Shown here: positions 1 through 64,000 of the stretch, piece after piece
Layout: each line of letters begins with the position of its first letter
Numbering within the stretch: the first letter of the stretch is position 1
Origin: a virus
Strand: one strand, 5' to 3'
Length of the DNA stretch: 64,000 nt
Virus record (IMG/VR): IMGVR_UViG_3300027736_000043
Span: 1-64,000 of that record
Translations under genes and position numbers: made by a program
The notes under the pieces: model-generated
The model's input: the letters and a program-made list of their open reading frames with translations, nothing else
Told to the model about the DNA's origin: nothing
Database searches by the model: none

Positions 1-370
1 CGGATGTTAGCAATGTCTTGATCAATTCTCCCATTGGTGTTGGAAGTATTTTTAATTTTCCACAACCAGCAGTTCCGTCCATCCACATGCCTTCTACACT
101 GTGGCAAACTCGATCCAGATTGATCTTTAGATCTTCTGGATGATCCACTTCACCTAATACTGAATTGCCTTCGCGTATTTGAGTGTTGATGGTGTTGACT
201 GCTTTGTTGATTTCATGCAATGGATATATTCTCTCGTTGGCGTTGCGTTTGTTGCCTTCGATACAAATACCTTTGAGATACAGATGTTTTCCAGTACCAT
301 CTGGTCCAGATTCTTCAAGAACCTGGATGTTGGCCTGTGTAAAAGTCAATTGTTCTCTTAGGTATTTCAT
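1..370 (-). CDS. 21: Prohead protease, T4 gp21-like (C-terminus cut off by window edge)
   Basis: The reading frame starts at the ATG complementary to 368-370 and stays open to base 1, giving about 123 residues of an incomplete protein. It reads MKYLREQLTF, then NERIYPLHEI, then GNSVLGEVDHPEDLKI, then GMWMDGTAGCGKLKIL. The N-R-x-Y-P box followed by G-E-x-D-H-P is the pattern of T4 gp21-type prohead proteases (herpesvirus-assemblin fold), where the His of the DHP box is a catalytic residue. The family cleaves scaffold and capsid proteins inside the prohead during maturation. The start lies 3 bp after the stop of the core protein gene, and the order portal, core protein, protease matches the T4 20-67-68-21 order. 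The Ser half of the active site would lie beyond the window. Confidence 0.85.
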   Translation of the reverse strand, partial: MKYLREQLTFTQANIQVLEESGPDGTGKHLYLKGICIEGNKRNANERIYPLHEINKAVNTINTQIREGNSVLGEVDHPEDLKINLDRVCHSVEGMWMDGTAGCGKLKILPTPMGELIKTLLTS

Positions 371-373
371 CAA

Positions 374-1162
374 TTATCCACGTGCAACTGGGCTCTTGGT
401 GTTAACACCACTAGCTTGACCCAAGTGTGGCTTGTTAGCTGGCTTGAGGTTTTGTGTGCTCTGCGAAGGTGTATTACCCACACGACCAATCATGTCTTTG
501 GTGGTATTTCTGTAAGCAGGTGTGTCGTGATGACCGCCCATTTCGCCGCCGGCATGTACAGGTTTCACGCTGTTGCCAATTGGGCCTTTTGCGCCTGCGT
601 TTGCAGCTACTGTAGACTTCTTGTTGACGCCGCCTTCTTCACTAGTCACTGGCTTTGGGGCTGCTTTGAGAGTCACTGCTTCCATCATGCCCGGTTGCAT
701 TTCACCGGTGTCGTCCATTTCAATGGCGTCGCCACCTTCTTCAGGACCAAACCCGTCGCCGTCACCGCCGCCCATACCGCCCATCATGTCTTCAAACTCA
801 GCCATCAACTGGTCCAGTTTGTCTTCTACATTCATGATGTCGTCTTTGGTGGCTGGCTCGTCTCCGCCCATGTCGTCTCCGCCCATGTCGTCACCGTCGT
901 CAGCTTCGACGTCGTTGATAAACTCATCAGCAGCATCGCCGCCCATTTCATCGTCGCCTTCAGCTTCCATGTTCATGTCAGACTCTTCTTCAGAGTCAAC
1001 TTCGTCCATCAGCCCTTCTTCAATTTCTTCTTCTTGTTCTTCAGCCATCATATTTTCATAAATCTGGCGGCTCTTTTCCACAATAATATCATGGAAAAGC
1101 TCTTGAGCTTTTTGCTCTTCATCATTGATCACGTATTCAATCAATTGTTCAAATCTGTTCAT
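374..1162 (-). CDS. Acidic prohead core/scaffold-like protein (gp67/68 position)
   Basis: 262 residues. Residues 1-45 form a charged, helical N-terminus (MNRFEQLIEYVINDEEQ...). Residues 45-150 are extremely acidic, with repeated DDMGGD and EEE runs. The C-terminal third is basic and low in complexity (KPVTSEEGGVNKKST, NTKSPVARG). It lies between the portal gene and the gp21-like protease, where T4 encodes prohead core proteins gp67 and gp68. An acidic, extended composition fits an internal scaffold that is proteolysed during maturation. That role rests on position and composition, because I see no diagnostic motif. A good Shine-Dalgarno (AGGAG) lies about 10 bp before the ATG, with a late-promoter-like TGTAAATA upstream. 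The long antisense ORFs opposite are composition artefacts. Confidence 0.65.
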   Translation of the reverse strand: MNRFEQLIEYVINDEEQKAQELFHDIIVEKSRQIYENMMAEEQEEEIEEGLMDEVDSEEESDMNMEAEGDDEMGGDAADEFINDVEADDGDDMGGDDMGGDEPATKDDIMNVEDKLDQLMAEFEDMMGGMGGGDGDGFGPEEGGDAIEMDDTGEMQPGMMEAVTLKAAPKPVTSEEGGVNKKSTVAANAGAKGPIGNSVKPVHAGGEMGGHHDTPAYRNTTKDMIGRVGNTPSQSTQNLKPANKPHLGQASGVNTKSPVARG

Positions 1163-1192
1163 AAGAAAACTCCTATAGGTAAAGTGTGCTGT

Positions 1193-1200
1193 TATTTACA
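1193..1200 (-). promoter_or_regulatory. Late-promoter-like box TGTAAATA
   Basis: On the minus strand this reads TGTAAATA, one mismatch from the T4 late consensus TATAAATA. It lies 30 bp before the ATG of the core protein gene at 1162. A start about 6 bp downstream would leave a leader containing the AGGAG ribosome site. It sits in the 111-bp gap 1163-1273, which otherwise holds no gene. Confidence 0.5.
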
Positions 1201-1273
1201 CAGCGAGAGAAATCTATAGTGTTTAAGGGCTGAAAATGACGATAAATTGCAGGATCTGCAGATCGTCCAGCTA

Positions 1274-1498
1274 TCACATGCCCGGTGGTGGTGCAGGTGC
1301 TGGTGCATACTGCTGACGCACCAATTTCAATTTGTCTTTGTACTCTACAGTACGAATATCATTCATGCGGCGCAGCTTGTTCAGCTGGCGCAAAGTCAAA
1401 TGAGTTTTTCGCAGGTCACCCAGTTGAGGCTGGCTGTTGTCCTGATTCAGATCCTGATAGGCTTCGGGCTCTTTGTGAAAAAATTCATTGAGTATCAT
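1274..1498 (-). CDS. Small phage protein between portal and core protein genes
   Basis: 74 residues: MILNEFFHKEPEAYQDL, a charged helical middle (LRKTHLTLRQLNKLRRMNDI) and a Pro/Ala tail ending PAPAPPPGM. No family is recognised with confidence. Its place directly after the portal gene and before the core protein suggests a small head-assembly or core component, but this is inference from context. It starts 8 bp after the portal stop, and the late-promoter-like CATAAATA overlaps that stop, leaving no room for a conventional ribosome-binding site. Confidence 0.7.
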   Translation of the reverse strand: MILNEFFHKEPEAYQDLNQDNSQPQLGDLRKTHLTLRQLNKLRRMNDIRTVEYKDKLKLVRQQYAPAPAPPPGM

Positions 1499-1503
1499 AC
1501 AGA

Positions 1504-1511
1504 TATTTATG
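1504..1511 (-). promoter_or_regulatory. Late-promoter box CATAAATA ending 5 bp before a start codon
   Basis: The minus strand reads CATAAATA-TCTGT-ATG. The TAA inside the box is also the portal stop codon. If T4 late-promoter geometry holds (last A at -6), transcription would begin exactly on the A of the ATG at 1498, giving a leaderless message for the 74-residue protein. Confidence 0.55.
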
Positions 1512-3285
1512 CAGGGGCGCCTGGTGCAGCACCAGCTGGATTTGCTGGCATAGGTGCGCCTGGTGTCACACCTGGCATGCCCGGAGCAGCAGGCTCCATT
1601 CCTGCAATGTCTTGCCCTGTTTCAATGTCTGCTTCCATACCCGATGGCGATATGCCCACACCACGCAAATCTTGTCCGCTGGCGGGTTTTTCTTCCACAG
1701 TGTCGTTTTCTTCGCGCCACATTTCTTCGTTTTCTTTGATTTCTTCTTCGGTTAGACCCAAGAAACGTTCCAGCATAAATCGCTTGCTCATGTAAGGCAG
1801 CGGCTCTAAACTCTGGAATGCATTGATACGTGTGTTGTCTAGTTCGCTTTGACGGTAACTGGCAAAATTTTGTGGTGGGTTAAACTTGAGAGTAAACAAG
1901 CTGGAGTCTATGTTAAACCCACGCCATTTCATAAACATCTTGAATTCGTCATCTAGTTTTTGCACAATTAATGCTTGTAAACGCTCGCAATATTGGTTGA
2001 ATCTATACTCTTGTATCAAGGCTGTGCCCACTTTTCCGTCGTTCATTGTAGCGCCGCTGTCGTCAGGACCAGTGGGCAAATAGCTGCTGGGCACACGTAG
2101 ACCACGAGCCATTTTGTTGTTGAAATACTTCAAATCGTCAATTTCGCCCAAGTTTTGACCACCAGCTAAAGTGTCAATACTGCTGCCTCGTCCGTCTGCT
2201 GTGACAGGAAAAAAGTAATCTTCGCCCACACTTAATGGGTTATAACTGGCATCCATCATGTTGGTTCCACCACCTGTTATGGTAGGAATACGCCGCTGAT
2301 GCATTTCGTTTTTGACCCGTTCTACAAACGCCATGGCCAAGTGACTGGGCATATTGCCCACGTCAATTTTAAAGATCCTGCGTTCAGGAGCACGTTGCAC
2401 ACGATAGATCAAGATGGAGTCTTCCAGCAGTTGTTTTTGCTTGAACACCATGTAGATCTGTTCCAGTATGCTTTTGCCAAACGGCCAAAAAACATCCAGG
2501 CCTTCGTTCAAACTCATGTGTACCACATGCTTGGCATCTAAACAAACTTCGTTCATGGCCTGCATGAATCTGCTGTTGCCCACGCCACCTCCAGTGCCGC
2601 CGTTGGGCATGGTGTAGTTGGAAGATCCGCCCACACTGCCTGTTGTGGGGTTGGTCATGTAGTCTGTTGTGGTTTTAGCTGCCACACTCATGTTTTGAAA
2701 ATTAGGATTGATGTCACGGATCACATACTGCTCGGGACGTTTGCCTTCGCTTTCGTTCACAATCACACGGGCCAGCTTGCTCATGTCCACCCACATCATT
2801 TCAAATGTTTCTGGATCACGTACAAATATTTGATCCCCGTATTTGATGGTGTTGCGGAACAATTTGAATATGCGTTGGTCTAGCTTGTTCAGTTTGACCC
2901 ATTGCTGTAGCTGTTTCTTGATGATACTGATCTCGTGATCAGTGGGTTTTTCTTTGAAATCCACTTCAAACGGTGTGCCATTTTGCTTGTTGGGCTGTGT
3001 GCTAAATTCAGCTATGATGTCTAAACATGCATTAACTTCCGAGTCCATGTCCATGTTTTCATATTGATTGTAGCGTTCAATTCTGTTGGGATGACCACTA
3101 TACACTTCGGGCAAGCGGCTGGCATAGTTACGAAACACAAAGTCTGCTTGCACAGCAGTGCCGTCGTTTTTGCCGTAGTTGTCTAGGCCAAATTGGTTAC
3201 GGCCCGATATAGGGCTGAGTTGTCCGGAAGTGTCGGCTACTTTGAAATATTTTTTCCAAGAGCCTTGTGATGTTTTTTCTGGCAT
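1507..3285 (-). CDS. 20: Portal vertex protein, T4 gp20-like
   Basis: 592 residues, near the usual 520-570 of T4-type portals. Recognisable segments are FVFRNYASRLPEVY and RIERYNQYENMDMDSEVNACLDII near the N-terminus, FRNTIKYGDQIFVRD, the core around HMSLNEGLDVFWPFGKSILE, and the KYFNNKMARGLRVPSSYLP box typical of gp20. The C-terminus is a low-complexity Pro/Gly/Ala tail (PGMPGVTPGAPMPANPAG). The protein forms the dodecameric ring at one capsid vertex through which DNA is packaged and to which the tail joins. The start ATG lies 18 bp after the tape-measure stop. There is no Shine-Dalgarno, but GGTAAATA sits 7 bp before the ATG. Confidence 0.93.
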   Translation of the reverse strand: MPEKTSQGSWKKYFKVADTSGQLSPISGRNQFGLDNYGKNDGTAVQADFVFRNYASRLPEVYSGHPNRIERYNQYENMDMDSEVNACLDIIAEFSTQPNKQNGTPFEVDFKEKPTDHEISIIKKQLQQWVKLNKLDQRIFKLFRNTIKYGDQIFVRDPETFEMMWVDMSKLARVIVNESEGKRPEQYVIRDINPNFQNMSVAAKTTTDYMTNPTTGSVGGSSNYTMPNGGTGGGVGNSRFMQAMNEVCLDAKHVVHMSLNEGLDVFWPFGKSILEQIYMVFKQKQLLEDSILIYRVQRAPERRIFKIDVGNMPSHLAMAFVERVKNEMHQRRIPTITGGGTNMMDASYNPLSVGEDYFFPVTADGRGSSIDTLAGGQNLGEIDDLKYFNNKMARGLRVPSSYLPTGPDDSGATMNDGKVGTALIQEYRFNQYCERLQALIVQKLDDEFKMFMKWRGFNIDSSLFTLKFNPPQNFASYRQSELDNTRINAFQSLEPLPYMSKRFMLERFLGLTEEEIKENEEMWREENDTVEEKPASGQDLRGVGISPSGMEADIETGQDIAGMEPAAPGMPGVTPGAPMPANPAGAAPGAPA

Positions 3286-3292
3286 GATATGT

Positions 3293-3300
3293 TATTTACC
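3293..3300 (-). promoter_or_regulatory. Late-promoter-like box GGTAAATA before the portal gene
   Basis: The minus strand reads GGTAAATA-ACATATC-ATG. By T4 late-promoter geometry transcription would begin 2 bases before the portal ATG at 3285. The same arrangement, with an almost identical spacer, occurs on the plus strand at 47169-47186. Confidence 0.5.
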
Positions 3301-3303
3301 GCA

Positions 3304-6300
3304 TTATGCTGTTGCTTGATAGGTTTTTTGTTGCCAATCCACACCAGTTTTTTGTACTCTGATCAACTCTTGGATTGCTGCCAGCAGCATTTCATTGGTA
3401 TTATTTTGATTAGATAATCCGTCTTTGAGATCTTTAAAGCTGTTTTCAAAACTGTTTGCTGCACCTGGTTGATATTTCTTTTCAATATCTGTTTTGGTAG
3501 CCATAGTTTCAGCCAGCATTCTGGCCACATCTGCAGAGTTATCTAACTTGATATTCATGCCTTTGCTGTTGATTGTGGCCACATCTGAATCAATTGTTAG
3601 ATCTGACGCTCCTGAACTATTTTTATTATTTGGGCCTAGTGCAGCCATTTGATCAGCTTGCAATGCTGCTGCATCATTCATACGGCGGTCATTGGGCGCT
3701 ACTGATTCATTTGAGTTTTTGTTTGTTTTATTTTTTTGTTCACGATCAAGTTTGACTTGATTGTTGATGGCATCAAACAGTTGTGTCTGAGTGTTTATAT
3801 CGTTTTTAAGTTGTTTTTCCCATTCTACTTTTCCCCGAACATCGTCGGACGTTTGGCCCATTGCAGGCAATTTTCCTATGCTTTCTAATAGATGGTTTAT
3901 TGCAGTTTTTTGTTCTTGAATCAGATTTTCATACGATACTTTGCTGCCTACTAGGACTTCTGGCTGCAGATTATTAATTTTGACTTTTTTCTGGTCAGCA
4001 GTTAATTGGTTTTCGGCTTCAACTCTATCTTTGAGCGTTTTTTCTAATTCTTTTTCTGCTAGAACTTGGTTATTACGTGCTGCAACTAAGTTTTCATTTG
4101 CATCTGTCAATTCTTTTAAACTGCCAGTTGCTTCAGTCAGCGAAGCCAACTGCTTTTCAGCAGCAGTTACAACTAATTTTGCTTTGTTAATTTTTTGTAT
4201 TGCATCATTGTCGTTGACAGTTTCTTGTTTGTTACGTGATGCAATTAATTTTTCATTGGCACTTGTTACGTCTTTAAGACTACCAGTTGTTTCAGTTAAC
4301 GATGCAAGTTGTTTTTCGGCAGCGGTTACAATCAACTTTTGTATAGCAGTGATATCACCAATATTTGCTTGTTCATTGAATGAAGTGGTTAAGTTTTTAT
4401 TAGCGCCAGTTAAATCTGCCCAGCTGCCAGTTGTTTCAGTTAACGATGCAAGTTGTTTTTCAGCAGCATTTACAACCAACTTTTGTATGGCAGTAATATC
4501 ACCAATATTTGCTTGTTCATTGAATGAAGTGGTTAAATTTTTATTGGCACCGGTTACGTCTTTCTGACTAGCAGTTGATTCGTTCATTGTTGCCAATTGC
4601 TTTTTGGCAGCATTTACAACCAACTTTTGTATAGCAGTTATATCACCAATATTTGCTTGTTCATTGAATGAAGTGGTTAAATTTTTATTGGCACCAGTTA
4701 AATCTGCCCAGCTACTTGATGATTCTCTTAGAGAAGCCAATTGTTTTTCAATAGCAGTTACAACCAACTTTTGTATGGCAGTGATATCACCAATATTTGC
4801 TTGTTCTTTACGTGCTTCAATTAAATTTTTATCTGCACCTGTTAGTTCTTTCAAATTGCCAGTTGATTCTTTTAAAGAAGCCAATTGTTTTTCAATAGCA
4901 GTTACAACCAACTTTTGTATGGCAGCAGCGTCGCTGATATTTGCTTGTTCTTTACGTGCTTCAACTAATTTTTTATTTGCATCTGTTACGTCTTTTTGAC
5001 TAGCAGTTGTTTCGTTCATTGTTGCCAATTGCTTTTCGGCAGCAGTTACAACTAACTTTTGTATGGCAGCAGCATCGTCAATTTTTGCTTGTTCTTTACG
5101 TGCTTCAACTAATTTTTTATTTGCATCTGTTATGTCTTTCTGACTAGCAGTTGATTCGTTCATTGTTGCCAATTGCTTTTCGGCAGCAGTTGTTAACTGT
5201 TGTATGGCAGTATTGTCGTTGATGTTTGCTTGTTTATTGAATGATGTAGTTAAATTTTCATTTGCACCAGTTAAATCTGCCCAACTGCCGTTTGTGTCGT
5301 TTAACAAGTCCAATTGCTGTTTAGCTGCGGTTACAGTTAATTTTTGTACTGCGGTAGTGTTATCATCAATTTTTGCCTGTTCATCATGTGCTGCAATTAA
5401 TTTGTTAGTTGTGTCTGTTAGTTCTTGCCAATTACCATTTACGTCGTTTAAAGAATCAAGTTGTTTTTTAGCAGCAGTTGCAGTTGATTTTTGTATTGCA
5501 GCGTCATCGGCAAATTTTTCTCCTTTGCCAGGTTCAAACGCCATACTGAGTTTTTTATCTGCATCTTTTGTGCCAAATTTAGCCTGAAATTCTTTTAGCC
5601 AATCGTAATACTCGTTTTTAACAGATGGTTTAAGTTTAGCTGTTTCGGGTTTGACTTCGGTAGACTTGTCTTTGTCAGGATCGTTTTTAAGAGCTGCTAT
5701 CTGATCAGCACTTAAATTTGCTGTTTCTGGTTTGGCTGATTCAGCAGCAGGAGCAACAGGTTTGTTGCCACGAGCTTTTTTTAATTTTGTTTCAGCATCA
5801 ATTTTGGCATCAAGAGCTGTTTTAGCAGCATCAGTGGCAATTTTTTCTTCTTTACGTGCTTCAGTTAATTTTTTATTTGTTTCTATTAGATCTTTTTCTG
5901 CACCGTTGGTCAGGTTCAACTCTGCAAATTGTTTTTCAGCATCTGACACTGCTGATTTTTTCTCTTCAAGACGTTTTTTTGCATTGTCGTATGCATCTGA
6001 TGCTCGTTTCTGATCTTTTTCAAGTGAAATAATTTTTGCTGTTTTTTCAGCAGTTGTTGGTTCATTCACTGGTGCTGGTTGTGATTCAGGCTTGGGTGCA
6101 GGCTTGGGTGCCAAATTTGGATCATTTTTAGGCAAGTAGATGCCTTTTTCTGCTGCAAAAGGAACCAACAGACTTTTAGCCAGATTTGCAAGGTCTTGTG
6201 ATTGTTCTACTTGTCCTTTCACACCAGCAACATTCGTACCAAGTAATTTGCCATCTATTCTTTGCAATGTCTGTTGCAACAAGGTCATGATGTCTTGATT

Positions 6301-7650
6301 GTCTTTGATCAATGCTGCATACGATGCTAGCAACGGATCAGTGGGTTTTGCACCTGGTGGACCTTTGCCTGTTTTGTCTCGTTCTAAAAGAACTTGTTTG
6401 AACTCATCCAGTGCTTTTCTGTCAGTGTACTGTTGTGCCAGTTGAGCTTCTTTGAAAGGTATTAAGAATTTTTCTCCTTCGCCAGTTTGATACGACATGT
6501 TGAATTTTTTGGCTGTTTCGCCAGCAGCTCCTAATGTGCTGTATGCACCTTCTATTCCTTTTTTAGCACCCGAAGTAACATCACGAATGTCTGTTAAAAT
6601 TTGACCTTGTGTACTTGTGTTGGCTTTTTGTGCTGCTTCTGTATTCATCATTCCGGTTGTTAAATCACGGAATCCTTGTGCCAACGCCGGAGATACCTTT
6701 GCCAATGCTATATTTTGTTGTTCAAGTTGTTCAGCAGCCGCAATTTGTTGGGCATCACCACTGGCTTTCATAGCAGCTATTTTGGCACCAAATCTTTGTT
6801 CGCTCAGTGCTGCTTCTCTTATGGATTGTTGTTCTTTTCGACTTACTCCTAATAGTTTAGTCAATGCATCTTGTTCGTAGAGATATTTTCGTGTTCCGTC
6901 GATCAATTCATCTGTGGACATTTTTTGAGATCTACCAGAAAGATTTTGCAATCTGATGTAACCCATCATGCCTTCGTTTATCTCGTCTTGAGTCATTCCC
7001 AGAGCAAACAATTTTTCTCTTTCACCTTCAAGTGCCTGAGATAGATTATCAAATTTGCGTCGACCATCAAACGCACTTTTACCAAACATTGCCAATTCTT
7101 GACTGTTGCTGTTGACCAAGTTGATGTAGTTGCCTAATTTGCTGATGCTCAACCCGGTCTTGGCTGCACTGTTTGCAACCCCAGACATGCCTTCGCTGGC
7201 AATGGTACCACTGCCGCTTAGTTTATTGTATGTTTCATATTCTTGTTGTGCCTGTAGGTTGGATTTTTTTGCTAAATCAGTTAATGCGCCAACAGCCGTG
7301 ACCGCCGCCGCTCCCAACGCTTTTACTCCAAGCCCGCCAGGAATCAACAGGGCCAGTGTCTCTATAAATTTACCAACTGCTCCACCTACTTGGCCTATCG
7401 AATTGTTAAAAGATTCTACGCCCAGCTGTCCTTCGTACACAGCACCAGCGAATGATCCTACTGATCTGGCCAAAGTTTGCAAACTTTGGCCTGCACCTTG
7501 GGCAGCTTGTTTAAGTAGATAATCTGATTCTGTTCTTTGCCGCGTTGCTGAAGAAGCACCAGCAGTCAAATTAGCATAGCGGTCAAATTCACCGTTGAGT
7601 CTGCTCAACTGCGCCGATATTGCATTTACTTCGTCATTTAAGTCAGCCAT
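3304..7650 (-). CDS. Tail tape measure protein with ten 48-residue repeats
   Basis: 1448 residues. The N-terminus is helical (MADLNDEVNAISAQLSRLNG). A hydrophobic Gly/Ala stretch at about residues 95-125 (LIPGGLGVKALGAAAVTAV) is typical of tape measure proteins. A helical region follows, then at about 720-1195 ten tandem repeats with core AIQKLVVTAAEKQLASL. The C-terminus is charged. Tape measures span the tail tube, set its length and are threaded out with the DNA. The family role is known; the assignment here rests on size, composition, the hydrophobic patch and the adjacent chaperone-type genes (7692-8749). In T4 the tape measure (gp29) is not next to the portal gene, so the order is rearranged. 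A perfect late promoter lies 25 bp before the ATG. Confidence 0.82.
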   Translation of the reverse strand: MADLNDEVNAISAQLSRLNGEFDRYANLTAGASSATRQRTESDYLLKQAAQGAGQSLQTLARSVGSFAGAVYEGQLGVESFNNSIGQVGGAVGKFIETLALLIPGGLGVKALGAAAVTAVGALTDLAKKSNLQAQQEYETYNKLSGSGTIASEGMSGVANSAAKTGLSISKLGNYINLVNSNSQELAMFGKSAFDGRRKFDNLSQALEGEREKLFALGMTQDEINEGMMGYIRLQNLSGRSQKMSTDELIDGTRKYLYEQDALTKLLGVSRKEQQSIREAALSEQRFGAKIAAMKASGDAQQIAAAEQLEQQNIALAKVSPALAQGFRDLTTGMMNTEAAQKANTSTQGQILTDIRDVTSGAKKGIEGAYSTLGAAGETAKKFNMSYQTGEGEKFLIPFKEAQLAQQYTDRKALDEFKQVLLERDKTGKGPPGAKPTDPLLASYAALIKDNQDIMTLLQQTLQRIDGKLLGTNVAGVKGQVEQSQDLANLAKSLLVPFAAEKGIYLPKNDPNLAPKPAPKPESQPAPVNEPTTAEKTAKIISLEKDQKRASDAYDNAKKRLEEKKSAVSDAEKQFAELNLTNGAEKDLIETNKKLTEARKEEKIATDAAKTALDAKIDAETKLKKARGNKPVAPAAESAKPETANLSADQIAALKNDPDKDKSTEVKPETAKLKPSVKNEYYDWLKEFQAKFGTKDADKKLSMAFEPGKGEKFADDAAIQKSTATAAKKQLDSLNDVNGNWQELTDTTNKLIAAHDEQAKIDDNTTAVQKLTVTAAKQQLDLLNDTNGSWADLTGANENLTTSFNKQANINDNTAIQQLTTAAEKQLATMNESTASQKDITDANKKLVEARKEQAKIDDAAAIQKLVVTAAEKQLATMNETTASQKDVTDANKKLVEARKEQANISDAAAIQKLVVTAIEKQLASLKESTGNLKELTGADKNLIEARKEQANIGDITAIQKLVVTAIEKQLASLRESSSSWADLTGANKNLTTSFNEQANIGDITAIQKLVVNAAKKQLATMNESTASQKDVTGANKNLTTSFNEQANIGDITAIQKLVVNAAEKQLASLTETTGSWADLTGANKNLTTSFNEQANIGDITAIQKLIVTAAEKQLASLTETTGSLKDVTSANEKLIASRNKQETVNDNDAIQKINKAKLVVTAAEKQLASLTEATGSLKELTDANENLVAARNNQVLAEKELEKTLKDRVEAENQLTADQKKVKINNLQPEVLVGSKVSYENLIQEQKTAINHLLESIGKLPAMGQTSDDVRGKVEWEKQLKNDINTQTQLFDAINNQVKLDREQKNKTNKNSNESVAPNDRRMNDAAALQADQMAALGPNNKNSSGASDLTIDSDVATINSKGMNIKLDNSADVARMLAETMATKTDIEKKYQPGAANSFENSFKDLKDGLSNQNNTNEMLLAAIQELIRVQKTGVDWQQKTYQATA
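4066..5502 (-). repeat. Ten tandem ~144-bp repeats inside the tape measure gene
   Basis: Each unit encodes about 48 residues of the form AIQKLVVxAAEKQLASLxE, then a variable T-x-S-x-x-D-x-T-x-A-N-x-x-L, then a Q-A-N-I-x-D link. Unit 3 lacks one residue and unit 10 carries a short insertion (NKAKLVV). The units mix three interchangeable segments (SWADLTGANKNLTTSF, SQKDVTDANKKLVEAR, SLKELTDANENLVAAR), which suggests shuffling by recombination between copies. The array is predicted to be helical, probably coiled coil. Confidence 0.9.
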
Positions 7651-7662
7651 GTATTGTACACC

Positions 7663-7670
7663 TATAAGTA
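7663..7670 (+). promoter_or_regulatory. Late-promoter-like box TATAAGTA (plus)
   Basis: TATAAGTA lies 21 bp before the ATG at 7692 and is one base from T4 late consensus. The predicted leader carries TAGGTG as ribosome site. It forms a divergent pair with the minus-strand box at 7676-7683. Confidence 0.5.
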
Positions 7671-7675
7671 TTGTA

Positions 7676-7683
7676 TATTTATA
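7676..7683 (-). promoter_or_regulatory. Perfect T4 late promoter TATAAATA (minus)
   Basis: The minus strand reads TATAAATA, an exact match to the T4 late consensus, 25 bp before the tape-measure ATG at 7650. The predicted leader contains TATAGGTG, a usable ribosome-binding site. The window also encodes gp55, the sigma factor that reads this class of promoter. Confidence 0.75.
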
Positions 7684-7691
7684 GGTGATTT

Positions 7692-8534
7692 ATGACTCAA
7701 TTTTCTAACCCGTTAAAACAATATTTTCGGCAACCAGCAATCTACATGCGTTTGCCCACAGGAGGAAAATATTGGCCAGCTGGCACCATTGACATACCTC
7801 AAAACGGTGAAATACCAGTTTACCCAATGACTGCCATTGACGAAATAACTTATCGTACTCCTGATGCGTTGTTCAACGGGCAAGCAGTGATCAGTGTGAT
7901 ACAAAGCTGCATACCCAACGTTAAAAATGCCTGGGCAGCACCTGCAGCAGACGTTAACAGTATGTTAGTTGCTATACGTTTGGCCAGTTACGGACATGAA
8001 TTAGAAATTTCTAGCACCTGCCCCAGTTGCGAAACTGTTGAAGATTATGCTGTAGATTTGCGACATGTGTTGGATCAATTGAAATTGCCCGACTTTGAAT
8101 CAACGTTACAGCATGGCGATTTAGAAATTGCATTTGCACCAGTCAGCTATGAACAACAAAACAAAAGCAATCAATCACAATTTGATGAACAACAAATGAT
8201 ACGAAGTGCAACTGATTCGGACTTGTCTGAAGATGAAAAACTCAAACGACTCAACGATGCTATGCGACGTATCACTGAACTCACAATTGAAGCAATAAAA
8301 TGGAGTATCTCTGGCATACGCACTCCTAGTGCTATTGTTAGCGAACAAGACTACATACATGAATTTTTACTCAATTGTGATCGAAAATTATTCAACATCA
8401 TCCGTGATCACGTGATCAATTTGCGAAAAATTAGCGAACTAAAACCATTGGACATCAAATGTGGAAAATGTTCGCATGAATATCAACAAACAGTAACACT
8501 GGATATGACAAGTTTTTTCGAGCCCGCCTCCTGA
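7692..8534 (+). CDS. 26: gp26-like baseplate hub / tape-measure chaperone
   Basis: 280 residues; T4 gp26 has about 208. The N-terminal block (MRLPTGGKYWP, EIPVYPMTAIDEITYRTPDA, LFNGQAVISVIQSCIP) is the conserved gp26 signature of T4-like phages. Two Cys pairs, CPSC near residue 115 and CGKC near residue 258, could bind one zinc ion. The gene is divergent from the tape measure, which fits a chaperone for that protein; in T4, gp26 and gp51 are needed for hub assembly. Near its end it contains T TTT TTC in frame (8513-8519), and the gp51-like ORF follows in the -1 frame, so a fraction of product is probably a 352-residue fusion. Confidence 0.8.
   Translation: MTQFSNPLKQYFRQPAIYMRLPTGGKYWPAGTIDIPQNGEIPVYPMTAIDEITYRTPDALFNGQAVISVIQSCIPNVKNAWAAPAADVNSMLVAIRLASYGHELEISSTCPSCETVEDYAVDLRHVLDQLKLPDFESTLQHGDLEIAFAPVSYEQQNKSNQSQFDEQQMIRSATDSDLSEDEKLKRLNDAMRRITELTIEAIKWSISGIRTPSAIVSEQDYIHEFLLNCDRKLFNIIRDHVINLRKISELKPLDIKCGKCSHEYQQTVTLDMTSFFEPAS
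8513..8519 (+). other. Candidate -1 ribosomal frameshift site T TTT TTC
   Basis: The heptamer TTTTTTC is in the X XXY YYZ register of the gp26-like frame (codons TTT at 8514 and TTC at 8517). Slippage by -1 continues at CGA (8519) through 14 sense codons into the ATG of the 8561-8749 ORF with no stop. The zero frame stops 13 bp later at TGA 8532-8534. Frameshifted chaperone pairs near tape measure genes are common in tailed phages. Confidence 0.55.
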
Positions 8535-8560
8535 ATTCCACCGCCGAAGAAATCTCAAAA

Positions 8561-8749
8561 ATGGTAGATGATATGGAACAGGAGGCTGACGAGTTGCGAC
8601 AACAAAGTTTAAAAATGAGTTGGTACATGCGCGGCGGTTTGTCCTATGATGATGTACTGAGTTTGAGCTATCGTGAACGCACTATGGTCAGCGGGATAAT
8701 CAAAGAAAATCTTGAAACTACTAAATCTAGCAGATTACCTTTCTTCTAA
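8561..8749 (+). CDS. 51: gp51-like ORF, probably translated as -1 frameshift extension of gp26-like protein
   Basis: 62 residues if started at ATG 8561. Key features are an acidic start (MVDDMEQEADELRQQ) and WYMRGGLSYDDVLSLSYRER followed by a charged helix. Length, position after gp26 and the W-Y-x-x-G-G-L-S-Y-D-D-V pattern fit gp51-like hub-assembly factors and the C-terminal part of frameshifted tail chaperones. There is no good ribosome site before the ATG, and the frame is open upstream to the slippery heptamer, which adds 14 residues. I therefore favour expression as the tail of a fusion (276 + 76 residues). Independent initiation cannot be excluded. Its stop overlaps the next start (TAATG). 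Confidence 0.6.
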   Translation: MVDDMEQEADELRQQSLKMSWYMRGGLSYDDVLSLSYRERTMVSGIIKENLETTKSSRLPFF

Positions 8750-9249
8750 TGGATATTATCACTGTCACACGAGACATACTGGCATGGTCAGAAACTTTTG
8801 TTGAAGTACCGCACCCTGCACTGGGCAACTGGGCACCTTGCCCGTTTGCACGGCAAGCACGGCTTCGAGGAACAGTGGGCATATTTGTTGGTCAAGAACC
8901 ATACTTTGATCTTGAATCACGTGCCAGCTTAGGCATGCAACAATACGAAGTGATCATATATGCATACGATCCTACAGAATGGATTCGTGAAATTTTTTCG
9001 CCTAGATTACAAGCAGCCAATCAAGACTTTTTACTTGCAGCAGACTTGATTGTGTTAGAAGATCATCCTGCAGATGTTGAAGATGTCAACGGAGTGATTA
9101 TGAATCAAGGCAAGTATGCATTGAGTTTGGTACAAAGTTTGAGTGATCTTGACCGTCGAGCAAAACAGATGGCTGACAAAGGATTTTATCATTCTTGGCC
9201 AGAAGATTATTTGCAAGGACTATTTGAAAATCGTCAGGACCCAAGATGA
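8749..9249 (+). CDS. Hypothetical protein with a CPFA motif (weakly DUF1415-like)
   Basis: 166 residues. The start shares bases with the previous stop (TAATG), so translation is probably coupled. A segment near residue 30 (WAPCPFARQARLRGTVGIFVG) recalls the LCPFA motif of DUF1415 proteins, whose function is unknown; the resemblance is by eye and limited to this patch. The rest is mixed alpha/beta (YEVIIYAYDP, QDFLLAADLIVLEDHPAD). No catalytic residues can be named beyond the single conserved-looking Cys. It heads a compact run of three small non-structural genes placed after the tail chaperones. Confidence 0.65.
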   Translation: MDIITVTRDILAWSETFVEVPHPALGNWAPCPFARQARLRGTVGIFVGQEPYFDLESRASLGMQQYEVIIYAYDPTEWIREIFSPRLQAANQDFLLAADLIVLEDHPADVEDVNGVIMNQGKYALSLVQSLSDLDRRAKQMADKGFYHSWPEDYLQGLFENRQDPR

Positions 9250-9689
9250 CTTATCAATTTGCAAGAATTGATCTTAGCAAGACCAATTATGAACCCGCTG
9301 TAGAGTGGCAGTACATCACAAGTCGAGAACCCGATGTGTTGGCCAAGTTAGATGCTATCTACAAAACTTATTGCACTTACAAACATTTTTCTAGTGTAAT
9401 GCCCATGTTCCATTCTAGATACTGTGACCCAATGGCTGACTTGATTGGATATTATGATTCCAAAAAGCTGGTAGCATGGAGCCTGATACGTAAATTTGAT
9501 CCGCACAATGCATTGTGCGACCAATTTGCATGGACTTATCACAAGCCAAAACTACGCATGGGAATAGAAACATTGAAAACAGAGTGTGCTATCTACAAAC
9601 AGCAAGGATTCCAATACTTGTATCTAGAGCAAGCACACTTGTACAAGTCAGAAATAGACGGATTTGAAATATTAGGACCACTGGAGTAA
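9246..9689 (+). CDS. Hypothetical protein, possibly GNAT/FemAB-like fold
   Basis: 147 residues, starting in an ATGA overlap with the upstream gene. The middle alternates strands and helices as in GCN5-type acyltransferases: DLIGYYDSKKLVAWSLIRKF (paired strands), then QFAWTYHKPKLRMGIETLKTECAIYKQQG (helix), then FQYLYLEQA (strand). No clear acetyl-CoA pyrophosphate loop (R/Q-x-x-G-x-G/A) is seen, so the fold suggestion is weak. No function is proposed. Confidence 0.6.
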   Translation: MTYQFARIDLSKTNYEPAVEWQYITSREPDVLAKLDAIYKTYCTYKHFSSVMPMFHSRYCDPMADLIGYYDSKKLVAWSLIRKFDPHNALCDQFAWTYHKPKLRMGIETLKTECAIYKQQGFQYLYLEQAHLYKSEIDGFEILGPLE

Positions 9690-9692
9690 CAC

Positions 9693-10034
9693 ATGGATTT
9701 ATATACAATTTGGGCAGACAAACAAGGCGATATCTCAGATCTTGAATGGGTCAACGGAATGAAAAGTTTTTTTGATCATTTGGTCAATGAAGACCGTATG
9801 GTCACGTATCGTATTACCCGATGCAAGATGGGCTTCCGAAGTATAGCAGACATGCCTGAGTGGATGATTATCATGGAGTTTCGTGACATGGGACAAATGG
9901 ACTCAGCATTCAAACGAGTAGCACCACTCAAAGGTGAGCTCGAAGATAAACATCGCAGCTTTAATCAGTTTGTGTCAGGCAATATACAACATGCATTGTT
10001 TAGAGATTGGCCAGATAATAACTTGGATGATTAA
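9693..10034 (+). CDS. Small protein resembling DUF6614
   Basis: 113 residues. The pattern M-D-L-Y-x-I-W-A-D, then MVTYRITRCKMGF, then PEWMIIMEFRDMGQMDSAF resembles the DUF6614 family, small proteins of probable dimeric alpha/beta (NIPSNAP-like) fold with unknown function. It begins 3 bp after the previous stop and is the last gene of the plus-strand operon. Hairpins begin 2 bp after its stop. Confidence 0.6.
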   Translation: MDLYTIWADKQGDISDLEWVNGMKSFFDHLVNEDRMVTYRITRCKMGFRSIADMPEWMIIMEFRDMGQMDSAFKRVAPLKGELEDKHRSFNQFVSGNIQHALFRDWPDNNLDD

Positions 10035-10035
10035 A

Positions 10036-10079
10036 AGACTTGCTACGCAAGTCTATTGATTTCGCTATCGCTCATCAAT
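10036..10079. terminator. Two back-to-back hairpins between convergent operons
   Basis: 10036-10054 is a perfect 8-bp inverted repeat around a TAC loop (AGACTTGC/GCAAGTCT). It is followed directly by 10055-10079 (ATTGAT...ATCAAT, 6-bp stem). Neither is followed by a clear T-run on the plus strand. They sit right after the stop at 10034 and may act as a processing signal or a bidirectional terminator. Confidence 0.45.
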
Positions 10080-10118
10080 GTTGTTAAGAAGTTTTCATGT
10101 AGATTGTTTTAGTCAGAC

Positions 10119-10146
10119 GGAACCGTTTTGCACGGTTCCATCTTTT
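10119..10146 (+). terminator. Likely rho-independent terminator of the 7692-10034 operon
   Basis: GGAACCGT at 10119-10126 pairs perfectly with ACGGTTCC at 10132-10139 across a 5-base loop. ATCTTTTG follows. Stem strength is good but the T-run is short. Confidence 0.5.
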
Positions 10147-10194
10147 GTCCTCATGTGAGTTGTCACAGCCAAGACATTGGAAATAGGTGTTTTT

Positions 10195-10440
10195 ACCGTG
10201 ATGCTAATGGGCTCTGATCTTTCCCTACCTACATCGACTCGCTGGCAACAGCGTCTTAGACCTCGTTCCTAGTGTCTAAGTTTTTATAGCACGGTTTTTC
10301 GTATGCTAACATTCATACTATATCAATGCGTTGGGCGTATGGTTCTACCCTCAGACTCACTTCCGATTTTTCAGGATAGTCAGATCTACTGACGGGAGTG
10401 CATCAATATGTCACGTGTCCGGTTATTCCCCGGTTTTTCC
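10195..10440. ncRNA. Putative structured RNA in the 448-bp gene-free gap
   Basis: Between 10035 and 10482 no credible ORF is present. ACCGT 10195-10199 and GCTA 10203-10206 pair with ACGGT 10291-10295 and TAGC 10287-10290. This closing stem encloses a CGCTG-GCAA-CAGCG hairpin (10240-10253), which has a GNRA tetraloop if read on the plus strand, and a 7-bp hairpin 10255-10280 (CTTAGAC/GTCTAAG) followed by T5. Further hairpins lie at 10301-10318, 10379-10393 and 10419-10433, the last followed by T5. I recognise no known RNA family. The GNRA loop favours the plus strand, but strand and boundaries are uncertain. Confidence 0.35.
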
Positions 10441-10482
10441 ACAGCGGTATTACAAACTGGCCCGCCAACCTTAGGTGTTAGA

Positions 10483-10752
10483 TTAAAATGCTTCTCTTGG
10501 AAGCCACTTAAGAAATTTATTTTTACAAGTGATACAGATAAGTTTGCCTGCGTGTGGTCCTGACTGTAATTGGATACGATCTAATTTGTGATTTACATGG
10601 ATGCCTAAAAACTGCTTTTCTTTGTCTGACTGTTCTTGTTTATGTTTTTGCTGTTCGTGCCAGTTCTTGTCAAACCCTTCTTTTGGATTTGTCCAGTACT
10701 CGGAGTTCATGGTACTAGTCCAATTTTGTCGATTCCAAACAAGTTTGGTCAT
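10483..10752 (-). CDS. Small protein with C-terminal Cys-pair (CxxC) motif
   Basis: 89 residues. The N-terminal half is polar and helical (HEQQKHKQEQSDKEKQF). The C-terminus ends GPHAGKLICITCKNKFLKWL, a pattern (H-x-G-K-L-x-C-x-x-C-x-x-F-x-x-W-L) that recurs at the ends of small phage proteins and looks like half a zinc ribbon. It is coupled to the GIY-YIG gene by an ATGA overlap and is the last gene of the long minus operon. Function unknown; a nucleic-acid-binding partner of the nuclease is possible. Confidence 0.6.
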   Translation of the reverse strand: MTKLVWNRQNWTSTMNSEYWTNPKEGFDKNWHEQQKHKQEQSDKEKQFLGIHVNHKLDRIQLQSGPHAGKLICITCKNKFLKWLPREAF

Positions 10753-11177
10753 ATTCGATTTAGAATTTGGCGGCCATGTACTCTTACCTGTATATGACCG
10801 TTGTAATAATCTTGTGATTCCAATACTCGCCTACTGAATTGCTCTCGTGCCTCAATGTATGAGCATTCACTCTTGCTTGCACAGTAGTAGAGTATCTCTC
10901 TGGTAAAATTGATAGTGCCTAGTTGTTCAATGTCTGCGGATAGTTCTGCGCTGGACCCATAATATTGTTGCCAATCAGAATCAATCTTGCTTTGTATCCG
11001 TTTTTTCTTTTTGATGCCGTTCTTTTGTTTGATTACTCGATAAGTTGTTTTTGAGAACTTTGCCAGTTTTTTGCCTATGTATTTGCGTCCAGATAGATTA
11101 TTTGTGATCAAATAAACAAATCCCACACATGTTTCGGGCAATGTCTCCACTGGGGTGTTTTGATATAGCCATGTCAT
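10749..11177 (-). CDS. GIY-YIG family endonuclease-like protein
   Basis: 142 residues. The motif GFVYLITNNLSGRKYIGKKL near residue 19 matches the GIY-x10-11-YIG core, here VYL...YIG. Downstream are basic residues (KKKKRIQSKIDSDWQQYYGS) and a Glu-containing helix (ECSYIEAREQF) that could supply the catalytic Glu. Phage members include Seg-type homing endonucleases and small DNA repair or restriction nucleases. There is no obvious DNA-binding repeat domain in this short protein. The neighbouring hairpin-rich gap raises the possibility of a mobile or self-splicing relic, but no intron-split gene is seen. Confidence 0.75.
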   Translation of the reverse strand: MTWLYQNTPVETLPETCVGFVYLITNNLSGRKYIGKKLAKFSKTTYRVIKQKNGIKKKKRIQSKIDSDWQQYYGSSAELSADIEQLGTINFTREILYYCASKSECSYIEAREQFSRRVLESQDYYNGHIQVRVHGRQILNRI

Positions 11178-11244
11178 GTTGCAGTTTTGTTAATTGTGTC
11201 ATATAGTTATGCTGCCTGTGGTGATTGTTGTAAAAATCTTGTGA

Positions 11245-12108
11245 TTATTGTAGTTGTGTTTCTCGTCGCCATTGGTTATTAAAATTGGTTCTTAGATCAT
11301 GTGTTCCACAAGCTGTTTGGCAGATTGTGTTGGGGGTTAAAGTTTTCCAAGTCACTTTTACTTGCTGTATATCTTCTATCACATTAAATTGTGATCCACC
11401 AATCCAACAACACGGACTCAATCGTCCTTGTGCATCTATATAAGCACTTTTTTCAGACAGCACATGACACCGTATAGCACCCACACCTGATATAGGTGGT
11501 TGCCAGTTTAGTGGTGACTGTAAAGTATTGGTAAATCCACGATTTGAAACTTTTGCACGGAACCAAGAGAAGCCCATGGCTCGAGCCAAAGATTCGCATT
11601 CTTCTACTTGATGTTGATTGTGTCGATACACCAACATGTCCCAATGTGCTGATCCTCCAGCAGAAATATAAGCATCAGCGTTGGCCATAAGTTTTGACCA
11701 ATCAACTCCGCGCCGATATGTAGTGTTGGTATCTTCCAATCCGTCAATGCTGAACACAACATAATCGAGTGGCTGGTTAAATATCTTTCCTAATTCATGC
11801 CACCAAAATGTGTTCTGTATAGCACCATTGGTATTCATACCCAATGTGATGTCTGGGTTAAGATGACGCAACCATTGATAGATATCCAAAGTGTTTTTAG
11901 CAGCAGCAGGATCACCGTAAGTACCACACATGAATGCTTTGTCAAGACCGGATATTACACGATCACTGAAATGTTTCTGTATTTGTGGAACTGTGAGATG
12001 GTGTTGTTGTTTTTTATTAAACAAAGGATCAGTTTCTCTGGCACACAATGGACATGCGGCTTGGCATACATCCGTGGGCTCTAAATGCAATACTTTTATT
12101 CTACGCAA
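11245..12108 (-). CDS. Radical SAM protein with C-terminal auxiliary Cys region (TTG start)
   Basis: 287 residues. The radical SAM core opens at once with LEPTDVCQAACPLCARE, the C-x3-C-x2-C cluster ligands. TYGDPAA takes the place of the usual GGEP motif, and YVVFSIDGLEDTNTTYRRG is a typical core strand. The C-terminus holds further Cys (PCCWIGGSQF, CQTACGTHDL) like a short SPASM/twitch auxiliary cluster. Such enzymes cleave S-adenosylmethionine to a 5'-deoxyadenosyl radical; the substrate is unknown. The only in-frame start is TTG at 12108, with TAG two codons upstream. It is part of the gp55-gp46 operon. SPASM-type peptide modification is the family default, not shown here. Confidence 0.8.
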   Translation of the reverse strand: MRRIKVLHLEPTDVCQAACPLCARETDPLFNKKQQHHLTVPQIQKHFSDRVISGLDKAFMCGTYGDPAAAKNTLDIYQWLRHLNPDITLGMNTNGAIQNTFWWHELGKIFNQPLDYVVFSIDGLEDTNTTYRRGVDWSKLMANADAYISAGGSAHWDMLVYRHNQHQVEECESLARAMGFSWFRAKVSNRGFTNTLQSPLNWQPPISGVGAIRCHVLSEKSAYIDAQGRLSPCCWIGGSQFNVIEDIQQVKVTWKTLTPNTICQTACGTHDLRTNFNNQWRRETQLQ

Positions 12109-12157
12109 TTTCTACATCCGACTATTTTCTCTAAACTCAACAAAATATAGTATTTTT

Positions 12158-12553
12158 TCATGTGTGCTGGATTTCTATATTGTGTATCAAATTTTTATTA
12201 CGCAAATGATAAAAAATTGGAGTTATAAAATTATAACAAAAGACTCCGTTTTTGTGCAAAAAACCATAAGTGTTTTCAACAGTATTGTTTTGAGTAGTGT
12301 AAATTCCATACTGCTTACAATTGTTACTGATGTCAATCTCGTCAACAGTCAATGTATCTATAATAACAGATAGATCTTCAATTATTTTACCATCTTTGTC
12401 AATCTTAGTGTCTAATTCAGACTTGTTTAAAAATATCACTTCCAAAGTGTTTGCTCCAAATGTTGGATATCCATTAAATTGGTTTTTTTCATTAGCTAAC
12501 TCAATTTGGTTTAATCGTACATAAAATTCTGGATTTTTGTCAGTCAAACACAT
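12158..12553 (-). CDS. Hypothetical protein
   Basis: Starting at ATG 12553 gives 131 residues (MCLTDKNPEFYVRLNQIEL...). An earlier start at 12592 would add 13 residues but overlap the preceding gene by 35 bp; the inner start sits 5 bp beyond that stop. The sequence is beta-rich (TFGANTLEVIFLNKSE, LSVIIDTLTVDEIDI, GIYTTQNNTVENTYGF), suggesting a small beta-sandwich of carbohydrate-binding type, but I recognise no family. It lies between two radical SAM genes in the same operon. Codon use is more AT-rich than in the structural genes. Confidence 0.55.
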   Translation of the reverse strand: MCLTDKNPEFYVRLNQIELANEKNQFNGYPTFGANTLEVIFLNKSELDTKIDKDGKIIEDLSVIIDTLTVDEIDISNNCKQYGIYTTQNNTVENTYGFLHKNGVFCYNFITPIFYHLRNKNLIHNIEIQHT

Positions 12554-12557
12554 TACT

Positions 12558-14081
12558 TTAATTTTGAGACATAGAGAATATTTTTTTTGCATTGTGATTT
12601 TTATACCATTCTAATTGTGTTTTTACTAACCAAATTTTTTGATTCAAATTATCAGTATCCTCACTGGTCATTTGAAGAGATTTTGCTAACTCACACAGTT
12701 CAATAAATCGATTGACCCGAACATCAAACGTATTTTTGGTATTAGACTTGCTAACCCACGAAAACTCAGTATACCCTTCAATATTAACTGTGTTGATCCC
12801 TAGATCTTTATACATCTGAGTATTGACCATTGGTGTATTCTGAAGCATTAAAAAAGTTCCTATAGGATCTATTTTTAATAAACCGTTACTTCTTGGGTGC
12901 CAATATTTTATTAAGTCAATAGTTTTTTGCCAGTCTTGATCAGTCTCTGTTGGATAGCCAGCAATTATATTCCAATTTTGTTCAATACCGTATTTGATCA
13001 ACATACCAGTTGTATAATCTATATCTTGATCAGTGCTGCCCTTGCCCATGTGATTACGTACAGATTCACTGCCACTCTCAAGACCAATTGAAACATTAGC
13101 ACAGCCAGCATCATACATAGACTTGAAATATCGTTCAGGCATATCTTTTTTGCTTCGAACAATAAATTGCCCTTCGTAGTTAATAACTCGAGGCAAATCA
13201 CTAGCCAGTATTTGATTCATTTCGTAAAATGGTTTCAACCCACCGTTCATTAGACTATCTGTAAACGAAAAAAATGTTACAGAATGTCTACGATAAAGTT
13301 CAATAATTTCTTTTGCCACAGTAGATCCACTTCGAAATCTATACCGACCCCATATTTTTCCTACGTCACAAAACGAGCAGTCTCGAACACAGCCTCTGCT
13401 GGCAGTTATTGAAAATGTCAGTCCAGCTGCTTGTGTTTTATCAGTCCTCCAATAACTTCGTTTGTTTTTAGGATACAAGTCAAAGTTATAATCTGAGTAG
13501 TCTGGAATAGGTAACTGTTCTAGCATTTCGTTGCTCAACTGTGGTTCAATTATCAAACCAGACAAATTGTTCTTTATAATTTTTGCCAAAGCATAATCGC
13601 CTTCGCCGAGTAACACACAGTCAGCTAATCCTGAATCCAACATCAAATCGTGCCATTTTTTTCCGTATTCAAATTGAATAATGTCAATGCCGTTGCCGCC
13701 AATGATGATTTTTATTTTATCAACAGATTTTAATCTAACAGTATAACATAGATCTTCAGTAAATCTCTGACTGTTTTGAGTCAAGCAACTGATAGCTAAA
13801 CAAGTTGGAAAAATTTCAATAATCTTTGTTGCATAACTATCTATCAATTTTGAATACCAATCAAATGCCTCAACAGAGACTTTTAACTCTGGCTGTTGCA
13901 TCCATGCAGTAATTTCTGAATAGTATTTGTTAGATTGATTTTCAAAATTAAACTCAGCTGATAGATCCCATGCTTGTGCAGATATCTGTTGTTGGCTAAC
14001 GCATGATTTGAGCAATGCCGGTGCCATAGATGGGCCAAGCGTATATGTAAATGGTGCAGTTACTATTAGAACATCTATCAT
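12558..14081 (-). CDS. B12-binding-domain-type (class B/BchE-like) radical SAM protein
   Basis: 507 residues. Residues 1-185 look like a Rossmann-type cobalamin-binding domain (MIDVLIVTAPFTYTLG, KIKIIIGGNGIDI, ADCVLLGEGDYALAKI) but lack the base-off D-x-H-x-x-G motif. The radical SAM core has SRGCVRDCSFCDVGKIWG (C-x3-C-x2-C, near residue 230), then FFSFTDSLMNGG, GCANVSIGLESGSESV and IIAGYPTETDQDW, all typical of the B12-radical SAM superfamily. The reaction might be methylation, methylthiolation or ring chemistry; the substrate is unknown. The gene follows gp46 directly, with a late-promoter-like AATAAATA overlapping the gp46 stop. Confidence 0.85.
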   Translation of the reverse strand: MIDVLIVTAPFTYTLGPSMAPALLKSCVSQQQISAQAWDLSAEFNFENQSNKYYSEITAWMQQPELKVSVEAFDWYSKLIDSYATKIIEIFPTCLAISCLTQNSQRFTEDLCYTVRLKSVDKIKIIIGGNGIDIIQFEYGKKWHDLMLDSGLADCVLLGEGDYALAKIIKNNLSGLIIEPQLSNEMLEQLPIPDYSDYNFDLYPKNKRSYWRTDKTQAAGLTFSITASRGCVRDCSFCDVGKIWGRYRFRSGSTVAKEIIELYRRHSVTFFSFTDSLMNGGLKPFYEMNQILASDLPRVINYEGQFIVRSKKDMPERYFKSMYDAGCANVSIGLESGSESVRNHMGKGSTDQDIDYTTGMLIKYGIEQNWNIIAGYPTETDQDWQKTIDLIKYWHPRSNGLLKIDPIGTFLMLQNTPMVNTQMYKDLGINTVNIEGYTEFSWVSKSNTKNTFDVRVNRFIELCELAKSLQMTSEDTDNLNQKIWLVKTQLEWYKNHNAKKIFSMSQN

Positions 14082-14094
14082 ATTATAATCTTTG

Positions 14095-14102
14095 TATTTA
14101 TT
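14095..14102 (-). promoter_or_regulatory. Late-promoter-like box AATAAATA before the B12-type radical SAM gene
   Basis: The minus strand reads AATAAATA, 13 bp before ATG 14081. Its TAA is the gp46 stop codon. The predicted leader is only about 8 bases. This suggests the downstream radical SAM genes can be transcribed late, independently of gp46. Confidence 0.45.
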
Positions 14103-15861
14103 GAATTTCTATGTCTGTATTGTAACTGGTAAATCCATTCTCTTTTATAACTTTGAGTATGTTTTCTACCCTACTGGTCAATTCATCTCTATGACTGACT
14201 AACCAAATGCTTTTGTGACGTTCACGGCTCATCTTCTTCAGTAAAGCCAATGCATTCTCTACACCTTGTGTGTCCAATCCCGAATCGATCATCTCGTCAA
14301 TAAACAAGATGTTGATGGGTTGATACAAACTTTCCCACACATCTCTGAAGGCCCAACTCATACTCAAGATCAATCGATTGCGCTCACCACGACTTAAATT
14401 GTCAAAGTCTAGTTCCCGGCCCAGTTCTTCAATGCTCACAGTGAGATCGTTTTGAAACTTTACAGTATGCGGCAAGCCAATACGATCAAGATAGTGTGTG
14501 AGCCTGCTGTTGAGATAGCTCAAGTTCTGATCAATGATCTTTTTACGCACAAATGAATCTTTGCTGGTCAACAGTTTGAGCAAAAACTCTTGATGTTCTT
14601 GTACTCGAGTAAATTCGTTCAAGGTATCATATGATACCACCTGCAAGGCTTGGTCGTTCATGTCTGTGATTTGTTCACTGTACGGATCTGTTTCTGCAGA
14701 TCTTGTGGCATGATCTTTTTTCAATGTATCCACAGTGTTTTTGTGATTCAATGCCTGTTCCAAACTGTCATAGAACACTGAGGGTGCTGTGCCTAACACA
14801 CCAAGTTCTCTAAGTTTATCCTGATGCTCTATACTCTGCGAGTCATTGGCCAACAATTGCAATGCAAGTTCTTGTAGAGTCTTTTCACGCTGTGCCTTTA
14901 CAGTGTCAAGACTGTTGTCGTGTATTTCTGTACCGCAAGCAAAACACTTGTGGCTGGCAATTTGCGTGAGATCTTTTTCAATCTGTACTTTTTGTTTTTG
15001 TAATTTTGTATCGTCTGAATCAATTTGTCGTATCCAACGATTAGCATCGTCAATGGACTTTTTACGCACATGAAATGTTTCAAGATCTCTGTGTGCTTGT
15101 ACCTCTGCTTCAATGTTGATGTGCTCAAGATCAGCAATGCCTTGTGCTAACGCAGCAACATCTTCTGTTTGTTTGCGGAACCACATGACTCGCCGTTTTT
15201 CTAAACTTTGAATTTGTTCTTCAATGCGTTTGTTGGCTTCTTGTACCGCACGTATGCGTAATTCTTCTGTTTGGATAGAATCTTTGGTTTCTCGATTGAG
15301 TTCTTTGATACGATCAGCACGTTCGCTTAATAAAGTGATACCCAGCAATTGTTCAATGATTGTACGTTGTTCGTTGGCTTTCAAACTCAAGAAAGGTGCT
15401 GTATAAGTGTTTAGCGCAACAATATGCTGAAACATATCGTGACTCATACCTAACACACGTTCTATAGCTTCTTGCGTTTCTCGACTGTCACCTTGTGCTT
15501 CGTCTTGTGCTGCTTGGTGTTCGTTGTTGACGTAGAATCTGAGCACGTTGGGTTTACGCCCACGTTCAATTCTGTAGTTCTGTCCACTCACACTGAAGTC
15601 TAAACTCACAAGCATGTGTTTGGCATTGGTCTTGTTCACAAGATTGTCTTTGCGGATGTTTGATAATGCCTGACCATACAATGCATAGCTTAGTGCATTG
15701 ATGATTGTGGTCTTACCGGTACCATTGCGACTGCCGTCACCACCCATGTCCAAGTTCTCACCCAGTACCAAGGTAAGGTCAGATCGATCAAAGTCAATAG
15801 CCTGTGTGGCATTGCCCACACTCATGAAGTTTTTAACAGTAAGATTTTTAATTTGGATCAT
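14098..15861 (-). CDS. 46: Recombination nuclease subunit gp46 (SbcC/Rad50-like)
   Basis: 587 residues, close to T4 gp46 (560). The Walker A segment is GSRNGTGKTTIINAL near residue 45. Long coiled-coil arms flank a zinc hook CFACG near residue 306. The ABC signature is LSRGERNRLILSMSWAF, and Walker B is INILFIDEMIDSGLD. With gp47 it forms the Mre11-Rad50-type complex that resects DNA ends for phage recombination-dependent replication. In T4, 47 and 46 are neighbours; here a radical SAM gene (15858-17342) separates them, coupled to both sides by 4-bp overlaps. Confidence 0.95.
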   Translation of the reverse strand: MIQIKNLTVKNFMSVGNATQAIDFDRSDLTLVLGENLDMGGDGSRNGTGKTTIINALSYALYGQALSNIRKDNLVNKTNAKHMLVSLDFSVSGQNYRIERGRKPNVLRFYVNNEHQAAQDEAQGDSRETQEAIERVLGMSHDMFQHIVALNTYTAPFLSLKANEQRTIIEQLLGITLLSERADRIKELNRETKDSIQTEELRIRAVQEANKRIEEQIQSLEKRRVMWFRKQTEDVAALAQGIADLEHINIEAEVQAHRDLETFHVRKKSIDDANRWIRQIDSDDTKLQKQKVQIEKDLTQIASHKCFACGTEIHDNSLDTVKAQREKTLQELALQLLANDSQSIEHQDKLRELGVLGTAPSVFYDSLEQALNHKNTVDTLKKDHATRSAETDPYSEQITDMNDQALQVVSYDTLNEFTRVQEHQEFLLKLLTSKDSFVRKKIIDQNLSYLNSRLTHYLDRIGLPHTVKFQNDLTVSIEELGRELDFDNLSRGERNRLILSMSWAFRDVWESLYQPINILFIDEMIDSGLDTQGVENALALLKKMSRERHKSIWLVSHRDELTSRVENILKVIKENGFTSYNTDIEIQ

Positions 15862-17342
15862 AAAGTCTTATTATACACATAACCCATGGCTTTTGCAACC
15901 TCAGGATGAGAGTCGGCAAAATTCTGATTTCGTAAGTGATCAAAATGTTTACAAAGTTTTGTAAATTCTTGACCATCTGAATCTGGCGCTGATTTAACAT
16001 AGTTTAAAATATTTTTCATCTCAGGCCACGGATGGTTTTGAAATTTGTTAACAATCAAATTCTTAGCACCTGCAGTGAGATGTTTAAGGTCAAAGCCAAT
16101 TGGATCAGTTATATACAACGGGTTTACCGTAAGTGACAATTTACTGGCCCACTGCAACAATTCATCGATATAAAAAACATTCATTATACTAATTGCGGGC
16201 ATGATACTAATTTTAATATTAGGCAATTTGAGATTGATCAGTTGATTGATGTTTGAATCAACTTGGTTCCATGATCCTCCACGCTCGAGTTCAAAACGAG
16301 CACCAATATTGTCAATGCTGAAATGTATATCCACATGTTTGAATTTTTTCCAGTAATCAACAAACTTTTCTGGATAAACTGATCCATTGCTGTTGTAATG
16401 CAATCTTATATTTTTAGCAGATCCTTGGGCAACAGCTGATTCGGCTAATTTTAATAAAGGTTTGATTAAAAATGGTTCACCACCGTACATGTCTATGTTT
16501 GTTAACGTGGGTAACAATTCTATAATTTCGTCAATAGTTTTAGAGTCAGATTCGGCCCAGTTGACTGTTTTTATAGTGATATTACTAAACTTTTTTGATT
16601 CTTCTGCAAACAGCGAACTAGCCTGCGGCCCACATATGCGACATTTAAAATTGCATGTATTGCCTGGTTTGATATCTAAACTTTTTATTGTAGGCAAATC
16701 TAAGTCAACAGTCAACAACTGTTTTTTCAATAAACTCAAATGATATTTTCTATTACTAATTAATCCTCGATCTTCCATATTCCAACAATGGTTACACCCA
16801 CTGGGACGGTTGCCGTCTAAAAAATTTTGACGTAACATAGACATTTTATCATTATAAAACGCATTGTTCAATGAAATATTATTAACATTGCCAATGTTTT
16901 GAGAAGAAACACAACACGGGCGTAATTCGCCTTGTGCTGAAACTTCAAGGTGCTGCCATGGCAATGGGCATAATGTATTTGGTACAAAAAAATTATCTTG
17001 TAATTTACTAGTCTCTTCAAATTCTATTTTTAAAGTTTGAAACAATATCGGATCTATAGATGTATTTTCTTCACGGACATCATGCGGACTGCAAATTAAC
17101 ACAAAAAATTTAGATACATCAATTAGATCAGCAGCCTGATACAAATGCTGTAACAATTTGTTTGATATAACATCAGTAGTATAAAAAACCAATCGATCGT
17201 TATTGTCAAACACCTCTTGATAGCATGATTGAAACTGTTTATATGCAGCAGTTGGTGTTACAGACAGATTTGCCAAATCAACAAAACATTTTAAAACATA
17301 CTGCTTGGAAAGTGCCTGCTTTAATTGTTCTATCGATATCAT
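15858..17342 (-). CDS. Radical SAM protein with N-terminal twitch-type motif, inserted between gp47 and gp46
   Basis: 494 residues. Residues 1-115 are an extra domain (RLVFYTTDVISNKLLQHLYQ, IDVSKFFVLICSPHD) also found in the protein at 60638-62344. Next is an auxiliary-cluster motif before the core: LCPLPWQHLEVSAQGELRPC with a second C, then GCNHCWNME. The core has PGNTCNFKCRICGPQASSLF (C-x3-C-x2-C, near residue 230), MYGGEPFL, and LHYNSNGS. The C-terminus ends with a helix HFDHLRNQNFADSHPEV shared with 60638 and 62341. This N-terminal-twitch family is known mainly by sequence; the substrate is unknown. It overlaps gp47 and gp46 by 4 bp each, so it is expressed with recombination genes. Confidence 0.88.
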   Translation of the reverse strand: MISIEQLKQALSKQYVLKCFVDLANLSVTPTAAYKQFQSCYQEVFDNNDRLVFYTTDVISNKLLQHLYQAADLIDVSKFFVLICSPHDVREENTSIDPILFQTLKIEFEETSKLQDNFFVPNTLCPLPWQHLEVSAQGELRPCCVSSQNIGNVNNISLNNAFYNDKMSMLRQNFLDGNRPSGCNHCWNMEDRGLISNRKYHLSLLKKQLLTVDLDLPTIKSLDIKPGNTCNFKCRICGPQASSLFAEESKKFSNITIKTVNWAESDSKTIDEIIELLPTLTNIDMYGGEPFLIKPLLKLAESAVAQGSAKNIRLHYNSNGSVYPEKFVDYWKKFKHVDIHFSIDNIGARFELERGGSWNQVDSNINQLINLKLPNIKISIMPAISIMNVFYIDELLQWASKLSLTVNPLYITDPIGFDLKHLTAGAKNLIVNKFQNHPWPEMKNILNYVKSAPDSDGQEFTKLCKHFDHLRNQNFADSHPEVAKAMGYVYNKTL

Positions 17343-18352
17343 AGATTTTGATAGATCTTCAGCAGCAGTTTGTTGTCGTAGAACTCGGATTCAATGTTGG
17401 TAATCTGATCTGTGACTATCTGATCCACTGATTCAAACTTGATCTCACCAGGTGCCATATCTGTGTCTACTGAACTATTCTTGTTAGGTATTAAGGCCAT
17501 TTCTCTTAGACCGTAGTCCTTGATGTATGTTTCTTTGATAAAATTGGCTTCTTCATATGAAATTTCAATGTCCAAGTTTACACGAACATGCATCCTGGGT
17601 GCAAGTAATCCAGCAGCATTGTCAATGATGTTGGCCAGTCCTAGCACACGGTATCTGGGTTGGTCAGGCCAGGCATGATACACAGGATCCTGCCCCCATT
17701 CCAAAATTGTAAGCCCTCGTTCATCGTCGCCAGCATCTGCATAGTTGTGCGGAAATGCATTGCCAATATAAGTGATATTCTTTTTGGTCTGGCGTTTGTG
17801 AAAATGTCCAGTAAACACATGTTCAAAATTGTTGAAGTCTTCTCGACGAACTTCGCCATGATCTGGCATCTCTACCATGGCATTCATCAAGTATCCAGGC
17901 AGTTCAAAATGCCCAAACATGTACTTGCCTTTTAGCTTGGGTATGCGTTTGTGATCATCACCACACAGCCAAGGAGCAATCACAACATCGCCACTGCTGA
18001 ACCAATCGTTACAGATCTCCACATTGGGTAAATGTCGTGCCCACTCTACACTTTGGATATCACGCTTGTCACGATAATATAAGTCATGATTGCCTGGAAT
18101 AAACAACACTCGATCAAAATTAGCATTCATGTGCTCCAGTGCCTGCAGGCTGTAATGTAACGTAACAATATTTAAGCTAGCACGATTGTTGTGCCAGTCG
18201 CCAAGAAACATGCAAGTTTCGCAACCTTCCGCCTTGGCCTTGGCAGTAGCCCACTTTACAAAGTTTAGACAATCCTCATTGTGAGTAGTGCTGTTTGATT
18301 TGAGTCCAAAATGTATATCAGTAAAGATTGCGGCTTTGCGGAATAAGTTCAT
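17339..18352 (-). CDS. 47: Recombination nuclease gp47 (Mre11/SbcD-like)
   Basis: 337 residues; T4 gp47 has 339. Metallophosphoesterase motifs are in order: FTDIHFG (D-x-H) near residue 12, FLGDWHNN (G-D) near 46, IPGNHDLYY (G-N-H-D) near 91, MFGHFELPG near 145, and FTGHFHKRQ (G-H-x-H) near 180. It is the nuclease subunit of the gp46/47 end-resection complex. Start and stop both overlap neighbours by 4 bp (ATGA), indicating tight translational coupling to the sulfotransferase-like gene before it and the radical SAM gene after it. Confidence 0.95.
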   Translation of the reverse strand: MNLFRKAAIFTDIHFGLKSNSTTHNEDCLNFVKWATAKAKAEGCETCMFLGDWHNNRASLNIVTLHYSLQALEHMNANFDRVLFIPGNHDLYYRDKRDIQSVEWARHLPNVEICNDWFSSGDVVIAPWLCGDDHKRIPKLKGKYMFGHFELPGYLMNAMVEMPDHGEVRREDFNNFEHVFTGHFHKRQTKKNITYIGNAFPHNYADAGDDERGLTILEWGQDPVYHAWPDQPRYRVLGLANIIDNAAGLLAPRMHVRVNLDIEISYEEANFIKETYIKDYGLREMALIPNKNSSVDTDMAPGEIKFESVDQIVTDQITNIESEFYDNKLLLKIYQNL

Positions 18353-19242
18353 GGGTTGTAAAGTAGTTCTTTTAATTGTACACTAGTTGTGGGGAATATG
18401 TCAAGGCCGTGACACCGGATTTCGTAGCCTAATTCTCTCAATCTCCATTGTACATAAGATTCACTGGGAAGAGGCAAAGGATCCCATGCTGTGGATTTAT
18501 CAGTTAAAATTGCATCAATGATTTGATTACAGATAGTGTCTTGATTGACGTATTTTTGTAATTTGATATTTTCTTCATGATATGGCAACAATGTAGCAAT
18601 AGGACGGACAATGTCTAGTTGTAAAAAATCTACTAGATCTGTAAGTGTGTTTTCAAAATTATGTAGTAGATCTTTTATAAAAACATATCGACACTGTGAT
18701 GATTGCCACTGATTGGGAAAATACCATTCCACCTGCGATTGCCATGCTGGCATAAGATAAAAACTTAAAAATTCTCGTTGAATCCATGGGTCAATATTTT
18801 CAATGGGTGTTCCTGAAGTGATTGGCCAACTGTTATATAATTTTTCTAGATCTACACAATATTTAGAAGGGTTCTCCCATATGGATGTCCACGGATTGGT
18901 TAGAATTTTAAAAATCCAGTTATTCAGATTAAGTACTACTGAGTCGGCATCTGGATAGAGAAAAATTATTTTATCAACTGATTGTAAAATTTCATCTAAA
19001 CAGGATGAAATTAAGTCGTCTCTGAATATTTTAGGATGTAATCTAATAAACTTTTCAGGCCTTCCTTCTATTAGATATTCTCGCCATCCTTGAATATCCA
19101 TTAAATGGTTGCCATCAAAATTATGGCTACTACCCGTCTGGGTAAATGGTATGATTAAATCATCAGTCAGACATAAATTGGTCAAACACCATTCAAGATA
19201 TGTGCCATATGCTCCACCATTAAATATTATAGGAACGGTCAT
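18349..19242 (-). CDS. Sulfotransferase-like P-loop protein
   Basis: 297 residues. It opens VPIIFNGGAYGTYLEWCL, resembling the 5'-phosphosulfate-binding loop of sulfotransferases though with a degenerate Walker-like G-x-x-G-T. KIIFLYPDADSVVLNLNNW near residue 92 could be the 3'-phosphate-binding strand and helix, and YVFIKDLLHNFENTLTDLVDFL near 200 is a later sulfotransferase-like helix. The N-terminus resembles the partial gene at 63549 (IVFPKGAGGSWLASLIW), which also sits beside radical SAM genes. It lies between gp55 and gp47 with 4-bp overlaps on both sides. Sulfate-donor binding is inferred by pattern only. Confidence 0.55.
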   Translation of the reverse strand: MTVPIIFNGGAYGTYLEWCLTNLCLTDDLIIPFTQTGSSHNFDGNHLMDIQGWREYLIEGRPEKFIRLHPKIFRDDLISSCLDEILQSVDKIIFLYPDADSVVLNLNNWIFKILTNPWTSIWENPSKYCVDLEKLYNSWPITSGTPIENIDPWIQREFLSFYLMPAWQSQVEWYFPNQWQSSQCRYVFIKDLLHNFENTLTDLVDFLQLDIVRPIATLLPYHEENIKLQKYVNQDTICNQIIDAILTDKSTAWDPLPLPSESYVQWRLRELGYEIRCHGLDIFPTTSVQLKELLYNP

Positions 19243-20147
19243 TCGTCTAAGGTGCTTGTAACCGGACCGCTCATGGCTTCCATACTAGCTCTGCCAGAAT
19301 TTTGCCTAGTCCACGAAGGATTCAGGCCATTCATCTCCAGGATATCATCACGAATGTTTTGATTTTTCTTTTCTATATTCAAAATTCTAGTAAAGCTGTT
19401 GGTGATAGCAGCAGTGTAATAGGCAAAAGGATTCTGAGATTTTGACTCGTCAAACTGCAATCCAATTTGGCTCAGCTGTAACAATGCTTGTCCGCGCATT
19501 TCTTCGTTGTAAGTGTAGCCACGCCAGTTTGAGCGTGTGGCATAACGTTCGCACAGTTTCATAAACATGGTGGCTAACTTGCGAGTCATTTCTCCGTGAT
19601 CTTTTGAAAACTCTCCAGTTTCTAGTGCACCGCGCCAGTGACTGCGGCCCACGATGAATGGAACTTTTAGTTCGTCTACACGATAATGTTCAAATGGAGG
19701 AAAGTTCAGTCGCACATGGTTCAAACTTAGCACTGGTAAATCTAATAGATCTGCCAATGGATCTTCTTCTTCCGCAGCATCGTCTAGATCCAAAATATCT
19801 TCCAGTCGACGACGTTTGGCTTTGGCTTCTGCTTTGGTAATTTTCTTTGGAGCCATGGGCACATGATCCCACATGGTAATACGAAAAACTATGTCTGTGT
19901 TGGGGATTTTTTTAGGATCAATGATCTCACCAGTTTCACGTTTGATACGATCTGCTCGGTTGCGACGTGCTTCAGCTGTGGTTCGTTGATTGATCTTGTC
20001 AAGACTAGGCAAAATAATATCAAATTGGTGATCCAAGCTGCGATCACGGTACCAACAATAGTTGTTTTTGCTTAGATGTATTTCTTTAAGTATATCTCTG
20101 TTGTTGAGATAGTTGACGCGGGGTGCAGACTTTGGCAATAAAGACAT
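19239..20147 (-). CDS. 55: Late-transcription sigma factor, T4 gp55-like
   Basis: 302 residues against 185 in T4 gp55. The start YLNNRDILKEIHLSKNNYCW and the C-terminal half (MTRKLATMFMKLCERYATRS, YNEEMRGQALLQLSQIGLQF, NPFAYYTAAITNSFTRILNI) match the sigma region 2-like core of gp55. Residues about 55-145 are an insertion with a Lys/Arg-rich then Asp/Glu-rich stretch (KAEAKAKRRRLEDILDLDDA). Gp55 directs host RNA polymerase to TATAAATA promoters; several are seen in this window. A strong AGGAG lies before the ATG, and a late-type box is 16 bp upstream, implying self-activation. Confidence 0.85.
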   Translation of the reverse strand: MSLLPKSAPRVNYLNNRDILKEIHLSKNNYCWYRDRSLDHQFDIILPSLDKINQRTTAEARRNRADRIKRETGEIIDPKKIPNTDIVFRITMWDHVPMAPKKITKAEAKAKRRRLEDILDLDDAAEEEDPLADLLDLPVLSLNHVRLNFPPFEHYRVDELKVPFIVGRSHWRGALETGEFSKDHGEMTRKLATMFMKLCERYATRSNWRGYTYNEEMRGQALLQLSQIGLQFDESKSQNPFAYYTAAITNSFTRILNIEKKNQNIRDDILEMNGLNPSWTRQNSGRASMEAMSGPVTSTLDE

Positions 20148-20163
20148 GAATTCTCCTGATATG

Positions 20164-20171
20164 TATTTATT
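20164..20171 (-). promoter_or_regulatory. Late-promoter-like box AATAAATA before gp55
   Basis: The minus strand reads AATAAATA, and the predicted leader ATCAGGAGAATTC contains the Shine-Dalgarno for gp55. It shares the 104-bp divergent gap 20148-20251 with the plus-strand box at 20228. Confidence 0.45.
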
Positions 20172-20227
20172 GTAACAGATTTAACCAGCTTGTCAACCTT
20201 TATATAAACTATGCCGTTTTTGCACCT

Positions 20228-20235
20228 GCTAAATA
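20228..20235 (+). promoter_or_regulatory. Late-promoter-like box GCTAAATA before the baseplate operon
   Basis: GCTAAATA lies 16 bp before ATG 20252. The predicted leader carries CAGGAAAAACG as ribosome site. CTAAATA variants of the late consensus are known from T4-like cyanophages. Confidence 0.45.
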
Positions 20236-20251
20236 ATATACAGGAAAAACG

Positions 20252-22159
20252 ATGGCCAATTACAATCCCAATGATGCAGCAGCATTTAACAAATTGATTC
20301 AAAATGGTCTCAGCACGGCTGATGCAGCTAAACAAGCTGGTATCACTCCCGAAGCTGCTAGCCAGTATGCGCTTGGTAACAACAACAATCTTGGCAGCTT
20401 GAATCCTGGAGTTGGCGCTGCTCCAGCAACTGATCTGACTACATTTCCTGTACAGCCAATTCCTCAGGCGTTGTCTGGACAACCTGCTCAAGGTGTACAG
20501 TTGGCATCGGCTGCACCGACGGTTCTCAATGGGACTGTGAATCGAGACGGTACTATCACTTTCTTCACCCCAGGACAGAACCAAACACTATCACCTGGAC
20601 CTCCTACTACAACTACTCAAAATGTTGGTCCTTTTGCTACTGGCTATCGAGGTGTTGCCGGACCGTTAGAACAGGCGCCACCACTGCCCAACAACACTGT
20701 TGTGCCTGTTGATGTTACTGGGCCTCCTACTGCTGACAATGCTCCTAGAGCAACTCCTAGTCCTACACCAGCTGTAAGTAGCAACGGGCAACCTGCCATA
20801 GTTGAAAACCCTAGAGTAAATTCAACCACACCAGTACCAGCAGTAAGTAGTTCTGGCCAGACTCCCGCGGCCAGTGATCCAGTTCCAGCAACCAATCAAC
20901 CTTTTACTGTGGAAGTTGTTGGTACTGGAACCAATCAAAATGCTGCAGAAGATGCACGTCTTGCTCGTGCTCCTGGCCCGGTGTTCAACACACCGGGTGC
21001 TGCACAAGACGGCCAAGGCGGTACCACTCCAGAGCCATTTCGTGTAGAAGTCACTGGCACAGGTTTTGTAGCAAAACCTGGCGAATTAGGAAGCACTGTT
21101 ACTGCTCCAGAGCCATTTCGTGTAGAAGTCACTGGCACAGGTTTTGTAGCAAAACCTGGCGAACTAGGGAGTACCGTTTTTGAACCCAAACCAGTTTTTA
21201 CAGGGCAAACAGATGAATTTGGCGGAATCCCTGCAGAGATACCTGCAGCCAATCCAATGTCACAAGATCCAATGCAACTTGCTGCAAATCAAGAAGCTGC
21301 GGCCAAAAATAACACTATCCAGCAGGCCACGTTACAGTCAACATATAAACAACCTGGCAATGGTGATTGGCGGTTCCGCATTAGTCTTGCTGAGGGTGCT
21401 GATTACCTTTATAAGGTACCGGATAACTCAAATAAAGCAGGTGGTGCCGGCGGCAGTCCAGGTATACTAGCACCACTAGCAACCACCAATGGAGTGGTAT
21501 TTCCGTATACACCACAAGTCACAACCAGTTATCAAGCCAAATACAACACTTATGATTTGATTCATTCAAACTATCGTGGAGTTTTTTATCAAAGCAGCGG
21601 CGTAAGCGAAATCTCTGTACGAGGAGTGTTCACTGCACAAGATACTCGCGAAGGTGCGTATGTGCTGGCAGTGATACACTTTTTTCGATCAGTTACCAAA
21701 ATGTTCTATGGTCAAGACAGTCAACGTGGCGCACCACCACCGCTGGTATATCTCACAGGGTTAGGCGATTATCAATTCAATCAACATCCTGCTGTGGTCA
21801 CAAATTTTGAATACTCATTGCCTGATGATGTAGATTACATACGAGCTGATAATCCTAATAATTTTGGCACAGATTTGTTGAATCGCCGAGCAGGCGCATT
21901 AAACCCGCCGTCTAATCCATTGAGTGCTATTGCCACTAGATTGGGATTGTCGGGACTATTTCCAGGCGCCACACCAACTAAACCATCTTATGGTGCAGTT
22001 ACCAATTCTGTGACCAACACAGCCAAAGCCACATACGTCCCTACTAAAATAAATATCAATGTGTCCTTGTTACCGGTACAAACAAGAGATCAAGTCAGCA
22101 AATTATTCAGTCTTAAAGACTTTGCCACTGGCAGTTTATTACGTGGAGGATTCTGGTAA
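20252..22159 (+). CDS. Virion/baseplate structural protein with Pro/Thr-rich linker
   Basis: 635 residues. Residues 1-40 form a small helical head (DAAAFNKLIQNGLSTADAAK, GITPEAASQYA) resembling a UBA/CUE-like or helix-turn-helix fold. Residues about 50-365 are a low-complexity Pro/Thr/Ala linker with two 26-residue copies of EPFRVEVTGTGFVAKPGELG. The C-terminal domain from about 370 is globular (GDWRFRISLAEGADYLYKVP, NYRGVFYQSSGVSEISVRG, RSVTKMFYGQ, LTGLGDYQFNQHPAVVTNFE, LPDDVDYIRAD), a pattern shared with tail-tube-cap/baseplate proteins of T4-like marine phages (gp48/gp54-like position). It begins the baseplate operon. The exact T4 counterpart is uncertain. Confidence 0.7.
   Translation: MANYNPNDAAAFNKLIQNGLSTADAAKQAGITPEAASQYALGNNNNLGSLNPGVGAAPATDLTTFPVQPIPQALSGQPAQGVQLASAAPTVLNGTVNRDGTITFFTPGQNQTLSPGPPTTTTQNVGPFATGYRGVAGPLEQAPPLPNNTVVPVDVTGPPTADNAPRATPSPTPAVSSNGQPAIVENPRVNSTTPVPAVSSSGQTPAASDPVPATNQPFTVEVVGTGTNQNAAEDARLARAPGPVFNTPGAAQDGQGGTTPEPFRVEVTGTGFVAKPGELGSTVTAPEPFRVEVTGTGFVAKPGELGSTVFEPKPVFTGQTDEFGGIPAEIPAANPMSQDPMQLAANQEAAAKNNTIQQATLQSTYKQPGNGDWRFRISLAEGADYLYKVPDNSNKAGGAGGSPGILAPLATTNGVVFPYTPQVTTSYQAKYNTYDLIHSNYRGVFYQSSGVSEISVRGVFTAQDTREGAYVLAVIHFFRSVTKMFYGQDSQRGAPPPLVYLTGLGDYQFNQHPAVVTNFEYSLPDDVDYIRADNPNNFGTDLLNRRAGALNPPSNPLSAIATRLGLSGLFPGATPTKPSYGAVTNSVTNTAKATYVPTKININVSLLPVQTRDQVSKLFSLKDFATGSLLRGGFW
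21029..21184 (+). repeat. Two tandem 78-bp direct repeats
   Basis: Units at 21029-21106 and 21107-21184 are nearly identical for about 70 bp and encode EPFRVEVTGTGFVAKPGELG. A degenerate earlier copy (QPFTVEVVGTG) lies about 130 bp upstream. This looks like recent in-frame duplication in a flexible linker. Confidence 0.9.
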
Positions 22160-22458
22160 TGGCCACCTATGACGCAACCAGTCCGTATTACAATACACCA
22201 TACTCGCAGTTCTATCTGGACAAAATGGTCAACAGACCCATACCAGCAGAAAATGACGATTTAAATTTTATTATCAATCTTACCTATCAGTATCGTCCTG
22301 ATCTATTGGCTTATGACTTGTATGGCAATGCTGGACTATGGTGGGTGTTTTATCAGCGCAACCCAAACACATTAACAAAACCACCTTTTGACTTTACGGC
22401 CAATACTTTTATATATTTGCCAAAAATTAGCACATTGAAATCAGTGTTGGGGTTTTAA
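22159..22458 (+). CDS. 53: Baseplate wedge protein, T4 gp53-like
   Basis: 99 residues; T4 gp53 has 196. The sequence YYNTPYSQFYLDKMVNRPIP, then INLTYQYRPDLLAYDLYGNA, then LWWVFYQRNPN, then FTANTFIYLPKIS matches the gp53/LysM-type baseplate module. The W-W-V-F-x-x-x-N-P box followed by an I-Y-x-P strand is characteristic. Gp53 clamps wedges together around the hub. The start overlaps the previous stop (TAATG). Confidence 0.75.
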   Translation: MATYDATSPYYNTPYSQFYLDKMVNRPIPAENDDLNFIINLTYQYRPDLLAYDLYGNAGLWWVFYQRNPNTLTKPPFDFTANTFIYLPKISTLKSVLGF

Positions 22459-22461
22459 AAC

Positions 22462-24999
22462 ATGGCTGATACATGGAACCTAGCACCAGCTGACGCTGCC
22501 CAACCACAAACAACAACAAATTCGGCCAATGCTACACAAACATTAATTGAGCCACAACCTAATGTGCTGGACAAATTTGCCAGTTACACTTATCAAGCAT
22601 CAGTGTATCTCATGACCCCTGAACAATATCGGAACTTGTTAAACAGCGACAACAAAACTATTCCTGACAGTCAATTGCTGTTTCAAAGTGGCGGCAAAAC
22701 TGTTGGCAACAAATTTTTTGATAATGATTTTTACATAGACAATATCACAGTAGAAACTCAATTTGCTGGAAAACAAACTCAAGGCGCTCACATGGCCACT
22801 ACTATAAAATTCACAGTGACTGAGCCTATGGGAATAACTTTGTTGGATCGTTTGTACAATGCAGTAGCAGATTCAATGCCGTCAGACTCTGTAGTAAATT
22901 TCAGTGCAGTACAATATTTATTGTCCATAAAATTTTTTGGATACGATCAAAATGGCAAACTATCTGCACCAGGAATACCTGCATCAGTTGGAACCACTGC
23001 TGACCCCAAAGCAGTAATTGTAAAATATATTCCCTTTATTTTAAATAAAATAAACTGGACTGTAGGAACCAAGTTGGTCACTTACGAAATTGAAGCATCT
23101 CCAGTGGGTCAAATCACCGGAGGCAGTACAAATCGTGGCACTGTGCCATTTGACATTGAACTTACCGCAAAAACTGTAGGAGAAATTTTGTCTGGTCCTG
23201 CAACCTATGCTGCTGCCAAAGTTGATGACAGTGATAACAGATTTGCACGACAAGGAACACCTACAGATGCAGCCACCAGTGCCGCAGCACCAACTAGAAC
23301 TGGTGGAGCAGCCAATGGAGGTAGTCCATCTGCTCCACCAAACGCTGGTGCCACTCCTACTACTATCAACAAAACAATCACATCAGGGTTGATGGATGCA
23401 TTGAATCAATTCCAACAAGATTTAGTAAAGAAAAGAAATATCTATACAATTGCTGACGAATATGAAATTGAGTTTGTTGATGCCAATGAAATAAAACAGG
23501 CAACATTGACAGGCCCACAGCCCAAAATAGACAAAAAAACTGGGGCCATGGCGCCAGGAGCTGACACTAATCCAAAAAGTTTAGATTCTAGTAAAATACC
23601 AGTGAACAATACTCAAAGAATCAAACCAATCACAGCTGGTCAATCAATCACACAAGTGATTGATATAATTATTAGAAATAGTCAATACATAACTGATCAA
23701 GAAATATTAATTAACAATCCTGATGGGTCAACAAATAATGGATCTCCTGCAACTCAAAAACCCATGTCATGGTTTTTAATCACATATTCAGCCACACCCA
23801 TCGGCGACAAGATTGATCCCAAACGTAATGATTTTGCTTACAAAATAAAATACACAATAACAAAATATTCAGTACCAAATTTTGATAGCAGTTATTTTGC
23901 AGTTGCCACTTATCCTGGACTGCACAAACAATACAATTATTGGTTTACTGGACAAAACACATCTGTGTTAGATTACTCAGCAAATTATGATGCACTGTAC
24001 AATCTGACATTGAGTGGTACCAAAGCTGGAGATTCAGCACAAGATTTTCGAAAAAAATATCAAACCAACAGCGCCAGAGATATTCCCAAATACACTTACA
24101 ATCCACGAAGTACTCAAGGAGTTGGTTACGGTGACGGCAAAAGCAACGAGTCTAGTGCTAATGCTGCTGAGTATCTTTACAATCCAGAAGGATTGAGCAG
24201 TTCTAGACTGCGGATTGTTGGAGATCCTGCTTGGATACAACAGGGCAGTCTATTCAAGCCCATCAATGCAGATACGTACAAGGTTGAAGCCAAGCTGGGA
24301 TTTTTACCTGACGGTACTATCTCGTTCGATAGCTCTCAGGTGCTGTATGAAATTGCCTGGCAGCGGCCTGAAGATTACGATCTCAAAAGTGGCCTAGCAG
24401 ATCCTTACGCTAAAACTGCTTTAAAATATGGCGAACGTTTGCCATTACAAAGCAACATCTATCAGGCTGTAAAAGTAATCAATGAATTCCGTAATGGTCA
24501 ATTTGAACAAACACTAGAAGGCACATTGTATTTTTACAACAAACCCAAAGCATCAGGTGCAACTACTGGTGCAGCACCAGGAGCTGCCAACCCAATGTCA
24601 CAAGATCCGGCACAACGAGCAGAATCACAAGCAGCAGCTGATGCGGCCACCAGTGCGGCATCGCCAACAAGAACTGGTGGTTTAGCCAACGGCGGCAGTT
24701 CACCATTTACCTCAGCAGCTCAAGGTGTTACAGGTACAACATTAGCACCCATTGGAAATCTTGCAAACCAAGCAGGAATTAGAGATCCGCAACAATTGAG
24801 TCAATTGGCTCAACAAGTGCCTAACATTGTACCATCACAACCGGCAGAAAACGCAACCAGTAATGGACAACTGGTAGGACCAGCAATCTTAAATAGCTCG
24901 CCGTCGGTACTGACACCTGCTGTAGGGAGAACAACGTTGGATTCCTTGCAATCAAATCCAACAAACAATCCACCTTTTCAAACAATTAGAGACACATAA
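22462..24999 (+). CDS. Large baseplate hub-region structural protein (gp27-like position)
   Basis: 845 residues. The N-terminal half is beta-rich and globular (LDKFASYTYQASVYLMTP, NDFYIDNITVETQF, VNFSAVQYLLSIKFFGYD, PFILNKINWTVGTKLVTYEI). Two Ala/Thr/Gly linkers share ATSAAxPTRTGGxANGG, and the C-terminal tail repeats NPMSQDP, also present in the 20252 protein. The centre (QVIDIIIRNSQYITDQ, WFLITYSATPIGDKIDPKRN, YKIKYTITKYSVP) resembles hub proteins of cyanophage type. The position just before the gp5-like spike suggests the gp27 role of coupling tube and spike. That is inference from order; sequence similarity to T4 gp27 is not evident by eye. Confidence 0.6.
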   Translation: MADTWNLAPADAAQPQTTTNSANATQTLIEPQPNVLDKFASYTYQASVYLMTPEQYRNLLNSDNKTIPDSQLLFQSGGKTVGNKFFDNDFYIDNITVETQFAGKQTQGAHMATTIKFTVTEPMGITLLDRLYNAVADSMPSDSVVNFSAVQYLLSIKFFGYDQNGKLSAPGIPASVGTTADPKAVIVKYIPFILNKINWTVGTKLVTYEIEASPVGQITGGSTNRGTVPFDIELTAKTVGEILSGPATYAAAKVDDSDNRFARQGTPTDAATSAAAPTRTGGAANGGSPSAPPNAGATPTTINKTITSGLMDALNQFQQDLVKKRNIYTIADEYEIEFVDANEIKQATLTGPQPKIDKKTGAMAPGADTNPKSLDSSKIPVNNTQRIKPITAGQSITQVIDIIIRNSQYITDQEILINNPDGSTNNGSPATQKPMSWFLITYSATPIGDKIDPKRNDFAYKIKYTITKYSVPNFDSSYFAVATYPGLHKQYNYWFTGQNTSVLDYSANYDALYNLTLSGTKAGDSAQDFRKKYQTNSARDIPKYTYNPRSTQGVGYGDGKSNESSANAAEYLYNPEGLSSSRLRIVGDPAWIQQGSLFKPINADTYKVEAKLGFLPDGTISFDSSQVLYEIAWQRPEDYDLKSGLADPYAKTALKYGERLPLQSNIYQAVKVINEFRNGQFEQTLEGTLYFYNKPKASGATTGAAPGAANPMSQDPAQRAESQAAADAATSAASPTRTGGLANGGSSPFTSAAQGVTGTTLAPIGNLANQAGIRDPQQLSQLAQQVPNIVPSQPAENATSNGQLVGPAILNSSPSVLTPAVGRTTLDSLQSNPTNNPPFQTIRDT

Positions 25000-26525
25000 T
25001 GGCACAAAACAACGCACGCAGCAGGGGAAAACCAAAAAATTATAAATTTGATCGCGGTGGCATACCAGCAGAATTTGGTCCGTTTACCGGCGTGGTAAAA
25101 TCCACAGCGGATCCCACACGATCTGGGAGATTGAAAGTTTACATTGAAGCATTTGGTGATGGTGGACAAGCTGGAGAAGATGATCCTAACAAATGGACCA
25201 CAGTCAGTTATATGCAACAATTTGGCGGATCAACTCCACCAGCGGCAATCAATGACGCTGGCACAACCAATGCCATTGGCAACTATCCTGGAAATGAAAA
25301 CAGTTATGGCATGTGGTTTACTCCGCCAGATGTAGGTATCACGGTGCTGTGTGTGTTTGTGAATGGTCAACGTGATCAAGGTTACTATATCGGGACTGTG
25401 CCTGAACAGGGACTGGGCAGCATGTTGCCAGCTATTGGTGCTACTAGCAATTATTCCATTGACAAACAAAACGTTAACCAACAAAAATATTTTTCTAAAT
25501 CATCAATACTTCCAGTTACAGAAATCAATGTCAATAACAATGAAATTTTTAACAGTCCTACATTTTTCTCACAACGAAAACCAGTACATAGTTATGTGGC
25601 AGGAATCATGTTTCAACAAGGTCTTATCAACGACCCTGACCGCGGTCCTATAAACAGTACCAGTCAACGAGAAACGCCAAGTAGTGTATTTGGTATAAGC
25701 ACTCCTGGATCGCCCATTTATCAAGGTGGTATGAAACCCAATGATATTCGTAAAAAAATTAATGATGGATCTATTACTCCGGGACAAGCACAAGTAATAG
25801 GTCGCGTGGGAGGCCATACCCTGGTCATGGATGACGGAGACCTTGAAAATAAAAATGCTTTGTTCCGACTAAGAACCAGTAAAGGTCATCAGATTACTAT
25901 GAGTGACAGCGGTAACTTTTTTTACATCACTCATTCTAATGGGCAAACATGGCTAGAATTTGGAGCTGAAGGTACTGTAGATGTGTACGCTACCAACTCT
26001 ATCAACATGCGTACAGCAGGAGATATAAATTTTCACGCTGATAGAGATATCAATATGTTTGCCGGCAGAAATGTACAGATTAAAAGTACCAAACGCATGC
26101 AGTTAGAAAGTATGGAAACCATGATTCTGGATGCTCAGAAAGACATAACGGTTTACAGTAAAAATACCATTGGAGTAAAAGCTGATGGTGTATTGACCAT
26201 TAACAGTGGATCAGGCAGCTGGGGTGCTGGCAGCGAATTGATTCTCACTGCCGGCGGCATTGAACTTAATGGTCCAGCAGCCGGGCAAGTTACTGTACCT
26301 AATCCGGTGACTAAAACTTTGTTTACTGAAGTAAATTTCAATACCAGTAACGGATGGGAAACCAAAACTGACGGGTTGACTAGTATTTGTAGTCGAATAA
26401 CCACCCACGAACCGTATCCTTATCACAACAAAGGTGTAGACGTGCCAGTGGCATTTGAAAGTGGCTATGCAGTACCTCCTGGCGCTCCAGACGTTCCGCC
26501 AGGTGTGGCAATTTCAGCAAACTAA
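24999..26525 (+). CDS. 5: Baseplate central spike, gp5/VgrG-like
   Basis: 508 residues. The N-terminal OB-fold (FGPFTGVVKSTADPTRSGRL, KVYIEAFG, DVGITVLCVFVNGQRDQGYY) is the gp5/VgrG hub domain. The C-terminal third is a regular beta-helix with alternating hydrophobic repeats (DVYATNSINMRTAGDINFHA, DRDINMFAGRNVQIKSTK, MILDAQKDITVYSKNTIGVK) as in spike needles. The T4 lysozyme domain is absent, as in most cyanophage gp5 proteins. The protein pierces the outer membrane during contraction. Its start overlaps the previous stop (TAATG). Confidence 0.85.
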   Translation: MAQNNARSRGKPKNYKFDRGGIPAEFGPFTGVVKSTADPTRSGRLKVYIEAFGDGGQAGEDDPNKWTTVSYMQQFGGSTPPAAINDAGTTNAIGNYPGNENSYGMWFTPPDVGITVLCVFVNGQRDQGYYIGTVPEQGLGSMLPAIGATSNYSIDKQNVNQQKYFSKSSILPVTEINVNNNEIFNSPTFFSQRKPVHSYVAGIMFQQGLINDPDRGPINSTSQRETPSSVFGISTPGSPIYQGGMKPNDIRKKINDGSITPGQAQVIGRVGGHTLVMDDGDLENKNALFRLRTSKGHQITMSDSGNFFYITHSNGQTWLEFGAEGTVDVYATNSINMRTAGDINFHADRDINMFAGRNVQIKSTKRMQLESMETMILDAQKDITVYSKNTIGVKADGVLTINSGSGSWGAGSELILTAGGIELNGPAAGQVTVPNPVTKTLFTEVNFNTSNGWETKTDGLTSICSRITTHEPYPYHNKGVDVPVAFESGYAVPPGAPDVPPGVAISAN

Positions 26526-26526
26526 T

Positions 26527-28095
26527 ATGGGAACATTTACATTTTCATTACCAAACGGCAAGTCATTCAATGTTGACGGCCCTCCAGGATTCAATGCTGA
26601 TCAGGCCAAAGCAATATTTGACCAACAATCTAGTGCTGGTTCATTAATTGGTCTCAAACCCGGTGCCAGTTTGAGTGCAGCAACTCAAGCAGTCAGTGGA
26701 TTGCCTTCTGCACAAGGTGCAGTAAATCAAGCATTAAGTGGAGTAACTGGTGCATTAGGCGCGGGTGTTCCTGGTGCTGCTGGACTTTTAGGAAGTGTTT
26801 CAAAGAACTTAGCAACAGCTGGTGGAGCATTGAGCGGTAGTCTAGCACCAGGTATATCAGGGTTAACAGGAGCAGTAGGACCGGCAGTTACTAATTTGTC
26901 AGGCGAAATTACAAATAAATTAGGTGCAGCCAGCTTGGCTGGTAGTGTTGGGTCATTGGCTACCACGGCCATTGGCACCATCAATAAAACCATTGGGTCT
27001 ACCGCAATAACATCTCCAATCAACACAGCTGATTTTATCAAACAAATTCCTGCATTAGGTCCCATTGGCAGTATGAGCGCAAGTGATGTTAGTGGTGTGC
27101 TGGCGCAATCTAAAAATTTAGTAAATCAAGGAGTTAACGTTCTTAGCAACACAACTGGTGTAGGATCGTTTGGGTTGAATGTTCCGCAACTGGAAACTGC
27201 AGGAATTTTAAAACCAGGAACCGCAGCATTAGCTGCTGTGTCAGGAGCATCATTATCATCGGTGCTCAATAGCCCAGCGGTATTCACCGGAGCCAATGGT
27301 ATTAAAAACATAGATTCATTGTTGTCCAACCCTGGGTTGCAATCTGGAGTTCAACAAGATCTCATGTCCAAAGGCACCGCAGCGTTAGGAGCAGTTGGTA
27401 TTCCGGTAGGAAGTTTAAGCGCACAAGGTCTAGCAGGTGTGGCATTGAGTGCAGCTAAAAGTGTGCCCAATACTGAAGCACTGTTAAAAGGGTTACCAAC
27501 CCCGGCAGATGCCAAAGCAACATTTAATACCTTGGTCAAAGACGGTTCTTATGCTGTGAATCTTGCACAAAGCAAAATAGAGCCAATATTTAAAGCTGAA
27601 ATTGCACCAGTTCCGGCTGCAGACACAGTGGATCGTAGTACGTTAACTGGTGCTACTAACAGGGTATTAGGAAATGACAAGATACCTGCACCAGATTTTG
27701 CCACTGCAACACCTGATGTTGGTGCTATATCACAAACAATACAATCAGGATTTACTAACTTCAGTTCAGTTATTCAAAGCATAATACCAACGTGGAACGT
27801 GATCAATGAAAAATTAAAAACATTGGAGAATCAACAAGTCATATCTCAACAAGAGTGGATAGCCATTGACGGTCAACAACAAGCAGCAAATCAATCTTAT
27901 TTAGATGGGGTAGCAACCTACTACGTGCCCGCGTCAACGGTTTACGATGGCGCTCCTGTCGAAATACAAAAAGAATTCAAAGCACTCAATGACAAAATAA
28001 GTGATCAGACCGACGAGTTAATAGGGTTGTCATTTCCAATTATCAAACGTATCAGACAGTTGGCTGACAAGATTTCAACCAACGTTAGCACTTAA
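26527..28095 (+). CDS. Gly/Ala/Ser-rich virion structural protein
   Basis: 522 residues from ATG 26527, one base after the gp5 stop. An upstream in-frame start would overlap gp5 by 71 bp and is less likely. The head MGTFTFSLPNGKSFNVDGPP and FNADQAKAIFDQQ is followed by a long low-complexity region of small residues with repeated GALGAG and LSG motifs. A helical C-terminus follows (IPTWNVINEKLKTLENQQ, EIQKEFKALNDKISDQTDEL). Similar proteins sit between gp5 and gp25 in marine T4-like phages; the role is unknown, and hub or spike-associated is plausible. Confidence 0.6.
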   Translation: MGTFTFSLPNGKSFNVDGPPGFNADQAKAIFDQQSSAGSLIGLKPGASLSAATQAVSGLPSAQGAVNQALSGVTGALGAGVPGAAGLLGSVSKNLATAGGALSGSLAPGISGLTGAVGPAVTNLSGEITNKLGAASLAGSVGSLATTAIGTINKTIGSTAITSPINTADFIKQIPALGPIGSMSASDVSGVLAQSKNLVNQGVNVLSNTTGVGSFGLNVPQLETAGILKPGTAALAAVSGASLSSVLNSPAVFTGANGIKNIDSLLSNPGLQSGVQQDLMSKGTAALGAVGIPVGSLSAQGLAGVALSAAKSVPNTEALLKGLPTPADAKATFNTLVKDGSYAVNLAQSKIEPIFKAEIAPVPAADTVDRSTLTGATNRVLGNDKIPAPDFATATPDVGAISQTIQSGFTNFSSVIQSIIPTWNVINEKLKTLENQQVISQQEWIAIDGQQQAANQSYLDGVATYYVPASTVYDGAPVEIQKEFKALNDKISDQTDELIGLSFPIIKRIRQLADKISTNVST

Positions 28096-28102
28096 TTTTT
28101 CC

Positions 28103-28110
28103 GGTAAATA
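28103..28110 (+). promoter_or_regulatory. Late-promoter-like box GGTAAATA 5 bp before gp25
   Basis: The sequence is GGTAAATA-CTTGT-ATG. With T4 late geometry, transcription starts on the A of the gp25 ATG at 28116. No Shine-Dalgarno is present. Confidence 0.5.
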
Positions 28111-28115
28111 CTTGT

Positions 28116-28493
28116 ATGGCTCAAACATTTATAGGTTTCAACACTGTTGATCAAGTTAAAAAATTTACCTTGACTGATTTTCCATTGATCAAACGTGATC
28201 TATTGAATGCGTTTAACATACGTCAAGGCGAATTGCCAGGCAGGCCCGAATACGGTACAATATTATGGAACTTCTTGTTTGAACCCCAAATTGAAGAATT
28301 GCAGAACAGCATGGTTGCTGAAATACAACGTGTGGCCGGCGGCGATCCCAGAGTGTTTATTTCAGACATACAAATTTTCCCACAAAACAACGGTATATTG
28401 ATACAGTTGGAATTAACAATAACTCCATCAACTGATGCTCAACGACTGGCAATATTTTTTGATATTGTGTCTAGACGAGCCAGTTACATTTAG
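28116..28493 (+). CDS. 25: Baseplate wedge protein gp25 (lysozyme-like fold)
   Basis: 125 residues; T4 gp25 has 132. The conserved gp25 signature DFPLIKRDLLNAFNIRQGEL, then GRPEYGTILWNFLFEP, is complete, followed by VAEIQRVAGGDPRVFISDI. Gp25 forms the inner wedge ring and nucleates sheath assembly. The position before gp6 matches T4. The predicted mRNA start coincides with the ATG. Confidence 0.92.
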   Translation: MAQTFIGFNTVDQVKKFTLTDFPLIKRDLLNAFNIRQGELPGRPEYGTILWNFLFEPQIEELQNSMVAEIQRVAGGDPRVFISDIQIFPQNNGILIQLELTITPSTDAQRLAIFFDIVSRRASYI

Positions 28494-28519
28494 GTATAAA
28501 CTACGCAGTTTTTTGTGTC

Positions 28520-28527
28520 CATAAATA
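28520..28527 (+). promoter_or_regulatory. Late-promoter-like box CATAAATA before gp6
   Basis: CATAAATA lies 29 bp before ATG 28557. The predicted leader carries AAAAAGG as ribosome site. It occupies the 63-bp gap after gp25. Confidence 0.5.
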
Positions 28528-28556
28528 AACAATAAGGCACAAAAAGGTCAAAACCA

Positions 28557-31500
28557 ATGGCAACAACTACTAGACAAACAGCAATATTCGGAGTAGAGGA
28601 CTGGAAACAAATTTACCAGACTTACCGCGAAGCTGATTTTCAAAGTTACGACTTTGAAACTTTACGTAAAAGTTTTGTTGACTATCTGCGACTGTATTAT
28701 CCAGAAACATTTAACGATTATATTGAAAGCAGTGAATTCATTGCCCTACTAGACGTAATGGCGTTTATGGGACAATCGCTAGCATTCCGCACTGATCTCA
28801 ACACAAGAGAAAATTACATGGATACTGCTGAACGTAGAGATTCAGTAGTTCAGTTGGCAAATTTAATCAGCTATACAGCCAAGCGCAATACAGAATCACA
28901 AGGTCTGCTTAAAGTATTTTCAGTTGTGACCACAGAAAATGTTGTAGATTACAATGGCGTAAATCTCAGCAATGTAACTGTAGACTGGGCAGACCCTACC
29001 AATCCAGCTTGGCAAGAACAATTTACTGCAATCATCAACGCTTCTCTGGTAGATTCACAACGCGTCGGCCGTCCGGGCAATCGCCAAACTATCTTGGGTG
29101 TGCGTACTGATGAATATGGTATCAATTTGGTCCCAGGCTATTTGCCAGTGATACCATACAATGCAACAGTAGACGGTATTACCATGCCATTTGAAGCAAT
29201 GACTAGTACGTCGGTGGGTGAAAATTATCTTTATGAACCCAGTCCTAGAATAAATCAAACATTTAATGTGTTGTTCCGTAATGATCAGTTGGGATTCAAC
29301 AGCAACAACACTGGCTATTTCTTCATGTTCAAACAAGGTGTATTACAAAATCAAGATTTTAATTTACCTGAACGTATTGCCAACCGCACAGTTAACATCA
29401 ACATTGAAGGCGTCAATCAAGAAGATCGTTGGTTGTTCCAACTGGACACAGTGGGCACAATCAACAGAGAATGGCAATTTACTGAAAATGTATATTCAGC
29501 CGCAGCTGAACAAATTGGAACAAGTCTGCGCCCTATATTTTCTGTGACCAGTAGAGCCAATGATCAGATTACATTGGTATTTGGTGATGGAGTTTTTTCA
29601 GAAATCCCAGTGGGCACATTCCGTTGTTATGTTCGTGCATCTAATGGATTACAATACATTATCAACCCTGAAGAAATGCAATCGGTTAGTTTGCCAATCA
29701 GTTACATCAGTCGCAGCGGAAATCTTGAAACTATAACATTCACTTGCGGTATTACACAACCAGTAAGCAATAGTCAAACACGTGAACCAATTGCAGAGAT
29801 CAAGCAACGTGCCCCAGCACAATATTACACACAGAACAGAATGGTCAATGGAGAAGATTATAATTTATTTCCATACACTCAATACAACTCTATTCTTAAA
29901 AGTAAAGCCTTAAATCGTGCCAGCATAGGAACCAGTCGTTATCTTGACCTAGTAGACAATACTGGCAAATATAGTAGTACTAACACATTTGGCAGTGATG
30001 GTGGGTTATGGGAACAAAACGTATTACCTACAATATTGTTCACATGGAACACCAGAAATGAAGTTGCAGATGTTATAACAAATCAAGTACAACCACAGTT
30101 GCTTGAACCTATTGTAAAACAATTTTATTATGCAAATTTTCCGCGACAATCAATTAATACTGGCACCACAGCATTAAGCACCTGGCAACAAAGTACTACA
30201 TTGGCCAACCAAACTACTGGATTTTTCCGCAATAGCACAGTCAGCAGCACTTGGACCAGTGGTACTCCTATACCAGTGGGTAATGTAGTAGGGGTCACCA
30301 ATCCTTTTTATTTTGTTACACCAGGCGCGTTGATTAAATTTGTGTCACCAACTGGGTATTACTTTGATCGTAATAATCGACTGGTGCAAGGATCGCCGGC
30401 ACGTTCAGATGAAAAATTAGAAATCTGGGCCAGCCCACTGCAAGTCATTGGAGATGGATACAACGGTGGCCTGGGCAATTTACCATCAGGTGCCGGCCCT
30501 GTAACACTGAACAACTTTGTTCCTACTGGTGCAATTGTTGACACAATTATTCCATTATTTGTAACAGATTTGCCACAAGATTTAGAAGCTGCAATCAATG
30601 AACAAATTGTTTTGTATCGAAACTTTGGCTTGGGATATGACAATGATGGGTCTGTAACAGGAACTCCATATTCTTGGTACTTGATTACCAGTACCAATCT
30701 AGATCAAAACGCTGCTTGGAGTCAAACCGTGCCCGGTCTAGCTGGTAATACCAATGGAGTTAATTCAGATGCCAGTTGGTTAGTACAATTTGTCACAGTA
30801 AATCAAAATTATACTATCACGTTCCGCGGATTACAATACAATTTTGGGTCTGTGCTACAAACAAGATTTTTCTTTTACGAAGGTCAAAAAGTATACGATA
30901 GCCGCACGGGCACAGTAATCAAAGACTACATTAATTTACTAGCAGTCAATACTCAACCAGACTCCACTGATCATTTGCCCGGTGACGTTCCTGTTACCAT
31001 CATTGGCCAACCTGTGGAAAGTGATGGTTATGTTGATGACTTTCAGGTGTTGGTCAGCTATAGAGATGCTGACAGTGATGGCATTCCTGACAACCCAGAC
31101 TTTTTTACAGAAATTGTAGCACCCACAGTCAACGCCAATCAGAAATTTGTATTCTTACAACAAACAGTAGATTTTGACAATTTACAACGTTATCTATTGG
31201 TAGAACAAGGTCGCGTAAATTCTGACTATGCAACCATAGATGACATTGAATTGGTCAAAAGTGAATGGTCTCCAGGACAGGTATTTTACGCATATGACCA
31301 AGATTCATTCTATGAACTTAGTATATCAGTAACCGGAGCACGCACATTGGTAGCTGTCACAGGATGGATTGCTCGTGTGGGCCGTCAAGACTTGTACTAT
31401 CAATATCGTCACAATTCCCCATTGACCAATAGAATAGATCCAGGAACTACAAACATTATTGATCTGTATGTGGTGCCGCAGGCTTACTACACTGCTTATC

Positions 31501-32024
31501 AAAATTGGATTAGAGATACCACCGGTACTGTACCAAAACCAAACATTCCTACCATTGACGAACTCAATACTGCATATCAAGGATTACAAAATTACAAAAT
31601 GATCAGTGACAATATTATTTTAAATCCTGTGACATTTAAACCTTTGTTTGGTATGAAAGCAGCTACTGAATTACGTGCTACCATCAAAGTGATACGTGCG
31701 GCCAATAGTACTGCAAGTACAAGTGAAATCAAAAGTTCTGTGGTAGCAGAAATGAACAATTATTTTAGCATTGACAAATGGAATTTTGGCGATACGTTTT
31801 ACTTTTCTGAACTGGCAGCATACTTGCATCGTATGTTAGGAACTATTATTAGTTCGGTGGTATTAGTGCCATTGAACTCACAAAAATACTTCGGTGATCT
31901 GTATGAAGTAAGATCAGCACCAAATGAATTGTTTGTTAACGCAGCTACTATAGATAATATTGAAGTGATTGACGCACTTACCAGTACTAATCTACGTACA
32001 GCACCGGGCAGTGGAGTAATTTAA
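28557..32024 (+). CDS. 6: Baseplate wedge protein gp6-like
   Basis: 1155 residues against 660 in T4. The N-terminal part has the gp6/baseplate-J signature (LRKSFVDYLRLYYPETFNDY, SEFIALLDVMAFMGQSLAFR, TRENYMDTAERRDSVVQLAN). The C-terminus (AATELRATIKVIRAANSTAS, WNFGDTFYFSELAAYLHRML) matches the gp6 core dimerisation region. The middle carries about 450 extra residues of beta-rich sequence, including DADSDGIPDNPDFF, a calcium-loop-like acidic stretch. Gp6 forms the continuous inner ring that transmits the contraction signal. The stop overlaps the next start (TAATG). Confidence 0.88.
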   Translation: MATTTRQTAIFGVEDWKQIYQTYREADFQSYDFETLRKSFVDYLRLYYPETFNDYIESSEFIALLDVMAFMGQSLAFRTDLNTRENYMDTAERRDSVVQLANLISYTAKRNTESQGLLKVFSVVTTENVVDYNGVNLSNVTVDWADPTNPAWQEQFTAIINASLVDSQRVGRPGNRQTILGVRTDEYGINLVPGYLPVIPYNATVDGITMPFEAMTSTSVGENYLYEPSPRINQTFNVLFRNDQLGFNSNNTGYFFMFKQGVLQNQDFNLPERIANRTVNINIEGVNQEDRWLFQLDTVGTINREWQFTENVYSAAAEQIGTSLRPIFSVTSRANDQITLVFGDGVFSEIPVGTFRCYVRASNGLQYIINPEEMQSVSLPISYISRSGNLETITFTCGITQPVSNSQTREPIAEIKQRAPAQYYTQNRMVNGEDYNLFPYTQYNSILKSKALNRASIGTSRYLDLVDNTGKYSSTNTFGSDGGLWEQNVLPTILFTWNTRNEVADVITNQVQPQLLEPIVKQFYYANFPRQSINTGTTALSTWQQSTTLANQTTGFFRNSTVSSTWTSGTPIPVGNVVGVTNPFYFVTPGALIKFVSPTGYYFDRNNRLVQGSPARSDEKLEIWASPLQVIGDGYNGGLGNLPSGAGPVTLNNFVPTGAIVDTIIPLFVTDLPQDLEAAINEQIVLYRNFGLGYDNDGSVTGTPYSWYLITSTNLDQNAAWSQTVPGLAGNTNGVNSDASWLVQFVTVNQNYTITFRGLQYNFGSVLQTRFFFYEGQKVYDSRTGTVIKDYINLLAVNTQPDSTDHLPGDVPVTIIGQPVESDGYVDDFQVLVSYRDADSDGIPDNPDFFTEIVAPTVNANQKFVFLQQTVDFDNLQRYLLVEQGRVNSDYATIDDIELVKSEWSPGQVFYAYDQDSFYELSISVTGARTLVAVTGWIARVGRQDLYYQYRHNSPLTNRIDPGTTNIIDLYVVPQAYYTAYQNWIRDTTGTVPKPNIPTIDELNTAYQGLQNYKMISDNIILNPVTFKPLFGMKAATELRATIKVIRAANSTASTSEIKSSVVAEMNNYFSIDKWNFGDTFYFSELAAYLHRMLGTIISSVVLVPLNSQKYFGDLYEVRSAPNELFVNAATIDNIEVIDALTSTNLRTAPGSGVI

Positions 32025-35000
32025 TGGCAACTGTACGCTCGGTAGATTTACTCCCACAAATATTTCAAACTGAAACCAACAAGCAGTTTTTAGCTGCTAC
32101 ATTGGATCAACTCACACAGGAACCTAAGTTCAAAAAAACACAAGGATTTATTGGACGTACAGTAGGGTTTGGTGTTAACCCCAATGACAAATATGTAGTT
32201 GAGCCAAGTGCAGTTAGAAAAGATTATCAACTAGAGCCAGGAGTAGTCAGTCTGGTGCCTGATACAGACACTATCAAAAATGCTATCACTTATCCAGGAA
32301 TCAACGACGCAGTATCATTCAGTGGTGGAGACGGCAGTCGTCCAGATCGCTTGTATCAAAGTGAATATTACACTTGGGATCCTTTTGTAGATTTTGATGC
32401 ATTTGTAAATTTTAGTCAATATTTTTGGTTGCCAGCAGGTCCAGACCCAGTGGATGTTGCAGCTTCTACCATTCCTACCACTGATAATTTTTTTGTCACG
32501 CGAGAAAATGGGGTTTACACATTTTCGGGAGTAACAGGAGAAGATCCTGTTATTGATCTAGTACGTGGCGGAAACTACACTTTTCAAATAGCACAAAACA
32601 ACAAAGAGACTGTGAATTATCGTGTGAATAATTCAGGAACTTCGGCATATCTATTAGATGGCTTACGAAATCCAACTCTGACACTGGCTCGTGGTAACAC
32701 TTATGTGTTTAATTTGGTATTTGATGGAGATTTTCCTTTTTGGATTAAAACTGCACCAGTAACAGGTCTTGAAGACATATACAACACTGGAGTTACGCGA
32801 AACGGTGCCCGCACCGGCCTAGTCACATTCACAGTACCACAAGACGCTCCTGATATTTTATATTACGCTAGTCAGACACAACTCAATATGCAAGGCACAT
32901 TGAACATTGTTGATGGCATTGCAGGAACTGGACCAGGATTTTGGATACAAGCATTCCCGGGAATAAATGGCAAGGATCCGTCTAACCCAAATATCAGTTC
33001 AAGAGATGTATTAGGTGTTACTAATAATGGTATTGATCTTGGTACCGTGACATTTTACGTTCCTCAAAAAACTGCACAAGACTTTTATTATTCACTAACA
33101 CCATTTGGTGTAAATTCCAGTGGCACAGTGGTCACCCCAGTTGACATAATATGCGATTTAAAATTTGATCAAGTTAACAATCAACCAGTGGATGAATTTT
33201 TGGCCAAGTACGGCGGCATAGATGGCACAGCAAACTTGAATGGTCGCACTTTGGTATTCACAGAATCTCAAACTGATGCCCAAGACGGCGGCTGGCAAGC
33301 AACGTCATTCTATGACCCGTTGCCACAATCTAGTAGTTATAATGCAATAACTGGTAGCTATGACACTACAACTTTTAGTCAGACTGGAGAGGTATTGCCG
33401 GATGCTCGTTATCAATTGTGGCAGATCAAGTATGTAACAGTAAACAACTATACTTACATCTCGTTATCCAAAGTAGCTGATATTCCAATTCTGAACAAAT
33501 TCAAAGCAAGATACGGAATTACCTACAGCAACACTGAATGGTACAAAAAAACTGACGGAACATTTGAAAGAATGCCTCTGCTGACTGCGGCACAAGATAC
33601 ATTGTACTATCAAGATGGTACAGACCCAGAAATTTTTGGGCGTATAAGATTAATAGACCAAACAGCCGATACTACATTGTTCATTGATACTATATTAGAT
33701 AAACCATCATATACAAGCCCCAATGGGGTAGTTTTTACCAATGGGCTCAAGGTAAAATTCATTGGTGATGTGTCACCAGCTACCTACGCATCAGGAACAT
33801 CTAGTTTAACAGTTACGGCTGCTCAACCAGGCAGCAATTATCTAACTACTGAATCAACTGCAAATTTATATATTGGTGAAAAACTTATATTCATTGACAG
33901 CATTGGCGGAGTAGTGCCAGGAACTTATTATGTTCAAAGCCTAGCAGCTAACGGAATACAATTTAGTATTAGCACACAAAAAGGTGGAGGAGCATACCCA
34001 CTGACACTAGGATCAACTAGTGCTCTTGCTATTGCAATCAGCGATCTAGAATACTATGTGAGTGGAGTAGGGACAGCCATTAAATTATTACCTGTTGAAA
34101 TTTTTTCTACTCCAGAATCTTATGTAGTTGATGCCAACGATAGCACCATTTACATAGAACCTGACACAACAGATTATTTGACCATTAATCGTGCCGGTCA
34201 AGATCGTAACGCTTGGAGTCGAAGCAATCGTTGGTTCCACTCAGATGTCATCAATGCCACAGCAAAATATAATAATACCATAGCAACTTTTGATAACAAT
34301 TACAGAGCCAAACGTCCAATTATACAATTTCGCGCTGACATCAGATTGTGGAATATGGGCACTAACGGAAAGAACCCTGTTGATATCATTGACTTTTCAC
34401 AGACTGACGCTTTTAGTAATGTAGAAGGATCCACAGGATATTCTGTTGACGGATATACATTAATTGATGGTAGTCGCGTAATATTTGCTGCTGATACTGA
34501 TCAAAATGTTAAAAATAAAATTTATGTAGTGTCATTTATTGTTCCTGACACAGTAGCACCATTGATTGCACAACCTGTAATTTCTTTAACACCAGCACAA
34601 GATGGTGAAGTGTTAGCTGATCAATGTACAGTGTGTTTATACGGTGATGTATCCCCTGGGGTAACGTTTTGGTTTGATGGCACTACTTGGATTGAAGCAC
34701 AACAAAAAACATCTGTACAGCAGGCACCGTTGTTTAATGTTTATAATCCTGCTGGATATAGCTTTGGAGATCAAACAAAATATCAAAGTTCTACGTTTGC
34801 TGGCAGCAAATTGTTCAGCTATGCAGTTGGTGACACCGGTATAATTGATCCAATACTGCAATTTCCGTTGCAGTACCTTAATATCAACAACGTTGGCGAC
34901 ATTGTATTTGTTAACGACCTGTACAAAGATACTTTTTTATATGTAGTAGACAATGCCAGTGTGACGTTAGACATCAGTTCAGGATCTGTCAGAGAATATA

Positions 35001-38000
35001 CAACTCGTGACACATATCAACGATTGATAGGCTGGCAGACTGCTGCTACTCCAACTCAAGATTATCAACAATTTAAATTTACATATACAGGTGCCACACT
35101 CAAATTGGATGTTGCTGTAAATGCACCAGTCAACAACACTCCTGCAATCAAAGTATATGCAGGATCAGAATTTCAAGCACCTGACACATACAGTTATCTA
35201 ACCACATCAAACAGCACAACAATTACGTTGAACAAAACCTATGTTCCAGGCGATATCATTGAAGTGTTGGTGTTAAGCGATCAAACTAGTAGTGCAGCAT
35301 TTTATCAAGTGCCTATCAATTTAGAAAACAATCCATTAAATGGCAACAGTGCAGAATTCACCCTTGGAACTATTCGCACACATTATGAAACTATTTGTGA
35401 AAATCTTCTGACTGTCAGTGGGCCAGTGAATGGCTCTAACAACACCAGAGATCTTGGTAATTTAGTTCCGTATGGATTGACTATCTTACAACAAAGTGCG
35501 CCATTGACATTGGCTGGATATTTTTTAAGGTCACCAGACTATAATATTTTTGCATCATTGAGTTTTGCTGACCGAGAATACAACAAATACAAATACCAAT
35601 TATTAGATGCAGTAACAAAGCAAAACATTGGGTTTGACTCAATTGGACAAGTGTTAGATATTGCCATCCAGGATGTTACACTGGGCCGAGTGGAAACACA
35701 ACCATTCTATTGGTCAGACATGTTACCGTCAGGCGCGGTATACACCACTACCACATATACCATTGGTTATACAAATACTGGTAGTTTTGATACTGTACAA
35801 GTTTATAATTATACGTCGGCCAACTATTTGGGTATGAATGTGTATCTTGGCGAAGTTTTACTTGTTAGAGATCGAGATTATATTGTAGCAACTGATGCTC
35901 CCCGAATCACAGTATTGATTGATTTAGCTGTTGGCAGCAAATTGATATTGCAAGAATACAGTGCCACATACGGTAGTTTTGCACCTAATACTCCTACCAA
36001 GTTGGGATTATATCCAGCTTTTGTACCTCAAGTGATTACCCAACGAACCAGCAATGGTAATGTACAAGTTACTCAAGGCCATGACGGATCAATCACTCCG
36101 CTGTTCAACGACATACGAGACCAAGTGTTGTTAGAGTTTGAAACCAGAATTTATAACAATCTTAAATTAGATGGCAATCCAGTACCGTTAACAATTGATG
36201 ATGTGTTGCCCGGTCAGTTTCGTAACACAGGATTCAGTTACTCAGAAATTACCCAAATATTAAATCAAGATTTTTTAAACTATGTAGGAGCAAATAAACT
36301 TGATTATCGTACACAAGATTTTCGTGCCGCAAACGAGTTTACCTGGAATTATAGTAGTACCAAGAACAAACTTAGTAACAGTGAAAACCTATTAGGTGCC
36401 TGGCGCGGCATAAATCGATATTTTTATGATACTGAGCAACCACAATATACTCCTTGGGAGATGTTGGGATTTAGTAAAAAACCCCTATGGTGGGAAAATG
36501 CCTACGGCCCTGCACCCTATACTGGTGATAATTTGGTGTTGTGGGATGATCTAGCAGCCGGCTATGTAGCTGACCCAATACAACCGTATTTCCTTCCTGA
36601 ATATGCACGTCCGGCCAGTATTAGCTCAACCGACGAACCGCCACGCGGTGGCATATGGGGACCTGGCCCATATCCTTCACTGGCACCAATTATACCAACC
36701 GGAGACGAAGGACAATTGTTAAGCCCGTTTAATACGGTAATGGGCACATATAACAATGCACAGTTTCAGAAAAGTTGGGCACCCGGCGACGGTGGACCTG
36801 TAGAAGCATCGTGGTGGAACAGCTCTAGTTATCCATTCGCAGTGATGCATGTGTTGGCAGTTACTCGCCCGGCTAAGTTTTTTGCATTGTTTGCTGACCG
36901 TGACTTGTATCGCTACAATGTAGAATTTGGACAATATTTGTTGAACGACCGATATCGCTTAGATGCCAACGGAGTTGAAGTTTATGGTAATGGTGTCAGC
37001 AAAGCCAGTTACATTGATTGGATAGTTGATTACAATCGACAATCAGGTATTAATTCCACAGACGTGCTCACAGCCGATTTGGCCAATCTTGATGTGAGAT
37101 TGTGTTACAGAATGGCCAGCTTTTCAGACAAACAATATATCAAACTATACACTGAAAAATCCAGTCCAAATTCTACCAACAATACATTGTTGATCCCAGA
37201 CGAAAGTTACAATCTATTACTTTATAAAAATCAACCATTTGATCGCACTAGTTATTCTTCAGTGGTTGTACAAAATGTTTCAGGCGGTTATGCAGTGTTT
37301 GGCTACAGCACATCTCAACCGTATTTCAAAGTGTTGGCCAGTAATTCTTCAGGGCAATTACGTACAATATCATCAGGAGGAGCTACGGTTCGTGTACCTA
37401 CGTTCTATACTAATAACGTGGTCGAAGTTCCATATGGATTTATATTTGCCAATGAAACCAGTGTGTGTGATTTCTTACTGAGCTATGAAAAATTATTAGA
37501 ACAACAGGGTATAACTTTTACCAATCGTGCCAATGGGTATCTATTAGATTGGAATCAGATGTGCCAAGAATTCCTGTATTGGAGTCAACAAGGCTGGGGT
37601 GAGAATGCTTTGTTGAATCTCAATCCTCTAGCAGCCAAACTCACAGTCACACGTGAACAAGCAGTGGTAGACAGTATAGTTGTACAAGCAATAGACAATG
37701 TGCTGCTGGATCAAAACAATAGAGAATTGCCCACACGTAATCTCAACATCACACGTATCAATAATACATTTACTTGTGAACCGTTGACCACACAAACTTT
37801 GAGTTTCATTGATTTAAAGTACACCAGCTACGAACACATGATTGTGTTGGATAATCAAAGTGTATTTGGAGATTTAATTTATCAACCTATCACCGGTGCT
37901 CGTCAGAGCCGACTGATTTTAATAGCATCTAATACTTCAGACTGGACTGGGCAGATTGATACCCCAGGTTTTATTCTCAATCAAAATAATGTAGAAGAAT

Positions 38001-41000
38001 GGTCAGGACTCAAACGATATACCAAAGGTCAAATAGTAAAATACAAAAATGTATATTGGAGTGCGTTAAACATTGTACAACCCAGCGAAAAATTCAATTT
38101 TAATGAATGGACACAAAGCGACTACACACAAATTGAATTGGGATTATTGCCCAACTTGGCCAACAAAGCCAATCAATTGTCCAATAGTTATAATATTAAT
38201 TCTGCCAATCTTGAAAGTGATAACGATTTATTAAGTTATGGATTGATTGGGTTCCGGCCGCGACAATACATGGCTGCGTTGAATCTAGATGATGTTAGTC
38301 AGCTCAATGTGTACCGTCAATTCTTGGGATCCAAGGGCACTATACTCAGTGCTGAGTTATTTTCCAATGCTAATCTTGGTAAAGAATCTGCAGATTACAG
38401 TATCTATGAAAATTGGGCAGTACTACGTTCCACCTATGGTGCTAATGCTAATCGTAGTTTTGTTGAACTGAAATTGGATCGCACTTACCTAAGTAGCAAT
38501 CCTAGTTTGGTACAAGTGGTGTTGCCACAACAAACAAGTTCTGCGGATCAACAAATACTGTTAAGCAATGTATGGAAACAAAGTTATAAATTAACCTCGC
38601 CAGATTTCTTACCAACTACTACAACTACACCTACTGACATAGCATTGCCAACTGCAGGATATGTAAATTTAAATGATGCTGATATCACAGTGTTTGACAT
38701 CAACGACTTGGCTAACATTGCTGCTAACCTTGATGCTATTGCAGTAGGAACATCAATTTGGATAGCAAAGATAAATGATTATGACTGGAACATATATCGT
38801 GCTCAAGCAGTACTTGGTACTATACAACACGTATGCGACAATCTAGATGGAACCAGTCGAGTAATATTCAGTCAAGCACATGGATTGGTTGCTGGAGACA
38901 CATTGATAATTAAATTCTTTGACACTGAAGTCAATGGAGTATATCAAGTGTTAAGTGTGAGTAATTTAACCACATTAAATATTGCGTTTCAGTTTGCTCA
39001 CAAACGTGCTGTAGCAAACGGAACTGGATTGGGATTCACATTGCAGACCATGCGTGTGGCACAGGCATCGGATGTGATTGATTTACCATATGCAAATGAT
39101 ATTGCAACAGGTGCTAAAGTTTGGGTGGACAATGATGGCAATGATCAATGGGAAGTGATACAAAAACAACAAGTATTTGTTGACTCATCACAAATCAGTC
39201 CATTGCTATTAGATGCTGGCGAACAATTTGGATCAGCAATTGCTCAAGCCACAGCAAGACTGGCCTTGTTTGTTGGTAGCCCACGCTATGGATTTAGTGG
39301 CAGCACACAAAAAGGTGCAGTGTATGTTTATGTTAAAAACGCTGGAGATCAATATGCTCCAGTAAGTCCAATTGCTGATGCAGATGGTATACTTACACTG
39401 GACCGCACTGGAGTCTTGGGCTATGGTAATGCTATAGATTTTGGCAATCAAACTTGGGCCGTAGCAGGAGCCAGCAAAAGTCTTGGACCCAGCAGCGAAA
39501 CTAACAACGGCTATGCTGCTGTGATCTATCGTGATCCAGCATTAGGACAACCAGGTGTGAATCCGTTTGCTAATTGGCAATTATTGACACTGCCGGGAAC
39601 CACAACATCAACCACTCCGGGCGCTGGAGAGTTTGGATATTCTGTTGCAATGAGTCTTGACGAGCGCTGGATGTATATTGGTGCTCCGGGATTAAACACA
39701 GTGTACGCATATGGTCGTGTGACCTGGGAAGATCAGATTGTGACTATACTTGGCGACGGAGTAACTAAACAGTACACCATCGGCAGTGCAATACAGATCA
39801 ACAATAGTAGCCAACTGAAAATTTTAATTGATGGGCAAGTGCAAACCACTGGCTATTCAATAGACGCAGCATTTGATAAAGTCACGTTTACCACAGCACC
39901 TGATTCAGGTGCATTAATAAAATTCCAACGCATCAATACTCAACAACTAGATGCACAAACTTACTATGATGTATCACAAACATCTACTACTGGTACTGGA
40001 ACAGGTGCTAAATTTACTATAATCCGCGTTCGTGGACAAGTGGGACAACCTGGCGCCACTTCTGGCGGAGTAGGTGCTACTTCATTGGGTTTGGGTTATG
40101 TAGTAGGCAATACCATAACCATTGCTGGAGCAAGTTTTGGTGGTACAAATAATATCGTACTAACTGTAACATCCATTGGCACAGGCGGTACTCTTGGTAA
40201 TTTTAATATTGCATATACTGCACCTACCTTGGCCACAGTATTTTCATTGAATGAATATTTCTTTACTGCTACCAACATCTATAGTTTTAGTATCACAGTT
40301 GATGGTGTTTTGTATCGACCCAATATTGATTACACGTTTGATACTGTCACACAAGATTTAACATTTACTGGTACTGGCCCAGCAGCTGGTACTGTGATTA
40401 TTGCAAAAGCACAAAGTTATTTCACCTATGTTAATTCTATCACAGCCAGCGGACTTGCTGCTGGAGATAGATTTGGACATTCAATTGCATGTACCACAGA
40501 CGGACGTCAAGTCGTAATTGGCACACCATATAGTACACAAAGCACCAACGCCGAAGCAGGTTCTGTATACATTGTTGATCGCAATGTTCAACGATTTATC
40601 TACGGTAGTGACGGATCAACTGTGACTTTTACTTTGTTAGGTACACCGGTAGCACCTGTTAGTGTTATTGTCAACAATGTATTTTTAACTAACCAAACAG
40701 ACAGCGTGATTGGTGCACCAAATACTTTCTATTGGAATGGTGCAAACACTGTCACAGTCAATGCTGATTTGCAATATGGTGATGTGATTGAGATTGAAAC
40801 CAATCAATTTGCTCAAATACAAAAAATTACTCAAAACACGGTGGCCAACTATTCAAATTTTGGACAAAGTGTAGATATTTGTCCTTACAATTGCAGTTTG
40901 TATGTGGGTGTACCGCAGAGCAGTACACAGATTTACAAAGGCGGAGTAGTTGAACGTGATGTAAATCAAAGCCGTGTTTACGGTACTATAACATCAACTG

Positions 41001-44000
41001 TGGCCAATGCTGCATTGGCCGCCGGCAATACAGTACGTGTAAACAACATGGATGTTGCGGTGCCTACAACTTGGAGCAGCCTAAGCTCATATTATAAAAA
41101 TGACGTAGTTTACAATTTATCTGGCAGCACTTATACTATCTATGTTGCATTACAAGATGTTCCGGCAGCTACCTTGTTGACCAATGTAAGCTACTGGAAA
41201 TCAGTTACTACTACCATAGTAGCAGCCAGCATTTATGTACGTGCATTAGCTGCACAAATAAACAGCACAGTACCTAATGTTATTGCCACTGTTGATGTCA
41301 GTGGATATTTGACTATATCAGTAAAAAATAATAATGCAGCTCCTGCATTTAACAAATTACAAGTAGCACCAGGATCAGTTGGATCAGCATTTACTACATT
41401 GGCGTTTAACACATTTGCATTTACTCAAACTATATTCAGTCCTTACCCTGTAAAATATGCCGCATTTGGCTCAAGTATAAACATTTCAGATTCTGCTACT
41501 ACATTAGTAGTAGGTGCTCCAAACGGTACTTTATATTTGATAACCATATTTGATGATGGTTATACAGATTTTGATGCGGATAGCACTACGTTTATTACTA
41601 CAGTAGATAATAGCGGTGCAGTTTATACATATGATTATTTGCCAGGTGCAAACATGAGCGTATCAAATCCAGGCAAGTTCTTGTTTGGGCAACAAATTAA
41701 CAACAGTGAAATAAATGCATTAGATTCATTTGGGGCAACTGTTGGATATGTTGATGGAATTTTAGTTGCCGGTGCACCAAATAATGATGTAGGTGACAGC
41801 ACAGCAAATTATGGGCGAGTATTCTTGTTTGAAAACCCTACCCGCAATGCAGCCTGGACAGTGATACGACAACAACAACCGGTGGTAGACATCAGTTTAC
41901 TCAATGGAGTATTTTCATATGATCGTATTACCAGTGCTACTACACAATTCTTTGACTTTTTTGATCCGTTACAAGGAAAAATATTAGGTGCAGCGCGGCA
42001 AAATATTGATTATATCAGTGGTATAGATCCTGCAAATTACAATATTGGTCCTAGTGGTATCAACGGTGCTACTTGGTGGGCAGGACACGTAGGAGAAGTC
42101 TGGTGGAACGTTAGTACAGTTCGTTTTATTGACCCCAACCAAGACGATATAACTTATGCCAGCCGGCGCTGGGGACAAGTTTTCCCAGGAAGCTCAGTGG
42201 ACATATATCAATGGATTTTGAGTACAGTACCTCCAGCTAGTTATACTGGGCCAGGAGTACCTTACAGCACTTCAAGTTACAGTATCAATACCAGACTCAA
42301 TCAAAATGGTATATTTGCTACCGAATACTACTTCTGGGTCCGTGGCATCACAACCACTGCTGTTCAAGAAGGAAAAACACTCAGTGTGGCCACCGTGGCA
42401 CAGTATATAGAAAATCCACGAGCCAGCGGCATAACTTATATGGCACCAATCAATGCCAGTACCATTGCTCTTTACAATGCTGCTGAATACATAGTGGCGT
42501 CGGACACTGTGATCAATATATCATTTGATAGGCAAGCTACAGAAAGCAATGTACATACTGAATATGAATTAATTGCTGAAGGAAAGCCAGATGCATTTTT
42601 AAGTACAAATCTTTATCGTAAATTACAAGACAGTTTCTGCGGAGTTGATACATTTGGTAATAATGTACCGGATCCCAATCTCAGTCCAGCAGAACGTTAT
42701 GGTGTACAATTTAGACCACGTCAAAGTATGTTTGTGGATAGATTTGATGCTCTTAAAAATTATCTCACAAGAGTAAATGCTGTATTGGCAAGATTTGTAA
42801 TTTCTGAAAGTCGCAGTTTTAATCTGCTCAACAGCTCTGAACCTGAACCAAGTGCAGCCACAGGCTTATGGAATTTAAGGGTAGCAAACTTAGAAATATT
42901 AGGATTTCAAAACATCTATACAGTACCATTGGGGTATCGTTATTTGGTAGTAAATGATAGTAATAATCGCGGGTTATGGACAATTTACACTGTGGTGGCT
43001 AGTGATCAGACAGCAGGTGAACGTCAATTATTATTGTCATTTGTACAAGGATACAATACTGCTGATTACTGGAGTTACATCGATTGGTATCTACCAGGAT
43101 ATAATTCCAGCACCAAAGCACTGGCAGAAGTTCCTAACAAAGCTGGACTAAAAACTTTAGGGTTGCCAGTGGGCAGTAGTGTTCGCGTCACTGCAAACTC
43201 ACAAGGTAAATGGGAAATATACTTGTTAACCAACACAGGATGGGAACGTGTTGGACTGCAAGATGGAACCATTGCATTTTCTGCAGAATTATGGGATTAC
43301 CAAATTGGTAGATTTGGGTTTGACCTTGAAGTATTTGATGCTCAGTATTATGATCAGGAACCTGTGACAGAAACACGAAAAATTATTCAAGCTATCAATG
43401 AAGAACTATTAATTGACGATCTTGCTATAGAGCGTAATCTTGCATTGACATTGATGTTTAATTATGTGTTGAGTGAATTCTCTGCACCCGAATGGTTAGT
43501 CAAAACCAGTTTGATTGATGTGGATCATAGAATACGTGATTTGGTTCCATATCAAAACTATCGCCGTGACAATCAAGAATTTGTAATAGATTACATACAA
43601 GAAGTTAAACCCTATCATGTGCAATTACGTGAATTTAATTTACGATATAATGGATTTGATCAATATCAAGGAAGTCTGACAGACTTTGATGTTCCAGCAT
43701 ACTATAACACTTCACTACCTGTACCACAATACACTAGCCCTATACTGTTGCCGTACGAGCATGGCAATTCTGATGTTGCTAATTTTTTAAGCGATTTGCC
43801 ATCTAATAGTGTGGTATGGTCCGAATTTCCATACAATCAATGGTACAACAACTATTTGCTAACGTTAACAGGCGTAACTATTGTTGATGGCGGCACAGGC
43901 TATACAGAACCACCATTGGTGATTGTTGGCGATGCTTGGACTAGTAACACAGCAGTTTCTATAAATCAACAATTATTTTATGTTAATAATAATGTAACTA

Positions 44001-47000
44001 ATTTGTATACTGTGGTAGCAAATGGAACAACAAGCACAGAACCTCCAACCTTTACTACAAATGGCAGTCAAACTAATGGTACTGCAATATTAACTTATGC
44101 TGGTATTGCTGCCACAGCAACCGCAGTAATTAGTAGTTTGGGGCAAATAGTAGCAATAAATGTAACTAGTTCTGATGCAGTATATCGGTCAACTCCTAGT
44201 ATATCATTTGATGGTGGTGGTGGTGGTGGATCGGGCGCTAGAGCCTACGCAGTTATAACTCCCGGACTTGCTCGCAGTTTCAAAACTACTATTAAATATG
44301 ATAGATTTCAATATTTCAGTGATGTCCGAGATTGGAGTTCCAGCGGAACTTATCAAGACGGCCAACTAGTGCGGTATGACGATCGTGTATGGCAAGCTGC
44401 CAGTGCAGATTCTACCGCAGTAGTAGGCCCCGAGTTTAATACTGAAGATTGGACACTAATTCCAGCTAGAGACCTGACTGGTGTAGATCGCACGATGGGT
44501 ATGTATGTGCCAGGAGTGAATCAACCCGGATTGGAATTGCCTTTGTTAATTGATGGAGTTGATTATCCAGGTGTTCAAGTTTATGGCAATTATTTCTTAG
44601 GAACCACCCCTAATGATGCCGCATACGCAAGTTCGTTTACAGACACTACATTAGGTGAAACTTTTTCTAGTATCAATGTAGACGGCGGCGAATTTGTAGG
44701 ATTGTATGAAGGTCACGCGCCTGAAGAATTAGTAAATGGTGCAGAATTTGACACCCTGGACATGCGTGTGTACACGCGCCCGGGTGCAGATTGGAACAGA
44801 GATGGGCATGGATTCCAAATGGCAGATAAACGGTATCTGTACACAGCCGCAGTAACCAACGTATTCAGTTGGGCTGGACTAGTAGAAAACCCAGTAGAAA
44901 TCTCAGTAGTCAATACCACTACCAATTTGCCATTGAGTCTAAACATTGATTACACAATAGATTGGATATTGCAGACCATTACTGTGTTAACCGTTGCTGA
45001 CAGCAATATCATAAGCATTACTGCATATGAACTTGGTGGCGGCAGTCAACTATATCGTGGCAATTTTGTAGGTACAGGAGCACAAACCACAATTATTCCT
45101 GTGAACGCTGCTGAAATTATAAGTTTGGCAATATTTGTCAATGGAACAATAACAAGTGGCGCAACTTGGACTTCGTATGTTGCCAGCACTGATTGGAATC
45201 AATTGACCAGCTATTCATATCAAGACATAGTCAATGTTAATGATGGTAGTTCTGCAGAAACTTACTATCGGGCATTAAAAGATGTACCAGCTGGGATTGA
45301 AATTACCAATGCTGCATATTGGTTAGAATATGTGCCTACGTTACAATCAATTGTTAATTTTGGTACAGTATATAACAGTACCGATGAGATAGCATTGGTC
45401 GCATTTGGTGTGTCAACCATTGATGCAGGATATTTTGTGATTGGTAGACAATATACTATTACCAATGTGGGGACAACTGATTTTGTAGCCATTGGCGCAG
45501 GTGCAAATACAATAGGAACAGTGTTTACGGCCTCAGGAGTAGGATCTGGCACTGGTAAAGCATCTACATCATACAGCTGGAGTACACCGCAAACTCAATA
45601 CATTGTGGCTGATGCAAATTTTGTCACATTCAAGACTACCACGTTAACTAATTCTTTACAAGGCAGTAATCTTGCCAGCATGATTGTCACACGTAACGGA
45701 TTGAGGTTACAACCTCCTGAAGGACGAGAATGGATCAGCGACGGCAGTTCTTTGGCATTTGCTTTGCCCACTCGCGGTGGTTACAGCCAAGCTATTATAA
45801 ATGCCACCACAGATGTCATTGTTTGGGTTGACAATATATTGCAACAACAAAGCATAGGTGGTGTACCCGGTGCATATAGCGTTACGCCATATGTGGCTGC
45901 CAATGATCGTGATGTAGTGTTCAACGTTCCGCCGCCAGCTGGTGCTATCATATTAATTGCAGTTACCACTCAATCAGGCTATCAATTAGCTGGCAATAGT
46001 CTACAAATTATAAGTGGCGTAAATCTAAATGATTTATTTACAGTAACAACTTTCAATGATACTTCACAATTGAACCCGTTGACATTGGTGTTTAATGGAC
46101 CGGTGGTTACAGGCGTAGAAGAGTCGGATCCGTTTGATCCGTTGCCAAATGATGCTGCATACAATAACCAACCGGGCAGTTATGATTATGCCACGGTTAC
46201 TGATACACAATGGAGTTTTTCATACAGCAAAGGGGCTGCTGTTTATGACAATCAATTCTGGTTAGAACGTGCTAATGTTAATCCAGCAAGACTTTGGGTT
46301 ACATTAGATGGATACGCATTGACCAATAGCATAGATTACACTGTTGAAGGTGAATATTTGATATTGGCATCTGGACCAATTAAATCTAATCAAATAATGG
46401 TCATAACAGAAATTACCAATAGCGTTGTTCCGGAGGCAATGGCGTTCCGTATATTCCAGGACATGCGCGGTGTACAAGCAACATATCGTATTACACCTGC
46501 TACTACCACAATATTAACGCAACCACTCAGTGCCACAGACAACGTAATGTACGTAGAAAATGTTCTTGCATTAGGCCATCCCAATCTTGATGCAGGTGTA
46601 TTTGGGGTATGTACTGTGAACGGTGAACGCATCATGTATAGAGACATTGATTTGGAAACCAACACCATCATTGGTCTCATGCGGGGAACTGCTGGTACAG
46701 CCGCTGCTGACCATGCAACTGGTGCTGCTGTTTACGATCTTAGTCGCGGTAATTTATTGCAAAGCAGCTATCAAGATTACATAGTATCAGACACCAGTGT
46801 TGGTGATGGATCTACCACAGTGTTTTATGCACCTAGCATAGCTGTTGACACCTTTGCGGACAGCAGCAGTGAAGCTCCGGCTATTGAAGTGTATGTTGGT
46901 GGTACACGCCAATATGCTTACAGTGACACAACTGCCACAAGTCAATACCGTTGGTTTGTGACAGATTTTGACCCATTGGCAGTAGATTTTGTTGTGGATG

Positions 47001-47164
47001 ATGCGGTATATCCACCATTGTTTGCTCCAGTGCCCAACGTAGAAGTCACAATACTAGTGCGTCAGGGGGTAACTTGGTACCAACGTGGAATTACAACACC
47101 TAGTGATGGTATTGCTCTGCAAGATACAAATACTGTTGCTGCAAGGTTTTTACGTGGTTTATAA
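32024..47164 (+). CDS. Giant 5046-residue baseplate/tail structural protein (gp7 position)
   Basis: Uninterrupted 15,141-bp frame. The N-terminus (RSVDLLPQIFQTETNKQFLA, YTWDPFVDFDAFVNFSQYFW) is the conserved head of large wedge/structural proteins of marine T4-like phages. Residues about 170-300 carry two cupredoxin-like beta modules (LTLARGNTYVFNL). Residues about 2398-3260 hold seven FG-GAP-like repeats (VGSP/IGAP/VGAP) as in an integrin-alpha beta-propeller, split by three inserted domains. Residues about 3760-3900 contain a second conserved block (EWLVKTSLIDVDHRIRDLVP, VIDYIQEVKPYHVQLREF). The C-terminal 1100 residues are repeated beta-domains, including GTTDFVAIGAGANTIGTVF. T4 gp7 (1032 residues) occupies this place, so a wedge role is inferred. 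The propeller could bind sugar or a receptor. Confidence 0.8.
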   Translation: MATVRSVDLLPQIFQTETNKQFLAATLDQLTQEPKFKKTQGFIGRTVGFGVNPNDKYVVEPSAVRKDYQLEPGVVSLVPDTDTIKNAITYPGINDAVSFSGGDGSRPDRLYQSEYYTWDPFVDFDAFVNFSQYFWLPAGPDPVDVAASTIPTTDNFFVTRENGVYTFSGVTGEDPVIDLVRGGNYTFQIAQNNKETVNYRVNNSGTSAYLLDGLRNPTLTLARGNTYVFNLVFDGDFPFWIKTAPVTGLEDIYNTGVTRNGARTGLVTFTVPQDAPDILYYASQTQLNMQGTLNIVDGIAGTGPGFWIQAFPGINGKDPSNPNISSRDVLGVTNNGIDLGTVTFYVPQKTAQDFYYSLTPFGVNSSGTVVTPVDIICDLKFDQVNNQPVDEFLAKYGGIDGTANLNGRTLVFTESQTDAQDGGWQATSFYDPLPQSSSYNAITGSYDTTTFSQTGEVLPDARYQLWQIKYVTVNNYTYISLSKVADIPILNKFKARYGITYSNTEWYKKTDGTFERMPLLTAAQDTLYYQDGTDPEIFGRIRLIDQTADTTLFIDTILDKPSYTSPNGVVFTNGLKVKFIGDVSPATYASGTSSLTVTAAQPGSNYLTTESTANLYIGEKLIFIDSIGGVVPGTYYVQSLAANGIQFSISTQKGGGAYPLTLGSTSALAIAISDLEYYVSGVGTAIKLLPVEIFSTPESYVVDANDSTIYIEPDTTDYLTINRAGQDRNAWSRSNRWFHSDVINATAKYNNTIATFDNNYRAKRPIIQFRADIRLWNMGTNGKNPVDIIDFSQTDAFSNVEGSTGYSVDGYTLIDGSRVIFAADTDQNVKNKIYVVSFIVPDTVAPLIAQPVISLTPAQDGEVLADQCTVCLYGDVSPGVTFWFDGTTWIEAQQKTSVQQAPLFNVYNPAGYSFGDQTKYQSSTFAGSKLFSYAVGDTGIIDPILQFPLQYLNINNVGDIVFVNDLYKDTFLYVVDNASVTLDISSGSVREYTTRDTYQRLIGWQTAATPTQDYQQFKFTYTGATLKLDVAVNAPVNNTPAIKVYAGSEFQAPDTYSYLTTSNSTTITLNKTYVPGDIIEVLVLSDQTSSAAFYQVPINLENNPLNGNSAEFTLGTIRTHYETICENLLTVSGPVNGSNNTRDLGNLVPYGLTILQQSAPLTLAGYFLRSPDYNIFASLSFADREYNKYKYQLLDAVTKQNIGFDSIGQVLDIAIQDVTLGRVETQPFYWSDMLPSGAVYTTTTYTIGYTNTGSFDTVQVYNYTSANYLGMNVYLGEVLLVRDRDYIVATDAPRITVLIDLAVGSKLILQEYSATYGSFAPNTPTKLGLYPAFVPQVITQRTSNGNVQVTQGHDGSITPLFNDIRDQVLLEFETRIYNNLKLDGNPVPLTIDDVLPGQFRNTGFSYSEITQILNQDFLNYVGANKLDYRTQDFRAANEFTWNYSSTKNKLSNSENLLGAWRGINRYFYDTEQPQYTPWEMLGFSKKPLWWENAYGPAPYTGDNLVLWDDLAAGYVADPIQPYFLPEYARPASISSTDEPPRGGIWGPGPYPSLAPIIPTGDEGQLLSPFNTVMGTYNNAQFQKSWAPGDGGPVEASWWNSSSYPFAVMHVLAVTRPAKFFALFADRDLYRYNVEFGQYLLNDRYRLDANGVEVYGNGVSKASYIDWIVDYNRQSGINSTDVLTADLANLDVRLCYRMASFSDKQYIKLYTEKSSPNSTNNTLLIPDESYNLLLYKNQPFDRTSYSSVVVQNVSGGYAVFGYSTSQPYFKVLASNSSGQLRTISSGGATVRVPTFYTNNVVEVPYGFIFANETSVCDFLLSYEKLLEQQGITFTNRANGYLLDWNQMCQEFLYWSQQGWGENALLNLNPLAAKLTVTREQAVVDSIVVQAIDNVLLDQNNRELPTRNLNITRINNTFTCEPLTTQTLSFIDLKYTSYEHMIVLDNQSVFGDLIYQPITGARQSRLILIASNTSDWTGQIDTPGFILNQNNVEEWSGLKRYTKGQIVKYKNVYWSALNIVQPSEKFNFNEWTQSDYTQIELGLLPNLANKANQLSNSYNINSANLESDNDLLSYGLIGFRPRQYMAALNLDDVSQLNVYRQFLGSKGTILSAELFSNANLGKESADYSIYENWAVLRSTYGANANRSFVELKLDRTYLSSNPSLVQVVLPQQTSSADQQILLSNVWKQSYKLTSPDFLPTTTTTPTDIALPTAGYVNLNDADITVFDINDLANIAANLDAIAVGTSIWIAKINDYDWNIYRAQAVLGTIQHVCDNLDGTSRVIFSQAHGLVAGDTLIIKFFDTEVNGVYQVLSVSNLTTLNIAFQFAHKRAVANGTGLGFTLQTMRVAQASDVIDLPYANDIATGAKVWVDNDGNDQWEVIQKQQVFVDSSQISPLLLDAGEQFGSAIAQATARLALFVGSPRYGFSGSTQKGAVYVYVKNAGDQYAPVSPIADADGILTLDRTGVLGYGNAIDFGNQTWAVAGASKSLGPSSETNNGYAAVIYRDPALGQPGVNPFANWQLLTLPGTTTSTTPGAGEFGYSVAMSLDERWMYIGAPGLNTVYAYGRVTWEDQIVTILGDGVTKQYTIGSAIQINNSSQLKILIDGQVQTTGYSIDAAFDKVTFTTAPDSGALIKFQRINTQQLDAQTYYDVSQTSTTGTGTGAKFTIIRVRGQVGQPGATSGGVGATSLGLGYVVGNTITIAGASFGGTNNIVLTVTSIGTGGTLGNFNIAYTAPTLATVFSLNEYFFTATNIYSFSITVDGVLYRPNIDYTFDTVTQDLTFTGTGPAAGTVIIAKAQSYFTYVNSITASGLAAGDRFGHSIACTTDGRQVVIGTPYSTQSTNAEAGSVYIVDRNVQRFIYGSDGSTVTFTLLGTPVAPVSVIVNNVFLTNQTDSVIGAPNTFYWNGANTVTVNADLQYGDVIEIETNQFAQIQKITQNTVANYSNFGQSVDICPYNCSLYVGVPQSSTQIYKGGVVERDVNQSRVYGTITSTVANAALAAGNTVRVNNMDVAVPTTWSSLSSYYKNDVVYNLSGSTYTIYVALQDVPAATLLTNVSYWKSVTTTIVAASIYVRALAAQINSTVPNVIATVDVSGYLTISVKNNNAAPAFNKLQVAPGSVGSAFTTLAFNTFAFTQTIFSPYPVKYAAFGSSINISDSATTLVVGAPNGTLYLITIFDDGYTDFDADSTTFITTVDNSGAVYTYDYLPGANMSVSNPGKFLFGQQINNSEINALDSFGATVGYVDGILVAGAPNNDVGDSTANYGRVFLFENPTRNAAWTVIRQQQPVVDISLLNGVFSYDRITSATTQFFDFFDPLQGKILGAARQNIDYISGIDPANYNIGPSGINGATWWAGHVGEVWWNVSTVRFIDPNQDDITYASRRWGQVFPGSSVDIYQWILSTVPPASYTGPGVPYSTSSYSINTRLNQNGIFATEYYFWVRGITTTAVQEGKTLSVATVAQYIENPRASGITYMAPINASTIALYNAAEYIVASDTVINISFDRQATESNVHTEYELIAEGKPDAFLSTNLYRKLQDSFCGVDTFGNNVPDPNLSPAERYGVQFRPRQSMFVDRFDALKNYLTRVNAVLARFVISESRSFNLLNSSEPEPSAATGLWNLRVANLEILGFQNIYTVPLGYRYLVVNDSNNRGLWTIYTVVASDQTAGERQLLLSFVQGYNTADYWSYIDWYLPGYNSSTKALAEVPNKAGLKTLGLPVGSSVRVTANSQGKWEIYLLTNTGWERVGLQDGTIAFSAELWDYQIGRFGFDLEVFDAQYYDQEPVTETRKIIQAINEELLIDDLAIERNLALTLMFNYVLSEFSAPEWLVKTSLIDVDHRIRDLVPYQNYRRDNQEFVIDYIQEVKPYHVQLREFNLRYNGFDQYQGSLTDFDVPAYYNTSLPVPQYTSPILLPYEHGNSDVANFLSDLPSNSVVWSEFPYNQWYNNYLLTLTGVTIVDGGTGYTEPPLVIVGDAWTSNTAVSINQQLFYVNNNVTNLYTVVANGTTSTEPPTFTTNGSQTNGTAILTYAGIAATATAVISSLGQIVAINVTSSDAVYRSTPSISFDGGGGGGSGARAYAVITPGLARSFKTTIKYDRFQYFSDVRDWSSSGTYQDGQLVRYDDRVWQAASADSTAVVGPEFNTEDWTLIPARDLTGVDRTMGMYVPGVNQPGLELPLLIDGVDYPGVQVYGNYFLGTTPNDAAYASSFTDTTLGETFSSINVDGGEFVGLYEGHAPEELVNGAEFDTLDMRVYTRPGADWNRDGHGFQMADKRYLYTAAVTNVFSWAGLVENPVEISVVNTTTNLPLSLNIDYTIDWILQTITVLTVADSNIISITAYELGGGSQLYRGNFVGTGAQTTIIPVNAAEIISLAIFVNGTITSGATWTSYVASTDWNQLTSYSYQDIVNVNDGSSAETYYRALKDVPAGIEITNAAYWLEYVPTLQSIVNFGTVYNSTDEIALVAFGVSTIDAGYFVIGRQYTITNVGTTDFVAIGAGANTIGTVFTASGVGSGTGKASTSYSWSTPQTQYIVADANFVTFKTTTLTNSLQGSNLASMIVTRNGLRLQPPEGREWISDGSSLAFALPTRGGYSQAIINATTDVIVWVDNILQQQSIGGVPGAYSVTPYVAANDRDVVFNVPPPAGAIILIAVTTQSGYQLAGNSLQIISGVNLNDLFTVTTFNDTSQLNPLTLVFNGPVVTGVEESDPFDPLPNDAAYNNQPGSYDYATVTDTQWSFSYSKGAAVYDNQFWLERANVNPARLWVTLDGYALTNSIDYTVEGEYLILASGPIKSNQIMVITEITNSVVPEAMAFRIFQDMRGVQATYRITPATTTILTQPLSATDNVMYVENVLALGHPNLDAGVFGVCTVNGERIMYRDIDLETNTIIGLMRGTAGTAAADHATGAAVYDLSRGNLLQSSYQDYIVSDTSVGDGSTTVFYAPSIAVDTFADSSSEAPAIEVYVGGTRQYAYSDTTATSQYRWFVTDFDPLAVDFVVDDAVYPPLFAPVPNVEVTILVRQGVTWYQRGITTPSDGIALQDTNTVAARFLRGL

Positions 47165-47168
47165 ACAA

Positions 47169-47176
47169 GGTAAATA
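47169..47176 (+). promoter_or_regulatory. Late-promoter-like box GGTAAATA before a 49-residue gene
   Basis: The sequence is GGTAAATA-AAATATC-ATG, nearly the same as the box before the portal gene on the other strand. The predicted start lies 2 bases before ATG 47184. Confidence 0.5.
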
Positions 47177-47183
47177 AAATATC

Positions 47184-47333
47184 ATGCCAACTACAACGCC
47201 AATCAAGCCAGTCACGCCTGTACCAGCACCTCGGGCGACCAAACCCAACGAAAATGGGACAATTTCGGTACAAGCACACATGAGGATTTATGATCCCAAA
47301 ACACAAAAAACTTATGTGGAGGGACGAGCATGA
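47184..47333 (+). CDS. Small structural-operon protein, 49 residues
   Basis: The frame runs from ATG 47184 to TGA 47331-47333, overlapping the next start as ATGA. It encodes a Pro/Thr-rich N-terminus (MPTTTPIKPVTPVPAPRATK) and a C-terminus ISVQAHMRIYDPKTQKTYVE ending GRA. The C-terminal I-x-V-x-A-H-M-R-I-Y-D-P strand resembles the start of the next protein (IEGFVKIYDPNSGEVLVDKK), as if the two share a beta-strand module. It is short but supported by its late-type promoter, the tight coupling and the coding-like composition. Function unknown, probably a small virion component. Confidence 0.6.
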   Translation: MPTTTPIKPVTPVPAPRATKPNENGTISVQAHMRIYDPKTQKTYVEGRA

Positions 47334-47935
47334 TCACGCCCGGACTGTGCAAAATTGAAGGTTTTGTCAAGATATATGACCCAAATTCTGGCGAAGTTTT
47401 GGTAGACAAAAAAAATGCTATTCATTATGAAAACATTTCTATTGCCATGGCACAGACATTGAGCAATAGAGATTTGGGTTACATCTATTTGATGGCATTT
47501 GGTAACGGTGGCAGTTCGGTTGACCCTACTGGAGTAATCACATATTTGCCCCCGAATACCACAGGGCAAAATGCAGATCTTTACAATCAAACTTACCAAA
47601 AAGTAGTAGATGACAATTCAGCTGCTGACACAGATCCCGAAAATAATAAAATGACAGTTTTGCACACATCTGGAAATCTGTATACTGATATTTTGGTCAG
47701 TTGTTTGCTGGACTACGGCGAACCTCCAACTCAGCAGGCCTTTGATAATTCAACCAATTTCAATGGCGAATATGTGTTTGATGAGTTAGGACTTAAATCT
47801 TGGAACGGATCATCAAGTAATCTTCGATTGATTACCCATGTGATTTTTCACCCGGTGCAAAAAAGTCTAAACCGGCAAATTCAAATAGACTACACACTGA
47901 GAATTCAGACATTGAATAACATCAATGCTGTATAA
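47330..47935 (+). CDS. Virion structural protein, tail-fibre adjacent
   Basis: 201 residues. The head LCKIEGFVKIYDPNSGEVLV is followed by HYENISIAMAQTLSNRD, GYIYLMAFGNGGSSVDPTG, then YVFDELGLKSWN and a final beta-strand pair (LITHVIFHPVQKSLNRQIQI). This architecture recurs upstream of long tail fibres in T4-like marine phages; it may be a fibre-attachment or baseplate (gp8- to gp10-zone) protein. I cannot match it to one T4 gene. Its stop codon is inside the next gene's late promoter. Confidence 0.65.
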   Translation: MITPGLCKIEGFVKIYDPNSGEVLVDKKNAIHYENISIAMAQTLSNRDLGYIYLMAFGNGGSSVDPTGVITYLPPNTTGQNADLYNQTYQKVVDDNSAADTDPENNKMTVLHTSGNLYTDILVSCLLDYGEPPTQQAFDNSTNFNGEYVFDELGLKSWNGSSSNLRLITHVIFHPVQKSLNRQIQIDYTLRIQTLNNINAV

Positions 47936-47940
47936 ATATT
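47933..47940 (+). promoter_or_regulatory. Perfect T4 late promoter TATAAATA before the tail fibre gene
   Basis: TATAAATA is an exact consensus match 23 bp before ATG 47964. The TAA of the box is the stop codon of the preceding gene. The leader contains ACAGG as ribosome site. Confidence 0.75.
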
Positions 47941-47963
47941 GATAACAGGAACAGGTAATTCAA

Positions 47964-50900
47964 ATGGCATATACAATCAATCTAACTAACGGGTCAATCT
48001 TTGCTACCATACCAGATGGCACCGTTAACACTGCTAGTAGCATGACACTGGTGGGCAAAAACTATGCCGGCTACGGTGAATTTTTAGACGAAAACTTTAT
48101 TCACCTGCTGGAAAATGCTTCAAATACCACTGCACCCGGATCACCTCTTACTGGGCAACTATGGTGGGACAGTACTAATGCATTGATGAAAGTATATAAC
48201 GGTACTGCATTCAAAGTCATGACTGGGTCTACTTCGGCAGCCACAGCACCTAGCAATGTTATCACTGGTGATTTGTGGTGGGATACTACCAACGCACAAT
48301 TGAAAGTTTATAACGGCGCATCTTGGACTGTGGTTGGGCCAGCTTATACTTCTGCTGAAGGAACTGCTGGTGCAATTCCTGAAACAATCACTGACTCAGG
48401 AGCCACACCACACTACGTAACCAGCTTGTATGTAAACAATACTCGCGTGGCCATTGTGAGCAAAGATTCTAGTTTTACTCCCTCCGCTCCTACTGTTACC
48501 ACATTCCCTACCATATACAACGGTATCACTTTGTACAACACTGGTTCTCCAGTGTATGCAGGATCAGCAACCAATGCACAATTGTTAGATAATTTAGATA
48601 GCACCGACTTCATGCGTGCTACTGCTAACACATCAACCACTGGTACACTGGCAGTACTAAACAATAGCGGACTTACTGTGGGTGCTGCAAATGTGTTTGC
48701 AGTCAATACCACTACTACAGATGCCAACATCAAAAGCAACATCTCCAATGGTAATTTGGTAATACAAGCCAACGTCGGCGGCATCACATACAATGTGGCA
48801 AGAGCTGTGGGCAGCACTGGTGTATTTGCAGTATCAAACGCTATGACTGCAGGTACCACTGTATCAGCTGTGGGCAATGTAACTGGCGGTAATATCACCA
48901 CAGCAGGACAAGTTTCTGCTACTGCTAATATTAGCGGTGGCAATGTTATTTCTGCAGCGGCAGTATCTGGTGTTTCTCTAGTTTCTTCTGGCAACGTTGA
49001 CAGCGGTAACTTGCGTACCAGCGGATTGGTCAGTTCAGCAGGCAACATCACCTCAGCAGCCAACGTAGCAGGTACATATTTTATTGGTAATGGTTCAGCA
49101 TTGACTGGATTGAGTTTGGGTGTTAGTGTTACCAAGTTTGTCAACGGCACTAGTGAAGGTAATGTTGGCGCCAGTGGCGGCAATATCAACTTCAATGTGG
49201 GCGGCGTAAGTAACGTGGTTGTAATTGATACCACTACCTTGTACACCAATGTGGTAAGCGCACAAAGCATTACCAAATCTGGAACCAATGCTGTTGGTAA
49301 TATTGGATCTAGCACACAGTTTTTTAACACAGTATTTGGTAATATTTACAATGGTACTATTGTCAGTGTAGCAGGCAATATAACTGGCAGTAACATTAAT
49401 ACTGGTGGATTGATCAGTGCAACTGGCAACGTTATTGGTGGTAATATCAATGGTGGGGCGAATGTCAATGCTACCAGTTTGACTGGTACTGTAGTAAGTG
49501 TGAGTGGTAATATTACTGCTGGTAACGTATCAGGTGGCGGTACTGTTACTGCTACCAGTCTAACAGGTACTACTGTCAGTGTTAGTGGTAATATTACTAG
49601 TGGTAACTTGAATGCTGCCGGATTAAGTCTCAGTTCAAATGTGGTCAGTGCATTGAATTCAACTTCGGCTATCACAACCAGTGCAAACATAACTGGTGGT
49701 AATATACTAACAAGTGGGTTAATAAGTGCTGCTGGCAATATCACAGGCGGCAATGTGCTGGGCGGTGCCAATGTCAATGCAACCACACACACAGGTACCA
49801 CAGTTAGTGTAAGTGCAAATATTACAGGTGGTAACATATTAACAGGTGGGTTGATATCTGCAGGTGCTAACATCTTGACAGGTGGACAAATAAGTGCCAC
49901 AGGTAATATTACTACCAGCGGTGTTTTCAATGGAACTTTTGCAGGTAACATATCAGGCAATCTTACAGTGCCTGGTTCTAACACACAAGTGTTGTACAAC
50001 AGCACTGGCAATGCAGGCGCAAGTGCAGGGTTCACTTTCAATAGTACTACTAATGCAGTGGTAATAACTGGCAACGTAACTAGTGGCAACTTGTTGACTG
50101 GCGGATTGATTTCAGCAACTGGCGGCATTACTGGCGGCAGTTTTACAACTGGCACCACAGTAATTGCAACAGGTAATATCACAGGTGGCAACTTATTGAC
50201 TGCTGGATTGATCAGTGCAACTGGCGGCATCACCGGCGGTAGTTTTGCAACTGGTACCACAGCAAGTGCAGCTGGCAACATCACAGGTGGTAACATCTTA
50301 ACAGGTGGATTGATCAGTGCAACTGGCAACATCACAGCAGGCAATGTATTAGGTGGAGCCAATGTTAATGCAACTACTCATACAGGTACCACAGTTAGTG
50401 TAACTGGTAATATCACTGGCGGCAACTTGAATGCTGCAGGACTGAGCCTGAGTTCAAATGTGGTCAGTGCATTGGTATCTGCCGCCAACATCACTACTAG
50501 TGCTAATATTTCTGGTAATTATGTACTGGGTAATGGTGCTTTACTAACTGGTGTTATTACCAGTGTGGCCAATATCAACAGCGGCACCAGCAATGTCACA
50601 GTGGTCAGTTCAGGCGGCAATATCACAGTGGGTGTGGCCGGAACTGGTAATGTGGCTGTTTTTGCGTCATCTGGTGAATACGTAACCGGTGTAGTAAGTG
50701 CTAGTGGCAATATCACTGGCGGTAACTTATTAACTGCTGGATTGATCAGTGCCACAGGTAATATTACTACCAGTGGCGTTTTTAATGGAACTTTTGCAGG
50801 TAACATATCAGGCAATCTTACAGTGCCTGGTTCTAACACACAAGTGTTGTACAACAGCAATGGTAATGCAGGTGCAAGTGCAGGATTTACTTTCAATAGT

Positions 50901-51662
50901 ACTAGCAATGCAGCAGTGGTAACTGGCAACATCACAGGTGGCAACTTATTGACTGCCGGATTGATCTCAGCAACTGGCAGCATTACCGGCGGTAGTTTTG
51001 CAACTGGCACCACAGCAAGTGCAGCTGGCAACATCACAGGTGGCAACTTGCGTACCGGCGGATTGATCTCAGCAACCGGCGACATCACCGCCGGTAGTTT
51101 TACAACCGGTACCACAGTAATTGCAACAGGTAACATCACAGGTGGCAACTTAATTACTGGCGGTTTGGTCAGCACTACCAGTATCACTAAAACTGGCAGC
51201 AATGCTGTTGGTAATATTGGCAGTTCAAGCAACTATTTCAATCAAGTTTTTGCCACAGCTACCACAGCACTATACGCTGACGTTGCTGAACGCTTTGCTG
51301 CTGATGCTGTGCTAGAACCAGGAACAGTGGTTGAATTGGGCGGATCAAAAGAAATTACCCGTGCCATAACTGACCTAAGTGAAAATGTATTTGGGGTTAT
51401 CAGCACCAGACCAGCTTATACAATGAATGGCGGTGCAGGCGAAGATGCAACTCATCCAAAAGTTGCCATGACTGGTCGCGTTCCAGTCAACGTTATTGGT
51501 ATAATACGCAAAGGCGATCGATTGGTTTCTGCAGGAGCAGGACTAGCAAGAGCAGCCCAACCGGGCGAAGCTACTGCATTCAACGTAATTGGACGCAGTT
51601 TGGTAGATAAAAATACTACAGAACAAGGTACAGTCGAAGCCATTGTGACCATTAACAATTAA
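47964..51662 (+). CDS. Long tail fibre protein with Gly-rich repeats and G2-peptidase-like C-terminus
   Basis: 1232 residues. The conserved head (NLTNGSIFATIPDGTVNTAS, LVGKNYAGYGEFLDENFIHL, GQLWWDSTNALMKVYNG, the last found twice) attaches the fibre to the virion. Residues about 300-1080 are a beta-prism/helix-like array of GNITGGNLLTAGLISATG units with several long duplications. The tail (NAVGNIGSSSNYFNQVFATA, YADVAERFAADAVLEPGTVV, GVISTRPAYTMNG, AMTGRVPVNVIGIIRKGD) resembles the autoproteolytic/chaperone C-terminal domain of pre-neck appendage and tail fibre proteins (peptidase G2 type). It is likely the host-recognition fibre shaft and is expressed from a perfect late promoter. Long antisense ORFs opposite are composition artefacts. 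Confidence 0.85.
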   Translation: MAYTINLTNGSIFATIPDGTVNTASSMTLVGKNYAGYGEFLDENFIHLLENASNTTAPGSPLTGQLWWDSTNALMKVYNGTAFKVMTGSTSAATAPSNVITGDLWWDTTNAQLKVYNGASWTVVGPAYTSAEGTAGAIPETITDSGATPHYVTSLYVNNTRVAIVSKDSSFTPSAPTVTTFPTIYNGITLYNTGSPVYAGSATNAQLLDNLDSTDFMRATANTSTTGTLAVLNNSGLTVGAANVFAVNTTTTDANIKSNISNGNLVIQANVGGITYNVARAVGSTGVFAVSNAMTAGTTVSAVGNVTGGNITTAGQVSATANISGGNVISAAAVSGVSLVSSGNVDSGNLRTSGLVSSAGNITSAANVAGTYFIGNGSALTGLSLGVSVTKFVNGTSEGNVGASGGNINFNVGGVSNVVVIDTTTLYTNVVSAQSITKSGTNAVGNIGSSTQFFNTVFGNIYNGTIVSVAGNITGSNINTGGLISATGNVIGGNINGGANVNATSLTGTVVSVSGNITAGNVSGGGTVTATSLTGTTVSVSGNITSGNLNAAGLSLSSNVVSALNSTSAITTSANITGGNILTSGLISAAGNITGGNVLGGANVNATTHTGTTVSVSANITGGNILTGGLISAGANILTGGQISATGNITTSGVFNGTFAGNISGNLTVPGSNTQVLYNSTGNAGASAGFTFNSTTNAVVITGNVTSGNLLTGGLISATGGITGGSFTTGTTVIATGNITGGNLLTAGLISATGGITGGSFATGTTASAAGNITGGNILTGGLISATGNITAGNVLGGANVNATTHTGTTVSVTGNITGGNLNAAGLSLSSNVVSALVSAANITTSANISGNYVLGNGALLTGVITSVANINSGTSNVTVVSSGGNITVGVAGTGNVAVFASSGEYVTGVVSASGNITGGNLLTAGLISATGNITTSGVFNGTFAGNISGNLTVPGSNTQVLYNSNGNAGASAGFTFNSTSNAAVVTGNITGGNLLTAGLISATGSITGGSFATGTTASAAGNITGGNLRTGGLISATGDITAGSFTTGTTVIATGNITGGNLITGGLVSTTSITKTGSNAVGNIGSSSNYFNQVFATATTALYADVAERFAADAVLEPGTVVELGGSKEITRAITDLSENVFGVISTRPAYTMNGGAGEDATHPKVAMTGRVPVNVIGIIRKGDRLVSAGAGLARAAQPGEATAFNVIGRSLVDKNTTEQGTVEAIVTINN
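49896..50075 (+). repeat. 180-bp internal duplication in tail fibre, copy 1
   Basis: Encodes GNITTSGVFNGTFAGNISGN, then LTVPGSNTQVLYNS and AGASAGFTFNST. It is nearly identical to copy 2 at 50751-50930, 855 bp downstream, with most differences clustered in the last third. Confidence 0.9.
50751..50930 (+). repeat. 180-bp internal duplication in tail fibre, copy 2
   Basis: The same 60-residue module as 49896-50075, so the fibre gene contains a duplicated block with an 855-bp period. Shorter GGTAACNT-type Gly-Asn repeats fill the interval. Confidence 0.9.
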
Positions 51663-51676
51663 ACAGGAATAGAACA

Positions 51677-52672
51677 ATGACTTATTCATCAGGTGGCTTG
51701 ATCCAATCAGCAGACTACAACGGGTTTGTTGGTCCCACTGCCAGTGGCGGCACAGCCAATGCAAACATAAATGATATTTGGGGTGCGGGGTCTGGAGATA
51801 AAGGGTATGGGCAAACTGCGGTGTCTAACTCCAGTGTTGCTGGTACCATTACTGCTACCCAATGGGCCAGCTTGGTCAACACGTTGACCGCGTTGGGCAC
51901 TCAAACCAATACTACCATCACGGCAAGATCAGCACCAACCGCCGGCAGCACAATTGGTATTTTATCAGCACTCAACACAGACCTTACGGCTGTTACTACC
52001 AACAGAGCTAACGCAGTTGCACAAGGCGCACAATATACATCATGGACTGGAACCAACAGTAAAATTGCTGCTACATCAGGTGCTGCTTGGACCATTACAT
52101 TTACAAATACTGTGACATTTGCAAGTGCAGCCGCTGCTCGTTATTTTTTCAATGGAGGCGGGACTATTTCCTTGCTACCTTCCAAAACTAGTACAGGTGC
52201 AACCGGTGATCCTCCCTGGAATGCTATGGCCACAGCCGCTGGTACAATCGTGTTTAGTGGTATAGCGGCCAGCCATACCATTGCAGGAACTGCATATACC
52301 GGAACTACCAAAATTGGCGGATCAGGAATCAATACCACACTAAGTACAGCTACAGGATTTTATGCATTGACTGCAGGTGCTGCCGCTACTATTATTTTCA
52401 AACAATTTTCACCCACTGCTCCGTATACTACTGACTTTATACAACACAGTGTGGCACTGGATGCCACTTCGTCAATACTTACATTTACCACGCTTTGGTC
52501 GGCCAACGATTCGGGACCGGGTAATCCTGACCCAATCACAGGCGGAACAGCAGCATCGGGTGCCACTCCTGGTACCGCAGCCTGTACCATTTGTACTTAT
52601 AAACCTCCTAGTTCCACTTACCTGACTACTGCAAGTTGGGGAACTCCAACGGTGGCAGCTACCACAGCTTAA
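51677..52672 (+). CDS. Ala/Thr/Gly-rich virion structural protein, last gene of late operon
   Basis: 331 residues, 14 bp after the tail fibre gene with AGGAA ribosome site. The head MTYSSGGLIQSADYNGFVGP and NINDIWGAGSGDKGYGQTAV is a pattern seen in small fibre or tip proteins of aquatic phages. The middle is a predicted beta-sandwich (WTITFTNTVTFASAAAARYF, FFNGGGTISLLPS). The content of small residues is very high. A tail-fibre tip or adhesin role is inferred from position. It is followed at once by a strong terminator. Confidence 0.65.
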   Translation: MTYSSGGLIQSADYNGFVGPTASGGTANANINDIWGAGSGDKGYGQTAVSNSSVAGTITATQWASLVNTLTALGTQTNTTITARSAPTAGSTIGILSALNTDLTAVTTNRANAVAQGAQYTSWTGTNSKIAATSGAAWTITFTNTVTFASAAAARYFFNGGGTISLLPSKTSTGATGDPPWNAMATAAGTIVFSGIAASHTIAGTAYTGTTKIGGSGINTTLSTATGFYALTAGAAATIIFKQFSPTAPYTTDFIQHSVALDATSSILTFTTLWSANDSGPGNPDPITGGTAASGATPGTAACTICTYKPPSSTYLTTASWGTPTVAATTA

Positions 52673-52675
52673 CCA

Positions 52676-52695
52676 AAAGGGCCAATTGGCCCTTT
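52676..52695 (+). terminator. Rho-independent-type terminator ending the late tail operon
   Basis: AAAGGGCC...GGCCCTTT is a perfect 20-bp palindrome (8-bp stem with AATT loop) 4 bp after the stop at 52672, followed by ACTTTTG. Its right arm overlaps the -35 element of the next promoter. Confidence 0.75.
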
Positions 52696-52721
52696 ACTTT
52701 TGATCACATATTGTGTATAAT
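52693..52721 (+). promoter_or_regulatory. Sigma70-like promoter of the accessory operon
   Basis: TTTACT at 52693-52698 and TATAAT at 52716-52721 are separated by 17 bp, the optimal spacing. The -10 is a perfect consensus. The predicted start about 7 bp downstream coincides with ATG 52728, so this message too may be leaderless. This differs from the TAAATA boxes of the structural genes and suggests earlier expression. Confidence 0.6.
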
Positions 52722-52727
52722 GTACAC

Positions 52728-53033
52728 ATGGATACAGAAGATTTAATTGCTCATGCTCGATCTAGATTCAATCACGAATCAGCTAGACGACTACTCAAAG
52801 AAAAATATGAGGCTCGAATGTTGTTTGCTCATGCAGGTGGCATGTGGCGCGCTGATCCTGAACTGCTGGTACTATTGGCCACAGTACCTCCTGGTGATGC
52901 AGTAATACTAGATTTGTACGAAAATCCTATCCAGGTCAACCCAGAACTACTACGTGGCCTGGCCATGCAACGATGGCAAGAACAAATGAATGCATGGTTG
53001 ATAGAACACGAACAACTGAACCAGCAACGATGA
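52728..53033 (+). CDS. Small hypothetical protein heading the accessory operon
   Basis: 101 residues from ATG 52728. A GTG five codons upstream lies inside the TATAAT box and is unlikely. The sequence is helical and charged (DLIAHARSRFNHESARRLLK, EKYEARMLFAHAGGMWRA, PELLRGLAMQRWQEQMNAWL). No family is recognised. The stop overlaps the glycosyltransferase start as ATGA. Confidence 0.65.
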   Translation: MDTEDLIAHARSRFNHESARRLLKEKYEARMLFAHAGGMWRADPELLVLLATVPPGDAVILDLYENPIQVNPELLRGLAMQRWQEQMNAWLIEHEQLNQQR

Positions 53034-53875
53034 CCACCGGTGCATTGATATTTGCATTTAACAATGAAAAAACAGACTACGTGGCCCTGGCAGCCTGGTC
53101 TGCAGCCAATATACACCGGCATCTTGAAATTCCAGTGGCAGTGGTCACAGACAACAAACATCATCCTGAACTGGCAGCATTTGATCAAGTTATCTTTGCT
53201 GAACCTTCTGCAGGCGGAACAAGGAATTTTGAAGATTATGCAGCCACAGTGACTTGGCACAATGCCGGTAGGCCTGATGCATACAATCTCACACCATGGG
53301 ATAATACTTTATTATTAGATGCAGACTACATAGTGGCCAGCGATCAATTGCGGCATACTTGCACTAATGGTAGAGATTTACAAGCCTACTCAAGATCAAC
53401 AGATGTGTGTAACAATCAAAATTTAGATCGGTTTGGTAATCCCCCAATGAATATGTTTTGGGCCACAGTAGTGCAATTTCGTAAATGTACTCGGGCACAA
53501 TATGTTTTTGATTGCATGAATATGATCAAACAAAATTGGCAACATTATAGAGATATCTATCACATTCACAGCAGCACATATCGCAATGACTACTCGCTAA
53601 GTATAGCAATAAACATTGTGAATGGTCATGTGCCGCACACCAACAACAATTCAATTGCTGGAGTATTAGTAAATGTGTATCCTAGCAATACGCTAACACA
53701 AATACATGAAGATTGTTATCGTGTGGCATGGACTGGTTCAAACGGAAAAAAACATCATGTGGAGTTAACAAACCAAGATCTACATGCCATGGGCAAAAGA
53801 GATTTAGAGGTCATAGTTGAAAATCATACAAGAACAAGGCTATCTAATAACAGCCTGGAACTCAGCCACAGTTGA
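53030..53875 (+). CDS. Glycosyltransferase-like protein (GT-A fold)
   Basis: 281 residues from ATG 53030 (ATGA overlap). The N-terminus GALIFAFNNEKTDYVALAAW, then LEIPVAVVTDN, is a Rossmann-like nucleotide-sugar fold, and NTLLLDADYIVASD has the D-x-D metal/nucleotide-sugar motif (DAD). Later segments FWATVVQFRKCTRAQYVFDC and the HSSTYRNDYSLSIAINIVNG region fit acceptor-side helices. Sugar donor and acceptor are unknown. It is the first of three such proteins in this operon. A longer frame starting at 52973 would overlap the upstream gene by 61 bp and is rejected. Confidence 0.7.
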   Translation: MTTGALIFAFNNEKTDYVALAAWSAANIHRHLEIPVAVVTDNKHHPELAAFDQVIFAEPSAGGTRNFEDYAATVTWHNAGRPDAYNLTPWDNTLLLDADYIVASDQLRHTCTNGRDLQAYSRSTDVCNNQNLDRFGNPPMNMFWATVVQFRKCTRAQYVFDCMNMIKQNWQHYRDIYHIHSSTYRNDYSLSIAINIVNGHVPHTNNNSIAGVLVNVYPSNTLTQIHEDCYRVAWTGSNGKKHHVELTNQDLHAMGKRDLEVIVENHTRTRLSNNSLELSHS

Positions 53876-54590
53876 TTATATAAACTGTGCAAGATCATTA
53901 GTTCAAACATTAAAACACTGGCATCCTGATGCCAAAGTGTGTTTGGTCACGGATAGAGATATTGTTGATCCGGTGTTTGATTACATACATGTGATCACAC
54001 GTACCAATCTTGACAATCCTTATGCTGATGATTGGCAAATATTCTATCAATCTCCATTTCGTGAAACTATCAAACTAGAAGCAGACATGTGGATTACCAG
54101 TTCAATTGATCACTGGTGGAATTTATTTCGCAAACGTGATCTAGTAATCAGCACAGGTTGTAGAGATTGGCAAGATCGACCCAGCACAGCAAGACACTAT
54201 CGTAAAATATTTGATGCAAACAATTTGCCCGATGTGTACAATGCCATCACATACTGGAGATTGAGTACAATAGCAAAAGAATTTTTTGATTTGGTACACA
54301 GTATATTTGAAAACTGGACTGAATATCGCAAGCTATTGAAATTTCCCGACGAAACGCCGTCAACAGATTTGGTCTATGCAATGGCAGCGCAGATCATTGG
54401 TCCCGAACTGGTAACATTGCCATTTACCACATATCCTAAAATAGTTCATATGAAACGACATCATGCTGGCACACAAACAGAAAATTGGAAAAAAGAACTA
54501 GTTTGGGAATGGGATCACGGTAGTTTACGTGTACAGACAGTAGCACAATCAGGAGCGTTTCATTATTATGTCAAACCAACCTTTAACTGA
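53817..54590 (+). CDS. Glycosyltransferase-like protein (TTG start)
   Basis: 257 residues. The only sensible start is TTG 53817, since TAG is the codon before it; AGAGG lies 6 bp upstream. It overlaps the previous gene by 59 bp. The fold resembles the previous protein: GYLITAWNSATVDYINCARS, DAKVCLVTDRD, and IKLEADMWITSSIDHWWNLF, where EAD replaces D-x-D. HMKRHHAG near the end may be the C-terminal metal-ligand His region. It is probably a GT-A enzyme acting with its neighbours; specificity unknown. Confidence 0.65.
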   Translation: MKIIQEQGYLITAWNSATVDYINCARSLVQTLKHWHPDAKVCLVTDRDIVDPVFDYIHVITRTNLDNPYADDWQIFYQSPFRETIKLEADMWITSSIDHWWNLFRKRDLVISTGCRDWQDRPSTARHYRKIFDANNLPDVYNAITYWRLSTIAKEFFDLVHSIFENWTEYRKLLKFPDETPSTDLVYAMAAQIIGPELVTLPFTTYPKIVHMKRHHAGTQTENWKKELVWEWDHGSLRVQTVAQSGAFHYYVKPTFN

Positions 54591-54918
54591 AGAAGAATTT
54601 TGGAGTATCTTGGCAGACATACCGGAGCCAAAACCAATTTTCTTTAGATTGTATCATGATGATCGTGGGCATGTATTATTCTACAGCATGGAGGATGTTC
54701 CAGGTACATACATCGAAATTGATGCTGAAACTTTTGCGTTATCACCTACAAATGTAAGAGTACGCAATGGCCAACTGGTTGAAGTTACATGGGTATCTAG
54801 TGAAAAACTCCAACCAATGGAAACTGGCACGTCTTGCTACCCCACTGACATAACTGTAGTGGTTTTGCAAAACGATCCGCACATTAAATGGAGCAAAAAA
54901 ACATATGAACAAAATTGA
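54568..54918 (+). CDS. Hypothetical small protein
   Basis: 116 residues, overlapping the previous gene by 23 bp and the next by 14 bp. An acidic helix (LTEEEFWSILADIPEPKPI) precedes a beta-rich body (FFRLYHDDRGHVLFYSMED, TYIEIDAETFALSPTNVRVR, EVTWVSSEKLQP). No catalytic motif is seen. It may be an accessory subunit of the flanking glycosyltransferases; this is context only. Confidence 0.6.
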   Translation: MSNQPLTEEEFWSILADIPEPKPIFFRLYHDDRGHVLFYSMEDVPGTYIEIDAETFALSPTNVRVRNGQLVEVTWVSSEKLQPMETGTSCYPTDITVVVLQNDPHIKWSKKTYEQN

Positions 54919-55828
54919 CACAGCAGATTTAGACTGCATTTATCTAACCTACGACGAACCACAACGAGAAGAATTCTGGGTCAAGATCAAAAACATGATT
55001 CCTTGGGCCAAACGTGTGGATGGCGTCAAAGGGTCAGACGCAGCACACAAAGCTGCCGCTGCTGCCAGTGATACCGAACGTTTTATTCTAGTAGACGGTG
55101 ATAACTTACCATCTGCAGATTTCTTCAACAAAACATTAGAATTCCCCACAGCTGAATACGAACAAGCAGTGTTTAGATGGCGTGCTAGAAATCATGTAAA
55201 TGGCCTAATGTATGGCAATGGAGGTATTAGTAGTTGGACACGTGAATTTGCAAATGCCATGCGTACACACGAAGCCACAGATGGGCGTACAGAAACACAA
55301 GTTGAGTTTTGTTTTGATCCGTTGTACTGGGCCATGCATGATTGCTACAGCACAACTTACCCAGCGCAGTCACCGTTTCATGCATGGCGTGCAGGATTCC
55401 GAGAAGGTGTAAAGATGTGCCTAAACAAAGGTGCCCGACCCACAGTAGAAGAATTTAAAAATCAAGTGCTAAGAAATCTTGATCACCTGACCATATGGCA
55501 TAACATTGGATCTGACGTAGAAAACGGAGAATGGTGTATGGCCGGCGCAAGGCAAGGCACATACATGACCATGCTGACCAACTGGGACTATAAACTAGTA
55601 CAAGACTTTGATGCACTGGCTGAAATTTGGGCTACAGTAAAAGATGGACAACCAAGAATACTGAGCAATCAGTTGGGTCCAGAGATTGGAACACAGTTGG
55701 ATCTGCCAATGGCCATATTGGAGTCAGAGCAAAGTGCATTCTTCAAATATCACTATCGATCAAACTGGCACAATCGTGGTGCTATGGTTCGGGAGATGGA
55801 TGTAATACGTCAGCAAGAAGGTTGGTAA
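54905..55828 (+). CDS. Glycosyltransferase-like protein (GT2-type, DGDN motif)
   Basis: 307 residues. CIYLTYDEPQREEFWVKIKN is the opening strand-helix, and RFILVDGDNLPSADFFNKTL has the GT2-like D-x-D element (DGD). GLMYGNGGISSWTREFANAM recalls the acceptor-site loop of GT2 enzymes. The C-terminus contains NLDHLTIWHNIGSDVENGEW. Similar proteins occur in phage genomes and LPS clusters. It overlaps the sulfotransferase start (TAATG). Confidence 0.65.
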   Translation: MNKIDTADLDCIYLTYDEPQREEFWVKIKNMIPWAKRVDGVKGSDAAHKAAAAASDTERFILVDGDNLPSADFFNKTLEFPTAEYEQAVFRWRARNHVNGLMYGNGGISSWTREFANAMRTHEATDGRTETQVEFCFDPLYWAMHDCYSTTYPAQSPFHAWRAGFREGVKMCLNKGARPTVEEFKNQVLRNLDHLTIWHNIGSDVENGEWCMAGARQGTYMTMLTNWDYKLVQDFDALAEIWATVKDGQPRILSNQLGPEIGTQLDLPMAILESEQSAFFKYHYRSNWHNRGAMVREMDVIRQQEGW

Positions 55829-56466
55829 TGTATAAAATTATTACTGACTATGCCGGCCAAGAGAATAAAAATATTTTAATTATTGGATCTCCAAGATCGG
55901 GTACTCATGCATTGTCTACTGAACTTTCTAATTTCAGACACGGGAAAAATCTTGGAGAAATCTGTATGGTAGGGTATTGTACTAATTTTTGGGACGACAT
56001 TGATAAGTTATCTAGCAGTGCTAGATTAACCACAGCGCAAATTGTTCAGATGAGTCCAAAATTAACATTAGCTGAAAATGTAGATAAGATTAAACAAAAT
56101 AATATTATTGTTAATATTCGACGTCGAGACAAAGTTGCACAATTTGCCAGCTGGATTTATTTCAGAGTATCAGATCCAACTGGACTTTACGGGTGGCATA
56201 ATCATACAGTTAACAAAACAAAAATCAAACCAGATACTATTACAGCAACAGAGCATGACATCACTCAGTTTAAGTTAGAACAAATGTTAGATGATTATTT
56301 TTTACCTACTTTTAATTTGTGCTATGAAGATCTTACATTTACACAAACCACATATAAGAAAAATGAATTTGCATTTCCTCTGCAGCAAATATTTAAAAAT
56401 CTTGATTATGTAAAACAACAATTGGAATCTTGGCAGTACTCCTCAGAGCATTTTGGTAATGAATAA
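55828..56466 (+). CDS. Stf0-like sulfotransferase
   Basis: 212 residues from ATG 55828; a longer frame from 55627 overlaps the upstream gene by 200 bp and is rejected. NILIIGSPRSGTHALSTELS is the 5'-phosphosulfate loop (P-R-S-G-T), and VNIRRRDKVAQFASWIYFRV matches the 3'-phosphate-binding R-R-x-D-K-x-x-Q-x-x-S helix of Stf0-type enzymes. The family transfers sulfate from PAPS to carbohydrate hydroxyls. The substrate is unknown, but the neighbours suggest a glycan made or altered by the adjacent glycosyltransferases. It overlaps the next radical SAM gene by 8 bp. Confidence 0.8.
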   Translation: MYKIITDYAGQENKNILIIGSPRSGTHALSTELSNFRHGKNLGEICMVGYCTNFWDDIDKLSSSARLTTAQIVQMSPKLTLAENVDKIKQNNIIVNIRRRDKVAQFASWIYFRVSDPTGLYGWHNHTVNKTKIKPDTITATEHDITQFKLEQMLDDYFLPTFNLCYEDLTFTQTTYKKNEFAFPLQQIFKNLDYVKQQLESWQYSSEHFGNE

Positions 56467-57832
56467 CAAAAGTCAATTCTTAAGTTCGGCTGAACAAATG
56501 GCAGAAAATCTAGGTCCTGCTCTTTGTTTAGCCAAATGGAAACAAGTCAGTTTGCATTTGCCCACCGGGTTAAATAACAGTTGTTATCACCCACCTTTGC
56601 ACTCTATATCCGTTGAAGATATTGGTCGCAATCCAGCAGCACTACACAATACAGATCATAAAAAACAACAACGTAAGTTGATGTTGGCAGGCAAACGTCC
56701 GGCAGAGTGTCAGTATTGTTGGAACATGGAGGATCTAGGTAAACTCAGCGATCGACATTATAGATCAGGCGAGCCCTGGGCAGCCATAGATTTTGAAAAG
56801 ATAAAAAACTCAACTGGAGATGAACAAGATGTCGTACCGTCGTACGTGGAAGTCAATTTTAACAATGCCTGCAATCTTAAATGCAGCTATTGCAGCCCGC
56901 AGTTCAGCTCTAGCTGGCAACAAGAATCTGAACGTCATGGGGCATTTCCTACTTTGGTTCCTCATAACGCTCCTGAGCATTTTAGCGGCCATCGCAAGCC
57001 TATCCCTGCCCGTGATCACAACCCTTATGTAGAAGCATTTTGGGCCTGGTGGCCCAGTCTATATCCTGAACTCCGGCACTTCCGCATGACCGGCGGTGAG
57101 CCCTTGATGGATAAGAACACCTGTCGAGTGTTTGACTATGTATTAGCTCACCCAAAAAACGATCTGCACTTGGCAGTAACTTCAAACTTCAGTGTAGAGC
57201 CTGAGCTGTCTGACAAATACTTTGATTATGTAAAACGCCTATGCGATACTGATATTGAACACTTTATGCAGTATGTTAGTCTTGATTCGGGTATAGGACC
57301 GCAAGCAGAATACATCCGGCATGGATTGAATTTTGAACGATTGCAGAACAATGTAGAAACATATCTTCAAGACATTCCATATCGTAACAGTCTCACTTTT
57401 ATTGTGACCATGAACAATCTTTCAGTCACAGGGTTCTTGCCATTGATGAAATGGATTTTAGATCTGCGCCGCAGACATAGTAAAACATATCAACGTGTGT
57501 GGTTTGATACTCCTGTACTTAGACAACCTGCATGGCAAAGTCTACAAACACTGCCTGAGAGTTATGCTGCAAAACTAGAACAAGCACGGAACTTTATGTT
57601 GGAGAATTTAGAAACAGAGTCTGACTTGTTTCACGGATTTAAAGATTACGAAGTGCAACGCCTTGAGCGTGACATAGCCTGGATGCGATCAATGACAAAT
57701 GTAAATACCCAGACTCTAAGTGACTTTTATAGATTTTTTAACGAACATGATCGTAGACGAGGAACTGACTTTGAAAAGACATTTCCTGAAATGATCTCAT
57801 GGTGGAAACAATGTGAATACCATGCAAGATAA
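56459..57832 (+). CDS. N-twitch radical SAM protein, sub-type B
   Basis: 457 residues from ATG 56459. The N-terminal auxiliary motif is LCLAKWKQVSLHLPTG, then SCYHPPLHSI, then ECQYCWNME; the usual CC is replaced by C plus two His. The core has NNACNLKCSYCSPQFSSSW (C-x3-C-x2-C) and MTGGEPLMDKNT, followed by TSNFSVEP. The C-terminus ends with D-R-R-R-G-T-D-F-x-x-x-F-P, shared with 59310. The two sub-type B proteins are clear paralogues (NPAALHNT in both). The product and substrate are unknown. Confidence 0.88.
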   Translation: MNNKSQFLSSAEQMAENLGPALCLAKWKQVSLHLPTGLNNSCYHPPLHSISVEDIGRNPAALHNTDHKKQQRKLMLAGKRPAECQYCWNMEDLGKLSDRHYRSGEPWAAIDFEKIKNSTGDEQDVVPSYVEVNFNNACNLKCSYCSPQFSSSWQQESERHGAFPTLVPHNAPEHFSGHRKPIPARDHNPYVEAFWAWWPSLYPELRHFRMTGGEPLMDKNTCRVFDYVLAHPKNDLHLAVTSNFSVEPELSDKYFDYVKRLCDTDIEHFMQYVSLDSGIGPQAEYIRHGLNFERLQNNVETYLQDIPYRNSLTFIVTMNNLSVTGFLPLMKWILDLRRRHSKTYQRVWFDTPVLRQPAWQSLQTLPESYAAKLEQARNFMLENLETESDLFHGFKDYEVQRLERDIAWMRSMTNVNTQTLSDFYRFFNEHDRRRGTDFEKTFPEMISWWKQCEYHAR

Positions 57833-58208
57833 CCAAATAAGTATTGCCATGAATATTATATTTCCTATCATTGAGTTAATTGACCGATTGGCTATCGCAG
57901 AAATAAAGTTTTTAAAAACACAACTTAACCAACCAGAAGTTGATTGGTACAAACAACAGTTTGACAAATATAATTTTTCTAGTATTACATTACAGTATGA
58001 AGAATTGAAAGACATACACTTAAAAATATGGAATTTAGAATCAGACATCAGAATGGGAATGGAACATAAATTAGGTCTTGAAGAAGTAGGACTACGAGCA
58101 TTGGCCATACGCGACTGGAACCATAAACGTGTTGCATTAAAAAATCAAATTGCAGAAAAATTACATTGTAATGTAAGAGAAATTAAAAAAGATCACGCAA
58201 GTGAATAA
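57822..58208 (+). CDS. DUF6165-like small protein
   Basis: 128 residues from ATG 57822, overlapping the upstream stop by 11 bp. IIFPIIELIDRLAIAEIKFL, then QYEELKDIHLKIWNLESDIR, then ALAIRDWNHKRVALKNQIAE, matches the DUF6165 pattern (E-L-I-D-x-x-x-I-x-E-I-K, I-W-x-x-E-x-x-I-R). Family members occur beside glycosyltransferases in bacterial polysaccharide loci; function unknown. Predicted all-helical. Confidence 0.6.
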   Translation: MQDNQISIAMNIIFPIIELIDRLAIAEIKFLKTQLNQPEVDWYKQQFDKYNFSSITLQYEELKDIHLKIWNLESDIRMGMEHKLGLEEVGLRALAIRDWNHKRVALKNQIAEKLHCNVREIKKDHASE

Positions 58209-58213
58209 GATAC

Positions 58214-59347
58214 ATGATAGGTAATCACCGGATCATTGTAGATGAATGGGCCGAAGTCTGGGATCTTCTTAAACCTCATGCCGACGGCAGTTTTTGGCGC
58301 TGGAGCGATTTAACTCTTGATCCAGAAGCTGTATATATTGTTGGGCGTGTGGTGCTCAAAGAGAACTGGTATGCTATCACCGATTGGGCGCATCAACATC
58401 CAGGCAAAGTAGTATTTTCTAATCCTGCTGAAGGATCGCAGACTATACTATTACAACTAAATCGATTGATGATTTCTGAACAGGTAAAATCTGGCGAAAT
58501 ATTGTTGTTGACATCCGGCGATCTTGAATCAGGATGGGACTATTGCAAAACTGATTGCTACTTTTCTAACATAGTAGAGTATCTTGAAAACATCAGCGCA
58601 CACGAATCGTGGCCGCAGGTGTATCACAAAAAAAACAAGCCTTATGACTTCTTGTTCTTGAACGGACGATTAAGACCACATCGCAAATATATAATAGACC
58701 AATTACGCCAACAAAAATTACTAGATCGAGCATTGTGGACTAATTTAGGCGACAGTGTAGAAATGTCTTGGACTAGTACATTACTAACTAATTCTAACGA
58801 ACCTGTAAAATTATTGCCCGAACAGTATGAAATACCTCGCGCTATACCTAACATGATAGAATTACCAACTGGATTTGTCAAACATCACTTGTTTGGTAAC
58901 ACCTGGGGTGACGCTATAGTCAATCCTGCGGCGTATGTGGACACATCATTTTCATTGGTAACTGAAACTATATTTGATTATCCGCATACATTCCGCACAG
59001 AAAAAATTTGGAAACCCATGATCATGTGCCATCCATTTGTGGTCGCAGCCAATCGTGGCTATTACCGAGACTTACACAATGCAGGATTTCGAACATTTGG
59101 TGACCTAGTTGATGAATCATTTGACCAGATAGATGATCCTACTGATCGTGCTAACCGTGTGGTTGCAGTTGTTAAAGATATATGCTATAATGGTGCAGAG
59201 GCTTTCTTGCAAGCTGCCAGAAGTACATGTAAATACAATTATCAGCAGCTTCGTGACCATAACACACAACAACGAGCTGAGCTTCCGGTAAAATTGGCAC
59301 AATATATCAATGAACGATCTAGAATTTCGACAGCAAGTATTAGATAA
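58214..59347 (+). CDS. GT-B/exostosin-like glycosyltransferase candidate
   Basis: 377 residues. Notable segments are YDFLFLNGRLRPHRKYIIDQ near residue 145, then FSLVTETIFDYPHTFRTEKI near 255 and WKPMIMCHPFVVAANRGYYR, followed by GFRTFGDLVDESFDQIDDPT. The E-x-x-F-D-Y-P...F-R-T-E-K-I-W-K-P block is like the donor-binding half of GT-B enzymes (fucosyltransferase/exostosin type: S-T-E-K-x-x-x-P). It is common as an unannotated protein in aquatic T4-like phages. The end overlaps the next gene by 38 bp. Confidence 0.6.
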   Translation: MIGNHRIIVDEWAEVWDLLKPHADGSFWRWSDLTLDPEAVYIVGRVVLKENWYAITDWAHQHPGKVVFSNPAEGSQTILLQLNRLMISEQVKSGEILLLTSGDLESGWDYCKTDCYFSNIVEYLENISAHESWPQVYHKKNKPYDFLFLNGRLRPHRKYIIDQLRQQKLLDRALWTNLGDSVEMSWTSTLLTNSNEPVKLLPEQYEIPRAIPNMIELPTGFVKHHLFGNTWGDAIVNPAAYVDTSFSLVTETIFDYPHTFRTEKIWKPMIMCHPFVVAANRGYYRDLHNAGFRTFGDLVDESFDQIDDPTDRANRVVAVVKDICYNGAEAFLQAARSTCKYNYQQLRDHNTQQRAELPVKLAQYINERSRISTASIR

Positions 59348-60641
59348 AAAAAGCAAAAGTTTCTGTGCAGCCAAATGGTACAATGCTACCATATGGTTAG
59401 GCAGCGGCATGACTACCAGTTGCCACCATCCTCCAGCACATGCCATAAATGTAGATGATATCAAACACAATCCTGCAGCATTGCATAACACTACCAAAAA
59501 GAAATTCGAACGTGATCAAATGCAGCATGGTGATCGACCAACGGGATGTGAATATTGTTGGAAGATTGAAGATATGGGTAGCGATGCCATAAGTGACCGT
59601 GTATACAAGAGTAAAATTTATCCTATAGAGGCATTGAATGAAGCATTTGAAACTCCTGCAGCTAATGACATTAGCTTACGAACCCTTGAAATTGCATTTG
59701 ACCGCACTTGTCAATTTGCTTGTAGCTATTGTAACCCTGCTTTTAGTAGCACTTGGGTTAACGATATACGAAAGAATGGACCTTATAACGGACTTGTTAG
59801 TGACGGTCGGAACCATTTTACTCACACTCACGATAGCAGCCAACTTTATAAATTCGGTCAAACTAATCCGTATGTGGAAGCATTCTTCCAATGGTGGGAA
59901 ACAGACCTCCATCGAACACTACAAGAACTAAGGATCACTGGTGGTGAACCATTGATGAGTGGCGAGACTTGGAAGCTGATTGGTTGGTTCCGAACCAATC
60001 CGGGTCGCAGCCAAACACGACTGGCCATCAATTCAAATCTAGGCACAGCAGTAGACTTAGATCGATTGCTAGACAGCATTGCAGGATTAGAAGTGGACAT
60101 ATACACATCAAACGAAAGCATAGGTCTACAAGCCGAATACATCAGAGATGGACTTGTATGGGATGACTGGGCCAACAATGTAGAACGATTGTTAGACAGC
60201 GGAAAATTTCGTAGCATACACATAATGAACACCATTAATGCGCTGTGCCTGGACACATTGGATCAGTTCTTAGAATGCATAATGAACTGGAAACTGGAAT
60301 ACGGTCGTGATGCTGTTAGTTTTACATTGAACATTTTACGATTTCCCAGTTTTCAATCTCCGCTGGTATTGCCTGATCATCTGCGTATGGTATATCGCCA
60401 ACGTCTGATCACATGGCTAGAGCACTGGTCTGACAGTGAATTTTTGCATGAACATGAACTCAACCATGTTCAACGTCTAATAGACTATTTGGACATTGTC
60501 AAGACACCGCACTCCGAAGCATTTGATCGGCCTCGGTTGTTAAACGACTTCAAACAATTCTATACTCAATACGATCAACGTCGTGGCAAAGACTTTGGTC
60601 TAGCATTTCCCACACTAAAACCCTGGTATGACTCACTATGA
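59310..60641 (+). CDS. N-twitch radical SAM protein, sub-type B (paralogue)
   Basis: 443 residues. Motifs match 56459: FCAAKWYNATIWLGSG, SCHHPPAHAI, GCEYCWKIED, then the core FDRTCQFACSYCNPAFSSTW (C-x3-C-x2-C), ITGGEPLMSGETW and AINSNLGT. The C-terminus has Y-D-Q-R-R-G-K-D-F-x-x-x-F-P. The start overlaps the previous gene by 38 bp; the N-terminus aligns with 56459, supporting this ATG. Its stop overlaps the next start by 4 bp. It may act with 56459 as a pair on similar substrates. Confidence 0.88.
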   Translation: MNDLEFRQQVLDKKSKSFCAAKWYNATIWLGSGMTTSCHHPPAHAINVDDIKHNPAALHNTTKKKFERDQMQHGDRPTGCEYCWKIEDMGSDAISDRVYKSKIYPIEALNEAFETPAANDISLRTLEIAFDRTCQFACSYCNPAFSSTWVNDIRKNGPYNGLVSDGRNHFTHTHDSSQLYKFGQTNPYVEAFFQWWETDLHRTLQELRITGGEPLMSGETWKLIGWFRTNPGRSQTRLAINSNLGTAVDLDRLLDSIAGLEVDIYTSNESIGLQAEYIRDGLVWDDWANNVERLLDSGKFRSIHIMNTINALCLDTLDQFLECIMNWKLEYGRDAVSFTLNILRFPSFQSPLVLPDHLRMVYRQRLITWLEHWSDSEFLHEHELNHVQRLIDYLDIVKTPHSEAFDRPRLLNDFKQFYTQYDQRRGKDFGLAFPTLKPWYDSL

Positions 60642-62344
60642 CATTGGAAGAAAAAATAATAGAATTAAAATCTCGTTACGATGTGTTGGCTGTAATTGAT
60701 CTTGATCCGTGGCACGACTTGCATGAACATGATAAAAAATCATGGATGAGAGAAACACTTGCACCTATACACCGAGACCCGTATCTTGATAATCAACGTA
60801 TTTTGTTCACAAGCTCACAAGGCGATGTGTACGCAGATGACCACAGTCCAGCAGGACAGTTGCTAACACAACTACAACGTAGATTAAACGAAATCGATAT
60901 ATCCAATTTTTTTGTTATCTTGCTGACTAACGACACCACCATGAGAGATGCATATCTTGCTCACTATCAAACATTTTCTGAAGATCCAGTTCCGATAACT
61001 GTCGAAGTGTATGCCAACAAGATCGCCAAACGTCGCACACAAGATAAAAAATCAACAGCAGGCAGTTATCAATATAAGAATCTAGATCCATTGAAGATTG
61101 ATATTAAGGATCTCACTGAGCAAGAACAATTTTTATTAACAAAAAGTTCTACGTTTTGTATGTATCCGTGGATACATTTCCATGCTTACCCTACTGGCTC
61201 GGCATATCCATGCTGCATGGCAGATATGCAGTTTCCCATTGGTGATATGAGAAAAAATACCATAAAAGAAATATGGAATCAAGCACCCATGACAGAAATA
61301 CGCAGACAAATGCTAAATGAACAACCAGTGTCGGCTTGCAATAGATGCTATGAACAAGAATCAATTGGAGTTGTTAGTGGAAGAATGAGTGCTAATAAAC
61401 ATCACGGACATCTTATTGACCGTACACACGAAACTAAACCTGATGGCACATTGGATCGATTTGAATTGACCTACTGGGATATAAGATTTTCAAACCTCTG
61501 TAATCTCAGTTGCCGTAGTTGCGGCCATATATTCTCAAGTTCGTGGTATCAAGATCAAGCCAAACTAGCAGGACCTGAATGGAAAAAAACACACAAAGTA
61601 TTGAATTATGCTGGTAGATTTGAAACTGATGCATGGGATCAGCTGGTAGAACATATTGAGCATGTGGAACAGATTTATTTTGCCGGCGGCGAACCATTAC
61701 TAATGGAAGAACACTATAAGATTCTTGACGAATTAGTTCAACAGAAAAAGTTTAATGTGAGATTGATTTACAATACCAATTTTACACACACACATCTCAA
61801 AGATAGAAGTGTGTTTGAATATTGGAAATTATTTGATTCAGTCAGCATAGGTGCCAGTCTCGACGGATCAGGACCTCATGGTGAATACATCCGTAAAGGA
61901 ACACAGTGGAATAAGATAGAACAAAATCGTCATGACATGATGCAGATTTGTCCAGATGTAGATTTTTATATTTCGCCTACTTTGAGCATAATGAATGCCT
62001 GGCACTTGCCGGACTTTCATCGCGATTGGGTTGCTCGCGGTTTTATAAAACCACAAGATCTCAATGTTAATATTCTACAAGATCCGCCGCACTACAGAAT
62101 TGATATTGCACCAATGAAATATAAACAACGATTGAGAATAAAATATCAAGAACACATAGAATGGTTAAAGAATCAAGATCCACTAGAGCGAGCCAGCGAA
62201 GGATTTAAATCAGCTATTAATTTTATGATGGCGTCAGACAACACACATCTCATTGACACATTCTGGCGTAAAACACACGAACTTGATGCTATACGGAATG
62301 AAAAACTATTAGATACAATTCCCGAACTTGAAGCGTTAACATGA
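60638..62344 (+). CDS. N-twitch radical SAM protein, sub-type A, with extra N-terminal domain
   Basis: 568 residues. Residues 1-155 are an extra domain (VLAVIDLDPWHDLHEHD, RILFTSSQGD, LTQLQRRLNEIDISNFFVIL) similar to the start of the 15858 protein. The auxiliary motif FCMYPWIHFHAYPTGSAYPC with a second C, then ACNRCYEQE, precedes the core SNLCNLSCRSCGHIFSSSW, IYFAGGEPLLMEEHY and IYNTNFTH. The C-terminus (THELDAIRNEKLLDTIPE) matches 15858 and 62341. The extra domain looks Rossmann-like (hydrophobic strands with D) and may bind the substrate or a partner. Confidence 0.88.
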   Translation: MTLEEKIIELKSRYDVLAVIDLDPWHDLHEHDKKSWMRETLAPIHRDPYLDNQRILFTSSQGDVYADDHSPAGQLLTQLQRRLNEIDISNFFVILLTNDTTMRDAYLAHYQTFSEDPVPITVEVYANKIAKRRTQDKKSTAGSYQYKNLDPLKIDIKDLTEQEQFLLTKSSTFCMYPWIHFHAYPTGSAYPCCMADMQFPIGDMRKNTIKEIWNQAPMTEIRRQMLNEQPVSACNRCYEQESIGVVSGRMSANKHHGHLIDRTHETKPDGTLDRFELTYWDIRFSNLCNLSCRSCGHIFSSSWYQDQAKLAGPEWKKTHKVLNYAGRFETDAWDQLVEHIEHVEQIYFAGGEPLLMEEHYKILDELVQQKKFNVRLIYNTNFTHTHLKDRSVFEYWKLFDSVSIGASLDGSGPHGEYIRKGTQWNKIEQNRHDMMQICPDVDFYISPTLSIMNAWHLPDFHRDWVARGFIKPQDLNVNILQDPPHYRIDIAPMKYKQRLRIKYQEHIEWLKNQDPLERASEGFKSAINFMMASDNTHLIDTFWRKTHELDAIRNEKLLDTIPELEALT

Positions 62345-63552
62345 AAATACCACATGACAAATTCTGTGTACTACCCTGGATTAGTATAGAAGCAAGTCCA
62401 ATTGGAACAGTACGGCCATGTTGTTTAGCTGATGACGAAATTGTAGACAACAACGGTGAAAAATTTCAATTGGCCACAGCTGACTTTGCTGATATACAAA
62501 ACAGCAATCACATGCGTGATTTGCGTGAAGATTTTTTAGCAGGAAAAAAACCTCAAACATGTCGTAAATGTTGGAATGAAGAACGATCAGGCCGCACAAG
62601 TAAACGTATGCATACACTGGATCGTCTTAAACATGTTCTTGACGAAGAGCATTGGACCAGCGATGCTAAATCATTAATGTTTCTGGATTTAAAACTGGGT
62701 AACATTTGTAATCTCAAATGCAGAATATGTGGGTCCTGGTCAAGTTCTCAATTTGCAAGCGAAGAAATTGCTTTTTTACCGCGCGAAGAACAAAAGAGTT
62801 CGCATGCTTACCAGATGTTACGTGCTGGAGCATGGCCAAAAGAAAATACACAGTTCTGGACTCAGATTGATTCAGTGTTGTCTGACATACGCTACATTGA
62901 ATTCACTGGCGGAGAGCCTTTTATGATTGAACAACATTTTGACATGTTGCAAGGTATTGTAGATCGTGGTATTGCACATCAAGTTGAAATACACTACAAC
63001 ACCAATGGCACACACTGGCCTGATCAAGGTCCGGATATTTGGAAACATTTTAAAACAGTAGAAGTGGCATTTAGTATAGACGATGTGGGTACTAGATTTG
63101 ATTATCAACGCACCAACGCAGACTGGGCAGTGGTCCTAGACAACATTACAAGTTTTCAATACTTGAAAGATCAAATGCCCAACTTACAATTGCAATGTTG
63201 TTCAACTGTGAACATATTCAATGTGCGTTACCTCGATGAGTTGGCTTGGTGGGCAGCATTGCAACGGTTTGACTTTGTGTATTGGAACATGATGCATGAC
63301 GCATGGTATTTTAGCATAGCCACTTTGCCAGACACAGCAAAAACACAAATTATCGCACACTTGGAATCAGCTGACATACCTGCTGAGTACAAACAAGAGT
63401 TTAACCGTATAATAGATTTCATGCGTAACGGAGCGTCTACTGATGGGTTTATGACTCGGATGAAGATTGCAGATCTAGATAGAAAACGCAACCAAGACTT
63501 GCGAGCAGTGGCCCCAGAATTTGCACAATTAATAGAATACACAGGCCCATGA
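62341..63552 (+). CDS. N-twitch radical SAM protein, sub-type A (compact)
   Basis: 403 residues, coupled to the previous gene by a 4-bp overlap. It lacks the extra N-terminal domain and opens with the auxiliary motif FCVLPWISIEASPIGTVRPC and a second C, then CRKCWNEERSG. The core is KLGNICNLKCRICGSWSSSQ, IEFTGGEPFMIEQHF and IHYNTNGTHWP. The C-terminus has ADLDRKRNQDLRAVAPEFA. It is the closest relative in the window of 15858. Its stop overlaps the next start by 4 bp. Confidence 0.9.
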   Translation: MKIPHDKFCVLPWISIEASPIGTVRPCCLADDEIVDNNGEKFQLATADFADIQNSNHMRDLREDFLAGKKPQTCRKCWNEERSGRTSKRMHTLDRLKHVLDEEHWTSDAKSLMFLDLKLGNICNLKCRICGSWSSSQFASEEIAFLPREEQKSSHAYQMLRAGAWPKENTQFWTQIDSVLSDIRYIEFTGGEPFMIEQHFDMLQGIVDRGIAHQVEIHYNTNGTHWPDQGPDIWKHFKTVEVAFSIDDVGTRFDYQRTNADWAVVLDNITSFQYLKDQMPNLQLQCCSTVNIFNVRYLDELAWWAALQRFDFVYWNMMHDAWYFSIATLPDTAKTQIIAHLESADIPAEYKQEFNRIIDFMRNGASTDGFMTRMKIADLDRKRNQDLRAVAPEFAQLIEYTGP

Positions 63553-64000
63553 ATTCAATTCAAATTGTATTTCCTAAAGGTGCCGGCGGCAGTTGGTTAG
63601 CTAGTTTGATTTGGAATCTACAAACTCAAAATTGGGCAATTCCAAAAATCAATACAAACTTTGATAACGAGCCAATGGGATCAGTATTACGAGATCATTA
63701 TCCATCTACACATTACGTAGATAGTGCAATTCCTAAATTGTTATTATCTACAAATCGATTTTTTAACGTGTATTTAAATCATGTAAAAAAAATTTTATAT
63801 CCAATACATCATGCAGACTCGGCAGCCGATGGTTCTAGAATTGTTCTGTTGGCTGATAAAATACAACCGTGGTTAACCGACCAGGATTTTAAAAATTTTT
63901 ACTGTACAAATATAGACTTAGAATATGAATTAATTTTTTCTGATGAGTTAAAATTTATTAAACGCTTGTATGAAATCTTAGATCAATATAAGATTTCATA
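63549..64000 (+). CDS. Sulfotransferase-like P-loop protein, truncated by window end
   Basis: The frame is open from ATG 63549 to the window end (150 residues seen), starting in an ATGA overlap with the radical SAM gene. The opening IQIVFPKGAGGSWLASLIWN has a G-x-G-G-S-W loop like the start of the 18349 protein (IIFNGGAYGTYLEWCL). This suggests a shared P-loop or sulfotransferase-type fold. In both loci the gene is near an N-twitch radical SAM gene of sub-type A. No 3'-phosphate motif is visible yet. Function inferred weakly. Confidence 0.55.
   Translation, partial: MNSIQIVFPKGAGGSWLASLIWNLQTQNWAIPKINTNFDNEPMGSVLRDHYPSTHYVDSAIPKLLLSTNRFFNVYLNHVKKILYPIHHADSAADGSRIVLLADKIQPWLTDQDFKNFYCTNIDLEYELIFSDELKFIKRLYEILDQYKIS

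Follow-up and report, generated by a model that had tools for sequence, protein, structure and literature searches.

The window, by which we mean the whole 64,000-base stretch of DNA analysed here, comprises the first 64,000 of the 65,902 bases of virus record IMGVR_UViG_3300027736_000043. It is probably a fragment of a jumbo T4-like phage, and its portal is closest to those of phages Atu_ph07, Phosso and PA5oct (287-490 kb). A preliminary description of this DNA counted seven radical SAM genes and placed a Cys-rich motif ahead of the core in five of them. The CX3CX2C core is indeed present in all seven products, and the five exceed, at 288-406 bits, the curated cut-off of 170 bits for the NCBIfam model NF033640 (N_Twi_rSAM, twitch domain-containing radical SAM protein), scored across the full-length model. 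Specifically, four of these N-twitch genes lie close together on the + strand at 56459..57832 (327 bits), 59310..60641 (288.3 bits), 60638..62344 (405.8 bits) and 62341..63552 (338.4 bits), the last having a minimal layout; the fifth (15858..17342, - strand; 304.8 bits) is flanked by gp46-like and gp47-like genes, which match phrog_77 and phrog_100. A sixth N-twitch gene (~65242-65902; 186.6 bits, likewise over the cut-off) lies beyond the window and is cut by the contig end. The motif GGEP is invariant in the five window proteins. The other two radical SAM genes are both on the - strand, and neither product scores over the NF033640 cut-off in the profile search. The product of 11245..12108 has its twitch domain in the conventional position after the core, and this C-terminus aligns with the N-twitch domain (hhalign, 94.7%, E 5.7e-8). 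That of 12558..14081 is a B12-type, PhpK-like radical SAM protein related to RiPP C-methyltransferases, with no N-twitch and with matches below cut-off to TIGR04479 (E 4.3e-28) and TIGR03975 (E 4.4e-26). The general profile PF04055 is over its cut-off for the genes at 11245, 12558 and 15858 and below it for the other four, all of which pass that of NF033640. The CX3CX2C motif alone is not specific, since it also occurs in two shadow ORFs (362-1219 and 20878-21183, both +) that lie within other genes or on the strand facing them. The profile scores, together with complete conservation of the cysteines in 77 sequences, exclude chance. No NF033640 member over cut-off was found in 14 control genomes.

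The array proper spans 56459-65902, with the genes at 11245, 12558 and 15858 sitting apart in the gp46/gp47 region, and its radical SAM genes are co-oriented, overlapping and interspersed with glycosyltransferase-like genes. All features of this region are on the + strand. Upstream lie a tail-fibre-like gene (f6, 47964..51662; 1232 aa, with phrog_22593, of unknown function, over its C-terminus) and a second gene (f3, 51677..52672) that is putatively a tail-fibre or appendage gene of conserved position and for which no family match was found. The cassette then opens with a small gene (f4, 52728..53033; we prefer ATG 52728 to the GTG 52713 of the ORF list), followed by two copies of a GT8/glycogenin-like glycosyltransferase gene (f1, 52973..53875 and 53817..54590), the family profile of which (A5) matches glycogenin at E 6e-7. 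Next come a small protein conserved in position among relatives (f8, 54568..54918) and, directly upstream of the array, a GT-A-like glycosyltransferase with a VDGD motif (f0, 54905..55828), one family member of which falls narrowly short of the PF00535 cut-off (E 3.8e-4). A P-loop protein (55828..56466) carries a GSPRSGT motif that by eye might suggest a sulfotransferase, an identity for which Pfam and PDB searches were negative. The first array gene is better started at ATG 56459 than at TTG 56453 of the mechanical ORF. Between the first and second array genes are a small protein (57813..58208) with a weak, non-significant resemblance to DUF4254/DUF6165 (Pfam E 0.05-0.1) and a probable GT-B glycosyltransferase (f2, 58214..59347; AF2 pLDDT 83.6), for which the best Foldseek matches are SenB and an alpha-1,3-fucosyltransferase, yet with E > 1e-3. 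Taken singly, the assignments of f2 and f0 to glycosyltransferase folds are weak. The ~165-aa N-terminal extension of the 60638 product is homologous to that of 15858; a domain common to these two and f2, suspected by eye, was not borne out, as BLAST links the radical SAM extensions only. The array is followed by a P-loop-like protein without a family match (63549..63998, running on to record position 64256).

The cassette is set off from the tail-fibre genes by its own signals. An intrinsic-terminator-like hairpin (52676..52695) stands between the second tail-fibre gene and the cassette, and a sigma70-type promoter (TTTACT-17-TATAAT, 52693..52721; 10/12 matches) lies 6 bases upstream of the f4 start codon, an ATG. 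Among 75 relatives, a terminator precedes f4 in 31 (0.7 in shuffles) and a sigma70-type promoter in 35, or about half (3.5 in shuffles), while some carry other elements. A late-type promoter element, TATAAATA, lies 5' of f6 (47931..47938); with two exact copies in the window against 4.1 expected its count is not enriched, and only the position before f6 is informative. In relatives, ATAAATA precedes f6 in 70/84 cases and radical SAM genes in 0/297. Judged from these sequence signals, the cassette has a predicted sigma70-type promoter of its own, insulated by a terminator, while the tail-fibre unit has a separate promoter of late type. A single late operon, in which tail fibre and cassette would be read together from the element at 47931, was rejected in view of the conserved terminator and the sigma70-type promoter before f4.

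The preliminary description likened the five proteins to an N-terminal-twitch layout known by sequence, and homology to the C-terminal twitch domain of BtrN now supports this. In 77 divergent relatives with a mean identity of about 20%, the N-terminal cysteines C9, C28, C74 and C77 and the core cysteines C123, C127 and C130 are 100% conserved. The twitch motif CX9-15GX4C-gap-CX2C is present, for example as C9-x12-G22-x4-C27(C28)...C74-x2-C77 in the 62341 product. A profile of the N-terminal domain matches the C-terminal auxiliary domain of BtrN (2-deoxy-scyllo-inosamine dehydrogenase, PDB 4M7T) (E 1.9e-8 when the profile is full-length, 9e-5 when it is restricted to the domain), the four cluster cysteines are all aligned, and BtrN is the sole PDB match of this domain. 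BtrN oxidises an aminocyclitol, and its auxiliary cluster has four Cys ligands (PMC9012708). The two share a four-Cys twitch and a radical SAM core, but in BtrN the twitch follows the core, whereas in every NF033640 member here it precedes it, contrary to the C-terminal placement that is the criterion for SPASM/twitch enzymes; the array core, moreover, matches other radical SAM entries better than BtrN. The domain order is therefore permuted, and by homology the five enzymes, six with the truncated one, belong to the radical SAM proteins and carry a BtrN-like, predicted four-Cys twitch domain shifted from the C- to the N-terminus. The AF2 model of the 62341 product is confident (pLDDT 95.4, pTM 0.92). 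A full-length structure search of the PDB returned only core-driven matches with large rmsd for the permuted fold, as is expected under permutation; the closest folds in Foldseek include the peptide-acting SPASM enzymes CteB, SkfB and anSME, plus viperin. It is scarcely credible that the four N-terminal cysteines hold zinc or no cluster at all in copies that are functionless, decaying duplicates: nothing direct favours it, and against it stand the invariance of the four cysteines at such low identity, their alignment with the BtrN cluster ligands, Pfam SPASM matches over cut-off in three window proteins, and open frames in long-separated orthologs.

A survey of T4-like phages for the same gene sets, proposed in the preliminary description, found N-twitch arrays to be common among uncultured ones. 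Seven radical SAM genes in this fragment are not an extreme number; relatives reach 21 copies (in one 347-kb record). The array genes at 56459, 59310, 60638 and 62341 fall into separate syntenic groups A to D, assigned as orthologous from phylogeny and position: the clades hold 57 sequences from 53 loci for group A (support 94), 36 from 35 for group B (support 98) and 62 from 56 for group C (low support, 35). By sequence, the four and the sixth gene make up an ordered set of old paralogs. The gene order in relatives is f14-f6-f3-f4-f1-f1-f8-f0-rSAM, and the layout of tail-fibre genes, terminator, sigma70-type promoter, f4, two GT8-like genes, a GT-A-like gene and radical SAM genes is conserved. 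Around 79 loci anchored on f0, f6 is found in 75, f3 in 74, f4 in 75 and f8 in 67, and N-twitch genes at 76, two of the other three stopping just past f0; anchored on the radical SAM genes instead, the survey finds f0 in 57 loci, f4 in 38 and f8 in 24. The glycosyltransferase-like families f0, f1 and f2 are the dominant neighbours of radical SAM loci, and at one locus (L065) an f0-type glycosyltransferase is naturally fused to an N-twitch radical SAM protein (981 aa). Other loci add a NodU-type carbamoyltransferase, an NDP-sugar dehydrogenase, an epimerase and a DegT aminotransferase. In bacteria, from the counts of which the MAG loci L091-L093, L116, L119, L120, L134, L155 and L160 were excluded as phage contigs, a carbamoyltransferase lies near 13/66 loci, and those genomes hold only 18 copies in ~48 Mb. 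The elaborate modification pathway suggested earlier thus survives in part, as an ordered orthologous array within a cassette of glycosyltransferase and sugar-enzyme genes; the seven genes do not form one pathway.

Some of this ground is already known. NF033640 is a named family, though a layout name without a substrate, and it lacks the ordered multi-paralog arrays with GT8 and GT-A genes, the orthology groups and the promoter described here. Radical SAM cassettes in phage host-recognition clusters are likewise in print: the cluster of pelagimyophages (Zaragoza-Solas et al. 2020, PMC7029224) is a variable island behind the fibres of T4-like phages that, in the parts of the paper available to us, mixes tail fibres with GT8 enzymes and radical SAM cassettes. 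The cassette shows the hallmarks of such a cluster, with fibres and glycosyltransferases in a variable island of the structural region, but the portal places the window phage in a jumbo T4-like lineage, and those parts touch on the radical SAM cassettes only in passing and say nothing of domain permutation, orthology of the paralogs, promoters or a fused glycosyltransferase.

The conserved run of N-twitch genes with sugar-transferring enzymes behind tail-fibre genes suggests that the phage makes or alters an unusual surface sugar during infection. The reading to which we give a probability of about 0.5 sees in the array at 52.7-65.9 kb an island for glycan modification that probably acts at the surface of the infected cell. 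That the enzymes' substrate is a sugar or glycan is likely; given such a substrate, the host surface is somewhat favoured as its place, and is the most likely one given that the cassette is under a promoter of host type. The CX3CX2C cluster would cleave SAM, the resulting 5'-deoxyadenosyl radical would abstract hydrogen from a C-H bond of the sugar, and the predicted auxiliary cluster, with four Cys ligands as in BtrN, would accept or relay the substrate electron to leave a keto or epimerised sugar; a BtrN-type activity on a sugar-like alcohol carbon is what auxiliary-domain homology and the neighbours point to. The GT8, GT-A and GT-B enzymes would build or lengthen the glycan, each radical SAM paralog working on a different position or sugar, and the product, made on or for the surface of the infected host, might change a receptor and exclude competing phages. 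A bolder version, possible though doubtful, is that 4-21 permuted-twitch enzymes and dedicated glycosyltransferases form an assembly line in uncultured T4-like jumbo phages, making from a host-type promoter a glycan with several radical-installed C-H changes, of a kind not known in cellular polysaccharides, with which the infected cell is re-surfaced.

Among alternatives to the host surface, the main one is that the same chemistry decorates virion proteins, tail fibres or others, whose genes lie immediately upstream, for host range or adhesin protection. The place of the cassette behind f6 and f3 in nearly all relatives and the mixed composition of the published cluster speak for this; the terminator and sigma70-type promoter, however, split the cassette from the late-promoter tail-fibre unit, and the bacterial homologs lie beside surface-polysaccharide-type genes without phage fibres, leaving virion decoration unlikely. 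Most SPASM/twitch enzymes act on peptide or protein, and the array enzymes could be maturases of a peptide or of a phage or host protein. The full-length folds nearest to them are not only sugar enzymes, which counts against a sugar substrate: they include sactisynthases and anSME, and the B12-type protein at 12558 has its RiPP relatives. Yet the arrays leave no room for precursors (323/356 same-strand gaps are <=10 bp, median -8, with no conserved small ORF in the remaining gaps), glycosyltransferases are the constant partners, and BtrN alone matches the auxiliary domain, so that we hold peptide modification to be quite improbable. Glucosylated T4 DNA and 7-deazaguanine pathways are precedents for the modification of phage DNA bases or nucleotides, for which a QueC-like gene beside the KVP40 relatives and weak viperin/QueE-like matches of the core could be cited; among the array genes we saw neither a hydroxymethylase nor a kinase nor a 7-deazaguanine gene, the partner genes belong to NDP-sugar and GT8 families, and the array lies behind tail fibres, all of which makes this very improbable.

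Should the glycan reading be right, phages would hold one of the densest radical SAM sets seen, serial radical steps on glycans would be a phage strategy, and NF033640 would gain a testable substrate class, sugars, with Vibrio phages K566/K567 as a cultured system. N-twitch enzymes also offer a natural domain-permutation experiment, asking whether N-terminal and C-terminal delivery of an auxiliary cluster are equivalent. K566/K567 have the N-twitch architecture in cultured T4-like phages, but their N-twitch genes form a separate clade. The KVP40-type Vibrio phage copies are far weaker, divergent members that adjoin QueC-like and nicotinamide-phosphoribosyltransferase genes and have no annotated glycosyltransferase nearby, so that the link with glycans does not hold throughout the family. 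In K566, the N-twitch genes are interleaved with two GT8 genes (PF01501 E 2.5e-12 and 8e-8), and the locus also adjoins a PagP-annotated gene.

All seven radical SAM (rSAM) genes of the preliminary description are present where it placed them, and the five for which it had claimed a cysteine motif ahead of the core (15858, minus strand, and the plus-strand array of A at 56459, B at 59310, C at 60638 and D at 62341) passed the cut-off of the NCBIfam profile NF033640 by a wide margin in profile searches. NF033640 is an already named family of enzymes in which an auxiliary four-cysteine twitch domain precedes the core (N-twitch). A sixth N-twitch gene begins at about 65242 and runs off the end of the record (65,902 bases). 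Because the motif by itself also occurs in two shadow open reading frames, the claim rests on profiles and conservation rather than on the motif: C9, C28, C74 and C77 of the N-domain and C123, C127 and C130 of the core are invariant among 77 divergent relatives. The 15858 gene is distant from the array, flanked by gp46-like and gp47-like genes. The two other minus-strand genes encode an enzyme of conventional order, core first and then twitch (11245), and a relative of B12-type rSAM enzymes (12558). A GIY-YIG endonuclease-like gene (10749-11177, minus strand; GFVYLITNNLSGRKYIGKK), recognized by eye only, adjoins 11245.

Published accounts describe SPASM/twitch domains as C-terminal (PMC9012708), and none of the papers searched pairs "N-terminal SPASM" with radical SAM. 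Against the PDB, the C-terminal part of the N-twitch profile matches rSAM cores, while its first 80 positions align to residues 183-261 of 2-deoxy-scyllo-inosamine dehydrogenase (BtrN; 4M7T), which constitute the C-terminal auxiliary domain of that enzyme (E 1.9e-8). Searched by itself, the N-domain has BtrN as its sole PDB match (E 9e-5), with the four cysteines in register; a further match is to the C-terminus of 11245 in the window itself. The 62341 protein gives an AF2 model of high confidence over its full length (pLDDT 95.4), and BFVD holds many uncultured phage proteins of the same fold (TM up to 0.84). A second case of permuted order was noted in an rSAM family with a GDP-type core, where SPASM lies ahead of the core in L052:8153-9358 (47-111) and behind it in L083:8953-9936 (236-316). 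In L182:12715-14664 and L184:12728-14668, an N-terminal domain of about 205 residues beginning FYPG(A/S)GGNRY is fused to an N-twitch enzyme; by eye it resembles the P-loop-like protein at 63549.

The array belongs to a cassette of recurring order: tail-fibre-like f14, f6 (47964..51662) and f3 (51677..52672), small f4 (52728..53033), two GT8/glycogenin-like f1 genes (52973..53875, 53817..54590), small f8 (54568..54918), f0 (54905..55828; VDGD motif, weak GT2 similarity), A, f2 (58214..59347; weak resemblance to GT-B folds), B, C, D and further enzymes. Variable partners include NodU-type carbamoyltransferase, DegT aminotransferase, NDP-sugar dehydrogenase, NAD-dependent epimerase and further rSAMs. 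When loci were anchored on f0 instead of the rSAMs, 76 of 79 carried N-twitch genes, and two of the other three stop just beyond f0. L065 joins an f0-type glycosyltransferase and an N-twitch enzyme in a single 981-residue frame (BLASTP E 3e-19 to f0, 1e-19 to A of the window). In bacteria, carbamoyltransferase is the commonest neighbour, near 13 of 66 loci, although the 13 genomes concerned, about 48 Mb in all, have just 18 copies; other neighbours include genes for sugar epimerase, NDP-sugar dehydrogenase and glycosyltransferase. In Vibrio phage K566, N-twitch genes of a different clade alternate with a pair of GT8 genes and one gene of weak GT4 resemblance, with a PagP-annotated gene nearby. 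Separately, window positions 32024-47164 form one 5046-residue frame, whose first 825 residues match a virion structural family and a baseplate wedge/tail-fibre connector family.

Mainly on the strength of the auxiliary-domain homology to BtrN, the full cysteine ligation, the glycosyltransferase fusion and the neighbours, we favour a role in sugar C-H chemistry, in which the enzymes would dehydrogenate or epimerize sugars while a glycan is built. Caution comes from the KVP40 group, whose divergent members have QueC-like and nicotinamide-phosphoribosyltransferase genes in their vicinity but no annotated glycosyltransferases. Action on peptides is less likely, since the arrays leave no room for precursors (gaps of at most 10 bp in 323 of 356).

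Such arrays are the rule among relatives. From at least 302 IMG/VR relatives, 80 loci of up to about 22 kb were retained, with typically three to seven and at most eight N-twitch genes each; counts in whole records reach 21 (346,856 bases) and 19 (155,922 bases), and those in some Bdellovibrionota genomes reach 33. In Bdellovibrionia MAGs (L125, L128), eight lie inside 13.5 kb of bacterial contig, one of the two genomes having 33 in total. A tree of 316 proteins places A, B, C and D in separate groups, of which A and B are well supported, D moderately and C poorly; A-C have syntenic partners in 35-56 loci, D in about 30. Being old and ordered, these paralogs are best interpreted as steps that do not duplicate one another.

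On the evidence that follows, the cassette is probably its own unit, transcribed by the RNA polymerase of the host and its housekeeping sigma factor. Between f3 and f4 the window has a perfect hairpin trailed by a T-rich stretch, then TTTACT-17-TATAAT; of 75 relatives, 31 have a terminator there (0.7 in shuffles) and 35 a sigma70-type promoter (3.5 in shuffles), neither being enriched ahead of the other cassette genes. The -10 box ends six bases short of the f4 ATG (52716-52728), a spacing similar in relatives, so the first mRNA may be leaderless. Of 84 relatives, 70 have ATAAATA upstream of f6, against a mean of 6.3 and a maximum of 32 for permuted 7-mers, while 0 of 297 N-twitch genes have it; the window has an exact TATAAATA about 26 bases ahead of 47964. 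This arrangement favours a role inside or on the surface of the host cell rather than in assembling virions, without proving timing.

Passages of a 2020 pelagimyophage report (PMC7029224) mention radical SAM cassettes in a glycosyltransferase-rich host recognition cluster and propose that its glycosyltransferases alter the O-chain of the host; a study of Tasman Sea viromes (PMC7150976) noted genes for both rSAM enzymes and glycosyltransferases. Apparently new are the demonstration through homology that the domains are permuted, the ordered array of orthologs, the fusion to a glycosyltransferase, the insulated promoter and the parallel that a cultured Vibrio phage offers. The 60638 protein had only three matches in 50,697 phage records, so for now the system is known mostly from uncultured phages. 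In a 281-leaf tree viral members are intermixed with bacterial ones (36 changes), which indicates repeated transfers. Nine bacterial or archaeal MAG contigs (L091, L092, L093, L116, L119, L120, L134, L155, L160) carry the tail-fibre, f4 and f1 genes of the phage cassette, or else the phage genes that neighbour it, and thus represent phage sequence inside GTDB genomes. The window's portal gene (1507-3285, minus strand) is nearest to those of jumbo phages of 287-490 kb (Phosso, Atu_ph07, PA5oct), so the 65.9-kb record probably represents only part of a jumbo genome.

Follow-up and report, generated by a model that had tools for sequence, protein, structure and literature searches.

A conserved operon of radical SAM enzymes and glycosyltransferases behind the tail-fibre genes of jumbo T4-like phages

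What might a phage make with a line of glycosyltransferases and radical SAM enzymes that begins where its tail-fibre genes end? The question is raised by a 65.9-kb IMG/VR fragment (record end at 65902) of a jumbo T4-like phage from a lake, in which the open reading frame listing places all long genes from 52713 to the end of the window (that is, the 64,000-nucleotide stretch that was analysed) on the plus strand. A sequence-only reading had described an accessory, co-directional operon that has its own promoter, holds no structural genes and resembles a biosynthetic pathway in its order. The single-strand run, its pathway-like content, its promoter and the combination of sugar transfer with radical chemistry in one operon were borne out, and the gene run continues beyond 64000 up to the contig end at 65902, taking in the rest of a sulfotransferase-like gene, a second GT-B and a fifth radical SAM gene. 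No structural gene lies within the operon, but the operon always stands directly behind the fibre genes. We read it as a core cassette for modification, inherited vertically in a lineage of jumbo T4-like phages that is mostly freshwater, with marine relatives, and the order and promoter design shared by the relatives suggest a hard-wired pathway that decorates either the phage fibres or the surface of the infected cell.

Boundaries, order and variable slots

All features given below lie on the plus strand unless stated otherwise. Directly upstream is the open reading frame FIB (47964..51662), a repeat-rich, tail-fibre-like protein of 1,232 aa and candidate acceptor, the homologue of which comes after p201 in 64 of 64 eligible loci. 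It is followed by UP331 (51677..52672), a Gly/Ala/Thr-rich protein that is conserved in 59 of 59 eligible loci, had no match among sequenced phages and is the last gene ahead of an intrinsic terminator (52676..52695; 8-bp stem), the hairpin of which recurs in most of the relatives printed. The T-rich tail of the terminator overlaps the −35 element of a sigma70-type promoter (52693..52721; TTTACT-17-TATAAT), the −10 element of which ends 6 nt before the ATG of ORF106 (52728). Both signals had been claimed previously and both are present, the promoter being backed by conservation among relatives and not by a scan of this single genome, which was at chance level (39 found against 38.6 expected). 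The −35/−10 elements lie 5–7 nt upstream of the ATG in 55 of 60 distinct relatives (compared with 0.6% of background ATGs), with a spacing of 17 in 54 of the 55; given this closeness to the start codon, the operon message is predicted to be a leaderless sigma70 mRNA. For the fibre gene next to it the promoter is of the T4 late type, and a late-type TAAATA element stands upstream in 57 of 57 distinct relatives. Host-type transcription from the predicted sigma70-type promoter would make the operon enzymes earlier than the products of the late virion genes or independently of them, and a leaderless, non-late message is a clear prediction for expression.

The order of the core is fixed: fibre, UP, ORF106, GTA1, GTA2, ORF116, GTA3, rSAM1, GTB1, rSAM2 to rSAM5, p347 and an O-carbamoyltransferase, with each gene from ORF106 to rSAM5 found in 46–48 of 48 loci. 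When a neutral structural gene served as the query, ORF106 came next in 57 of 57 and GTA3 in 48 of 48 eligible loci, and the core order as a whole was seen in 48–64 of 48–64. In a co-occurrence test that had been set beforehand, the core genes stood together in this order in every relative examined that had enough sequence and were not scattered, and the operon always lay right behind the fibre genes. Because the core matches the adjacent structural genes in invariance, the label ‘accessory’ was wrong.

Variation is confined to defined slots. One of these holds STF (55828..56466), a sulfotransferase-like gene with a P-loop-like GSPRSGT motif, without a Pfam or NCBIfam sulfotransferase match and with few homologues among 80 relatives; another holds the sulfotransferase-like STF2 (63549..64000 in the window, ending at 64256 of the record), which has no Pfam match. 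Neither gene reaches a curated cut-off, and the earlier Stf0- and sulfotransferase-like assignments stay putative, with the P-loop-like motif as the one sequence feature in their favour. The DUF6165 assignment of a small private slot gene (57813..58208) failed, at 12.9 bits against a Pfam gathering cut-off of 27; the gene has no relative in viral contigs, and its candidacy as a core step was rejected for this reason. In other phages the slots contain sulfotransferase-like, epimerase, aminotransferase or UDP-sugar dehydrogenase genes and extra glycosyltransferases or radical SAM genes, and some slots hold AMP-binding genes. The core is thus pathway-like, but the full gene order is not one pathway, because the Stf0-like gene, the DUF6165-like gene and STF2 are inserts in slots of varying content.

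Enzymes of the core

The first gene, ORF106 (52728..53033), encodes a small protein conserved along its length. GTA1 (53030..53875; conserved LDADY) is placed with its true start at approximately 53030, where conservation begins, giving an ATGA overlap with ORF106. Its 50–60-bp overlap with GTA2 (53817..54590; conserved LEADM) is real, because the same overlap recurs in the coordinates of relatives. GTA1 and GTA2 are predicted to be GT-A-like from these motifs and from their mutual relatedness (hhalign, probability 98.6); GTA2 also matches phrog_1903 (E = 1.2e-8), a PHROG of unknown function. After the small protein ORF116 (54568..54918; 48 of 48 full-flank relatives) comes GTA3 (54905..55828; conserved DGDN; 48 of 48 relatives), the AlphaFold model of which (pLDDT 74) has a GT-A/nucleotidyltransferase-like fold with a best Z of 7.0, tied with nucleotidyltransferases. 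Of the three GT-A-like genes and one GT-B-like gene proposed earlier, GTA3 is therefore GT-A-compatible only, whereas the assignment of GTB1 (58214..59347; 47 of 48 loci) stands by fold: its model (pLDDT 91) gave Z values of 10.8–12.7 over about 260–290 residues, and nearly all of the top 50 rows were GT-B-fold enzymes, showing a GT-B fold for the modelled protein. Foldseek on its own matched neither GTA3 nor GTB1 significantly to a PDB entry, and neither ORF106 nor GTA3 matched the sequenced-phage collection. The second GT-B, GTB2 (64244–65245 of the record, outside the window), is related to GTB1 (31%), and the GT2-type family PF13704 was absent from eight large contigs.

The radical SAM assignments hold for all four complete genes in the window, each of which exceeds the curated cut-off (170 bits) of NF033640 (N_Twi_rSAM, NCBIfam): rSAM1 (56453..57832; 327 bits, E = 1.7e-97), rSAM2 (59310..60641; 288 bits, E = 1e-85), rSAM3 (60638..62344; 406 bits, E = 2e-121), which carries an N-terminal extension of approximately 170 aa and has only distant nearest relatives in the sequenced-phage collection, and rSAM4 (62341..63552; 338 bits, E = 6e-101), the last three in 47 of 48 loci each. 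The partial rSAM5 (65242–65902 of the record, outside the window), cut by the contig end, scores 187 bits and rSAM6 scores 306 bits. By these scores all five core radical SAM proteins are N-twitch enzymes. In rSAM1–4 and rSAM6, the five complete proteins of the window that were aligned, C120/C124/C127 (CxxxCxxC) and the auxiliary C6/C24/C66/C69 N-terminal of this motif are invariant, and the alignment shows the cysteines of both Fe–S clusters to be intact. Large relatives contain 6–21 NF033640 matches apiece. The family has no tested function that we know of; twitch/SPASM radical SAM enzymes mostly act on peptides or proteins, and some use sugars or small molecules. Members of NF033640, including the same radical SAM classes, also form tandem arrays in Bdellovibrionota chromosomes, without an adjacent fibre gene. 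At one locus, in a single Bdellovibrionota genome, flagellins adjoin a gene resembling rSAM1; this side observation was not counted as evidence.

The terminal O-carbamoyltransferase is known from relatives only, as this record ends before its position; it has Carbam_trans_N and Carbam_trans_C domains, is related to the sugar O-carbamoyltransferases TobZ and novobiocin carbamoyltransferase, and each of 18 large contigs carries one Carbam_trans_C gene. Eight large contigs, possibly incomplete, lacked both the lipid-carrier transferase PF02397 (Bac_transf) and the Wzx-type flippase PF01943 while the controls were positive, which argues that a lipid-linked glycan is not made from scratch. The thymidylate-synthase-family hydroxymethylase (PF00303) was likewise found in none of the eight, with a working control, and these phages appear to be without lipid-carrier glycan machinery and base hydroxymethylase. 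The control of a search for the TET-like oxygenase PF12851 (Tet/JBP) was silent. None of the eight contigs contained the cyanobacterial host marker Photo_RC.

Candidate products and acceptors

Our leading reading, held with somewhat less than even confidence, is that the operon builds, step by step, a carbamoylated and radical-modified glycan on a cytosolic acceptor, likeliest the adjacent fibre proteins, and that the phage displays the decorated fibres. GTA1–3 and GTB1 would assemble a short glycan, distinct radical SAM enzymes would perform ordered radical reactions on the glycan or on acceptor residues, the carbamoyltransferase would cap the glycan, and slot genes would diversify its structure phage by phage. 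A fibre protein is a more likely acceptor than host LPS, with the adjacent repeat-rich proteins as the best candidates. We count in favour of fibre decoration the fixed order, the carbamoyltransferase, the family and cysteines of the radical SAM enzymes, the GT-B fold, the sugar-tailoring genes in slots, the adjacency of FIB and UP, the absence of Bac_transf or a Wzx-type flippase from the eight large contigs and the substrate tendency of twitch/SPASM enzymes. Counted against it are a promoter class that is unlike the late promoter of the fibre gene and also fits early host-surface remodelling, the Bdellovibrionota arrays without a fibre neighbour, and the twitch/SPASM enzymes that use sugars or small molecules. 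A fuller version, which we consider doubtful, is a conserved multi-radical-SAM line in which at least five distinct N-twitch enzymes, glycosyltransferases and the carbamoyltransferase install ordered, partly non-glycan marks on tail-fibre repeats and are expressed, from a leaderless message, earlier than the fibres. To our knowledge, this would be, if true, the first viral pathway of virion maturation by radical chemistry.

The promoter also bears on a rather unlikely alternative, in which early-made enzymes alter LPS or capsule intermediates in the host cytoplasm and thereby block superinfection or receptor rebinding. Such remodelling agrees with the non-late sigma70-type promoter and the variable sugar-nucleotide genes in slots, and has been proposed for similar gene sets in pelagimyophages (PMC7029224) and cyanophages (PMC7824862). 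However, the published argument rests on sporadic, polymorphic clusters (PMC7824862), while the core here is invariant; the eight large contigs lack a lipid-carrier transferase and flippase, although host enzymes could supply them; and the fixed fibre-gene adjacency would need a separate reason.

Less probable by a good distance is a secondary metabolite (an antibiotic, signal or toxin), either a small molecule that diffuses or a peptide carrying modifications, made by the same enzymes during infection. Relatives of the carbamoyltransferase do work in antibiotic pathways, AMP-binding and aminotransferase genes occupy some slots, and a jumbo-cyanophage cluster has been read likewise (PMC7824862), but no scaffold-forming enzyme was recognised in the core and the linkage to fibre genes is left unexplained. 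The peptide product suggested previously is not favoured, because, among ORFs of 40–60 aa and longer, neither of the two conserved small ones (ORF106 and ORF116) shows the leader/core conservation pattern of a precursor peptide; for the suggested tRNA modification no support was found. Hypermodification of DNA or RNA, with GTB1 acting on modified bases like T4 β-glucosyltransferase, is very improbable: radical SAM enzymes participate in some thymidine hypermodification pathways and the T4 enzyme ranks with the top structural matches to GTB1 (Z = 12.6), but it is tied there with many unrelated GT-B enzymes, and the hydroxymethylase result speaks against it. A loose set of morons with no common product, for which differing slot genes and the private DUF6165-like gene might speak, is the least credible and already contradicted by the fixed order, near-universal retention and single conserved promoter of the core.

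Relation to known phage systems

Fibre-adjacent glycosyltransferase and radical SAM genes in T4-like phages are already known and were earlier read as variable host-surface genes. Pelagimyophages, also T4-like, carry such cassettes beside tail-fibre genes in a host-recognition region described as hypervariable (PMC7029224), whereas in the present lineage variation is limited to the slots of an otherwise invariant backbone; the freshwater pelagimyophages in that study are without radical SAM and LPS genes (PMC7029224). The T4-like marine genome TARA_ERS488813_N000010 has a similarly large complement (12 radical SAM genes), discussed under Fe–S cluster supply in a passage that describes neither a conserved cassette nor a promoter or a link to glycans (PMC5332604). 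Clusters of jumbo cyanophages (for example, P-SSM2 and S-SSM6a) share phage-encoded glycosyltransferases, sugar enzymes and carbamoyltransferases and have been interpreted as serving to decorate the capsule or to make a metabolite; they are sporadic and polymorphic, no radical SAM enzymes are named in the section on them, and S-SSM6a differs further in having a halogenase and hydroxylases (PMC7824862). The backbone described here, with its five paralogous radical SAM genes, three or four glycosyltransferase genes and a carbamoyltransferase gene, is not variable: a single gene order and a single promoter design are shared throughout a large lineage of environmental phages. What looked like an odd assortment of genes thus becomes a defined pathway with few testable acceptors, and NF033640, a family of radical enzymes of no known function, gains a natural system for substrate search.

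Sinorhizobium phage Phosso and Agrobacterium phage Atu_ph07 have a radical SAM cassette at the same position (directly behind the fibre, which itself follows the giant structural gene and p201), likewise with several overlapping radical SAM genes on one strand. With sizes of 306-259-116-302 aa its genes resemble the series GTA1-GTA2-ORF116-GTA3 in length, but homology was rejected: the non-radical-SAM genes have no detectable homology to GTA1–3, GTB1, ORF106 or ORF116, the core radical SAM profiles do not match the cassette, and, as HMM and hhalign comparisons gave nothing above chance, we regard it as a positional counterpart only. The window also holds radical SAM genes outside the operon, at 11248-12108, 12561-14081 and 15861-17342, all on the minus strand.

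The fibre-side cassette: invariant core and variable slots

The cassette of + strand genes that begins at 52728 (every long gene from there to the contig end lies on that strand) continues past 64000, where a sequence-only reading had advised looking for more pathway genes: on the full IMG/VR virus record (65,902 bp, of which the window covers bases 1–64000), a second GT-B gene (GTB2, 64244–65245) and a fifth radical SAM gene (rSAM5, 65242–65902, cut) follow. Among 48 relatives with full flanks, the small-protein genes ORF106 and ORF116, the GT-A-like genes GTA1, GTA2 and GTA3, and rSAM1 were each present in 48/48, the GT-B gene GTB1 and rSAM2, rSAM3 and rSAM4 each in 47, and rSAM5 in 46. As these loci had been fetched with rSAM1 as query, we recounted with p201 (a conserved structural-region protein encoded upstream of the fibre gene), counting only loci whose DNA extends far enough; the tail-fibre-like gene (47964–51662, +) came next in 64/64, UP331 (51677–52672, +; the last gene before the terminator) in 59/59, ORF106 in 57/57 and GTA3 in 48/48. 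In relatives, rSAM5 is followed by a ~350-aa gene (53 loci) and then by a ~490-aa O-carbamoyltransferase, which is single copy per contig in 18/18 large contigs. Distances of core genes track those of p201 (Mantel r 0.32–0.71). Given that rSAM1, rSAM3 and rSAM4 form separate phage clades in the tree (support 0.997, 1.0 and 1.0; rSAM2, 0.52), they are old paralogues and not recent duplications.

All four complete radical SAM proteins and the partial fifth exceed the cut-off of NF033640 (that is, the N-twitch radical SAM family N_Twi_rSAM of NCBIfam), and the complete ones retain CxxxCxxC and four auxiliary-cluster cysteines; large relatives carry 6–21 matches to this family each (n = 20 relatives), part of them under the cut-off. 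GTB1 is modelled with a GT-B fold (pLDDT 91), its best PDB rows being nearly all GT-B-fold enzymes (Z 10.8–12.7). GTA1 and GTA2 are mutually related (probability 98.6) and share a conserved acidic motif (LDADY/LEADM); a profile comparison of GTA3 with GTA1 found no relationship, and the predicted GTA3 fold seems only GT-A-compatible (Z up to 7.0).

Non-core genes occupy defined gaps, or slots (GTA3–rSAM1, rSAM3–rSAM4, rSAM4–rSAM5 and a few more), which hold epimerase, DegT, UDP-sugar dehydrogenase, AMP-binding, APS-kinase-like and GDSL genes and additional glycosyltransferases and radical SAM genes. The window's genes labelled sulfotransferase-like and DUF6165-like in the earlier reading fall short of curated thresholds for those labels and belong to this slot class, not to the core; no relative of the DUF6165-like gene was found among viral contigs. 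On a 347-kb relative, an opposite-strand gene group faces the cassette end (L325:9279–14383) and includes a gene whose product is called amidinotransferase-like on sequence evidence only; genes resembling DegT and epimerases lie farther along.

Promoters of the fibre gene and the operon

A T4-late-type TAAATA element lies 5′ of the fibre gene in 57/57 distinct relatives (as strict TATAAATA in 38), and a Shine–Dalgarno-like motif in 54/57. Upstream of ORF106, strict TATAAATA occurs in 0/60 distinct relatives and a Shine–Dalgarno-like motif in 4/60; 55/60 have a −10 (at least 5/6 matches) located 5–7 nt before the ATG plus a −35 (at least 4/6), and in 54 of these 55 relatives the two elements are 17 nt apart. 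The same criteria gave 0–8 sites at other core genes and 0.6% of background ATGs. From these motifs, the fibre gene and the ORF106 operon appear to follow two transcription programmes. As a start ~6 nt past the −10 would fall on the ATG by general promoter geometry, we predict that the ORF106 mRNA is leaderless. At 52676–52728 of the window, the T tail of the upstream terminator provides the −35 and the predicted mRNA begins at the ATG; this compact joint of terminator and predicted leaderless promoter is kept across the lineage. Among marine relatives, a TATAAT-type element immediately precedes the ORF106 ATG in four and is absent in two others.

Candidate acceptors

An initiating lipid-carrier transferase, a Wzx-type flippase and a thymidylate-synthase-family gene are apparently absent from the phages, whose contigs may be incomplete, and on this basis the cassette would most likely act on a pre-existing cytosolic acceptor. 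That leaves four candidates, namely a fibre protein, an intermediate of host glycans, a metabolite or DNA, and no acceptor motif was found. In our judgement the fibre protein is favoured, because its gene is invariably adjacent, the core is invariant and peptides are the usual substrates of twitch/SPASM radical SAM enzymes. Remodelling of the host surface comes close behind, because the promoter is not of the late type and the sugar genes in the slots vary.

The phage, known cassettes and bacterial counterparts

Genes for a portal, a late sigma factor, SbcCD-like proteins and the baseplate mark the window as DNA of a T4-like myophage. Its portal and p201 proteins are closest to those of two jumbo phages (470–490 kb), Phosso of Sinorhizobium and Atu_ph07 of Agrobacterium; contigs bearing cassette relatives reach 364 kb. 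In the corresponding place after the fibre gene, Phosso and Atu_ph07 carry a different radical SAM-containing cassette (L165:22626–30369 and L164:23460–30198, respectively; a cupin-domain gene is included in Phosso) without detectable homology to the remainder of the window's cassette. Glycosyltransferase and radical SAM cassettes beside the fibre were already known in pelagimyophages (PMC7029224). Also known are a T4-like genome that carries 12 radical SAM genes (PMC5332604) and, in jumbo cyanophages, gene clusters with carbamoyltransferases (PMC7824862). The literature searched yielded no account of an invariant core, of its slots, of this promoter or of a twitch radical SAM expansion on such a scale.

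Four bacterial genomes, mostly Bdellovibrionota, carry 4–16 NF033640 genes over the cut-off each, in tandem arrays with rSAM1- to rSAM4-like members (L172:6034–18030; L202:2919–12701) that adjoin housekeeping genes (for example, ATP synthase and Obg, as named from sequence). The genes next to radical SAM genes across the bacterial loci include glycosyltransferases, carbamoyltransferases, DegT and one sulfotransferase. These arrays are a possible clue to the phage host or to gene exchange.

The order fibre–UP331–ORF106–GTA1–GTA2–x–GTA3–radical SAM is kept in marine contigs binned into bacterial MAGs. Eight contigs (L167, L168, L170, L192, L195, L196, L231 and L236) that were assigned to MAGs of Pelagibacter, Betaproteobacteria, Rickettsiales, Rhodobacteraceae or Neomarinimicrobiota carry the phage cassette; they are probably phage DNA placed in the wrong bins. 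In Vibrio phages K566/K567 (255 kb), a cluster with several radical SAM genes lies near a PagP-like lipid A acylation gene (L324:6297–15758); these phages, too, are in culture and encode relatives of the cassette enzymes. Elsewhere in the window, a single ORF of 5046 aa (32024–47164) is the counterpart of a 4,450–4,560-aa virion structural protein of Atu_ph07/Phosso, in whose group some relatives bear hair-like whiskers. Three further radical SAM genes (11248–12108, 12561–14081 and 15861–17342, all −) lie amid SbcCD-like and late-sigma genes, the second being similar to B12-binding-type enzymes.
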